This document shows positions 1 through 29,642 of a stretch of 29,642 bases of DNA, piece by piece. Source of the stretch: a virus; IMG/VR virus record IMGVR_UViG_3300009285_001913, positions 1 through 29,642 of that record; one strand, written 5' to 3'. A model generated the notes under the pieces. It was not told the origin of the DNA. It worked only from the letters and a program-made list of their open reading frames with translations, and did no database searches. The stretch's first letter is position 1. The number at the start of each line of letters is the position of its first letter. Made by a program: the position numbers and the translations under genes.

Positions 1-102
1 ATGTCGGAGGCGCAGCTTGGCGCCATGGGCATCCAGGGCGACGAAGCGAAGGCGTATTGGGCCGAAAGGCTCGGCGTAGCGGCGGGAACGGAAGGAGCCT
101 GA
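1..102 (+). CDS. Short ORF or 3' end of a gene cut by the window start
   Basis: An open frame runs from the first base to a TGA at 100-102 and encodes 33 residues, starting MSEAQLGAMGIQGDEAK. An ATG happens to sit at base 1, so this may be a complete small gene, but the frame may equally continue upstream. I do not recognise the product. It has no membrane segment and no cysteine motif. It ends three bases before the next start, and a GGAG-type ribosome site for the next gene lies inside its last codons, which fits a tightly packed phage operon. Confidence 0.4.
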   Translation: MSEAQLGAMGIQGDEAKAYWAERLGVAAGTEGA

Positions 103-105
103 AAA

Positions 106-531
106 ATGGAGGCGTTTCTCACGATGGCCGCATTGGGCTTGGCGATCATGTTCATCGCGTCCGGCGCCAAGTCGCTCGATCGCAGGGATCCATCCGGGCC
201 GTCAGATCGGGACTACCACGAATGGGGGTGCTCTCTGATGAAGGACAGTGTTTCGGGATGCGATTGCCATGCAATCATTTACCCCGAAAACAGCGGCATG
301 AGGAAAGACGAAAACGGCGAATGGGTTTTGAAGGAGTGGGCGCGGGCGCGGCGGACGGAACACGGCTACGAGAACACGGCCGAATGCACCGAGCGGAGGC
401 GCCAACAACGGTTACGGACGGCGCAGATGGAAACGCGGATGGCGGAGATCGAGGCAAAGAGGCGCCACCGCTGGCTGGGGTGGATGTTCCGGCTCTGGTA
501 CGGGTCTGGAAAGCCGAAGTGGATCTATTGA
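106..531 (+). CDS. Membrane-anchored small protein, unknown
   Basis: 141 residues. Residues about 3-21 are a hydrophobic stretch (MAALGLAIMFIASGAK) that looks like a signal anchor. A short cysteine patch follows around residues 42-54 (WGCSLMKDSVSGCDCHAI), then a charged, helical Arg/Glu-rich region, and the protein ends in an aromatic tail (WLGWMFRLWYG). The start is chosen because a GGAG-like site at about 91-97 precedes the ATG and the frame gives a sensible membrane segment; the overlapping frame 57-560 gives a low-complexity Arg/Gly product and is treated as a shadow. Family and function are unknown. A Cys-rich segment beyond a membrane anchor could be periplasmic, but that is a guess. 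Confidence 0.6.
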   Translation: MEAFLTMAALGLAIMFIASGAKSLDRRDPSGPSDRDYHEWGCSLMKDSVSGCDCHAIIYPENSGMRKDENGEWVLKEWARARRTEHGYENTAECTERRRQQRLRTAQMETRMAEIEAKRRHRWLGWMFRLWYGSGKPKWIY

Positions 532-534
532 GGG

Positions 535-568
535 ACAAGGACGGGGAGAAGCTGGAATGACGACCGAG
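535..568 (+). repeat. 34-bp exact direct repeat, copy 1
   Basis: This segment is identical base for base to 1238-1271. It holds a Shine-Dalgarno-like GGGGAG, the codons for EKLE plus TGA in one frame, and the overlapping ATG with the first codons (MTTE) of the next gene. In this copy the EKLE-stop frame belongs to no real gene, because the upstream gene stops at 531. Confidence 0.9.
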
Positions 569-733
569 GACGAAGCCAGGAAACGATGGTGCCCATTCGC
601 GAGGGTCGGGACGACGACCACCGACGAAAGGCTTGCCGTCGCGCTCAACCGCGTGGAAAACACAGGGGGGATCGTCTTGAATCCGTTTGCGGCCCGATGC
701 ATCGCCTCCGACTGCATGGCGTGGCGGTGGTAA
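557..733 (+). CDS. Small phage Cys protein, ends at a premature TAA
   Basis: 58 codons from an ATG inside the direct repeat, starting MTTEDEARKRWCPFARV and ending CIASDCMAWRW. This pattern (WCPFARV near the start, CIASDCMAWRW later) recalls a common small phage protein family of unknown role that normally continues with a tail ending in a GYCGLA-like motif. Here a TAA at 731-733 follows directly after the WRW. The same frame then stays open for 26 more residues, including GYCGLARRVGG, to a TGA at 812-814. The family resemblance is from memory; the sequence facts are direct. The cysteines (C12, C51, C56, and one in the tail) could bind a metal. Confidence 0.7.
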   Translation: MTTEDEARKRWCPFARVGTTTTDERLAVALNRVENTGGIVLNPFAARCIASDCMAWRW

Positions 734-814
734 GATGGGCCAATTGGCGAATTTCAGCGGCCGGAAACGTTCAAGATGGGCTACTGCGGACTGGCGCGGA
801 GGGTCGGCGGATGA
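734..814 (+). pseudogene. In-frame continuation of the 557 gene beyond the TAA
   Basis: Directly after the TAA the same frame encodes DGPIGEFQRPETFKMGYCGL and a short Arg/Gly end, then TGA. The tail carries the GYCGLA motif expected at the C terminus of this family, and its TGA overlaps the ATG of the following gene as ATGA, the junction style used throughout this genome. It therefore looks like the true C terminus, separated by a nonsense mutation, a sequencing error, or a stop codon that is read through. Confidence 0.65.
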
Positions 815-1263
815 AGACCAACAAGGAAACATACTACGACGCGAACGAGGATGCTGCGGCGTGGGAAATGTCGCAGCACGGGCATCGCATCGTCTACGAC
901 CGCAAGGGGCGGTCGCGGAACGTCTATGGAATAACGACGCTTGGTCCGCTTGTCTCGTGCGACGATTGCGACAGGTCGTTCTCCTCCAAAACCGGCCCCG
1001 ACTATCTTCCGGAAATCGTGCATGCGGTAATCGGAGACGTTCGCCGGGGCCGGCTGAGATTCTGCAAGGACTGCATCCGCTACGAACCGAATAGGGGAAT
1101 TTCCAGCATGGACGAATGCACCGTGCCATTCCTGGACTTGGTGACCGGCAAATCCTGCGGGCGCAACGCCACATGCCACAATCACCGCGCCCCAGGCGGA
1201 GCGTGTGGCCCGGAAGGCTTGTTCTGGGAGGCAACGAACAAGGACGGGGAGAAGCTGGAATGA
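811..1263 (+). CDS. Cysteine-pair protein, unknown (zinc-ribbon-like)
   Basis: 150 residues from the ATG that overlaps the TGA at 812-814, starting MKTNKETYYDANEDAAAWEM. Cysteine pairs occur as CDDC (about residue 50) and CKDC (about residue 88), with more Cys and His further on (DECTVPF, GKSCGRNATCHNH, GGACG). This spacing suggests one or two zinc-binding knuckles. The frame is also open back to 586, but that part overlaps the 557 gene and is Arg-rich and shadow-like, so the ATG at 811 is preferred. Its last residues (KDGEKLE) are encoded by the second copy of the direct repeat, and its TGA overlaps the next ATG. Function unknown; zinc binding is inferred from spacing only. Confidence 0.65.
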   Translation: MKTNKETYYDANEDAAAWEMSQHGHRIVYDRKGRSRNVYGITTLGPLVSCDDCDRSFSSKTGPDYLPEIVHAVIGDVRRGRLRFCKDCIRYEPNRGISSMDECTVPFLDLVTGKSCGRNATCHNHRAPGGACGPEGLFWEATNKDGEKLE

Positions 1264-1271
1264 CGACCGAG
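1238..1271 (+). repeat. 34-bp exact direct repeat, copy 2
   Basis: Identical to 535-568. In this copy the EKLE-TGA codons are the true C terminus of the 811 gene, and the overlapping ATG starts the 1260 gene, whose product therefore begins MTTE like that of the 557 gene. Confidence 0.9.
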
Positions 1272-1592
1272 AAAAGCCTGGCCGAGAGAGACCGTCCACA
1301 TCGACTGACCGCGGTCGATGTGCGGCGCCTTTGTTACGGAAAAGGCATCCAGTGTCCGATGTGCGGAAGCCCCGGCGGAGCGTTTGCGAGTGAAGCCTAT
1401 TCGTTTCATTGTGGCGCTAAGGTATTTCGGCGGGGCGGCGGGTTTCTTTATCCAGATGGCAGCGACTATGGTCCATGGATTTGGGAATGCCGCTGCACAG
1501 CAAAGGGCGCCGCCAGGAAATACGAGCGGAGGAAGATGCTCCAGCGCCAGATCGACGTTCTTGAGCGTAAGCTGGGGAGCATCGGGGAGTAA
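1260..1592 (+). CDS. Small zinc-ribbon-like protein, unknown
   Basis: 110 residues starting MTTEKSLAERDRPHRLTAVD. A CPMCGSPG knuckle near residue 37, a later HCGAK and a CRC in the middle suggest a zinc ribbon. The last third (RKYERRKMLQRQIDVLERKLG) is a likely amphipathic helix or coiled coil. The start is the ATG in the direct repeat, overlapping the previous stop as ATGA; the longer frame from 1116 would overlap the 811 gene almost entirely. It is the third small Cys-rich gene in a row. A nucleic-acid-binding or transcription-modulating role is possible, but nothing in the sequence proves it. Confidence 0.65.
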   Translation: MTTEKSLAERDRPHRLTAVDVRRLCYGKGIQCPMCGSPGGAFASEAYSFHCGAKVFRRGGGFLYPDGSDYGPWIWECRCTAKGAARKYERRKMLQRQIDVLERKLGSIGE

Positions 1593-1673
1593 ATGGCGGA
1601 TGATGCCGCCCGCCGCCAACTGTTTCGCAGGACGCACCAATGCCATGGGCGGGCCTATGAGCGATTACGGTAA
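1593..1673 (+). CDS. Possible 26-residue micro-ORF
   Basis: The ATG follows the previous TAA without a gap and has GGGGAG a few bases upstream, a better ribosome site than that of the next gene. It encodes MADDAARRQLFRRTHQCHGR plus a short Arg-rich end, and stops at 1671-1673, overlapping the next gene by 17 bases. It is very basic and too short to classify. It may serve only to bring ribosomes to the 1657 start. Confidence 0.3.
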   Translation: MADDAARRQLFRRTHQCHGRAYERLR

Positions 1674-2430
1674 CACGGAGAACGTCGTCCGGCGCCGATC
1701 TATATTTCCGACAGTCCGGTTGCGCCGCCCCGGCGGCCTGCGCGGGTGGCGGAGCCTCATTCGGGTGGAACACGATGGAATCGATGTTCGAGTAGCAGTC
1801 CATAGATTTCCGAATCCGCAATCGGCCGGCGCGATAATATTTATGACAACTGGGGATTTCGGCCGAATCGTACGGCTCATGGGATGGATCGTTTATTTTG
1901 GTGAAGATATCCTTTGCAAGCTCGACCATAAGCCGGACGACGGCGAGATACGGAGTTATTTCAGGCAATGGTGGGCACGCCTGCCACGACCGAAATCAAG
2001 ACCGGCCCCGGATCATTTGGGGTGGCGGCATTGGCGATGGGAATCGGGTCGGAAGCTTCTCGTTTCTCCAGCATATCCAGCCATTTGGATTGATGGAGAA
2101 TTGCGCTGTGACAGGCCAATCGACATGACGACGCCGGAACCTGATGGCGAGTATGGGATTCATGCCTATCTTCTGCCGCGCTACCCCAAATTAATCGCGG
2201 GTGATTGGCGCAATGATGGCGGATCGCAAACAATATGGGGCGTTGTCGAGCGGCTTGGCGATTCCGTCGTTGGAGAGAAAGGGTGGCGCGCGGAATGGGT
2301 CATCATCAGGGAGCTTCATGTTCCGCCCACCGTCATTGAAGATGTATCCGCCGCCTATCCACACATCCCCATGTACGAAACACCCCGTCTCTTGCCTACC
2401 CTGTCGCCGTCATTCCTGGAAGGAGACTGA
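1657..2430 (+). CDS. Hypothetical protein with an EYGIHAY / GWRAEW-type domain
   Basis: 257 residues, starting MSDYGNTENVVRRRSIFPTV. The middle has a moderately hydrophobic part (GRIVRLMGWIVYFGEDILCK), then an Arg/Trp-rich stretch. The C-terminal half contains GEYGIHAYLLPRYPK, TIWGVVERLGDSVVGEKGWR, AEWVIIRELHVPP and PHIPMYETPRLL. This layout (a GIHA strand, a WG-V strand, then a GYRAE strand ending in a proline-rich tail) recalls a widespread hypothetical family in phages and actinobacteria; the match is from memory. The frame is open from 1318, but that part overlaps the 1260 gene, so the start is set at 1657 (1645 is an alternative). The GC content of the gene looks lower than that of its neighbours. 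Confidence 0.6.
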   Translation: MSDYGNTENVVRRRSIFPTVRLRRPGGLRGWRSLIRVEHDGIDVRVAVHRFPNPQSAGAIIFMTTGDFGRIVRLMGWIVYFGEDILCKLDHKPDDGEIRSYFRQWWARLPRPKSRPAPDHLGWRHWRWESGRKLLVSPAYPAIWIDGELRCDRPIDMTTPEPDGEYGIHAYLLPRYPKLIAGDWRNDGGSQTIWGVVERLGDSVVGEKGWRAEWVIIRELHVPPTVIEDVSAAYPHIPMYETPRLLPTLSPSFLEGD

Positions 2431-2431
2431 C

Positions 2432-2578
2432 GTGGATATTGGAAAGATCGTGAAGCGAGAAACCAGAACAATCGTGCCGGACTGGCAGAAGTCGGTGCCA
2501 ATGAAGATAGCGCCCGAGCCGGTCCGGAAAGCACCTGAGCCTGCGCGGGCGCCGCAGAAGGAGCTTGAGCCGGCCTGA
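2432..2578 (+). CDS. 48-residue Pro/Ala/Lys-rich protein, GTG start
   Basis: A good ribosome site (AAGGAG at 2420-2425, inside the end of the previous gene) stands seven bases before a GTG. The product starts (M)DIGKIVKRETRTIVPDWQ and ends in a Pro-Glu-Lys-Ala run (KAPEPARAPQKELEPA), so the second half is probably disordered. The longer frame from 2201 lies inside the previous gene and is not used. Function unknown. Confidence 0.55.
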   Translation: MDIGKIVKRETRTIVPDWQKSVPMKIAPEPVRKAPEPARAPQKELEPA

Positions 2579-2593
2579 CAAATTCCAAACACA

Positions 2594-2614
2594 CAACAAT
2601 CTCGCCGATTGTTG
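2594..2614 (+). promoter_or_regulatory. Inverted repeat, 8-bp arms, 5-nt loop
   Basis: CAACAATC, a TCGCC spacer, then GATTGTTG: a perfect inverted repeat just after the 2432 gene and before the NusG-like gene. No T-run follows, so it is a poor intrinsic terminator. A protein-binding site or an RNA hairpin is more likely. The half-site ACAATC recurs in an inverted repeat before the capsid gene (17326-17350). Confidence 0.5.
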
Positions 2615-2618
2615 CCCG

Positions 2619-2648
2619 TTGACGAACGATCACCACATGTGGTATTGC
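2619..2648 (+). promoter_or_regulatory. Weak sigma70-like promoter candidate with palindrome in the spacer
   Basis: TTGACG at 2619-2624 is a good -35 match. The best -10 is TATTGC at 2643-2648 with an 18-base spacer, which is weak. The 12-bp perfect palindrome ACCACATGTGGT (2632-2643) fills the end of the spacer, where a repressor or activator could bind. Confidence 0.3.
2632..2643. promoter_or_regulatory. 12-bp perfect palindrome, operator candidate
   Basis: ACCACATGTGGT is its own reverse complement. It lies in the 77-base gap before the NusG-like gene, between the -35 and -10 candidates. An operator role is inferred from position and symmetry only. Confidence 0.4.
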
Positions 2649-2655
2649 CGTTCCC

Positions 2656-3165
2656 GTGAGAACGGAGGCGACCGGAACGACCGAGGCGCCGTGCGGTAGC
2701 TTTTCGCTCCGCTGGATCGCGGTCTTCTCCAAGCCGCGCGAGGAACGTCGCGCGGCGGCGGCGCTGGCGGAGCAGGGATACCCAGTCTATCTGCCAACCA
2801 CGCCGGACGACCGGCCCCTTTTCCCAAGATACCTTTTCGCCGAGTGCGCCGCGACCGTGGCCGCGGCCCCCATCCGTTCGACGCGGGGCGTATCGGCGAT
2901 CCTGATGGACGGAGGCGGAAGGCCGCTTCACGTCGACGCGGAGACGATCGGACGTGTGCGTGACATCGAGCGCGAGGCGATGACCGAAGAGATGGCGCCG
3001 AAGGGGCCGCGGCCGGGCCAGCGGGTGCGGATATCCGAAGGCCCGTTGACAGGGGCGAGCGGGCTTTTGCAGATGGCCGGGGAGCGGCGCGTGATCGTGC
3101 TGCTGGACATGCTCGGCCGGCAATCGCGGGCGCAGATTGGCGCCAGCATGATCGAGCCGATCTGA
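2656..3165 (+). CDS. NusG/RfaH-family transcription elongation or antitermination protein
   Basis: 169 residues. NusG paralogues bind RNA polymerase through an N-terminal NGN domain and keep it elongating or antiterminating. NGN features: LRWIAVFSKPREERRAAAAL (residues 18-37), GYPVYLP (41-47), PLFPRYLFAEC (54-64) and a STRGVSAIL strand. A KOW-type C-terminal domain starts at about 117 (GPRPGQRVRISEGPLTGASG) and ends with a beta strand (RRVIVLLDMLGR). The length matches NusG specialised paralogues. The start is a GTG at 2656, which lies in the loop of a 6-bp-arm hairpin (2648-2665); no ATG is available in this frame. It precedes the terminase and sugar genes, so it may be the regulator of this long operon, as RfaH and LoaP are for polysaccharide operons. 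That role is inferred. Confidence 0.85.
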   Translation: MRTEATGTTEAPCGSFSLRWIAVFSKPREERRAAAALAEQGYPVYLPTTPDDRPLFPRYLFAECAATVAAAPIRSTRGVSAILMDGGGRPLHVDAETIGRVRDIEREAMTEEMAPKGPRPGQRVRISEGPLTGASGLLQMAGERRVIVLLDMLGRQSRAQIGASMIEPI

Positions 3166-3167
3166 AA

Positions 3168-3692
3168 ATGTCGAATCTCCATAAGAAAAGCGAGCGCGTG
3201 CGGCGCCTCCAGAGGGTGTTCGTCGAGACGCTCAGGGAAACGGGGATCATCAAGGCCGCGTGCGAAAAGACCGGCATCCACCGCAAGACCTACCTCCAAT
3301 GGCTGCGCCGGTACGAGGATTTCCGGCTGGCGAAGGAAGAGGCCATCGAGGACTCGCTCGACAGCCTTGAGCGGGAGGCGTGGCGCCGCGCCAAGGGATA
3401 TGACAAGGAAGTCATCTATCGCGGGGAGCCGACCGGAAAGACGTACAAGGAATACAGCGACAACCTGATCATGTTCCTGTTGAAGGGCAGGCGCCGGGAC
3501 GTGTTCGGAGACCGTCAGGAAATCACCGGCGACAAGGGCGCCCCGCTGCTCGCCAACAACCAGGACCGGGTGGACCTCGCCCGCCGGCTGCTCTACATCC
3601 TGAACAAGGGGGCCGCCGAGACGAAGGCCGATCGGGCGACGCCCGTGGATGCGGTGGTCCTGGATCAGGACGGCCCGGGGGGCGATCGATGA
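3168..3692 (+). CDS. terS: Terminase small subunit (DNA-packaging recognition)
   Basis: 174 residues. Small terminases recognise the packaging site and load the large subunit. The N-terminal half contains a helix-turn-helix (ETGIIKAACEKTGIHRKTYL, then QWLRRYEDF), followed by EEAIEDSLDSLEREAWRRA, a GxPTGKTYKEYSDNLIMFLL segment and LKGRRRDVFGDR, the typical order for phage small terminases of this type. The C terminus is Asp/Arg-rich and probably flexible. The start is two bases after the NusG-like stop, and the stop overlaps the next ATG (ATGA). Unusually, the large subunit is about 7 kb further on, with a sugar cassette between. Confidence 0.85.
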   Translation: MSNLHKKSERVRRLQRVFVETLRETGIIKAACEKTGIHRKTYLQWLRRYEDFRLAKEEAIEDSLDSLEREAWRRAKGYDKEVIYRGEPTGKTYKEYSDNLIMFLLKGRRRDVFGDRQEITGDKGAPLLANNQDRVDLARRLLYILNKGAAETKADRATPVDAVVLDQDGPGGDR

Positions 3693-4741
3693 CCATGCGG
3701 GCATGGCGGGCGATGGTCGTCCATCCATACGCGCCCGTATCGGCCGCGCTGCCGATCCTGGACGCGCATCAGATCGCGCTCGTGATTCGGGATCACGACG
3801 AAACCCTTCTCGGCACAATCACGGACGGCGATGTCCGCAGGGCGCTTCTCGCCGGCAACGGCGTGGATGTCCAGGCCGAGATCGTGATGCGCCGCCATCC
3901 GGTCGTCACGGGACCGGACGCGACCGACGAAGACGCCCTCGCGCTGATGCGGAGCGAGAAGGTGCGCCGCGTTCCCGTCGTCGATCGCGGGCGCCTGCTC
4001 GGCGTGCGTTTCCTGGAGGACCTGACGGAATCGGCGCCGCTTCCCAATCTGGCGGTCGTGATGGCCGGCGGACGCGGCGAGCGGTTGCGCCCGCTGACGG
4101 ACAAGATGCCCAAGCCGCTGGTCTACGTAGGCCCCGGCCCCATCCTCGACACCATCGTCGATGGGCTGGCGCGGGCTGGGTTCAGCCGCGTGTGTTTCGT
4201 GCTCCGCTATCTGGGCGGCAAGATCAGGAAGCGGTATGGGCGTGGCGCTCACGGCGTCGAATTCTCTTACGTGACCGAGGATCGTCCGCTCGGGACCGCC
4301 GGCGGGCTCGCGTTCGTGCAGGGGGCGTGCGGGCACCCGATGCTGGTCACGAACGGCGACGTGCTGACACGCTGCGATTACCGCGCACTCATGGAGTTCC
4401 ACGGCGAAGCGCACATGACGGTGGCGATCACGGATTCGGAAATTGAGGTTCCGTTCGGCGTGCCGACGATCGTCAAAGACGAAATAACCGACTTTCAGGA
4501 AAAGCCGACGCTCTCGTTCCCCGTGGCCGCCGGCATCTACGTCGTCAATCCGGCGGTCGTGACGCAATGGCTGGCGCCGGGCGCGGTCATGGACATGCCG
4601 GACCTGATCCGGAAGGCCATCGGCATCGGAAGCACGGTCCGCGCGTTTCCGATCCACGAATACTGGACCGACATCGGCCGCCCCAACGACCTGGCCAAGG
4701 CGCGCGACGAATATGGGGTGCGGTTCGGAGACGGGACGTGA
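3689..4741 (+). CDS. CBS-domain sugar-1-phosphate nucleotidyltransferase (PtmE-like)
   Basis: 350 residues. Expected to join a sugar-1-phosphate to an NTP to give an NDP-sugar in the cytosol. Two CBS repeats span residues about 10-115 (IALVIRDHDETLLGTITDGD; RRVPVVDRGRLLGV). The nucleotidyltransferase domain has VVMAGGRGERLRPLTDKMPK (123-142), a conserved LGTAGGL (201-207), the metal-site TNGDV (221-225), EKP (271-273) and WTDIGRP (326-332). This CBS plus NTP_transferase architecture is that of Campylobacter PtmE, the GlcN-1-phosphate guanylyltransferase of legionaminic acid synthesis, and of related surface-sugar enzymes; the exact substrate cannot be read here. All catalytic motifs look intact. 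It overlaps its neighbours as ATGA upstream and GTGA downstream. Confidence 0.85.
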   Translation: MTMRAWRAMVVHPYAPVSAALPILDAHQIALVIRDHDETLLGTITDGDVRRALLAGNGVDVQAEIVMRRHPVVTGPDATDEDALALMRSEKVRRVPVVDRGRLLGVRFLEDLTESAPLPNLAVVMAGGRGERLRPLTDKMPKPLVYVGPGPILDTIVDGLARAGFSRVCFVLRYLGGKIRKRYGRGAHGVEFSYVTEDRPLGTAGGLAFVQGACGHPMLVTNGDVLTRCDYRALMEFHGEAHMTVAITDSEIEVPFGVPTIVKDEITDFQEKPTLSFPVAAGIYVVNPAVVTQWLAPGAVMDMPDLIRKAIGIGSTVRAFPIHEYWTDIGRPNDLAKARDEYGVRFGDGT

Positions 4742-4983
4742 TCGATCCACGAGATCGTCCAGACCCACATTGGATGGAATTGCACACGACCAAGCTGATC
4801 GCCGCATGGCGGCGGGGGCTTGCCGAAAACGGGTCTCTGTGGTTCCCAGACGGTTTTGAGGCACTGGCGCGGGGGAACCCATGGTCGTTTGTCGAAAGGG
4901 CGTTCCTGGCCCTTCTGGACGGCGGTGAAATCCGCCAGGACAACACCGATCCGCATGTCTGGATCCGTGTGGATATGGCATGA
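4738..4983 (+). CDS. 81-residue protein in the sugar cassette, unknown
   Basis: Starts at a GTG that overlaps the previous TGA (GTGA) and ends in ATGA with the amidotransferase start. The protein begins (M)IDPRDRPDPHWMELHTTKLI and contains WRRGLAENGSLWFPDGFEAL, NPWSFVERAFLALLDGGEI and a DPHVWIRVDMA end. It is a compact, probably soluble alpha/beta protein with several Trp residues. No known family comes to mind. The tight overlap on both sides means it is co-translated with the sugar enzymes, but it may be an ordinary phage gene rather than part of the pathway. ATG at 4774 (WMEL) is a possible later start. Confidence 0.6.
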   Translation: MIDPRDRPDPHWMELHTTKLIAAWRRGLAENGSLWFPDGFEALARGNPWSFVERAFLALLDGGEIRQDNTDPHVWIRVDMA

Positions 4984-6293
4984 TCACCCTCGAGCAGCGC
5001 ATCGCCCGCCACCAGGAGACGCAGCCGTCCCCAACACCCGATCTGCTCTGGCCGCAAGAGGTCGAGAGCCGCCTGCGGGATGAAGCGTGGAACATGGACG
5101 AGCAGGAGTTGCCGTCCAAGGTCATTTTCTGCAAACGGTGTGTGGTGTCGAACCAGCGCCCGCGCATCGTGTTCGACGACGAAGGCATTTGCTCCGCGTG
5201 TCGGTATGCCGAATACAAGGACAAGATGGATCGGCGCGTCCGCGAGCAGCAATTCCGCGAGATGTTGGAGCGCCACCGCCGGCCGACCGGATACGACGTG
5301 ATCGTGCCGTGCTCCGGCGGCAAGGATTCGTCGATGGTCGCGCATCGGCTCAAGCACGATTACGACATGCATCCGCTGTGCGTGAAATGGGCGCCGTTCG
5401 CCTATACCGATGTCGGGTTACGGAATTTCCAGTCCTTCGTCCACGCCGGGTTCGACGTTCTCGTGGCGTGGCCGAACGGGAACATCCACCGCAAACTTTC
5501 GCGGCTGGCGTTCGAGTATCTGGGCGACGCATGGCAGCCGTTCACGTTCGGCCAGCTTTGCTATCCGATGCAGATGGCGCGGCGGTTTGGCATCAGTCTC
5601 GTCATGTTCGGCGAGAATGGCGAGGCCGAATACGGCGGCGACCCGGCAGCGAACGACAAGCCGTGCTGGGACTACGCCGATTGGGACCGCGTGTACCTCA
5701 AGGGCGCAAACGTCGACAGGCTGGTTGAGATCGGCACGCAATTGGGCGCGATCTCCGGCGCCGAGAAGAGGGACGTGAGCGAGTTCTATCGGATGCCGCC
5801 GGCCGCGCGGGACATCGAGTTCCATTGGTTCGGCTACTACCACCATTGGACGCCGCAAGAGAACTACATGTATGCCTGCGAGCATACGAGCTTCGAGTGC
5901 AATCCGGGGCGCTCGGAAGGCACCTACTCGAAGTATGCGTCCCTGGACGATCGGTTCGACGGCCTGCACTACTACATGGCGTTCATCAAGTTCGGCATCG
6001 GCCGCTGCACTTCGGACGCCGCGCACGAAATCCGCGACAGGCACATCACGCGGGACGAAGCCATTGCGCTGGTAACCCGCTTCGACGGCGAATTTCCGAA
6101 GAAGCATTTCCACGAGTTCTTGGTCTACCTCGGGATGGACGAGGATCGGTTCTGGCAGGTGGTGGACCGTTGGCGCCGCCCGCACATCTGGCACCACCGC
6201 ACGGAGCCGGGGCATCTGGTCGGCGAATGGCACCTGAACGAGCCGATATGGAAGGGATGGAAGCCGCCGCAGTCACCGCCGCCGATCGCATGA
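4980..6293 (+). CDS. N-acetyl sugar amidotransferase (WbpG/PseA/PtmG-like)
   Basis: 437 residues. The family converts an acetamido group on an activated or free sugar into an acetamidino group, using ammonia from glutamine. A four-Cys zinc-type motif is formed by FCKRCVVSNQRPRI and GICSAC (C51, C54, C71, C74). The PP-loop ATP site PCSGGKDSSM covers about 110-119. The C-terminal part has the family blocks SFECNPGRSEGTYSKYASLD, FIKFGIGRCTSDAAHEIRDR and FPKKHFHEFLVYLGM. Length and block order fit full-length WbpG/PseA proteins, so it looks intact. In Campylobacter the homologues PseA and PtmG modify pseudaminic or legionaminic acid. The glutaminase partner (HisH-like) is not seen in this window, so ammonia may come from a host enzyme. 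ATGA overlaps on both sides. Confidence 0.9.
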   Translation: MITLEQRIARHQETQPSPTPDLLWPQEVESRLRDEAWNMDEQELPSKVIFCKRCVVSNQRPRIVFDDEGICSACRYAEYKDKMDRRVREQQFREMLERHRRPTGYDVIVPCSGGKDSSMVAHRLKHDYDMHPLCVKWAPFAYTDVGLRNFQSFVHAGFDVLVAWPNGNIHRKLSRLAFEYLGDAWQPFTFGQLCYPMQMARRFGISLVMFGENGEAEYGGDPAANDKPCWDYADWDRVYLKGANVDRLVEIGTQLGAISGAEKRDVSEFYRMPPAARDIEFHWFGYYHHWTPQENYMYACEHTSFECNPGRSEGTYSKYASLDDRFDGLHYYMAFIKFGIGRCTSDAAHEIRDRHITRDEAIALVTRFDGEFPKKHFHEFLVYLGMDEDRFWQVVDRWRRPHIWHHRTEPGHLVGEWHLNEPIWKGWKPPQSPPPIA

Positions 6294-7072
6294 TCGGCGC
6301 CCTGCGCGCCGCGTGGTATGCCGCGACAGAATGGCGGAAGCTGCGGCGATTGCGCGCGAGGCATCTGACCGGCAATCGTTACGACACAGACGGCATCGTT
6401 TCCGTCTACATCCCAACCTACAACCGCGCCGATCTTCTGATGTCCCGCGCGCTCCCGAGCGTACTCCGGCAGACGTATCCAGTGTTCGAGGTCATCGTCG
6501 TCGCCGATGGCTGCACGGACGACACGGTGGCCCGCGTGAAGGAGCTTGGCGATTACCGCGTCCGCGTCGTCGAGATCAAGCGCGGACGCCGCTATCCGCC
6601 GACGGCGCGCAACCACTGGTTCGCGGGCCGTGTAGCCGCAGCGAATGCCGGTCTGGAAGCCTGCGAGGGAGACTGGATCGCGACCATCGACGACGATGAT
6701 GTGTGGGCCGAGGATCATATCGAATCGTCCCTCGAATTCGCCGCCAAGGGCAATTACGAGTTCGTCTCGTCCGATCACATCACGGTTCGCGACGGCAAGA
6801 CCCAGGTTGTCCGCGAGCCCGTCGGCGGCATCCAGACGTGGGTCTACCGCTCGTACCTGAAACACTTCAAGTTCAACCCGTCGTGCTGGCGCAAGCGGTG
6901 GAACGCGGTCTGCGACACGGACTTGCAGGACCGCTTCGAGAAGGCGGGCGTCCGCATGGGCCGGCACCCGAAGATCACATGCTCGGTGATGCCAAGGCCC
7001 GGCGAATCCACGGTCGGGCTCGACGCCTGGCTGAGGACCGAATCCGACCGCACGCGGCGCTTCGCAATTTAG
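6290..7072 (+). CDS. Family 2 (GT-A) glycosyltransferase
   Basis: 260 residues. GT2 enzymes transfer a sugar from an NDP-sugar to a glycan, lipid or protein acceptor. The nucleotide-binding start is VSVYIPTYNRADLL (37-50), followed by SVLRQTYPVFEVIVVADGCT (57-76) and the metal-binding acidic run ATIDDDDVWAEDHIE (131-145). The fold looks complete but short, without a long C-terminal extension or a membrane segment, so it is probably cytosolic. The start is the ATG overlapping the amidotransferase stop; an in-frame ATG at 6248 would overlap by 46 bases. Donor and acceptor are unknown. It is the only clearly recognisable glycosyltransferase of the cassette, so it may build the acceptor or add the sugar made by the 3689 enzyme. 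Confidence 0.85.
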   Translation: MIGALRAAWYAATEWRKLRRLRARHLTGNRYDTDGIVSVYIPTYNRADLLMSRALPSVLRQTYPVFEVIVVADGCTDDTVARVKELGDYRVRVVEIKRGRRYPPTARNHWFAGRVAAANAGLEACEGDWIATIDDDDVWAEDHIESSLEFAAKGNYEFVSSDHITVRDGKTQVVREPVGGIQTWVYRSYLKHFKFNPSCWRKRWNAVCDTDLQDRFEKAGVRMGRHPKITCSVMPRPGESTVGLDAWLRTESDRTRRFAI

Positions 7073-7080
7073 AGACGACG

Positions 7081-7374
7081 ATGGGAAATCCAAGTCAGGC
7101 GTTGACCGAAAGAAACCAAGTCGTTGCGGCTTTCGCCGCGCTTTGTCTCAGGTCAGGGTATCGCTGTGGTGTTTTGCATCCCATCATTCTTGGCTGGGAC
7201 CCAGAATGGACGGGGTGCGTTTATATTGATTTGCCGACAGGCCAAGTGTCCTGGCACTTCCATGACAGCCACGCGCCCATGTTCGAGTTTCTTCCGGCAT
7301 ACGACGGCTGTTGGGACGGACATGATGTCGACGAAAAGTATCGGAGAACCATCGCGTTCACGAGGTCGGAATGA
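7081..7374 (+). CDS. 97-residue phage hypothetical protein (VSWHFHD / DGHDVDEKYRR)
   Basis: The protein starts MGNPSQALTERNQVVAAFAA and contains a Gly/Trp part, then YIDLPTGQVSWHFHDSHAPM and a closing WDGHDVDEKYRRTI. This pattern (a TGQ-SWH strand, then an acidic WDGH..EKYRRI end) recalls a small hypothetical protein found in many phages and bacteria; the resemblance is from memory. Function unknown. It sits between the glycosyltransferase and the cytidylyltransferase, with eight bases before it and an ATGA overlap after it. Base composition drops toward lower GC here compared with the genes before it, which hints at a separate origin. Confidence 0.65.
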   Translation: MGNPSQALTERNQVVAAFAALCLRSGYRCGVLHPIILGWDPEWTGCVYIDLPTGQVSWHFHDSHAPMFEFLPAYDGCWDGHDVDEKYRRTIAFTRSE

Positions 7375-7949
7375 CAGTACTTGCGATTATCCCCGCTCGC
7401 GGCGGGTCGAAAAGAGTGCCCAGGAAGAACGTGCGCGACCTGTGTGGAAAGCCAATGATTTGTTGGACCATCGGCGCGGCGCTGGCGACGGAATGCATCA
7501 CCACGGCGGTCGTCTTTTCAGACGACGACGAAATTCTTGACGTTGCCCGATCCATGGGGTGTTTGACATTGAAAGAGCCGGCGGAAATGGCTCAGGATTC
7601 ATCGTCCATTTATGACGCGATTTTTTACGTATGTGACGCGCTGCCGCCGCACGATTATACGATGCTCCTTCATCCAACGTCGCCGCTGCGAACCGCGGAA
7701 GACATTGATGGGTGTTTTCGTACGTGCCTGCTCCACCGCGCGCCTTCATGCGTCACTGTCGACCTGTCGCGTCCGGTTGCCAACGGAGCGGTTTATGTGG
7801 CGTGGTCGACGTGGTTACGCGAATTCAAGAATTTCGATTTGGGCCGCACCGTTACTCACGTAATGCCAACAGAGAGATCGGTCGACGTTGACACTCCGTC
7901 TGATTTCGACCGTGCCGTCTCCCTTATGGCGCGGCGCTTCGCCGTCTAG
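7371..7949 (+). CDS. NeuA-like cytidylyltransferase (CMP-sugar synthetase), compact form
   Basis: 192 residues. The family activates nonulosonic acids (sialic, legionaminic, pseudaminic) with CTP. The CTP-binding start is AIIPARGGSKRVPRKNVRDL (5-24), followed by GKPMICWTI, a VVFSDDDEI strand (47-55), LLHPTSPLRTAEDI (99-112), NGAVYV (138-143) and VDVDTPSDFDRA (171-182). These give a confident family call. The usual length is about 225-240; here the stretch between the SVV-type strand (SCVTV, 126-130) and NGAVYV is only seven residues, where relatives carry several tens that help bind the sugar and form the dimer. The reading frame is clean, so this is an in-frame shortening, not a frameshift. 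Activity and substrate are therefore uncertain. ATGA overlap upstream. Confidence 0.8.
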   Translation: MTVLAIIPARGGSKRVPRKNVRDLCGKPMICWTIGAALATECITTAVVFSDDDEILDVARSMGCLTLKEPAEMAQDSSSIYDAIFYVCDALPPHDYTMLLHPTSPLRTAEDIDGCFRTCLLHRAPSCVTVDLSRPVANGAVYVAWSTWLREFKNFDLGRTVTHVMPTERSVDVDTPSDFDRAVSLMARRFAV

Positions 7950-7958
7950 GAGAGAGCC

Positions 7959-8468
7959 ATGATGACCAACGGCCACGTCTACGCGGTGTCCTTCACGTCG
8001 GCTGACGCGACCGGCGTGACCAAGGACATTTTCGATATCACGGGCTCGACGAAATCGAATTTCGTGGTCCATGCGCTTTACCTCGCCCAGATCGCGGCGG
8101 CACTCACGTCGTCGGCGATCGAAGCGGTGCCGATCGGCGTGTATCGCGGATCGACCCTGGCGTCGGCCGGAGGCGCGACATCGATTCCGCGCAAGCTGGA
8201 CGGGCGGTCGAGCGCGACGGCAACGTTCTCGGTGCTGATCAACTCGTCGAGCCCGGGATCGAGCGGCCCAGCGGCTCAGCTTCTCCATTCGATGCCTTGG
8301 AACACGCAGACGGCGTTCGTGTGGAAGCCGGCGCCCGAGGACAGGCCGACCTGCCGGCTGTCGCAGCGGCTCCAGGTGCGGCTCGGCGCGACGGCCTCGA
8401 CCGTGACCATCGGCGGCACGCTGATCGTCGAGGAGATCGGCAAGATTCCGGGATCGGCGGTCGCCTAA
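7959..8468 (+). CDS. Beta-rich phage protein, unknown (virion candidate)
   Basis: 169 residues after a good AGGAGAG ribosome site (7949-7955); ATG at 7962 is an alternative. It contains YAVSFTSADATGVTKDIFDI, VVHALYLAQIAAALT, a Ser/Gly/Ala-rich centre, WKPAPEDRPTCRLSQRLQVR and a closing TVTIGGTLIVEEIGK. The order (DIFEI-like start, VIHALYLxQ strand, RPTPEERP-like turn, SGTLxxEEIG end) recalls a widespread phage and bacterial hypothetical family of small beta-sandwich proteins. It is the first of four small genes just before the terminase, so a virion decoration or fibre-associated role is plausible but unproven. Confidence 0.65.
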   Translation: MMTNGHVYAVSFTSADATGVTKDIFDITGSTKSNFVVHALYLAQIAAALTSSAIEAVPIGVYRGSTLASAGGATSIPRKLDGRSSATATFSVLINSSSPGSSGPAAQLLHSMPWNTQTAFVWKPAPEDRPTCRLSQRLQVRLGATASTVTIGGTLIVEEIGKIPGSAVA

Positions 8469-8930
8469 ATGGCGAACCTGTTCTCACGCCTGACTTCCAT
8501 CAACGGGCGCCGGCTCGCGATGTCGTCGTCCGGCGCGATCGTGGACAAGAACGGCTTTGGCGCCGTGATGGCGGATTCGTCGGGCGTCCTGCAAACCGTC
8601 ATCAAGAGCTTCGTCGAGACCATATCATCGTCGGCCGCCGTTCTCGCGGCCTATGGGCTTTCGATCTTCTCGTCCGCCACGTCGACGGCGCGCAACTTCA
8701 CGATCGCGGCGCCGTCATCCGGCCAGGGCAAGGAAATCTTCTCGCTGTCGTCGGCATCGACGATCACGCTGGAGACGACGGCGACGGGCATCTTCTTCGT
8801 GTCGACCGGGGCGTCGTCGACGGCGATCACGTTCAGCGCCGGCGCCGGCTCGTTCGGAGAGACGATCACGCTTCGCGGCCTGTCCGCGACCCGTTGGGCG
8901 GTCCTCCGCAAGACGGCGCAGGTGACGTGA
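8469..8930 (+). CDS. Ser/Thr-rich beta protein, paralogue A
   Basis: 153 residues; ATG directly after the previous TAA. Strikingly rich in Ser, Thr, Ala and Gly with few charges. It shares LTSxxGRR near the start, KSFVETISSSAAVLAAYGLS in the middle, and LRGLSATRWAVLRKT at the end with the product of 9399-9914, so the two are paralogues. The composition suggests a stacked beta structure of the kind seen in phage decoration or fibre proteins. Family and function are unknown. The many exposed Ser/Thr would suit O-glycosylation, but that is speculation based on the adjacent sugar genes. Its TGA overlaps the next start as GTGA. Confidence 0.65.
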   Translation: MANLFSRLTSINGRRLAMSSSGAIVDKNGFGAVMADSSGVLQTVIKSFVETISSSAAVLAAYGLSIFSSATSTARNFTIAAPSSGQGKEIFSLSSASTITLETTATGIFFVSTGASSTAITFSAGAGSFGETITLRGLSATRWAVLRKTAQVT

Positions 8931-9322
8931 CGACGAAGTGGAAATACGAGTGGAACGGGAGCGCGGCCGAGATCGTCTGTGACGATCGGGTCGAAGCCAA
9001 CGATCCGATTTTCCTGGCCATCGCGTCTATGGTCTACGATCTTCACGCCGTCGTCCCGCTCGACGAGTTCGCGGTGAAACTCGATGCCGGCGTCGTGCCG
9101 CGCCAGCATCACTACAAGCTCATCACCGTCGATGGCCGCGAGTACCACCAGCGGCTCCGCGTTCCGGTCGGAGACGCACTCTATCGCGAGACGACGATGA
9201 TAAATTTCGACGTCGCGGACTTTTTCAGTCGCAAGGAGTTGGAGCCTCACCGCCTCTTGCGGGAAAAGATCATCGACGCCATCGCGCTCAAAAACCTGAT
9301 GAAGATCGAAGTCGAGTTCTGA
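8927..9322 (+). CDS. 131-residue protein between the paralogues, GTG start
   Basis: Starts at a GTG overlapping the previous TGA. The product begins (M)TTKWKYEWNGSAAEIVCDD and contains AIASMVYDLHAVVPLDEFAV, a YKLITVDGREYHQRLRVPVG strand pair, and a C-terminal helix (LLREKIIDAIALKNLMKIEV). It is a normal mixed alpha/beta protein, more charged than its neighbours. I do not recognise the family. The long frame upstream of 8927 overlaps the paralogue gene and is not used. Confidence 0.6.
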   Translation: MTTKWKYEWNGSAAEIVCDDRVEANDPIFLAIASMVYDLHAVVPLDEFAVKLDAGVVPRQHHYKLITVDGREYHQRLRVPVGDALYRETTMINFDVADFFSRKELEPHRLLREKIIDAIALKNLMKIEVEF

Positions 9323-9398
9323 ACGGCCCGGCGATCCGGCCGCCCAAAGGATCGCGCTCCGCAGCAACAGCACCAGCACCAGCACAGGAGAGACCATC
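9323..9398 (+). promoter_or_regulatory. Leader with (CAGCAC)x3 and a strong ribosome site
   Basis: A 76-base gap. It ends with a CA-rich, low-structure stretch containing three CAGCAC units at 9368-9385, followed directly by AGGAGAG (9386-9392), six bases before the ATG at 9399. An unstructured CA-rich leader before a strong ribosome site predicts efficient translation of the 9399 gene. I see no convincing promoter or terminator in the gap. Confidence 0.4.
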
Positions 9399-9914
9399 AT
9401 GGCCTTCGCTGACATCCTCACGTCGCTCCACGGGCGACGTTTCGGGCTTTCGTCCTCGGGCGGCGTGCTCGTTTCGCCGACGACCGGAACCGGCTTTTCG
9501 CACCTCGCCGAGATCAGTTCGGCCGGCGTGTTCAACTCGTCGATCTCGTCGTTCGGGTCGACCATCGGCGAGTTCACGGCCAAGGTGGTCAAGAGCGTGG
9601 TCGAGACGATCTCCTCGTCCGCCGCGACGTTGGTGAACTACGGCCTGTCGATCATCTCCTCGGATGTCATCAACGGCTCCCTGCTCAAGATTTCGGCGCC
9701 CGAGACCGGCATCCACAAGGAGGTCTTCTGCCAGTCGAGCGCGTCCACGCTCAGCTTCACGACCACCGCCGACACCATCGTGTTCGATACCACCTTCGGG
9801 GCGTCGTCCTCGGCGCTGGTATTCGATCTTGTCGGCGGCACGCGCGGCAAGGCGCTGGTTTTGAGGGGCGTCGACGCAACCCGTTGGGCCGTGCTCCAGA
9901 AGACGCTCGTTTGA
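9399..9914 (+). CDS. Ser/Thr-rich beta protein, paralogue B
   Basis: 171 residues with a strong AGGAGAG site. Shares with the 8469 product a LTSLHGRRFGLSSSG start, KSVVETISSSAATLVNYGLS in the middle and LRGVDATRWAVLQKT at the end, with an extra segment of roughly 20 residues near the N terminus. Very Ser/Thr/Ala-rich, few charges, probably all-beta. As with its paralogue, a surface-exposed virion role is likely from composition and context, but the family is unknown. Two copies separated by one unrelated gene suggest duplication, or insertion of the middle gene into a tandem pair. Confidence 0.65.
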   Translation: MAFADILTSLHGRRFGLSSSGGVLVSPTTGTGFSHLAEISSAGVFNSSISSFGSTIGEFTAKVVKSVVETISSSAATLVNYGLSIISSDVINGSLLKISAPETGIHKEVFCQSSASTLSFTTTADTIVFDTTFGASSSALVFDLVGGTRGKALVLRGVDATRWAVLQKTLV

Positions 9915-9917
9915 TCC

Positions 9918-10784
9918 ATGGCTTCTGAGACCATCGACGGCACTGCCGGCGAATCGCCGGACAGCTTCGCCGGAATGCAGCTTACGCCCGGCTATCGGCC
10001 GGAGTTGCAAAAGCTGCCTCAGAAGAAGATCGCGATCCTCGGGACGTGTCCCTCACGGCTCCAAGCCCCCGTGGGGGACATTTCCTGGGAAATCTGGACC
10101 ATCGGCCCCGGCGGCAAGAACTCGAACCGATGGGAGCGCCTGTTCGAGATTCACGGCAAGGGATCGTGGCCCGAAGGCTTCCGGGAATACCTGGAGGAAT
10201 TGAAGGCCGAAAAGCCGCCCAAGATCATCTACACCGAGGAGCCCATGCCGGACTGGCCGGCGAACGTCGTCTTTCCGAAGCAGGCGATGTTCGAGAAGTA
10301 CGGCCGCATGTGGTTCACGTCCTCGATCGCCTACGCCCTCGCCATGGCGCTGGAGGAAAACGTCACCGACATGGGCTGTTGGGGCATCGACCTCGAGAGC
10401 GGCGAGGAATACCGCTCGCAGTTCACGGCGGCAAAATACTTCCTGCACCTTGCCCGCCTCGCCGGCGTAAACATGTGGCTGCCGGAAGGATGCGGCCTTC
10501 TCCGCGACCCGCACCCGTACCCAGAGGCGTGGGAATCGCATCTGGCGCAGACAATCATGGCGAAACAGGATTTTCTCCAGCAAATCCTGTCATCGAAAAC
10601 CACACAGCACGGCCAGCTTGCCGCCGAGATCAACCACATCAGCGGCGAGCTCGCGGCCTTCGAGTTCATCAAGAAAACCTACGTGATCGGCGGCGAGCAG
10701 GCGGACGCGCGCCTTCCGACGACGCAGAAGCCGAGCCTGGAATCCAAGATCGACATGCTGATCGCGCTGCTCAGGAGCAAATGA
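9918..10784 (+). CDS. Rossmann-like phage protein, possible MptE/GT42-type glycosyltransferase, copy A
   Basis: 288 residues. After a flexible N terminus come KKIAILGTCPSRLQAP (36-51, a G-x-x-P-S nucleotide-loop-like start), SWEIWTIGPGG (56-66), RWERLFEIHG (71-80), MWFTSSIAYALAMALEENVT (131-150), DMGCWGIDLESGEEY (151-165) and a C-terminal helical region. The spacing of the GxxPS loop, the T-S-S helix with A-x-A-L-E-x-x-V-x-x-(L/M)-G, and the G-(I/V)-D strand resembles GT42 sialyltransferases (CstII: GNGPS ... TSG...ALGY.EI.L.G.D) and DUF115/MptE-like proteins. That link is inference from motif order only. A second copy lies at 27497-28414. An internal ATG at 9975 is an alternative start. Its stop overlaps the terminase start. 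Confidence 0.6.
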   Translation: MASETIDGTAGESPDSFAGMQLTPGYRPELQKLPQKKIAILGTCPSRLQAPVGDISWEIWTIGPGGKNSNRWERLFEIHGKGSWPEGFREYLEELKAEKPPKIIYTEEPMPDWPANVVFPKQAMFEKYGRMWFTSSIAYALAMALEENVTDMGCWGIDLESGEEYRSQFTAAKYFLHLARLAGVNMWLPEGCGLLRDPHPYPEAWESHLAQTIMAKQDFLQQILSSKTTQHGQLAAEINHISGELAAFEFIKKTYVIGGEQADARLPTTQKPSLESKIDMLIALLRSK

Positions 10785-12355
10785 GCGTTTTCGACGACCT
10801 GATGGCCCAACTCGACAAGTTGCCGGCGCGCGAGCGCGAGGCGCTTTCCCGACACGTCATGACCGCCACGGCGTCGGACATCTGGATACCAAATCCAGGC
10901 CCTCAAACGGAAGCGTACTATTGTACAGCGGATGAACTGTATTTTGGCGGCAGCGCCGGGGGCGGGAAGAGCGAAATAGGTCTCGGATTGGCCTTCACGG
11001 CGCACGAACGGTCGCTTCTTTTGCGCCGGATCAACGACGACGCCCGCGCCCTCGCCGACCGTGCCGTCGAGATCGTCGGGCACAGCAAGGGACTTCGCCG
11101 CGACATCCTCGAATGGCACCTGCCCGGCCGGATGATCGATTTCGGCGGATGCCAACTGGAGACGGACAAGCAACGCTACAAGGGCAAGCCGCACGATCTT
11201 ATTTTCTTCGACGAGGCCGCCGATTTTCTCGAATCCCAAGTGGACTTCATCACGCTGTGGCTCCGGTCCACGAACCCGACGCAGAGGTGCCGGATCGTAT
11301 TCGCGTCGAACCCGCCGACGACGGCCGAGGGGTTCTGGCTGGTACGGCGGTTCGCGGCGTGGCTCGACCCGAAGCATCCGAATCCGGCCAAGCCCGGCGA
11401 AATCCGCTGGTATCTCCGGCGCTGCGAGGACGAGGATGAGGTTGACGGGCTGGGGCCGTATCCGGTCGGCGCCGAGATGGTGAAGGCGACCAGCCGCACG
11501 TTCATCCGGTCGCGCCTTGAGGACAACCCGGACCTCATTCACAGCGGATACAAGGACCGGCTGCATCTGGCGCCGGTCGAGTTGCGAGACGCCTATCGCG
11601 AGGGGAAGTTCGAGGCGAGCCTGGCCGATCAGCCGAATCAGGTCATCCCGACGGCGTGGGTGATGGCCGCGCAGAAGCGGTGGCGGCCGAAGATACCCGA
11701 TGGCATCCCGATGGTGGCGATGGGGGTCGATTGCTCGGGCGGTGGCAAGGACCCTCTGATCATCGCGCCACGGTACGATACGTGGTTCGCGCCCCTGGTC
11801 GAGGTTGCCGGCAAGGACATGCCCGTCGAGAGCCTTGGGAAGTTCTCGGCGGCAGTGATCCTGTCGCATCGCCGGCATGGCGCGGCCATCGTCCTCGACA
11901 TGGGCGGAGGCTACGGCAACTCGATTTTCGAGCGCCTGCGCGACAACAACGTGCAGGTGGTCCAGTACAAGGGAAGCGAATCGACGTTGCAGCGGACGCG
12001 CGACCGCACCCTCGGTTTTTACAACGTGCGGTCACACGCGATCTGGAAGTTCCGCGAGGCTCTCGACCCGGATCAGGAAGGCGGATCGCCGATCGCGCTT
12101 CCCGACGATCAGCGGCTTCTCGCCGATCTTGTCGCGCCCAAGTTCGAGCCGGGAGCGCGAGGCATCAAGGTCGAGGCCAAGGAGGATGTGGTCAAGCGTC
12201 TTGGCCGTTCGACCGATCGCGGCGACGCGGTGATGATGTCCTGGTACGCATGGGCGCCTGCGCTTGGCGGCCTGGCTTTCGGCCATGATGGCGAAGGCCG
12301 CCGTGCCGGCAGGCCGGTCTACATCATGGGCCGCCACCGAAGGAGACATCGATGA
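10781..12355 (+). CDS. terL: Terminase large subunit (packaging ATPase-nuclease)
   Basis: 524 residues. It pumps DNA into the capsid and cuts the concatemer. Walker A is GGSAGGGKS (56-64) and Walker B is LIFFDEAADF (about 140-149), followed by the coupling motif IVFASNPPTT. The RNase H-like nuclease half shows acidic residues in MVAMGVDCSGGGKDPL, AAIVLDMGGGYGNS and STDRGDAVMMSWY, matching the usual three-acid layout. The length is normal for the family. The start is the ATG overlapping the previous stop (ATGA); the longer frame upstream is a shadow. It is separated from the small subunit by about 7 kb, whereas the two are usually adjacent. Confidence 0.93.
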   Translation: MSVFDDLMAQLDKLPAREREALSRHVMTATASDIWIPNPGPQTEAYYCTADELYFGGSAGGGKSEIGLGLAFTAHERSLLLRRINDDARALADRAVEIVGHSKGLRRDILEWHLPGRMIDFGGCQLETDKQRYKGKPHDLIFFDEAADFLESQVDFITLWLRSTNPTQRCRIVFASNPPTTAEGFWLVRRFAAWLDPKHPNPAKPGEIRWYLRRCEDEDEVDGLGPYPVGAEMVKATSRTFIRSRLEDNPDLIHSGYKDRLHLAPVELRDAYREGKFEASLADQPNQVIPTAWVMAAQKRWRPKIPDGIPMVAMGVDCSGGGKDPLIIAPRYDTWFAPLVEVAGKDMPVESLGKFSAAVILSHRRHGAAIVLDMGGGYGNSIFERLRDNNVQVVQYKGSESTLQRTRDRTLGFYNVRSHAIWKFREALDPDQEGGSPIALPDDQRLLADLVAPKFEPGARGIKVEAKEDVVKRLGRSTDRGDAVMMSWYAWAPALGGLAFGHDGEGRRAGRPVYIMGRHRRRHR

Positions 12356-12603
12356 GCGAGATCATTCAGGGCGTACAGGCCGTGGGGACATTGCTCGGCG
12401 GCATCGGCCTGTTGTCCAGCATGGGCAAGGACACGCCCCCGGCCGCGCCGTTGCCTCAAGTGAAGGAGCCGCCGCCCGTGCCGAGCGCGGGCGACGACGC
12501 CGCGCGTCGCGCCGGCGTGCGCGAGATGCAGAAGCGGCAACAGTCGAGCGGGCGCCTTTCGACGTTCCTGTCCGATTCGCAGCGCGAGAGATTGGGGGGC
12601 TGA
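12352..12603 (+). CDS. 83-residue pre-portal protein, unknown
   Basis: Overlaps the terminase stop (ATGA). Residues about 5-24 (IQGVQAVGTLLGGIGLLSSM) are hydrophobic and could insert in a membrane. A Pro-rich linker (PPAAPLPQVKEPPPVPSAG) follows, then an Arg/Gln helix and SSGRLSTFLSDSQRERLGG. A GR-STxL...LGG ending is common in small phage proteins placed just before the portal. The role is unknown; an accessory virion or ejection component is possible. Confidence 0.65.
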   Translation: MSEIIQGVQAVGTLLGGIGLLSSMGKDTPPAAPLPQVKEPPPVPSAGDDAARRAGVREMQKRQQSSGRLSTFLSDSQRERLGG

Positions 12604-12604
12604 C

Positions 12605-12973
12605 ATGAGCGATCCGGGCGACACCAGTGGCGTAAGCAACGGCGTTGTCGAACGCACGGATGCGGCCTCGCGCGAGGTCTCGCTGTTGTCGGACATGGTT
12701 GCCGCCGGCATGAACCCTGACAATCCGGCTGACCGCACGATCGCGCGGGTGGGGACCGCGATGGGCATACCCCCAGACCCCGCCAAGGCCAGTCAAGCCA
12801 CGATCATGTCCATGGGAAGCGCCGCGGCTTTCGGCGCATTGACGCTGCTCGGCTCCATCGGGAAAAACTTCGCATCCAGGGCCGGCCGTTCACTGTTTGG
12901 GGCTCAACCGGACGGCGGAGACGAAGAGCGTCGTCGTCTCGGCGGCGGCAGCCGCGAAAAGTTGGGCGGCTAG
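12605..12973 (+). CDS. 122-residue protein before the portal, unknown
   Basis: Starts one base after the previous stop, MSDPGDTSGVSNGVVERTDA. A middle segment with Ala and Gly (ASQATIMSMGSAAAFGALTL, then LGSIGKNFASRAG) is weakly hydrophobic. The C terminus (RRRLGGGSREKLGG) ends in a LGG motif like the gene before it (RERLGG), so the two may share a tail motif by duplication or function. I do not recognise the family. Position between the terminase and portal suggests a minor head protein. Confidence 0.6.
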   Translation: MSDPGDTSGVSNGVVERTDAASREVSLLSDMVAAGMNPDNPADRTIARVGTAMGIPPDPAKASQATIMSMGSAAAFGALTLLGSIGKNFASRAGRSLFGAQPDGGDEERRRLGGGSREKLGG

Positions 12974-14629
12974 ATGGAAGCGCGTTTCCGCCGTCTGATC
13001 GAGCTGGGCGACCGCCTGTTTTCGGCGCGCGGGTCCCTGCTCGACCTGTGGCAGGAAATCGCGGAGAACTTCTATCCCGAGCGCGCCGACTTCACGGCCA
13101 TCCGGAATCTTGGCGACGAGTTTGCCGACCATCTGGATACGTCGGCGCCGATCATAGCCCGCCGCGACCTCGGCAACGCCTTTGGCGCCATGCTCCGTCC
13201 GCCCGGCAAGGACTGGTTTCACATCCGCCTGAAGCGTCACGAGGTCGAGGACACCGCCGCGCGGCAGTGGCTTGAGATGGCCGAGCGCGTGCAGCGCAAG
13301 GTCATGTACGACCGCAATTCCGGCTTCATCCGCGCGACCAAGGAGGGCGATCACGATTTCGCCGCATTCGGGCAGGCGGTGCTGTCGTCGGAATTCGCCG
13401 TGCATCCGAATTTCGGCGCCATTCTCCTGCACCGGACATGGCACCTGCGGGACGTGGCATGGTCCGAGGACTCGTTCGGCACCGTCGATCACGTTCAGCG
13501 GAAATGGAAGCCAACGGCGCGGGAGATCGTGCGCCTGTTTCCGAAGACCGCGCATCCTACTGTCCGGCGCGCCGCCGAGCCGCAACAGGAGCCCGATCGG
13601 ACGTTCGACATCCGGCACGTCATGGTCGCCGGGTACAATCACGAAAAGAAGCTCCGCCAGCCGTGGGTGTCGCTGTTCATCGACGTGGAGAACGAGCACG
13701 CGATGGAGGAAGTAGGGTCATGGACGCCCTACTACATCATCCCGCGCTGGCAGACGGTTTCCGGGTCGCAATACGCCTATTCGCCGGCCACCGTGGCGGC
13801 CCTCGCCGATGCTCGCCTGATCCAGGCGATGACGTATACGTTGCGCGAAGCGGGCGAGGTCGCCATCAACCCGCCGATGGTCGGACGCGGCAGCGCGATC
13901 AAGGTGATCGAAGGATACGCCGGCGGATTTACCGAGATCGACGCCGATTACGATGAGCGGCTTGGCGAGGCGATCAGGCCGTTGAACAAGGGCGGCGAGC
14001 GCATGATCCCGATCGGCCTGGAAATGACCCAGGACGTTCGCGCGATGATCGCCGAGGCGTTTTTCCTGAACCGCATCACGCTGCCGTCCGCCGGCCTTGG
14101 CGGCATGTCGCCATTGGAAGTGTCGCAGCGGATCGAGGAATACATCCGCACGGCGCTGCCGCTGTTCGAGCCGATGGAGACGGACTACAACGGCGCCCTT
14201 TGCGAACAGGATTTCGAGCTGATCCTACGCAACGGCGGGTTCGGGCCGCCATCGGCCATGCCGGAATCCCTGGGCGGCCAAGAGGTCGAGTTCATGTTCG
14301 AGAGCCCGTTGCGCGAGGCGACCGACCGCATCATGGGCCAGCGGCTTCTTGAGGCCAAGAGCCTGTTGGTCGAGGCGTCTCCGCTCGACCCGATGGCGGC
14401 GCAGATGGTCGACGCCCGCGTGGCGCTGCGCGACGCGCTGCACGGCATCGGCGTCCCGGCCCGCTGGATGCGCGACGAAAACACGATGGCGCGGATCGAA
14501 CAGGCGGCGGTGCAGAAGCAACAGGCGGCGCAGATGCTACAGACGGTTTCGGCCGGGGCGCAGGTGGCCGAGCAGATTGGCATGGCGGGCCAGGCGCTGG
14601 CCCCGCGCGAGCAGGCGGTGGCGCAGTAA
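12974..14629 (+). CDS. Portal (head-to-tail connector) protein
   Basis: 551 residues, close to T7 gp8 (536). The portal dodecamer is the gate for DNA and the seat of the tail. Typical podovirus connector blocks: LLDLWQEIAENFYPERADFT (about 24-43), a GNAFGAMLRPPGKDWFHIRL segment (about 68-87), DHDFAAFGQAVLSSEF, and a long helical C-terminal half with NRITLPSAGLGGMSPLEVSQ and a Gln/Ala-rich tail. It begins directly after the previous stop (TAGATG). Scaffold and capsid genes follow at the expected distance. Confidence 0.92.
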   Translation: MEARFRRLIELGDRLFSARGSLLDLWQEIAENFYPERADFTAIRNLGDEFADHLDTSAPIIARRDLGNAFGAMLRPPGKDWFHIRLKRHEVEDTAARQWLEMAERVQRKVMYDRNSGFIRATKEGDHDFAAFGQAVLSSEFAVHPNFGAILLHRTWHLRDVAWSEDSFGTVDHVQRKWKPTAREIVRLFPKTAHPTVRRAAEPQQEPDRTFDIRHVMVAGYNHEKKLRQPWVSLFIDVENEHAMEEVGSWTPYYIIPRWQTVSGSQYAYSPATVAALADARLIQAMTYTLREAGEVAINPPMVGRGSAIKVIEGYAGGFTEIDADYDERLGEAIRPLNKGGERMIPIGLEMTQDVRAMIAEAFFLNRITLPSAGLGGMSPLEVSQRIEEYIRTALPLFEPMETDYNGALCEQDFELILRNGGFGPPSAMPESLGGQEVEFMFESPLREATDRIMGQRLLEAKSLLVEASPLDPMAAQMVDARVALRDALHGIGVPARWMRDENTMARIEQAAVQKQQAAQMLQTVSAGAQVAEQIGMAGQALAPREQAVAQ

Positions 14630-14832
14630 TGGAAAAGTGGCTTGGATACCGCGGTCTTTCATTATCCATTTCAACGTGGCCGATGGCGTACGGAAAAACA
14701 GCGTTCGTCATCTGCCTGGAATGGCGAAGGCGGCGTCATGTCGCGTTGATGACGCGATTCGACGGATGGAGGCCGGTGGCGTGCCGATGGATTGACCGCA
14801 ATCGGCAGAACGGAATGGCGCGCGCCGCATGA
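14629..14832 (+). CDS. 67-residue Trp/Arg-rich protein, unknown
   Basis: The ATG shares one base with the portal stop (TAATG) and the end overlaps the next ATG (ATGA). The protein starts MEKWLGYRGLSLSISTWPMA and has a strand-like FVICLEWRRRRHVAL segment, and is basic overall. The overlaps on both sides favour a real gene. I do not recognise it. Confidence 0.5.
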   Translation: MEKWLGYRGLSLSISTWPMAYGKTAFVICLEWRRRRHVALMTRFDGWRPVACRWIDRNRQNGMARAA

Positions 14833-15143
14833 AGCCACCCCGCATCGTCCTTCTGCCGCGCGAGTTGGCCGATCTGCACGCGATCAGGGCGCTGGCGCGA
14901 GGGGATGCGAGCGAGGAACAGCAGCGGCGCGCGCTCCGCTGCATCATCGAAGAACTTTCCGGTCTGTACCGCTTATCGTACGTGTCGGAAAGCGACCGGG
15001 ACACGAGTTTCGCCGAAGGCCGGCGCAGCGTTGGCTTTGCGATCGTCGGCATCGTCAAACTGGGCGCCGACGAGATCGGCCGCGCATACAAGACGGCGAT
15101 GGCCGATCAACCCACAGACAATCAAAGACGAAAGAGAAAGTGA
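14829..15143 (+). CDS. Small helical protein between portal and scaffold (Bbp19-like?)
   Basis: 104 residues. The core RALARGDASEEQQRRALRCI and a later DTSFAEGRRSVGFAIVGIVK match the layout of small phage proteins (Bbp19 type and relatives) that sit between portal and capsid genes in podoviruses: a short helix, an A-R-A-L-x-W/C-I-like helix, then S-x-x-D-T-x-F-x-E-G-(K/R)-R. The resemblance is from memory. Function unknown. Start overlaps the previous stop (ATGA). Confidence 0.65.
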   Translation: MKPPRIVLLPRELADLHAIRALARGDASEEQQRRALRCIIEELSGLYRLSYVSESDRDTSFAEGRRSVGFAIVGIVKLGADEIGRAYKTAMADQPTDNQRRKRK

Positions 15144-15144
15144 C

Positions 15145-15315
15145 ATGAAAAACGGCGAGATGCCGGACCATGATCCGGAATACGACCTGCGTACCATGAT
15201 CGAGGCCGCCAAGATCAAGATGGACCCGAAGCGCATGAAGGCGATGATGGGCAAGCGGGACGAAATGATGGCGGCCATGAAGGGCATGGGCGGCAAAATG
15301 AAGGGAAAGATGTGA
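15145..15315 (+). CDS. 56-residue Met/Lys-rich small protein
   Basis: Starts MKNGEMPDHDPEYDLRTMIE and ends in a Met/Lys/Gly-rich tail (AAMKGMGGKMKGKM). Thirteen of 56 residues are Met. An AAAGAGAAAG-like purine run precedes the ATG. It ends one base before the scaffold gene. The centre is likely helical. The role is unknown; a scaffold partner or a small virion peptide is possible from position. Confidence 0.6.
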   Translation: MKNGEMPDHDPEYDLRTMIEAAKIKMDPKRMKAMMGKRDEMMAAMKGMGGKMKGKM

Positions 15316-15316
15316 C

Positions 15317-16318
15317 ATGGCTGACGACGAAATCAACGCCGACGATCTGGCGCTCGTTGACGGCGGAGATTCTGCCGATGCGTCCGATGATGCCGCCGGC
15401 GCCGCTGGTGACACGACGGGGACTGCGGAGGACAAGGCCGATGTGGGAGACAAGGGCAAGACGACGACGCTTCTGAGCGACCCGGACAAAGCCGCCGCAG
15501 AGCCCGTCACGCACCCGGCCGACTGGCCAGAGGACTGGCGCGACCGCATGGCGGCGGGCGACGACAAGCTCCGTAAGCGTCTCGACCGCTTCAAGAGCCC
15601 GCTCGACGTGGCCGCGTGGGGCGTCAACGCCGAAAAGAAGTACAAACAGGGCGTGGCGCCGTCGGAATTCCCGGCCGGGGGGACGGACGACGAAAAGAAG
15701 GCATGGCGCGCCGAGCACGGCATCCCGGATGATCCCAAGGACTACCTCAAGGACATCAAGCTGGACGACGGCCTTGTGATCGGCGACCGCGACAAGCCGA
15801 TGGTCGAGGAATTCGCCGCCGCGATGCACGAGGAGAACGCCGATCCGAAGTACGTGCAGCGGTCGATCAACGCCTATTTCCGGATGCGCGACAAGATGGC
15901 GCGCGACCGCATGGACAACGACGAGCGGCAGAAGATGGACGCGCGGGACGCGCTGCGGGACGAGTTCGGCAACGAGTTTCACCGCAACCTGACGGCCGCA
16001 TACGGGCTGGTCGAGAGTGCCCCCGAGGAAGTCCGCGAGCAGTTGATGGGAGCGCGGCTGGCGGATGGTACGGCCCTCGGCAACCATGCCCCGACGCTGC
16101 GGTGGCTGACCGGCCTCGCGCTCGAAATCAACCCGGCGGCGACGGTCGCGCCCGGCTCGCGAGGCGACGGCCTTTCCGTACTCCAGGACCGCAAGACGGA
16201 AATCGAGCGGATCATGCGCGACGACCGCGACAAATACGACCGTGACCCCAAGATGCGGGCGGAGTATCGTGACCTCCTGGAGGCCGAGGAGAAGTTCGAG
16301 AGGCGGAGACGCGCATGA
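15317..16318 (+). CDS. Capsid scaffolding protein
   Basis: 333 residues. It guides assembly of the capsid shell and is then lost. The N terminus is highly acidic and disordered (Asp/Ala-rich, residues 1-60). HPADWPEDWRDRMAAGDDKL is a typical opening of the ordered part, followed by LDRFKSPLDVAAWGVNAEKK and long charged helices. A basic helical tail (EAEEKFERRRRA) is in the usual place for capsid binding. The position directly upstream of the capsid region, acidic low-complexity start and helix content support the call. It overlaps the next small gene as ATGA. Confidence 0.85.
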   Translation: MADDEINADDLALVDGGDSADASDDAAGAAGDTTGTAEDKADVGDKGKTTTLLSDPDKAAAEPVTHPADWPEDWRDRMAAGDDKLRKRLDRFKSPLDVAAWGVNAEKKYKQGVAPSEFPAGGTDDEKKAWRAEHGIPDDPKDYLKDIKLDDGLVIGDRDKPMVEEFAAAMHEENADPKYVQRSINAYFRMRDKMARDRMDNDERQKMDARDALRDEFGNEFHRNLTAAYGLVESAPEEVREQLMGARLADGTALGNHAPTLRWLTGLALEINPAATVAPGSRGDGLSVLQDRKTEIERIMRDDRDKYDRDPKMRAEYRDLLEAEEKFERRRRA

Positions 16319-16422
16319 ACATCGAGGACATCGAGGATATCGTCATTTTCGCGATTGCGGCGACGCCCGTTTTCGTCACCGTGATCTTCGGCATCGCCAT
16401 CGTCTTTGGGGTGTTCCCATGA
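16315..16422 (+). CDS. 35-residue single-pass membrane peptide
   Basis: Starts MNIEDIEDIVIFAIAATPVF and continues with VTVIFGIAIVFGVFP. Residues about 9-34 form one long hydrophobic helix after a short acidic N terminus. It overlaps the scaffold stop (ATGA) and the radical SAM start (ATGA), which strongly favours a translated gene. Possible roles (membrane peptide, holin-like or regulator) cannot be told apart; the acidic, short N terminus is not a typical holin. Confidence 0.65.
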   Translation: MNIEDIEDIVIFAIAATPVFVTVIFGIAIVFGVFP

Positions 16423-17303
16423 GGCCGATCTGGGAAAACACGGTCATTCACGTCGACGTGACCAACGCCTGCCACCTGAAATGCGCCAACTGCACGCGCC
16501 ACGTCGGCCACCATCGCAATCCGTTTTTCATGGGCCTGGACACCGTGCGGAAGGGCATCGCGTCGCTGCTCGACTTTCCCGGCCGCATCGGCATGATGGG
16601 CGGCGAGCCGACCCTGCATCCGCAATTCCGGGAGATTTGCGCGATCTACCGCGATATGATTCCCGACCGGCGCAAGCGCGAGTTCTGGACGGCGGGATGG
16701 AAGTGGGGCGAGTATCGCGCCGACATCCTCGACACCTTCGACGAGGACCGGATCAGCTACAACGACCACACGCAGCTCTCGGGCCGGCACCAGCCGCTTC
16801 TGGTGGCGATCGAGGATGTTGTCGAGGACCCTGAGATTCGCCGCATCCTGATCGACAACTGCCCGTTTCAGGCCCGGTGGTCGGCGGCGATCACGCCAAA
16901 GGGCGCGTTCTTCTGTGAGGTCGCCGCCTCGCTCGACTGGCTATTCAACGGTCCCGGCGGCTATCCGATCGAGCCCGGATGGTGGCGGAAGTCGCCGGCG
17001 CAGTTCGCCGATCAGGTTGACCGCTATTGCGGGTCTTGCTCGGGAGCCATTCCAATGGAGACGCTTTCGGACGGCCGCGGCGGTCGCGACGGCCCGACCA
17101 GGGACGTTGTTTCACGGAAGAACCTCGATCTTCTGATCGGCGCCGGCTCGCCCAAGGCACTCAAGGGTCACGTCGACGTATGGGACAAGCCTGTGGATCA
17201 AGCCTATGTCGACGCGCACATCGAAGGATGGAAGCCGCGCCAGTTCCGCGATTTCGTGGCGCACACGCCCGAGGATGTGAAGAAAGCGATTGAGGCCGCG
17301 TGA
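16419..17303 (+). CDS. Radical SAM enzyme, substrate unknown
   Basis: 294 residues. The CxxxCxxC motif is ACHLKCANCTR (C18, C22, C25), binding the 4Fe-4S cluster that cleaves SAM. GMMGGEPTLHPQF (58-70) is the SAM-binding glycine motif. Four more cysteines (C148, C166, C204, C207, in NCPFQARWSAAITPKGAFFC and YCGSC) may hold a second cluster, as in SPASM/twitch-type enzymes. A GWWRKSP block follows the GPGGYPIEPG loop. I recall similar proteins in phages and environmental bacteria, with no known substrate. The longer frame from 16242 overlaps the scaffold, so the ATG in the ATGA overlap is used. A redox enzyme between scaffold and capsid genes is unexpected. Confidence 0.85.
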   Translation: MRPIWENTVIHVDVTNACHLKCANCTRHVGHHRNPFFMGLDTVRKGIASLLDFPGRIGMMGGEPTLHPQFREICAIYRDMIPDRRKREFWTAGWKWGEYRADILDTFDEDRISYNDHTQLSGRHQPLLVAIEDVVEDPEIRRILIDNCPFQARWSAAITPKGAFFCEVAASLDWLFNGPGGYPIEPGWWRKSPAQFADQVDRYCGSCSGAIPMETLSDGRGGRDGPTRDVVSRKNLDLLIGAGSPKALKGHVDVWDKPVDQAYVDAHIEGWKPRQFRDFVAHTPEDVKKAIEAA

Positions 17304-17325
17304 TGCCGCTGCCGGCAAGAAGTGA

Positions 17326-17350
17326 GATTGTCGCCTCGATCGGGACAATC
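17326..17350. promoter_or_regulatory. Inverted repeat GATTGTC ... GACAATC
   Basis: Perfect 7-bp arms with an 11-base spacer, about ten bases upstream of the -35 candidate. It lacks a T-run, so it is a weak terminator; an operator or activator site is as likely. The GATTGT/ACAATC half-sites also occur in the inverted repeat at 2594-2614, in the opposite arrangement. Confidence 0.45.
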
Positions 17351-17360
17351 AATTTCATTG

Positions 17361-17389
17361 TTGACTTTCCTGCACCAATCCGTTAAGCA
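17361..17389 (+). promoter_or_regulatory. Sigma70-like promoter candidate for the capsid gene
   Basis: TTGACT at 17361-17366, a 17-base spacer, then TAAGCA at 17384-17389. The -35 is near consensus and the -10 is moderate. It stands in the only large gap of the window, upstream of the gene expected to be most highly expressed, with a terminator two genes later. Confidence 0.55.
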
Positions 17390-17556
17390 TTCGACCGTCC
17401 GGCCAACCCGCTTCGGCGGCGCCGGAGCCTGAACCGACCGACGCAACGCCCTGCGACGGCAACGTGACGGCCCCGCGCAAGCGGACAACCCATCCAGCCA
17501 TCAAGCAGAGAACCGGCGCGTAGGGTCCCCAACCACCCGTGTTGGAGGCCACTCGC

Positions 17557-18411
17557 ATGGCTGCAACAGCATATCAAAAGCAATACCGCCAGGAAGCCGT
17601 CATGGGCTTCGAGGACGGCTCGTCGACGCTTCGCGCGACGACCGTCACGGAGACCGTGATCAAGGGCAACGAGGCCATTTTCCTGGTGGCCGATTCGGGC
17701 AGCGCGAACGCGGTCACCCGTGGCGCCAACGGCCTGATTCCCGCCCGCGCCGACAACCTGACGCAGAACACCGCGACGCTCGCGGAATGGCACGATCTGG
17801 TCAAGAAGCCGCGCTTCAACATCTTCGCGTCCCAGGGCAACCAGAACCGGATCATGCAAAGGACGGCGATGAACGTCATCAATCGCAGGATCGACGACGA
17901 CATCATCGCCCAGCTGGACACCGCCACGAACGACACCGGCGATGCCCTCAAGGCGTCGTTGGACATGGTGGTGAAGTCGCGCACGATCCTCGGCAACAAC
18001 TTCGTCGACCTGACCGACGAGGACAACATCTTCGGCCTGATCAGCCCGGCGTTCGAGGGCTACATGATGCAGGTCAAGGAGTTTGCGTCGGCGCAGTACG
18101 TCGAGGTCAAGCCGTTTGCCGGCAAGGCGCGCCGGTTCCGCCGCTGGATGGGCGTCAACTGGCTCGTTCATTCCCGCCTTTCCGGATCCATCGGGGCCGG
18201 GTCCGACAGCACCACCGAGAAGTGCTACATGTACCATCGGGATGCCATCGGCCACGCCGCGGACGTGGACGGCATGAACACGGCCATCGGCTATGACGAG
18301 GAGCAGGACTATTCGTTCTGCCGCATGAGCGTCTTCATGGGGTCGAAGCTGCTTCAGAACGGCGGCATCGTGCAGATGAAGCACGACGGCTCCGCCTACG
18401 CCGCCGCGTAA
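17557..18411 (+). CDS. Major capsid protein
   Basis: 284 residues, starting MAATAYQKQYRQEAVMGFED. A GGAGG ribosome site lies eight bases before the ATG; the frame is open to 17539 but the site favours 17557. Position between scaffold and tail tubular genes, its own promoter candidate, and features such as TAMNVINRRIDDDIIAQLDT, FGLISPAFEGYMMQVKEFAS, RRWMGVNWLVHSRLSG and a closing GGIVQMKHDGSAYAAA fit an HK97-fold coat protein of the type in alphaproteobacterial podoviruses. The size is in the usual range (roughly 280-350). Confidence 0.88.
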   Translation: MAATAYQKQYRQEAVMGFEDGSSTLRATTVTETVIKGNEAIFLVADSGSANAVTRGANGLIPARADNLTQNTATLAEWHDLVKKPRFNIFASQGNQNRIMQRTAMNVINRRIDDDIIAQLDTATNDTGDALKASLDMVVKSRTILGNNFVDLTDEDNIFGLISPAFEGYMMQVKEFASAQYVEVKPFAGKARRFRRWMGVNWLVHSRLSGSIGAGSDSTTEKCYMYHRDAIGHAADVDGMNTAIGYDEEQDYSFCRMSVFMGSKLLQNGGIVQMKHDGSAYAAA

Positions 18412-18423
18412 GGAGGACTGACA

Positions 18424-18720
18424 ATGGCATACGCAACGACGAATCCTCCGCTGCTCGTGCAGAGCCAGCCGATCGCGGCGCAGCGGACGTTCCTCTACGT
18501 CTCGACCCACACCAGGGCCGTGGCGGTGGCGAGCACGCACATCACGAATCCGAAGGACCTCGGCATGAAGGTCGGCGATTCGGTCTACATCGGCGAGACC
18601 ACGGCCGCGAGCGCGAACGATTCGACGGACATCTCCCTGCTCTCGCATCATATGGTGCGCGAGGTCGGATCGACCTACGTCATCCTGAACGTCGGGATGC
18701 TCATTTCTTCGGCGTCGTAA
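18424..18720 (+). CDS. 98-residue capsid-associated protein (decoration or minor capsid candidate)
   Basis: Preceded by AAGGAGG overlapping the capsid stop. It starts MAYATTNPPLLVQSQPIAAQ and contains THTRAVAVASTHITNPKDLG, MKVGDSVYIGETTA and a closing STYVILNVGMLISSAS, looking like an all-beta small protein. It is the only other gene between the capsid promoter and the terminator at 18732, so it should be made in amounts similar to the capsid protein, which suggests a decoration or head-completion role. No family is recognised with confidence. Confidence 0.65.
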   Translation: MAYATTNPPLLVQSQPIAAQRTFLYVSTHTRAVAVASTHITNPKDLGMKVGDSVYIGETTAASANDSTDISLLSHHMVREVGSTYVILNVGMLISSAS

Positions 18721-18731
18721 CCTCCCCACCT

Positions 18732-18763
18732 GGGGCGGCTCCTTCGGGGGCCGCCCCCTTTTT
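18732..18763 (+). terminator. Intrinsic terminator after the capsid unit
   Basis: GGGGCGGC pairs with GCCGCCCC; the inner bases extend the stem to close on a TTCG loop (CC-TTCG-GG), and five T follow at 18759-18763. The stem is strong and GC-rich. It ends the two-gene capsid unit; downstream tail genes have no clear promoter and probably rely on read-through. Confidence 0.9.
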
Positions 18764-18778
18764 CCCAAAGGACCAATC

Positions 18779-19252
18779 ATGGCAGAGACGAACGCTGCGG
18801 TCGCCGAGACCGCGGAGAAGCCGCGCGTCAAGAAGCTGGCGGAAGGCGAGTTCAAGCTCACGGAGTCCGAGCAGATTTTCCAGACCGCCATTCCGCCCGT
18901 CGGCACGACGCGCGAAGACATGTTGAACCCAGTGTTCTGGACGCATGTCGCGAGATACATGCGGCCGATGTCGGAAATCCGCGTCATGCCCAGGGATGGG
19001 GCGTGGTACGGACTCTATCTGGTGATCTTCGCCGATCGCGTCAGCGCCCGCGTCAAGGAGCTTGGCTTCTGGCCGCTGGAAAACATCAAGCCGGAGGACG
19101 TGGATAACGGCGCGTTTTTCGTCAAGTGGATTGCCCCACCCGTGCGTTTCGGCGTGATGAGAAAGGTCGACAACACGGTGGTCAAGGACGGATTCCAGAC
19201 CAAGGAGGATGCCATCGTCTGGATGAAGCAGAACATGCGAGAGGCGAGATGA
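18779..19252 (+). CDS. 157-residue protein between capsid and tail genes
   Basis: Starts MAETNAAVAETAEKPRVKKL, with AAAGGA upstream of the ATG. A charged N terminus precedes FWTHVARYMRPMSEIRVMPR, WYGLYLVIFADRVSARVKEL, FFVKWIAPPVRFGVMRK and VVKDGFQTKEDAIVWMKQN. It is an alpha/beta protein with a KWIAP.. strand pair like those in conserved hypothetical proteins found between capsid and tail tubular A genes in podoviruses; function unknown. Confidence 0.7.
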   Translation: MAETNAAVAETAEKPRVKKLAEGEFKLTESEQIFQTAIPPVGTTREDMLNPVFWTHVARYMRPMSEIRVMPRDGAWYGLYLVIFADRVSARVKELGFWPLENIKPEDVDNGAFFVKWIAPPVRFGVMRKVDNTVVKDGFQTKEDAIVWMKQNMREAR

Positions 19253-19256
19253 GGCG

Positions 19257-19901
19257 ATGGCGACCAGCCAACTCACGCTCTACAACGGCGCGCTCCGGCT
19301 GCTAGGCCAGCCGAAGCTGTCGGCTTTGACGGACGCGGTGGAAAGCCGCCGGCTTCTGGACGACGCATGGGACGAGAACGCGCGGGACTACTGCCTAGAG
19401 GAGGGGCTTTGGAACTTCGCGATGCGAACGGTTGAGGCCGAATACGATTCCTCGGTCGATCCCGATTTCGGATTCCTCCGCGCGTTCACGAAGCCGACGG
19501 ACTGGATCAGGACGGCGGCCGTCGCATCGGACGAGTATTTCATCAACACGCTGACCGACCAGCAATTCAACGACGAGCAGGGATACCTGTTCGCGGACCT
19601 CGATACGCTCTTCTGGAAATACGTATCGAGCGATACAAGCTACGGCTACGACCTGTCGCTGTGGCCGCAAACGTTCGTGCGCTACGTCGAATCGTATCTC
19701 GCTTTCCAGATCGCGCCTCGCCTGAGCGTATCCGATTCCAAGATCGAGACGATCGGGAAAATCATGGACCGTGCGCGTCTGGACGCCAAGGCGAAGGACG
19801 CCACGAACGAGGGGGCGAAGTTTCCGCCCGAGGGAAGCTGGAACCGATCGCGGCGCGGCTGGCGCGTGCGCGACCGCGTTGGGCGCCGGCTGATCGGCTG
19901 A
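19257..19901 (+). CDS. Tail tubular protein A (T7 gp11-like)
   Basis: 214 residues (T7 gp11 has 196). The gatekeeper ring between portal and nozzle. Opening TLYNGALRLLGQPKLSALTD and then DAWDENARDYCLEEGLWNFA are the characteristic start of the family, followed by FTKPTDWIRTAA, FWKYVSSDTSYGYDL and a Arg-rich end. It is four bases after the previous stop and one base before tail tubular B, the standard pairing. Confidence 0.9.
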   Translation: MATSQLTLYNGALRLLGQPKLSALTDAVESRRLLDDAWDENARDYCLEEGLWNFAMRTVEAEYDSSVDPDFGFLRAFTKPTDWIRTAAVASDEYFINTLTDQQFNDEQGYLFADLDTLFWKYVSSDTSYGYDLSLWPQTFVRYVESYLAFQIAPRLSVSDSKIETIGKIMDRARLDAKAKDATNEGAKFPPEGSWNRSRRGWRVRDRVGRRLIG

Positions 19902-19902
19902 C

Positions 19903-22638
19903 ATGGGCGCCGACAACACCCCGCTGGCGACGTTCAACCGGGGCATCGTCGATTCCGAGGCGTTCGGCCGCGTCGATCTGAAGCGCGTGGCGTTGTCGGC
20001 GGCGACTCAGACCAACTGGATACCCAGGGCCGCCGGGGCCATGAGCCTGCGGCCTGGCCTTGAATATATCGACGGCACGCGAAACAACGCCGAGACGCGG
20101 CACATTCCATTCATCTACGCGGTGGACGATACCGCCATCGTCGAATTGACGGACCTGTTCATGCGCATCCGGGTTGACGAGCAGATCGTCGAGCGGGTCA
20201 GCGTGTCGTCGGCGGTGACCAACGGAAATTTCACGACCGATCTCACCGGCTGGACGGATGCGGACGAAAGCGGCGCCACGTCGGCATGGGCGGCGGGCGG
20301 GTACTTGTCGCTGATCGGCACGCGGTTCAATGCCGCCATCCGGCGCCAGACGGTCACGGTCGCCGCCGCCGACCGGAACATCGAGCACGGGCTCAAGGTC
20401 GTCGTCAACCGCGGGCTGGTGACGCTCAAGGTCGGCAGCACGTCGGGCGACGACGATTACATCGCCGAGACGCAGCTTGGCGTCGGCGATCATTCGCTGG
20501 CGCTCACGCCGACGGGCGGCAGCTTCTTCATCGAGGTTTCGGCGAAATCGCAGGCGGCGGCGCTGCTGGATTCGATCAACGTCGAGAGCGCCGGCGCGGT
20601 GACGTTGACGACGCCATGGACATCGGGCGACTTCGACGACATCCGGTTCACGCAATCGGCGGACGTGATCTTCGTCGCGTCGAACGGATACCAGCAGCGC
20701 AAGATCGAACGTCGCGGCACGCGGTCGTGGTCGTTAGTCCTGTACGAGACCGAGGATGGCCCGTTCCGTCCGATCAACGCCACGACCATCAAGATGACGC
20801 CGACGGCCGTTTCTGGGGATACCACGCTGACGGCATCGGACGATTTCTTTCAGTCCGGCCATGTCGGCGCGCTGTTTCGGGTGACTTCGATCGGGCAGTC
20901 GGTCGAAGTCGATGTGACCGCCGAGGATCAGTTCTCCGATACGATCGTCGTGACCGGAGCCGGCGCGACACGTAATTTCGACGTGGTGCGCGCCGGCACA
21001 TGGGTCGCGACGGTCACGTTGCAGCAATCTCCGAGCGAACCCGGCAACTGGGTAGATTTGCAGACCTACACGGGCAACGGCACGACCACCGTCAACGATG
21101 CCCTGACCAACGGGGTAGTATATTACCGCGTCGGGGTCAAGGCGGGGAATTTCACGTCCGGCACGGTCGAGATTTCGATGACCTACAGTTCCGGCACGAT
21201 CGATGGCGTTTGCCGGGTGACTTCGATCACGTCATCCCTCGCCGCCAGCGTGGCCGTGCTCTCATCCTTCGGCCAGACGACTTCGAGCGAGACATGGCAC
21301 GAGGGTCTTTGGTCAGGCTATCGTGGCTATCCAACGTCCGTGGCGCTGTACGAGGGCCGACTGTGGTGGACCGGCAAGGACAAGATCGCGGGCTCGGTTT
21401 CCGACGCCTATGCCAGCTTCGATGACACGGTGGAAGGCGAATCCGCGCCGATCATCCGCAGCATCGGCCTTGGCTCCGTCGATACCGTGGCGTGGACGCT
21501 GCCGCTGCAACGACTGATGCTCGGTACGGATCGGTCGATCGTTTCCGTCCGCTCGACCAGCCTGGACGAGCTTCTGACCACGACCAACTTCAATATCAAG
21601 GAAGCGAGCAACCAGGGATCCAGCCGCGTCGCGGCGGAGAGAATCGACGGACGCGGCGTGTTCGTGCAGGCCAACGGCAAAAAGCTGTACGAGATCTCGT
21701 TCAACCCGTCGATCACCGGCGAGTACGATTATCTGGCGAACGACCTTTCCGTTCTTGTGCCTGAAATCGGCGACCCCGGTTTCGTCCGCATCGCCGTCCA
21801 GCGCCAGCCCGACACGCGCATCCACTGCCTGCGGGCCGACGGCACGGTGGCGATGCTTCTATTCAATCCGCTTGAGGATTTGAAGGCGTGGGTCGACATC
21901 GAGACGGGGGACGCGGACGGCGACAATGGCGCCATCGAGGATGTCCTGGTGATGCCGGGCGGCATCGAGGATGCCGTCTACTACACGGTGAAGCGGACGA
22001 TCGACGGCGCGACCGTCCGCTATCTTGAAAAGCTGGCGCCCCAGGACGAAACGATCGGCGGCACCTATGACAGTCAAGCCGACGCCTTCACGATGTTCAT
22101 CAACAATCCCGCGTCGGCGACCGTGACCGGCCTCGACCACCTTGAAGGCGAGAGCGTCGTCTGTTGGGCGGACGGCAAGTGCCTCAAGGACGGCGACGGC
22201 GCGATCAACACGTTCACGGTGGCGTCCGGGTCGATCACGCTGACGGACGAAGGCGCGTCCTATTCGGCGTCGCAGGGCATCGTCGGGCTGGCCTATAAGG
22301 CACGGTTCAAGTCGGCGAAGCTGCCCTACGCCGCCTCGCTCTCGACGCCACTCACGCAACGCCAGCGCATCGCCCAGATCGGGCTGATGATCAAGAACAC
22401 GCACAACCAGGGTCTCAAATTCGGCCGCGACTTCACAAACATGGACAACCTGTCGAAAACGATCGAGGGGGCGACCGTGGACGACGACGCCATTCATTCC
22501 GATGTCACCATTCCCGGCGTGACGTTTCCGGGCGAGTCGAGCGCGGACGCGCGGCTGTGTCTGGAGGCGAACGCGCCTCGTCCGGCGACCGTGACGGCGG
22601 CGGTGCTATCCATTGGAACATTCGACAAGCGGCCGTAA
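19903..22638 (+). CDS. Tail tubular protein B (T7 gp12-like nozzle)
   Basis: 911 residues (T7 gp12 has 794). It forms the tail nozzle. The N terminus TPLATFNRGIVDSEAFGRVD and TNWIPRAAGAMSLRPGLEYI are the usual family start; later blocks include DVIFVASNGYQQRKIER, YPTSVALYEGRLWWTGKDKI and the GTDRSIVSVRSTSLDEL region. An Ig-like or carbohydrate-binding-like insert (GNWVDLQTYTGNGTTTVNDA) around residues 370-420 may explain the extra length. It overlaps the next gene by 26 bases. Confidence 0.9.
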   Translation: MGADNTPLATFNRGIVDSEAFGRVDLKRVALSAATQTNWIPRAAGAMSLRPGLEYIDGTRNNAETRHIPFIYAVDDTAIVELTDLFMRIRVDEQIVERVSVSSAVTNGNFTTDLTGWTDADESGATSAWAAGGYLSLIGTRFNAAIRRQTVTVAAADRNIEHGLKVVVNRGLVTLKVGSTSGDDDYIAETQLGVGDHSLALTPTGGSFFIEVSAKSQAAALLDSINVESAGAVTLTTPWTSGDFDDIRFTQSADVIFVASNGYQQRKIERRGTRSWSLVLYETEDGPFRPINATTIKMTPTAVSGDTTLTASDDFFQSGHVGALFRVTSIGQSVEVDVTAEDQFSDTIVVTGAGATRNFDVVRAGTWVATVTLQQSPSEPGNWVDLQTYTGNGTTTVNDALTNGVVYYRVGVKAGNFTSGTVEISMTYSSGTIDGVCRVTSITSSLAASVAVLSSFGQTTSSETWHEGLWSGYRGYPTSVALYEGRLWWTGKDKIAGSVSDAYASFDDTVEGESAPIIRSIGLGSVDTVAWTLPLQRLMLGTDRSIVSVRSTSLDELLTTTNFNIKEASNQGSSRVAAERIDGRGVFVQANGKKLYEISFNPSITGEYDYLANDLSVLVPEIGDPGFVRIAVQRQPDTRIHCLRADGTVAMLLFNPLEDLKAWVDIETGDADGDNGAIEDVLVMPGGIEDAVYYTVKRTIDGATVRYLEKLAPQDETIGGTYDSQADAFTMFINNPASATVTGLDHLEGESVVCWADGKCLKDGDGAINTFTVASGSITLTDEGASYSASQGIVGLAYKARFKSAKLPYAASLSTPLTQRQRIAQIGLMIKNTHNQGLKFGRDFTNMDNLSKTIEGATVDDDAIHSDVTIPGVTFPGESSADARLCLEANAPRPATVTAAVLSIGTFDKRP

Positions 22639-23017
22639 GTGTCCCGTCATCCGCCCGGCCACGGAAGCGGACATAAGGCTGTTCTACGGCCGCGCGGAAT
22701 GGTCGTTCCGGGCGCTCGCGGCCGAACTGGATGGCGAGGTCCTGGCGGTTGGCGGCATCTACTACGACGGCCCCAACATCGTGGCGTTTTCGTCTGTGAA
22801 GCCAGGAGCGAACCTGGAATACCCGTTCACGGCCGCGCGGATGACCAGGAAGATCATGGAGATCGTTGACGGCCGCGCGTGCTTCGCGATTGCGAGCCAG
22901 AAGTTCGACACGGCGCCGGCGCTGTTGGAGCGCCTGGGTTTCGAGAGGATCGAGGACAGGGTGTATCGATGGGCGAAGAAGTCACCCGCGCATTCGGCGC
23001 CGCCGGCACGCTCCTGA
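22613..23017 (+). CDS. GNAT-fold protein at the T7 gp13 position
   Basis: 134 residues from a TTG at 22613; no ATG or GTG fits before the domain, so the start is uncertain. VIRPATEADIRLFYG is a typical GNAT opening; EVLAVGGIYYDGPNIVAFSS gives the central strands, and LLERLGFERIEDRVYRW the last helix and strand. The usual acetyl-CoA loop (Q/RxxGxG/A) is not seen, so it may not be an active acetyltransferase. T7 gp13 (138 residues) is of similar size and position and is an internal virion assembly protein. The gene overlaps both neighbours. Confidence 0.7.
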   Translation: MEHSTSGRKCPVIRPATEADIRLFYGRAEWSFRALAAELDGEVLAVGGIYYDGPNIVAFSSVKPGANLEYPFTAARMTRKIMEIVDGRACFAIASQKFDTAPALLERLGFERIEDRVYRWAKKSPAHSAPPARS

Positions 23018-23487
23018 AAGCGGCGGCGATGTTCCGTGGCGGCGAGGCGGCGGCGTCGGAAGGCGCGGCCGTGCAGCGCGCGCGTGAGTTCGAGGCGACG
23101 CAGATCGAATCCATCGCCCGCCAGGAACGCGCGATGGCCACCCAGAAGGCATCGGGCGAGGCACGCAAGGGAAGGCTCGTACAGTCGGCGCTGACGGCTC
23201 GCGCGGCGGCATCCGGCGGGTCCGCGACCGACCCCTCCGTCCTGTCGCTCGCCGGCCAGATCGCCGAGGAGGTCGATCTGCGGAAACGGCTGGCGCTGTT
23301 CGAGGGCGAGATCGACGCGCAGGCGCTTGAGGCGATCGCCAGTGGTCGGCGCGCCACGGGCGCCGAGGCGCGGCGGGTCGGCAAGATCAAGCGACAGGCC
23401 GCGCGGTCGAAGGGGTTCACGACGCTGTTCGATCTCGCCGACGACGAGACGTTTGAAACCCTGTTCAAGAAGTTCGGGGAAGGCTGA
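22969..23487 (+). CDS. Internal virion protein (T7 gp14-like)
   Basis: 172 residues from the ATG at 22969 (MGEEVTRAFGAAGTLLKAAA); the frame is open to 22879 but this overlaps the GNAT-like gene more. It contains a long Ala/Glu/Arg helix (REFEATQIESIARQERAMAT), then RAAASGGSATDPSVLSLAGQ and EVDLRKRLALFEGEIDAQAL, the layout of gp14-like proteins, which form the outer-membrane channel when DNA is ejected. Overlap of 49 bases with the gene before. Confidence 0.75.
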   Translation: MGEEVTRAFGAAGTLLKAAAMFRGGEAAASEGAAVQRAREFEATQIESIARQERAMATQKASGEARKGRLVQSALTARAAASGGSATDPSVLSLAGQIAEEVDLRKRLALFEGEIDAQALEAIASGRRATGAEARRVGKIKRQAARSKGFTTLFDLADDETFETLFKKFGEG

Positions 23488-23490
23488 GCC

Positions 23491-25131
23491 ATGGCTAGAC
23501 TGCCCGATGTGACGGCGCTTGGCGCGCGTCCCGAGCCGAAGGCGCCGCGCGCGATCGCGACCCTGCCGGATGCCGGCGCGGGCGAAAAGGCGGCGACTGC
23601 GGCGGCGTTGGATGTTGGAGGATCATTCTCTCAAATCGAGGAAAAGCTGACGCGCGCGCACGATCGAATTCAAAAACGAGAAGATACCATCGCGACGGTC
23701 AACGCGCTTACGGCGTATGATGAGTTCGCATCCGCAGAACTGAGGAAAGCACAAACAGAGGGTGATCTGAGCGATCTGAAACAAACCAAATCTTTTGGCG
23801 AGATTCTTTCAAAGCGTCAAAATGAAATTGAGGAATCATACAGCGGATCGGCAGACGCCAAGGCCCAATTGACGGCCAATCTTGAGCGCATCCGGTCGCG
23901 CACAGCCATATCTGCCGCCACGATCGGCGCGGAGATATCCGCGAAAAAGACCGGGAATCTTCTTGGCGCCGAACTGAACAGGATGATCGGCGAGATCGGG
24001 GTAAAGCCTGGGCTGATCGCCAGCCGTCGCGAACGGTGGAACCAATACGTTTCCACATTCAAGGGAGCCCTTGCGCCAGAGCAAGAACAGGAATTCATCA
24101 AGATCGGAGAGAGGCAAATCGTTGGTGCGGAGATCGCCAACCTGATCGGCCGTTCCGCGTCTGATCAGACGACACTCGAAGAAGCGGACCTTCTGTTGGG
24201 AGACCCGGCGGTTACGGCCGCTCTTCCGGCCTCGGATCAAGAGAAGCTGCGCTCAAATATTGCGGAGGCGAAAAAGGCAATAGCCGGCGCGGGAGAGGCG
24301 AGGGGACGCGCGCGGCGCGCGGAAATTGCTGCGCTTCTTGGACCGGACGCAACGCCGGAAAATATTCAGTCCGCCATCATGCAGGAGCTTAAGCTGGCCG
24401 CGCCTGATAAGAACGTGCAGCTAGCGACGTTCCGGTTCACGGATGGCACATTCAAGTCGATCATGCGCGACGACCGCAATGCCATGCAGGCCGCGCTTGA
24501 CGCGGGTGGCGTGGAAACGCCTCGCAGCATCCAGGCTGGCACCGCATCGGCACTGGAGACGGCACAGACCCCAACTCCGAAAGAAGTGCGCGAATTGAGC
24601 CAAGGCATAAATCGGACCATCGGCGACCTGAATGAGCTAGGCGTTACGGCCGATCTATTCGCCAAGACCCCGAGCGCGGGCGGCATCGTCGGGCTGGCCA
24701 TAGAAAAGGCCGGTGGACTTGCTCAACAGGTCACGGACCTCATTGGTCTGGAAATTAAGGTTCCAAGAAGCAAGGAAGTCACAGAAGCGAGGACGCAGGC
24801 GAGATTCACCACGTCCCGACTCCTGACGGTTATCACGCAGGAAGAATCGGGGCGGTTTACCGAAGCAGAACGCACGCTCGCCCAGGATACCTTGCGAACG
24901 CTCGATCCGACAGCTTCATCCACTCAGATCAAAGAGGCGCTCGATACTTCCATCAGGATCATGCGCCGGTCTGAGGTCCGTCTCGTTCAACAGCTTGTGA
25001 CGGCGGCGGGGATCGATCTCAACACAGACGACGGCCTTCTTCAGGCGCGGAGCGTTCTCTTGGCGCAAGGATATACCACGGACGGGGCGATAAGGGTTCT
25101 CCGCGATCTTTTGGGCAGGACCGGGCGCTGA
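23491..25131 (+). CDS. Internal virion / ejection protein (gp15 position)
   Basis: 546 residues, nearly all helical: IEEKLTRAHDRIQKREDTIA, EILSKRQNEIEESYSGSAD, IASRRERWNQYVSTFKGALA, with tetratricopeptide-like helix pairs. No enzyme motif. T7 gp15 (747 residues) is in the same place and forms the periplasmic tunnel; this protein is shorter. The call rests on synteny and helix content. The DNA is visibly richer in A and T than the tail genes before it. Confidence 0.6.
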   Translation: MARLPDVTALGARPEPKAPRAIATLPDAGAGEKAATAAALDVGGSFSQIEEKLTRAHDRIQKREDTIATVNALTAYDEFASAELRKAQTEGDLSDLKQTKSFGEILSKRQNEIEESYSGSADAKAQLTANLERIRSRTAISAATIGAEISAKKTGNLLGAELNRMIGEIGVKPGLIASRRERWNQYVSTFKGALAPEQEQEFIKIGERQIVGAEIANLIGRSASDQTTLEEADLLLGDPAVTAALPASDQEKLRSNIAEAKKAIAGAGEARGRARRAEIAALLGPDATPENIQSAIMQELKLAAPDKNVQLATFRFTDGTFKSIMRDDRNAMQAALDAGGVETPRSIQAGTASALETAQTPTPKEVRELSQGINRTIGDLNELGVTADLFAKTPSAGGIVGLAIEKAGGLAQQVTDLIGLEIKVPRSKEVTEARTQARFTTSRLLTVITQEESGRFTEAERTLAQDTLRTLDPTASSTQIKEALDTSIRIMRRSEVRLVQQLVTAAGIDLNTDDGLLQARSVLLAQGYTTDGAIRVLRDLLGRTGR

Positions 25132-27500
25132 TGGGCGATACTTCTGACCGGGGTTTTCTGGATGCCGTGCGTTCCGGGATGCCGCAGGTTCCGGCGCAAT
25201 CCGACCAATCGTTCATCGAGGATGTGCGCCGCCAGCAAATGACTCATTCCGGGTCGTCGATCGGACAGCAATCTCCCGAACAATTCCTGGCTGGCCAGGT
25301 TGGTCAGCTTCGCCTTGGCGAACCAGGACTGGACGACTTCAAGATCAGGGCGGACATATCCCTGTCCGACTCGATTGAAGAAAAAGCGGCCAAGTTCAAG
25401 GCGAATTTCCCGGACGGGGATTTTGTTGAGGTCCGCCAGCCCACCGATCCGAACAAGGTCTTTCCGCTCGGCGGTACGACATATCTATTCCGCCGCAACC
25501 AAAGTGAGCCGTTCGCGAAGTTCGATGCCGACGCATTCGAGAAGTTCGAGCTTTGGATGGATATCGCCGACTTCACGGGCGATGTTCCGTCGATCGTCAT
25601 GGAGACGATGATAACGCGCGGCGGCACGCTTATCCAAACTCTCGGCCGGTTGTTTCTCGGTGGCGCGACCGGAGAGGTGGTCAAGGAGGCGGTTGAGGAC
25701 TGGCGCGGGTTTTCCAGCGAAACCGCTGGTCAGGTAACGAGCAGGGCGCTCACGACCGGCGCTGCCAGCGCCGTTGGCGGCGCCGCCACGGTGGCCGTGT
25801 CAGGTCCGATCAACATTCTTCGCGGGCGCGCGAACATAGGCATCGTTCCTGGAGCGCCGTCTGCGGTCGCGGCGGCCAGGCGGCTTGGCGTGAAGGGCCT
25901 TTTGCCAGGACAGATTTCAACATCTCCGATCCTGCGGAAATTGCAGGGGCAATCAGGCGCGACCGTGAGCACCGTCGGCAACTATATGCGGGAACAGAAC
26001 GAAGGCGCTATTCGTGCGCTCCTACGTCTCGACGATCAGTATCTTCCCGATCTTCTTGCCGACAACCTGGAGAAACTGAGCAAAGAGGCGAAGCGCCAGA
26101 TCGTCGACACGATCAAGAAAAGGCCCATGGACCTTTCCGAGACCGGCAGCGCCATTCAGCACGGCATCTCCGAATACGACGATCTGACGACCGCGCTGAT
26201 AAACAGGGCCTATGCCAATGCGCGGGCGCTCGAAACGCCAGAATTCGATATCAGTCCCGCAGTCGAGGTCGCGAACAAAATCCAAGTCGGCGTGCGAGGC
26301 GTCGTCGCCGGAGAGGAAACCAGACTCAATCCTCTCGACAGGCAGCTGGCGGATGTCGTTGGGATCATCAAGGAGCTTGATCCGTCGCTTCCGGATGTCG
26401 GCGCCGGCTCCGCGACCGACCAATTGCGGGCGCTCAGATCAACGCTTTATGACCTTAAGACGCCCGATCCAGGGACGATCGCCAGACAGCCCCAAAAGGA
26501 CGCGGCGCGGCTGTATGCGGCCATAACCAAGGTGCTAAAGGACCCGCGTAACACAAGTCCAGAATTCCGGGCCGCGTGGGACAGAGCCAATTCCATGGCG
26601 AGCGACAGGTTTGACACATTTGACAAACTGATCATCGTCAAGGCTGTGCAGAACGAGACTCCCGCCATGATGGCAAATCGCCTTGCGCAGCCGCTCCAGG
26701 TGGACAATCTGAAAGTCCTCAGGGAGACGATTCCCGCGCCCAGGTGGAACGAATTCAGGGAGGGGGTCAAGGCTGATTTCCTGAGCGTCCGCAATGTCGA
26801 CGAATTGACGAGTAGGCTCCAGAACTTCGACCAGCCGACGCTCAACGAGCTTTTCAGCGCGCAGGATCAGGCGATCCTGAAAGGAATTGGAAAGAGCATC
26901 GACCGCTTCAACAGATTGAATATAGGTAAAATTCTCGAACAGCAAAGGAGCCGCGCCAACGTCGTCAGAACGTTGATGGACAAGGGAGATGCAGGCACCC
27001 TTGACGCCTTCATGAAAAGCATCCCGGCCGATCCGAATGCACCCGTGCGCCGTCAGTTGAGGGCTGGACTCATCGAGGACGCGATCCAAAGCGTGACGAC
27101 CGTGGCCGGGAACAGACTGGTCATCAACCCGAAGGCTCTTGCTTCATACATCGACAAACTGAAAAAAACAGGAGCGGAGCGGCTTCTGACGACGGAAGAC
27201 AAAAGGGTTCTGATCGACCTCGATCAGGTCATGCAATTCATCCCTGACGTGTCCGATTCGGGAACTAGCCTGATCGCCGGACAGGTTGTGTCGGAAGTCA
27301 AAAAGGGGAAACTCGACGCCATTCTCACCCTCGTTCACTACGCGGGCATAGGGCGGATTTTGACGAGCAAGACGGCGCAGCGAGTCCTCATCGGCGCCGG
27401 CCGCAGTCAGCCTATGGATTTCACGAATCTAAGGATTTTCGGCGGGGTCCTCGGAACGGTCGCGTCTGATTTCGAGCAGGAATCGCAACCCGCGCAATGA
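25131..27500 (+). CDS. Large internal virion / DNA-ejection protein (gp16 position)
   Basis: 789 residues, ATG sharing one base with the previous TGA. N-terminal part with FDADAFEKFELWMDIADFTG; a Gly/Ala-rich hydrophobic region around residues 165-235 (GGTLIQTLGRLFLGGATGEV and ASAVGGAATVAVSGPINILR) that may contact membrane; then a long helical C-terminal half with NREYL-like charged helices, ending LVHYAGIGRILTSKTAQRV. I do not see the lytic transglycosylase domain of T7 gp16. Role inferred from position and the helix/membrane layout. Composition is AT-richer than the surrounding genes, as in the gene before it. Confidence 0.6.
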   Translation: MGDTSDRGFLDAVRSGMPQVPAQSDQSFIEDVRRQQMTHSGSSIGQQSPEQFLAGQVGQLRLGEPGLDDFKIRADISLSDSIEEKAAKFKANFPDGDFVEVRQPTDPNKVFPLGGTTYLFRRNQSEPFAKFDADAFEKFELWMDIADFTGDVPSIVMETMITRGGTLIQTLGRLFLGGATGEVVKEAVEDWRGFSSETAGQVTSRALTTGAASAVGGAATVAVSGPINILRGRANIGIVPGAPSAVAAARRLGVKGLLPGQISTSPILRKLQGQSGATVSTVGNYMREQNEGAIRALLRLDDQYLPDLLADNLEKLSKEAKRQIVDTIKKRPMDLSETGSAIQHGISEYDDLTTALINRAYANARALETPEFDISPAVEVANKIQVGVRGVVAGEETRLNPLDRQLADVVGIIKELDPSLPDVGAGSATDQLRALRSTLYDLKTPDPGTIARQPQKDAARLYAAITKVLKDPRNTSPEFRAAWDRANSMASDRFDTFDKLIIVKAVQNETPAMMANRLAQPLQVDNLKVLRETIPAPRWNEFREGVKADFLSVRNVDELTSRLQNFDQPTLNELFSAQDQAILKGIGKSIDRFNRLNIGKILEQQRSRANVVRTLMDKGDAGTLDAFMKSIPADPNAPVRRQLRAGLIEDAIQSVTTVAGNRLVINPKALASYIDKLKKTGAERLLTTEDKRVLIDLDQVMQFIPDVSDSGTSLIAGQVVSEVKKGKLDAILTLVHYAGIGRILTSKTAQRVLIGAGRSQPMDFTNLRIFGGVLGTVASDFEQESQPAQ

Positions 27501-28414
27501 AAAAAATCTGCATCATCGGCACCACGCCGTCGCGGGGGATGGCGCCGTTCGACGATCCGGAATGGGAGGTCTGGACGATCGGGCCGGGCGGGCGGGACGT
27601 TCCGGGCCACCGTTGGGAGCGGCTTTACGAGATACACGGCGCGGGCCGGAACCATACATGGTCCGAGGACTTCGGCGAGTACCTTGAATTCCTGTCGAAG
27701 GTCGAGCCGCCGAAGCGGGTGATCACGATCCGGCCGATCAGCGAGATGATCCGCGATTGGGCCGAGCAGCACGGCAAGCACGACGTGTCGTTCGCGGGCG
27801 CGTGGTCGGCGTGCGAGGTCATGGACAAGGACGGCCTCATGCGGAAGTACAAGCGCATGTGGATGTCGTCGTCGTTCTCGTGGGCGATGGCGCAGGCGCT
27901 TGAGGAAGGCGTCACCGACCTGGGCGTCTACGGGGTCGATCTGGAGGCGGGCGAGGAATACGTGACGCAGTTCGCGGGCGCGCGTCATTTCCTCGATTTG
28001 GCCGAACATCTTGGCGTCAAGATTCACATGCCGCCCCACTGCGGGCTGTGGCGCGATCCGGCGCCGTATCCCGAGCGTTGGGAGACGTACGAGGCGATCT
28101 GGTTCCAGAACCGCATCCGGATGCTTGGCAACCTCGCCTCGCACCAACAGGCGGCGATGAACGAAATCCAGGCGCAGATGTTCCGGCGCGAGGGCGCCAT
28201 CCGCGCGCTGTCCGACATCGCCGAGCACCACAAGGGCGCGGTCAAGATGGAAGCCGAGGACGCGATGAAGGCCCTGCACGCGGACAACATCAAGGCATCG
28301 TCCGAATTGCAGCGCGCGGCGGCGGAATTGAGCCACCTGAACGGCCAGTTGGCGACGTGCAAGCTCTACATGGAGCATTTCGTTTTCACGGGCATGACCG
28401 GGATACGGCAATGA
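27497..28414 (+). CDS. Rossmann-like phage protein, possible MptE/GT42-type glycosyltransferase, copy B
   Basis: 305 residues, paralogue of the 9918 product. It starts directly with KKICIIGTTPSRGMAPFDD, then WEVWTIGPGG (23-32), RWERLYEIHG (39-48), MWMSSSFSWAMAQALEEGVT (121-140), DLGVYGVDLEAGEEY (141-155), HCGLWRDPAPYPERWETYEA (181-200) and a long Ala/Glu/Gln C-terminal helix that suggests oligomerisation. The shared blocks are colinear in both copies. As for copy A, the fold link to GT42/MptE-like proteins is inference. It lies between the last ejection protein and the tail fibre and overlaps both as ATGA. Confidence 0.6.
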   Translation: MKKICIIGTTPSRGMAPFDDPEWEVWTIGPGGRDVPGHRWERLYEIHGAGRNHTWSEDFGEYLEFLSKVEPPKRVITIRPISEMIRDWAEQHGKHDVSFAGAWSACEVMDKDGLMRKYKRMWMSSSFSWAMAQALEEGVTDLGVYGVDLEAGEEYVTQFAGARHFLDLAEHLGVKIHMPPHCGLWRDPAPYPERWETYEAIWFQNRIRMLGNLASHQQAAMNEIQAQMFRREGAIRALSDIAEHHKGAVKMEAEDAMKALHADNIKASSELQRAAAELSHLNGQLATCKLYMEHFVFTGMTGIRQ

Positions 28415-29642
28415 CGAGCACCCTCACGGATCGACTGAGCAACGCCTTCGCCGGCGGGGCGGCGATCAAGTCGCCGTGCCGGGTGGCGTCGACGGCCAAC
28501 CTCACGCTGTCCGGCTACCAGACGGTTGACGGCATCGCGCTCGGGGCGTCGGACGCGTCGAACGACATGAACCTCCGCATCCTTGTCCGCAACCAGACCA
28601 ATTCGAGCGCGAACGGCATCTACGTCATGGGCTCGGGAACGTGGTCGCGGGCCAAGGACTTCGACGGCACGGGCGACGCTTATCAGGGCACCGTCGTCTA
28701 CGTCAGCACGGGAGCGTCGCAGGGCGGCGGCTTCTATCAGGTCACGACCACCGATCCGATCATCCCGGACACGAGCACGGCCATCACGTTCACGGCGGCG
28801 GATGTGATCGCTGCGGAAGCGGCGGCGTCATCGGCGGCGGCTTTCGCGGCGTGCGCCGCCGTCGCGGCGGCGTCGGCCTATGTCGCTGCGGGCTCGGCTT
28901 ACGTTGCGGCCGGATCGGCCTATGTGGCCGCCGGCAGCGCCTATGTCGCTGCTGGCTCGGCTTACGTGGCTGCGGGCTCGGCCTATGTCGCCGCAGGTTC
29001 CGCCGAGGCGTTCGCTGCATGCTCCATTTCGGCGGCATCCTCGGCGATCACGGCGGCCTCGTCGGCGGCGTCGTTCGCCTCGTGCGCTAATGTTGCGGCG
29101 GCGAGCGCGTACGTCGCTGCGGGTTCCGCCTATGTTGCGGCGGCATGCGCATTCGCTGCGCAGGCGTCCATTGCCGCGTTCGCGTCATGTGCGGCCGTCG
29201 CGGCGGCATCCGCGTATGTTGCGGCATCGAGTGCCTATGTGGCGGCCGGGTCGGCCTATGCCGCCGCTGGCTCGGCTTACGTGGCTGCGGGCTCCGCATT
29301 TTCGGCGGCATCATGTGCTTACGTTGCGGCCGACTCAGCGGAAGCGTTCGCCGCCTGCTCGATCTCGGCGGCGTCGTCGGCGATTTCGGCCGCTTCGTCG
29401 TCCATCACGGCCGCATCGTCGGCGATCGTGGCGGCTGCGTCGGCGGCGTCGTTCGCGTCATGCGCGGCGGTGGCGGCGGCCTCGGCTTATGTCGCGGCCG
29501 GATCGGGCTACGTGGCGGCAGGTTCAGCGTACGTCGCGGCGGGTTCGGCCTACGTCGCGGCGGGATGCGCATACGTGGCCGCCGCATGTGCTTACGTGGC
29601 CGCCGCTTGCGCGGCGGGCGGCGGATTTTCCGCCGTGCGCTG
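28411..29642 (+). CDS. Tail fibre protein, 3' end beyond the window
   Basis: At least 410 residues, open to the last base. The N-terminal part has a domain common in phage tail fibres: VASTANLTLSGYQTVDGIAL, VRNQTNSSANGIYVMGSGTW, GTGDAYQGTVVYVSTG and FYQVTTTDPIIPDTSTAITF (residues about 25-130). From 28813 a run of Ala-rich heptads forms a shaft, then a Gly-rich turn (AAGGGFSAVR) begins what may be the next domain. The receptor-binding tip is not in the window. The start overlaps the previous gene as ATGA. The protein joins host recognition to the tail nozzle, and lies next to copy B of the glycosyltransferase-like protein. Confidence 0.85.
   Translation, partial: MTSTLTDRLSNAFAGGAAIKSPCRVASTANLTLSGYQTVDGIALGASDASNDMNLRILVRNQTNSSANGIYVMGSGTWSRAKDFDGTGDAYQGTVVYVSTGASQGGGFYQVTTTDPIIPDTSTAITFTAADVIAAEAAASSAAAFAACAAVAAASAYVAAGSAYVAAGSAYVAAGSAYVAAGSAYVAAGSAYVAAGSAEAFAACSISAASSAITAASSAASFASCANVAAASAYVAAGSAYVAAACAFAAQASIAAFASCAAVAAASAYVAASSAYVAAGSAYAAAGSAYVAAGSAFSAASCAYVAADSAEAFAACSISAASSAISAASSSITAASSAIVAAASAASFASCAAVAAASAYVAAGSGYVAAGSAYVAAGSAYVAAGCAYVAAACAYVAAACAAGGGFSAVR
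28813..29610 (+). repeat. 38 uninterrupted 21-bp/heptad repeats in the tail fibre
   Basis: Read from 28813 in steps of 21 bases the fibre has 38 heptads with no phase slip. The most frequent unit is AYVAAGS; variants are AAVAAAS, AEAFAAC, SISAASS, AITAASS and AASFASC. Position 7 is Ser or Cys in every unit; Cys fills it 11 times. Only a few charged residues occur in 266. Codons for the same unit vary (GCC TAT GTC / GCT TAC GTT / GCG TAC GTC), so the peptide pattern is kept while the DNA has drifted. Confidence 0.92.

Follow-up and report, generated by a model that had tools for sequence, protein, structure and literature searches.

Results

A Predicted Sugar-Modifying Cassette Lies Between the Terminase Genes

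We analyzed a linear record of 29,642 bases (the window) from an uncultured BPP-1-like phage whose terminase large subunit (TerL) has relatives in BPP-1 and a Caulobacter phage (38–39%). The record may be incomplete, the related records L067, L011, and L008 being 44–60 kb long. A preliminary description of this DNA had recognized three sugar genes, PtmE-like, PtmG/PseA-like, and PtmB/NeuA-like, and Pfam, TIGR03573, and PDB matches confirmed each of them. All three lie closely spaced between the genes for the two terminase subunits. Beyond these three, the window holds a family-2 glycosyltransferase (GT2), two small ORFs, and RfaH-like, GT42-like, and radical-SAM genes.

2656..3165, + strand: RfaH/NusG-like antiterminator, 5′ of the cassette (PF02357, 45 bits)
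3168..3692, + strand: terminase small subunit, bounding the cassette on the left (phrog_4044, E 4.9e-24)
3689..4741, + strand: PtmE-like CBS and sugar-1-phosphate nucleotidyltransferase, 350 aa (Pfam)
4738..4983, + strand: 81-aa ORF with GTG start, translationally coupled (4-bp overlaps at both ends)
4980..6293, + strand: WbuX/PtmG/PseA-like N-acetyl sugar amidotransferase (TIGR03573)
6290..7072, + strand: GT2 (PF00535, 91.3 bits)
7081..7374, + strand: WDGH-domain-like small protein (PF25311, 22.1 bits, under the cut-off of 27; phrog_3392, E 1.6e-7)
7371..7949, + strand: predicted short CMP-nonulosonate synthetase, NeuA/LegF-like, lacking the dimerization domain (PF02348, 66.8 bits)
7959..8468, + strand: Ser/Thr-rich protein (23% S+T by composition), candidate virion protein or acceptor
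8469..8930, + strand: Ser/Thr-rich protein (30% S+T by composition), candidate virion protein or acceptor
9399..9914, + strand: Ser/Thr-rich protein (28% S+T by composition), candidate virion protein or acceptor
9918..10784, + strand: predicted GT42-sialyltransferase-fold protein, candidate nonulosonyltransferase, adjoining TerL (AlphaFold model, Foldseek)
10787..12355, + strand: TerL, right border of the cassette (phrog_2, E 2e-26)
16242..17303, + strand: radical-SAM protein, homology from 16425 (phrog_13987, E 1.4e-4)
27497..28414, + strand: second protein of the GT42-fold family, 46% identical to 9918..10784 (alignment A4)
28411..29640, + strand: tail-fibre/decoration-like protein, truncated where the record ends, 20% S+T (PHROG matches)

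All cassette reading frames are open, and 4-bp stop/start overlaps occur at five of the six junctions from the terminase small subunit to NeuA (at 3689, 4738, 4980, 6290, and 7371). The WDGH-like ORF was taken to begin with the ATG at 7081, there being no start codon at 7069. The 81-aa ORF matched no Pfam, NCBIfam, or PHROG family and had no homologue in the relative loci compared. The RfaH-like gene scored 85.6 bits against the RfaH model TIGR01955 (cut-off 144.5); homologues also lie 5′ of the cassette in L001–L004, and two loci without a cassette (L074 and L089) have an RfaH-like match of 24–27%. Homologues of the GT2 were found in Leg-type TerL loci (45–57%) and in the metagenome-assembled genome (MAG) contig L135 (51%), along with a weak match to phrog_841 (E 1.1e-4). 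To our knowledge, no GT2 enzyme acts as a CMP-nonulosonic acid (CMP-NulO) transferase.

The Nucleotidyltransferase and the Amidotransferase

The first cassette protein has a CBS-CBS-NTP_transferase architecture (Pfam, 63.1 and 108.7 bits, both above cut-off), by which we class it as a predicted PtmE-type nucleotidyltransferase. Its equivalents in L005, L006, and L008 consist of the nucleotidyltransferase part only (213–228 aa, 36–39% identity). WbuX scored 299.3 bits against TIGR03573, above the curated cut-off of 203.2, with 8wex as its best PDB sequence match (E 1.1e-88). The ATP-pyrophosphatase P-loop SGGKD (residues 112–116) and cysteines 51, 54, 71, and 74 are invariant in all 11 rows of alignment A6. 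In the WbuX tree, the window copy falls inside a phage clade (100/97) with a Rhizobiales protein as sister. A tblastn search with this copy found no match among 50,697 deposited phage records, and NeuB was present in the fetched flanks of 45 of the 61 genome loci retrieved with phage WbuX. The HisF-like companion WbuZ, which supplies ammonia, had no match in the window (tblastn, best E 2.3), nor was it found in L004 and L005; it is present in L001, L006, L008, L011, and L067. In each of the 18 rows having both genes, which represent 16 contigs including two near copies, WbuX lies upstream of TerL and is encoded on the same strand.

A NeuA Without Its Dimerization Domain

The top NCBIfam model for NeuA was PseF (TIGR03584; 101 bits, under the cut-off of 205.7), and its best PDB sequence match was a CMP-Neu5Ac synthetase (E 6e-22). 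The structure model (pLDDT 93.7) aligned with CMP-Neu5Ac synthetase 1eyr at Z 29.5 across 188 residues; CMP-Neu5Ac, CMP-Kdn, and CMP-Pse synthetases scored Z 24.4–29.5, higher than KdsB with a Z of at most 22.0. All 14 phage copies share the nucleotide- and metal-binding core (R10, R15, K19, N20, and D172) without variation. Position 174 is Asp in seven copies, including that of the window, and Asn in seven. The window enzyme has Glu at position 69, where Arg is found in 13 of the 14, and His101 at the Gln104 position.

All 14 aligned phage enzymes lack the ∼35-residue dimerization domain that carries a catalytic arginine: between P105 and G139, the window NeuA has 33 residues vs. 63–71 in 36 of 40 genome-derived rows. 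In the tree, this domain was lost at least two times among phage NeuA, and the short form also occurs in phages whose pathway is complete, L008 among them. In solved CMP-sialic acid synthetases, two subunits jointly form the active site (PMC6580227). Arg165 and Lys142 of meningococcal NeuA sit in the dimerization domain (PMC2901514, PMC6580227), which in the Vibrio enzyme comprises residues 137–176 with catalytic Arg169 (PMC6580227). Because the domain is missing, the shortened phage NeuA could not assemble a two-subunit active site in that way.

Related Phages Carry Fuller Cassettes

The synthase, dehydratase, and aminotransferase steps had been reported absent from the window, and our searches agree. 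NeuB (PF03102) had no match anywhere in the 29,642-base record, and tblastn with the L001, L004, and L008 copies of NeuB, NeuC, NeuD, LegB, and LegC returned nothing in the window below E 0.05 (best 0.053). Because NeuB, dehydratase, aminotransferase, and epimerase are all unmatched, the window most likely serves to activate and amidinate a sugar produced by the host, which agrees with the original proposal of an incomplete toolkit that uses the host's sugar.

Related IMG/VR phages carry fuller versions of the cassette upstream of TerL. The same kinds of gene recur together in relatives whose WbuX is 51–66% identical, so the grouping is not due to chance. The cassette of L008 comprises PtmE, NeuA, radical SAM, methyltransferase, WbuX, WbuZ, LegB-like, LegC-like, NeuC, NeuB, and GT2 genes and has a NeuD equivalent (39%). 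Its LegB-like dehydratase best matched TIGR04180 (335 bits, cut-off 475), and its NeuB scored above the PF03102 cut-off and at 276.5 bits in the NCBIfam NeuB model (cut-off 399.65). L001 carries NeuC (265.5 bits, above cut-off), NeuD, radical SAM, WbuX, WbuZ, NeuA, a LegC-family aminotransferase (345 bits, cut-off 420), and GT2. L005 has PtmE, radical SAM, WbuX, dehydratase, and GT2 in a cassette near the contig start, with no NeuB in its record and no NeuA within the 14.7 kb examined. Of NeuC, L011 apparently retains just the C terminus (16 residues, 81%).

NeuB is present in five of the nine close WbuX records (G004 and G006–G009), the remaining four including the fragments L002 and L003, and also in L011 and L067. 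Of the 44 records of 15 kb or longer with a related TerL, NeuB and WbuX each occurred in 10 (8 above the WbuX cut-off), and these were the identical ten records (Fisher 4.0e-10, or 6.8e-10 with two duplicate records removed, in tests that ignore kinship among phages).

Candidate Transferases and Acceptors

The AlphaFold model of the protein encoded next to TerL (pLDDT 82) gave CstII as all of its top three Foldseek rows (best E 8.6e-4). In VIA-align, Cst structures scored Z 8.6–9.4, and HPPK (9.8) and thiamine pyrophosphokinase (9.4) scored as well. Of the GT42 enzymes, a sequence profile reached only the sialyltransferase 9c08, and weakly (E 0.84). We tentatively predict, as a match of fold only, that the protein shares the GT42 sialyltransferase fold; the catalytic histidine of CstII is His188. 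The second family member overlaps the tail-fibre-like gene by 4 bp. The GT42-fold family occurred in 10 of 10 NeuB-positive vs. 3 of 34 NeuB-negative records (Fisher 1.2e-7; 1.9e-7 deduplicated), as counted with a profile whose seed rows came in part from 10 of the 13 records that it went on to find.

Homologues of the radical-SAM protein occur in L005, the L001 contig, L067, and the NeuB-bearing MAG contig L135, where the gene lies between WbuX and GT2; the protein is probably a sugar-modifying enzyme of the same system. Homologues of the Ser/Thr-rich protein at 7959..8468 were found in L004, L006, L007, and L011. The protein at 8469..8930 has homologues in 10 Leg-type rows, Pse-type L065 (27%), and L123; none was seen in loci without the cassette, and deposited phages gave no match. 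That at 9399..9914 has homologues in Leg-type rows, Pse-type L046 (26%), L123, and L039, a 9.9-kb record in which no cassette gene was matched. The product of 28411..29640, which matches a tail fibre (phrog_11518, E 4.5e-18) and a head decoration protein (phrog_2647, E 7.7e-17), is a possible acceptor.

Discussion

We propose, with a probability of about two-thirds, that the cassette activates and tailors a host-made nonulosonic acid of the legionaminic type within the packaging and structural block and that GT42-fold proteins transfer it, most likely to virion proteins. This reading draws on enzyme families, NeuB co-occurrence in relatives, gene order, and fold similarity. With NeuB, NeuC, NeuD, LegB, LegC, and WbuZ all missing from the window, the sugar would have to come from the host. 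This dependence counts against the reading, as do the missing NeuA domain with the unusual Glu69 and His101, the possible incompleteness of the record, the fold-only likeness to GT42, and L005 with its WbuX but no NeuB. PtmE would provide more GDP-linked precursor, WbuX would convert the N-acetyl group to an acetamidino group, and NeuA would couple the host-made sugar to CTP. Either GT42-fold protein could then move the CMP-activated sugar to an acceptor, most likely the neighboring Ser/Thr-rich proteins or the tail-fibre-like protein, and the GT2 may extend or prime the glycan. The position upstream of TerL and the nearby Ser/Thr-rich proteins favor virion glycosylation of a putative acceptor, presumably with late expression. 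The sugar class, the likeness to the Campylobacter ptm locus, and the partial toolkit of the preliminary description are all supported; the GT42-like candidates and the missing domain of NeuA had been overlooked.

A different outcome, which we consider unlikely, would be conversion of the host surface, with O-antigen, capsule, or flagella modified during infection or lysogeny so that superinfecting phages are blocked or receptors masked. Conversion genes usually lie beside integration genes, whereas WbuX accompanies packaging genes in all 16 readable contigs, and family scans of ten window proteins recognized no flippase or membrane acceptor. RfaH-like antiterminators, one of which precedes this cassette, control polysaccharide operons; moreover, L002 has a resolvase-like recombinase ORF (judged from translation alone), and the relative L123, whose contig also bears TerL, belongs to an Aurantimonas MAG. 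Prophage EpaA and EpaB act on host capsule nonulosonic acids and so provide a precedent for conversion (PMC12053666).

Decay, whereby the early steps were lost and the remaining genes, short NeuA included, no longer yield activated sugar, would account for the five absent genes, the NeuC remnant of L011, and Glu69 and His101 of the window NeuA. We find it quite improbable given the open reading frames, the preserved overlaps, the short NeuA of complete-pathway phages, and the invariant NeuA core. Some members of the WbuX family act on hexoses, many hexose-1-phosphate enzymes are matched by nucleotidyltransferases of the PtmE type, and the window is without NeuB; WbuX and PtmE might thus act on a FucNAm- or ManNAc3NAmA-like hexose, with NeuA as a KDO-type or other cytidylyltransferase and no nonulosonic acid made. 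This is very improbable, since WbuX and NeuB coincide perfectly across the 44 records, NeuB accompanies most of the retrieved genome loci, and the NeuA model is nearer to CMP-NulO synthetases than to KdsB. Neither WbuX by its tree nor NeuA by its fold, two of the three enzymes first described, groups with KDO or hexose pathways, and the nonulosonic acid assignment is thereby strengthened.

The activation and tailoring cassette resembles the Campylobacter ptm/leg pathway in having PtmE, PtmG/WbuX, and LegF/NeuA equivalents, to which L008 adds those of LegB, LegC, NeuC, and NeuB. It differs in lying in a phage packaging block, in having three steps only within the window, and in a NeuA without the dimerization domain. 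Maf proteins are the transferases of the Campylobacter system, and phage GT42-fold proteins may replace them. GtrB-type O-antigen conversion genes are likewise phage-borne GT2 glycosyltransferases, but here the GT2 sits within a multistep sugar-nucleotide cassette in the packaging block. Phage-borne modification of host nonulosonic acids has been described for Acinetobacter baumannii prophage epaA/epaB, which convert Pse to 8ePse (PMC12053666), and for phage O-acetyltransferases acting on capsule residues (PMC6586298); in contrast to our cassette, the passages considered on epaA/epaB describe no phage-encoded CMP-sugar synthetase, amidotransferase, or NeuB. A 2013 virome gene table also lists neuA (11; 5) and neuB (126; 8), without describing a gene cluster, a phage genome, or a mechanism (PMC3877843).

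More broadly, though only tentatively, uncultured podovirus-like phages may make and tailor their own nonulosonic acids and put them on virions through TerL-adjacent GT42-fold transferases, using a NeuA without the dimerization domain whose minimized form arose at least twice, in Leg-type cassettes and separately in Pse-type ones. Alteration of host sugars by phages that bring one or two enzymes is already known. The present group has most or all of a route to a sialic acid-like sugar within its packaging block, and a candidate transferase accompanies the pathway across these phages. The related phages with the whole pathway and a predicted transferase suggest that some coat themselves or their host with such sugars. 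Were virions to carry the sugar, this would amount to a phage version of sialic acid-type coating, with a bearing on receptor masking and phage clearance.

Probable Nonulosonic-Acid Genes Between the Terminase Subunits

The window, a complete IMG/VR virus record (G000) of 29,642 bases, linear and possibly a fragment, encodes a large terminase subunit (TerL) with 38–39% identity to those of Bordetella phage BPP-1 and Caulobacter phages. Downstream of it lie a head–tail adaptor and tail proteins, and an RfaH-like gene sits 5′ of the small subunit (TerS). The genes considered here are as follows.

3168–3692, + strand, terminase small subunit (phrog_4044)
3689–4741, + strand, CBS plus nucleotidyltransferase protein (PtmE-like)
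between the preceding and following genes, 81-aa ORF
4980–6293, + strand, N-acetyl sugar amidotransferase (WbuX; TIGR03573, 299.3 bits vs. a cut-off of 203.2)
6290–7072, + strand, GT2 glycosyltransferase
between the preceding and following genes, WDGH-like small protein
7371–7949, + strand, cytidylyltransferase (NeuA)
9918–10784, + strand, GT42-fold candidate transferase
10787–12355, + strand, terminase large subunit
16242–17303, + strand, radical-SAM protein (phrog_13987, E 1.4e-4)

Five of the six gene junctions from TerS to NeuA are 4-bp overlaps. Three proteins encoded between NeuA and the GT42-fold gene are rich in Ser and Thr (23–30% S+T; at most 20% in the 24 others measured). The preliminary description had placed the synthase step outside the window, and NeuB was indeed absent from the record. 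When we searched the window for remnants of the missing pathway genes (tblastn, E 10), the radical-SAM query alone gave a meaningful match (16440–16655, E 3.5e-4), which fits the gene at 16242–17303.

Fuller Cassettes in Related Phages

WbuX scans of IMG/VR returned nine loci at 51–66% identity; L011 came from a NeuA scan, and L067 and L017 from a terminase scan, GT2 being the sole cassette gene of L017. At the equivalent position, L001 (TerL 60%) carries NeuC, NeuD, radical SAM, WbuX, WbuZ, NeuA, a LegC-family aminotransferase, and GT2. The 60,102-base record of L008 encodes a PtmE-like nucleotidyltransferase, NeuA, radical SAM, a methyltransferase, WbuX, WbuZ, a LegB-like dehydratase, a LegC-like aminotransferase, NeuC, NeuB, GT2, and NeuD (39%); several of these pathway proteins stay under the curated thresholds of NCBIfam, as is usual for divergent copies. 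NeuB was present in 8 of the 13 records first checked: five of the nine close WbuX records (G004, G006, G007, G008, and G009), the record of L011 (G010), and two contigs without WbuX (L012 and L013). Among these 13 it was not found in the window, L001, L005, or the fragments L002 and L003.

The IMG/VR loci L012 and L013 combine NeuB with a short cytidylyltransferase (26% identity to that of the window) and gave no WbuX match. In L011, 2359–2709 looks like the C-terminal end of NeuC alone (81% over 16 residues) and may be a remnant, which would point to loss of early pathway steps. Beside WbuX in L009, the translations of 1974–6607 resemble, by eye, an aminotransferase, cytidylyltransferase, sugar kinase, isomerase, and transketolase; the sole computed match was a weak one to transketolase, and the run appears to represent a different sugar pathway. 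Distant terminase relatives (L021, L044, L046, L050, L052, L056, L065, and L087) carry a second cassette type, with NeuB, WbuZ, and WbuX (27–32% identity) in all eight; five of them (L021, L046, L052, L056, and L065) also encode a short cytidylyltransferase that is PseF-like. This cassette looks like a pseudaminic-acid version.

Homologues of the window's radical-SAM protein occur in L005, the L001 contig, L067, and the metagenome-assembled genome (MAG) contig L135, where the gene lies between WbuX and GT2 and is accompanied by NeuB, NeuC, and NeuD. A radical-SAM/SPASM protein (L001:7922–8833) has homologues in L002, L004–L008, L011, and L067. It is kept near WbuX in most cassettes of the legionaminic (Leg) type and is missing from that of the window; a sugar-epimerizing or other tailoring role is possible.

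Co-occurrence and WbuX Phylogeny

The window TerL on its own retrieved no relatives in a scan; an alignment as query gave at least 578 candidates, of which the best 80 were used. The sample comprised the 44 of these records of at least 15 kb, the 36 shorter ones being left out. NeuB occurred in 10 of the 44 and WbuX in the identical ten, two WbuX copies being below the cut-off (Fisher 4.0e-10, kinship among the phages being ignored). Because the members of each pair, L018/L019 and L066/L068, do not differ over the stretches compared, we recomputed the value without the two duplicates (6.8e-10); L041 and L042, 95% alike over 10.7 kb, were both retained in the counts.

A first scan of assembled-genome contigs found no relatives. 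A later scan with an alignment of phage WbuX sequences recovered 61 loci, including three that may be phage (L123, L135, and L157), and NeuB lay within the fetched flanks of 45, these three among them. In a WbuX tree of 74 rows (the fragment L002 and L007 left out), the window grouped with eight further IMG/VR copies and with L123 (100/97), and the sister of this clade was Rhizobiales bacterium 64-17. The contig L123 comes from an Aurantimonas coralicida MAG and has a related TerL as well, the two loci overlapping by 961 identical bases; this hints at alphaproteobacterial hosts. L009, with which L157 groups, and the pseudaminic (Pse)-type phage copies fell outside the clade, which implies more than one acquisition of the gene by viral contigs. 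A TerL match was found in neither the L009 nor the L157 record; the phage nature of L009 rests on IMG/VR membership and that of L157 on similarity. The MAG of L135 yielded no related TerL, and this contig may be bacterial or phage.

We judged a KDO or hexose pathway unlikely, given the WbuX–NeuB co-occurrence, NeuB at 45 of 61 genome loci, and the fold matches of NeuA. DNA-base modification as a use of these enzymes was dropped, as the relatives' cassettes match the nonulosonic-acid pathway step by step.

A Shortened CMP-Sugar Synthetase

The AlphaFold model of the window NeuA (pLDDT 93.7) scored Z 24.4–29.5 against synthetases of CMP-Neu5Ac, CMP-Kdn, and CMP-Pse, vs. at most 22.0 against KdsB. 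Its SP and NG motifs are 33 residues apart, within the 31–34 of 14 aligned phage copies. Among 40 genome-derived rows, the spacing was 63–71 in 36, 50–51 in two, and short in L157 (29) and L123 (33); ORFs outside 150–300 aa, such as L151, had been dropped. Beyond the 14, the cytidylyltransferases of L007 (a near copy of L006), L012, and L013 are also short (31–32; 31 in both L012 and L013); that of L044, uncounted, is of another type, with 42 residues and the conserved Gly missing at that column. The missing stretch matches the dimerization domain. As described in PMC6580227, this domain of the Vibrio enzyme has 39 residues, including the catalytic Arg169, and both subunits form the active site. 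For the meningococcal enzyme, PMC2901514 places K142A among the most damaging mutations and reports no or strongly reduced activity for R165A or Q166A.

In a NeuA tree of 54 rows, the phage label takes two changes, and one change sufficed in 0% of 200 bootstrap trees; at least two losses of the domain are therefore probable, one among Leg-type copies and one among Pse-type copies, 'Pse-type' being our own label from PseF-like scores and the tree (L120: 192.7 bits vs. a cut-off of 205.7). At position 69 the window has Glu and 13 of the 14 phage copies Arg; at the Gln104 position, the window shares His with L003, and the other copies have Gln (seven) or Tyr (five). The window's residues at these two sites would tell against easy activity.

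A Candidate Nonulosonyltransferase

The product of 9918–10784 had no match in family searches, and its profile gave a weak sialyltransferase match (E 0.84). With its model (pLDDT 82.2, pTM 0.64), Foldseek placed CstII sialyltransferase in the top three rows (E 8.6e-4 to 9.9e-3; next, 1.8e-2). By VIA-align, HPPK (Z 9.8) and thiamine pyrophosphokinase (9.4) tied with Cst structures (8.6–9.4 over 148–159 residues), but we prefer GT42 because of the Foldseek rank and a link with NeuB. The family occurred in 13 of the 44 records, all 10 NeuB-positive ones and three of the 34 NeuB-negative ones (Fisher 1.2e-7), the profile containing rows of 10 of the 13, picked by tblastn similarity before the count. 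This distribution strengthens the reading of the modeled protein as a possible GT42 transferase. In two of the three NeuB-negative records with this gene, G016 (L024) and G043 (L075), the cassette may be cut off, since the gene lies ∼1 kb and ∼1.5 kb, respectively, from a record end; this does not explain G031. A second window copy (27497–28414, 46% identity) overlaps the tail-fibre/decoration-like gene with which the record ends. The tail-fibre-like product of that gene (28411–29640), truncated by the record end, repeats a short motif of the Ser-Ala-Tyr-Val-Ala-Ala-Gly type many times.

Precedents and Proposed Role

A tblastn search (E 1e-5) of 50,697 phage records in public deposit found no WbuX and no copy of the Ser/Thr-rich 8469–8930 protein; NeuA occurred in a Moritella contig only, NeuB in three records including that contig, and the GT42-fold gene in a single Microcystis phage. 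Titles and abstract openings of the open-licence PMC literature, among the matches listed, contained no description of a phage-encoded legionaminic-acid pathway, and a term search of PMC7003362 and PMC9599517 gave no relevant passage. The broader class of phage-borne sugar modification is already known: Acinetobacter prophage genes modify host nonulosonic acids (PMC12053666), and neuA and neuB appear in a 2013 table of virome genes (PMC3877843).

As acceptor we lean toward the virion, because WbuX precedes TerL, in the same orientation, in all 16 contigs with both genes (18 rows with two repeats; L006 and L007 are near copies) and because Ser/Thr-rich and tail-fibre-like proteins are encoded nearby. 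A change of the host surface instead is a real rival to virion glycosylation. From enzyme families, gene order, co-occurrence, and fold similarity, we infer activity, substrate, acceptor, and timing in the scheme that we consider most likely. The host would make a legionaminic-type acid and supply the free sugar, which phage NeuA would activate and WbuX would amidinate; PtmE may raise precursor supply, and a GT42-fold protein would transfer the sugar, most likely onto virion proteins.

Follow-up and report, generated by a model that had tools for sequence, protein, structure and literature searches.

Two related genes in an uncultured phage, one beside the terminase gene and one beside a tail fibre-like gene, raise the question of whether a phage may decorate its own particles with sialic-acid-like sugars. 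The window, meaning the whole stretch of DNA that was analysed, is 29,642 nucleotides in length. A preliminary description had noticed the pair, referred to here as P0001 and P0002, and proposed them as candidates of CstII/MptE-like architecture that could use a CMP-sugar. The analysis confirms the pair and supports this interpretation, although activity, donor and acceptor remain inferred. The two genes are as follows:

9918..10784, + strand: P0001, a protein of 288 aa with predicted GT42/MptE fold, Rossmann core at about aa 35-200 and C-terminal coiled coil at about aa 208-257
27497..28414, + strand: P0002, a paralogue of P0001, 305 aa

Both proteins contain the same series of motifs in the same order, including GTCPS/GTTPS, WEIWTIGPGG/WEVWTIGPGG, RWERLFEIHG/RWERLYEIHG, MWFTSSIAYALAMALEENVTDMG/MWMSSSFSWAMAQALEEGVTDLG and GIDLESGEEY/GVDLEAGEEY. 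BLASTP of one against the other gave 42% identity over 244 aa (190 bits, E 1e-63), which is far beyond chance. Searches with P0001 as a single sequence found nothing in IMG/VR, nor did searches with terL, and profiles were needed. With these, 69 distinct family members from phages were aligned, and chance or an annotation artefact is rejected by this alignment together with the 42% identity. No Pfam, NCBIfam or PHROG family covers these proteins. Pfam, NCBIfam, PHROG and PDB sequence searches with single proteins gave only noise or coiled-coil hits, and the "transcription factor" and OXA hits to P0002 are such noise. The deposited name of a Microcystis phage homologue, "type 11 methyltransferase", is not supported by any match.

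Predicted fold and conserved positions

The AlphaFold model of P0001 (pLDDT 86) has a Rossmann-type core followed by a C-terminal coiled coil. In Foldseek, CstII, a GT42 sialyltransferase, is the only PDB match below 1e-3 (2.7e-4). VIA-align ranks archaeal MptE, thiamine pyrophosphokinase (TPK), CstI/CstII and SteA together (Z 9-10.7), with Z of 9.0-9.7 for CstI, CstII and the P. multocida ST (147-159 residues, rmsd 3.5-3.7), dropping to 5.5 for unrelated Rossmann proteins. The highest scores belong to M. jannaschii HPPK, read from its title as MptE (8sd5, Z 10.7, 136 residues, rmsd 2.8), and to B. subtilis TPK (10.5), about 1 Z above the best GT42. The fold is shared with MptE and TPK, and neither of the two contrary outcomes named in the preliminary description appears to have occurred. 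In predicted-structure databases, weaker fold matches were found in BFVD to phage proteins annotated MptE-like/DUF115 (A0A6J5PVH5, A0A5B8IGA8), while the two closest BFVD matches (A0A6J5RL04, A0A516M9U3) carry no functional name.

These fold scores leave room for a pyrophosphokinase-like or other nucleotide enzyme related to MptE and TPK, acting on a small molecule. However, sequence profiles favour GT42 over MptE. The full-length profile against the PDB was swamped by coiled coils until the coil was trimmed; the coil-free profile, searched against all PDB sequences, retrieved 8 sequences at E<=10, all of them GT42, each too weak alone (best E 0.07, range 0.07-1.2). The hhalign probability was 34% against CstII, 4% against an MptE-like protein, and under 1% against two controls. 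Additionally, no acidic metal-binding pair of the kind apparently typical of TPK stands out, the beta3 end carrying FExH, and the association with CMP-sugar genes described below is left unexplained. The pyrophosphokinase reading seems unlikely.

The family appears to share with GT42 (CstI/CstII and P. multocida ST) the N-terminal GxxPS loop, a TS(S/G)-YM-A-AI motif followed by GxD and then Y in the same order, and (N/S) at the beta2 end. Positions matching the GT42 nucleotide-site motifs, mapped by sequence motif and not by superposition with ligand, appear to be conserved across the family, namely the GxxPS loop, Ser/Asn at the beta2 end, His/Asn/Gln at the beta3 end, (T)SS, GxD and EY. At the positions matching CstII Asn31, Asn51, Ser132 and Tyr162, which probably belong to the nucleotide site, the counts are Ser31/Asn14 of 67, His61/Asn4/Gln2, Ser49/Asn17 and Tyr59, and this correspondence may be regarded as suggestive only. 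By contrast, the catalytic Tyr156 and the general base His188 of GT42 are not conserved: the position after GxD(M) is Ala38/Glu9 with no Tyr, and there is no conserved His downstream. The coiled coil stands in place of the GT42 C-terminal part, and the invariant Glu164 and Gln168 are the family's own. None of the 69 members matched PF06002 (GT42) or PF01973 (MptE-like/DUF115) at E<=0.1. PF06002 was also sought in 398 Bacillota genomes and was found nowhere, including the controls, so that no GT42 set could be built from genomes. The proteins may therefore work like GT42 or Maf enzymes, but membership of GT42 or DUF115 is not supported.

The absence of Tyr156 and His188, the long coiled coil, which could provide oligomerisation, and the location among head genes would also fit a non-catalytic virion assembly or accessory protein that reuses the fold. 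Against this, polar site positions are among the most conserved (Glu164 in 69/69, Gln168, Asp158, His79 and Ser/Asn135), and there is the CMP-sugar gene association. The non-catalytic reading is considered improbable.

Association with CMP-sugar genes

The window encodes a partial sugar pathway upstream of P0001:

3689..4741, + strand: CBS-domain sugar-1-phosphate nucleotidyltransferase
4980..6293, + strand: N-acetyl sugar amidotransferase, WbuX family (TIGR03573, 299 bits against a cut-off of 203)
6290..7072, + strand: GT2 glycosyltransferase
7371..7949, + strand: CMP-sugar synthetase, compact at 192 aa (PF02348, E 3e-18; best NCBIfam model PseF, 7e-29, but below the cut-off of that model)

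The window lacks NeuB. Of 50 records with the family, 19 encode a CMP-sugar synthetase (PF02348) and 16 a NeuB, against 0 and 0 of 50 capsid-matched controls. A first control design with diverse capsid alignments failed for lack of conserved stretches. Nine of the matched controls themselves carry the family and have no nonulosonate gene, and with these removed the comparison of 19/50 with 0/41 family-free controls gives a Fisher p=1.7e-6. Conversely, 18/50 records chosen by NeuB alone carry the family. Distances are 209-920 bp in 7 records, and in two cases (L048 and L070) the synthetase is the gene directly upstream. The nonulosonate label needs at least 11 changes on the family tree, so the pairing was gained or lost repeatedly. 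However, 29 of the 50 records show no phage nonulosonate gene, and fragmentary records and related lineages make the counts non-independent (the records G039/G043 and G040/G041 are near-duplicates).

The GT2 enzyme of the window could itself be the transferase that uses the CMP-sugar, leaving P0001 and P0002 to do something else, as it lies in the same sugar cassette here and in L018. Yet the only GT2 in the 50 family records is in one record (G001), although 21 have nonulosonate genes, and CMP-nonulosonates do not appear to be known donors for GT2 enzymes. A role of GT4 enzymes as the alternative transferase found no support, with no GT4 in 22 nonulosonate-positive records including the window. 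The GT2 alternative is the least likely of those considered.

Neighbouring virion genes and candidate acceptors

The genes of the family sit in late structural modules beside head, portal and spike-like genes in many unrelated phages. Further genes of the window are:

3168..3692, + strand: HTH protein with a weak match to Sf6-type terminase small subunit, probable terS
7959..8468, + strand: small Ser/Thr-rich protein of a different family, 59% identical to an L018 ORF
8469..8930, + strand: second copy of the small Ser/Thr-rich protein at 9399..9914 (30% S+T)
9399..9914, + strand: small Ser/Thr-rich protein (28% S+T) directly upstream of P0001, whose C-terminal beta domain resembles phage spike/baseplate domains in its model; candidate acceptor
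10781..12355, + strand: terminase large subunit, terL (weak family matches: PF04466 0.018, PF03237 0.023, TIGR01547 0.028)
25131..27500, + strand: 789-aa ORF directly upstream of P0002, probably an internal virion protein, by position only
28411..29642, + strand: fibre-like ORF directly downstream of P0002, with 36% Ala, 20% Ser+Thr and repeats of AYVAAGS, running off the window; possible second acceptor

P0001 ends in an ATGA overlap with the terL start (10781-10784), and P0002 is ATGA-coupled to the genes on either side. In 23 of 67 cases, the gene directly upstream of the family member encodes the small, usually Ser/Thr-rich, spike-like protein, which is found in 0/160 control capsid loci. 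A precedent is provided by Maf1 of A. caviae, whose domain belongs to the TPK superfamily and which is required for pseudaminylation of flagellin, O-linked at Ser/Thr (PMC3426422). The phage proteins are roughly 200-420 aa, against 695 aa for A. caviae Maf1. Phage-encoded glycosyltransferases have been proposed to glycosylate the capsid protein in mycobacteriophages, for example in the inference for Maravista (PMC11256854), in the abstract of which no nonulosonate involvement is stated.

The acceptor could instead be a host surface glycan, such as LPS, capsule or exopolysaccharide, serving receptor masking or superinfection exclusion rather than virion decoration. Characterised GT42 enzymes modify lipooligosaccharide (by the molecule name of 9c08). 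A protein of Azotobacter phage TayeBlu has been annotated alpha-2,3-/2,8-sialyltransferase, so that a CstII-type name has been given to a phage gene once before, and its authors propose that it acts on host exopolysaccharide (PMC12772287). The late structural modules would be an odd place for a host-surface modifier, though other LPS-type or membrane-linked genes were not searched for exhaustively. This is the strongest of the alternatives, yet still unlikely.

Taken at about even odds (roughly 0.5), the best reading is that P0001 and P0002 belong to a phage family of GT42/MptE-fold glycosyltransferases that take a nonulosonic acid (legionaminic, pseudaminic or sialic type) from a CMP-activated donor and attach it to Ser/Thr of virion surface proteins made in the same gene cluster. 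For P0001, the likely acceptor is the spike-like protein encoded directly upstream, and for P0002, the fibre directly downstream. The CMP-sugar would come from the phage's own synthetase and partial sugar pathway, completed by the host, or wholly from the host where the phage has no such genes. Catalysis, donor, acceptor, linkage and biological purpose (shielding or altered adsorption) are inferred, and no acceptor has been shown to be glycosylated. A broader and more tentative possibility is a widespread, undescribed phage module, in which a transferase of a new GT42/MptE-fold family, its Ser/Thr-rich spike-like acceptor encoded directly upstream and, in many phages, their own NeuB, CMP-sugar synthetase and amination/amidation genes together make phages display sialic-acid-like sugars on their particles.

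If this reading is right, many uncultured phages coat their particles with the same class of acidic sugars that bacteria use on flagella and animals use on cells, which would change surface charge, adsorption and perhaps immune or predator recognition of virions. It would give a function to a family without annotation, name a concrete acceptor next to it, and make phage nonulosonate genes testable as virion-decoration genes rather than only as genes acting on the host.

A phage protein family represented by two paralogous genes

The preliminary description had claimed that two genes in the window share a series of motifs in a conserved order, and both genes exist at their proposed positions, carrying all of these motifs in order. 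The encoded proteins, P0001 (288 aa) and P0002 (305 aa), align at 42% identity over 244 aa, with an E value of 1e-63. The stop of P0001 overlaps the terL start (ATGA at 10781-10784), while P0002 is ATGA-coupled on both sides, to a 789-aa gene upstream and to an Ala/Ser-rich fibre-like ORF downstream that runs off the window. The record is a 29.6-kb virus contig, and its features include the following.

2656-3165, protein with a NusG-like N-terminal domain (PF02357, 1.6e-11), directly before the probable terS gene; possibly an antitermination factor
3168-3692, probable terS
7371-7949, CMP-sugar synthetase
8469-8930, copy of the small Ser/Thr-rich protein
9399-9914, small Ser/Thr-rich protein, gene directly before P0001
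9918-10784, P0001
16410-17303, radical SAM protein (PF04055, 1.6e-6, below cut-off) inside the structural gene region
27497-28414, P0002
28411-29642, fibre-like ORF with long AYVAAGS repeats, 36% Ala, open at the window end

Single-protein searches of Pfam, NCBIfam, PHROGs and PDB sequences gave nothing credible. Among 50,697 records of phage isolates, only one has a homologue by tblastn, namely Microcystis phage Mvi-Yong1342-1, one gene upstream of terS, and other family queries found the same single record. Searches of IMG/VR gave 12 loci with P0002 and 80 with a profile, from which 69 distinct members were aligned. Several contigs hold two copies, so paralogous pairs recur. The residues conserved across members include K-I-A-I-x-G-x-A-P-S, A-P-[FY]-x-D-P-[SE]-W-E-[IV]-W, P-R, F-E-x-H, [YF]-F-T-S-S, A-L-A-I, G-[VI]-D-M and E-Y-x-x-Q, with Glu164 and Trp60 being invariant. 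On the family tree, P0001 is sister to the copy beside terL (76% identical) in L018, the nearest relative, followed by P0002 and then by the second L018 copy.

Predicted fold and comparison with GT42

The AlphaFold model of P0001, built from 68 sequences, has a mean pLDDT of 86 and a pTM of 0.69, and shows a Rossmann-type core and a long C-terminal helix. Foldseek against the PDB gave one match below 1e-3, CstII (1ro8) at 2.7e-4, followed by SteA and thiamine pyrophosphokinase. VIA-align gave M. jannaschii HPPK at 10.7, TPK at 10.5, CstI/CstII/P. multocida ST at 9.0-9.7, SteA at 9.7 and human sialyltransferases at about 7, before a drop to 5.5. The predicted fold alone therefore does not separate GT42 from MptE/TPK. 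However, the sequence leans to GT42, as a profile of the core without the coil retrieves eight PDB sequences at E<=10, all of them GT42 sialyltransferases, aligned over the TSS...GxD...EY stretch. Each match is individually weak (0.07-1.2), and the eight represent only two proteins, CstII variants and the P. multocida enzyme. Comparison by hhalign gives 34% for CstII, 4% for an MptE-like protein and under 1% for two controls. By motif mapping, the CstII Asn31 position holds Ser/Asn in 45 of 67, Asn51 holds His/Asn/Gln, Ser132 holds Ser/Asn and Tyr162 holds Tyr in 59 of 67, while Tyr156 and His188 are not conserved.

Association with nonulosonate genes

A whole sugar cassette plus spike-like genes is inserted between the probable terS and terL in the window (3168-10784). 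The cassette between the probable terS and P0001 holds a CBS-nucleotidyltransferase, a WbuX amidotransferase (above cut-off), a GT2 and a CMP-sugar synthetase closest to PseF but below its cut-off. This synthetase is only 192 aa, shorter than the PseF model (222) and than the 226-aa L018 homologue. L018 has CMP-sugar synthetase, LegC-like, NeuB and GT2 genes between its two family copies, and a WbuZ/HisF2-like gene just before the first. In another record, L061 (8971-11743), which has CMP-sugar synthetase and NeuB, two adjacent family genes are followed directly by a PseB-like 4,6-dehydratase.

Of 50 records with the family, 19 encode PF02348 and 16 NeuB, with 21 encoding either one. Fifty records drawn by capsid homology, of which 41 lack the family, have none of either (Fisher p=1.7e-6 for 19/50 against 0/41). 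This test ignores phylogeny and includes two near-duplicate pairs, but the label needs at least 11 changes on the family tree, 7 of them forced by well-supported branches. In seven records the synthetase lies 209-920 bp away, and in L048 and L070, two family loci, it is the gene directly upstream. A GT2 occurs in 1 of the 50 records and a GT4 in 0 of 22 nonulosonate-positive records including the window, so in 20 of those 22 this family is the only transferase found by these tests. In the reverse test, records chosen by NeuB alone, 18 of 50 carry the family, 17 of them strong. We have no clean IMG/VR base rate, and the capsid controls have 9 of 50, but were chosen near family members. In the isolate collection, the L018 NeuB finds only 3 of 50,697 records.

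Virion context, candidate acceptor and proposed mechanism

Upstream neighbours with a PHROG match are mostly major head, portal, minor head and morphogenesis proteins of several unrelated families. The gene directly before P0001 (9399-9914) and its copy (8469-8930) encode a small protein with 28-30% Ser+Thr. These belong to an array of small Ser/Thr-rich proteins of two families, in conserved order, between the sugar cassette and P0001/terL (window 7959-9914, at least three; L018 6553-9313, four). An HMM of the small protein finds 51 ORFs, 37 of which end within 200 bp of the family domain on the same strand. Counted on the 67 non-redundant rows, 23 have it directly upstream, and none of 160 control capsid loci has it. 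Most members are 22-32% Ser+Thr against 17% for neighbouring genes, though a few longer ones are 14-19%, and upstream genes as a whole are only slightly Ser/Thr-richer than other neighbours (p about 0.03 and 0.01). In one capsid lineage (capsid family A11, L182-L261, for example records G075, G077, G078, G080-G084 and G086), the family lies just downstream of the capsid gene, without phage CMP-sugar genes and without the recognised spike-like partner, and may use host donors or a different acceptor.

The C-terminal beta domain of the window member (model pLDDT 78) matches KP1 baseplate (Z 11.5), CBA120 TSP4 (10.3), T4 gp9 (9.2), Pa223 capsid spike (8.9) and T4 gp10 (8.6), nearly all of them phage surface or baseplate modules. 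That makes the small protein a plausible virion surface acceptor. P0002 sits in a comparable way beside the Ser/Ala-rich fibre-like ORF.

GT42, MptE/Maf and phage virion glycosylation are each known, and one phage protein (TayeBlu) has been named a sialyltransferase with a host-directed guess (PMC12772287). We found no paper describing this family, its link to nonulosonate genes or the adjacent spike-like partner, although only open-licence papers were covered and this absence is weak evidence.

In the mechanism we propose, in which every step beyond homology, fold and co-occurrence is inference, host or phage makes CMP-nonulosonate, P0001/P0002 bind it in the Rossmann core, and the sugar is transferred to Ser/Thr of the adjacent spike-like protein or fibre before assembly. 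The coiled coil may dimerise the enzyme or hold the acceptor, and the base may be Glu164 or His79. The best functional precedent is Maf1 of A. caviae, which has a TPK-superfamily domain and is required for pseudaminylation of flagellin, O-linked at Ser/Thr (PMC3426422).
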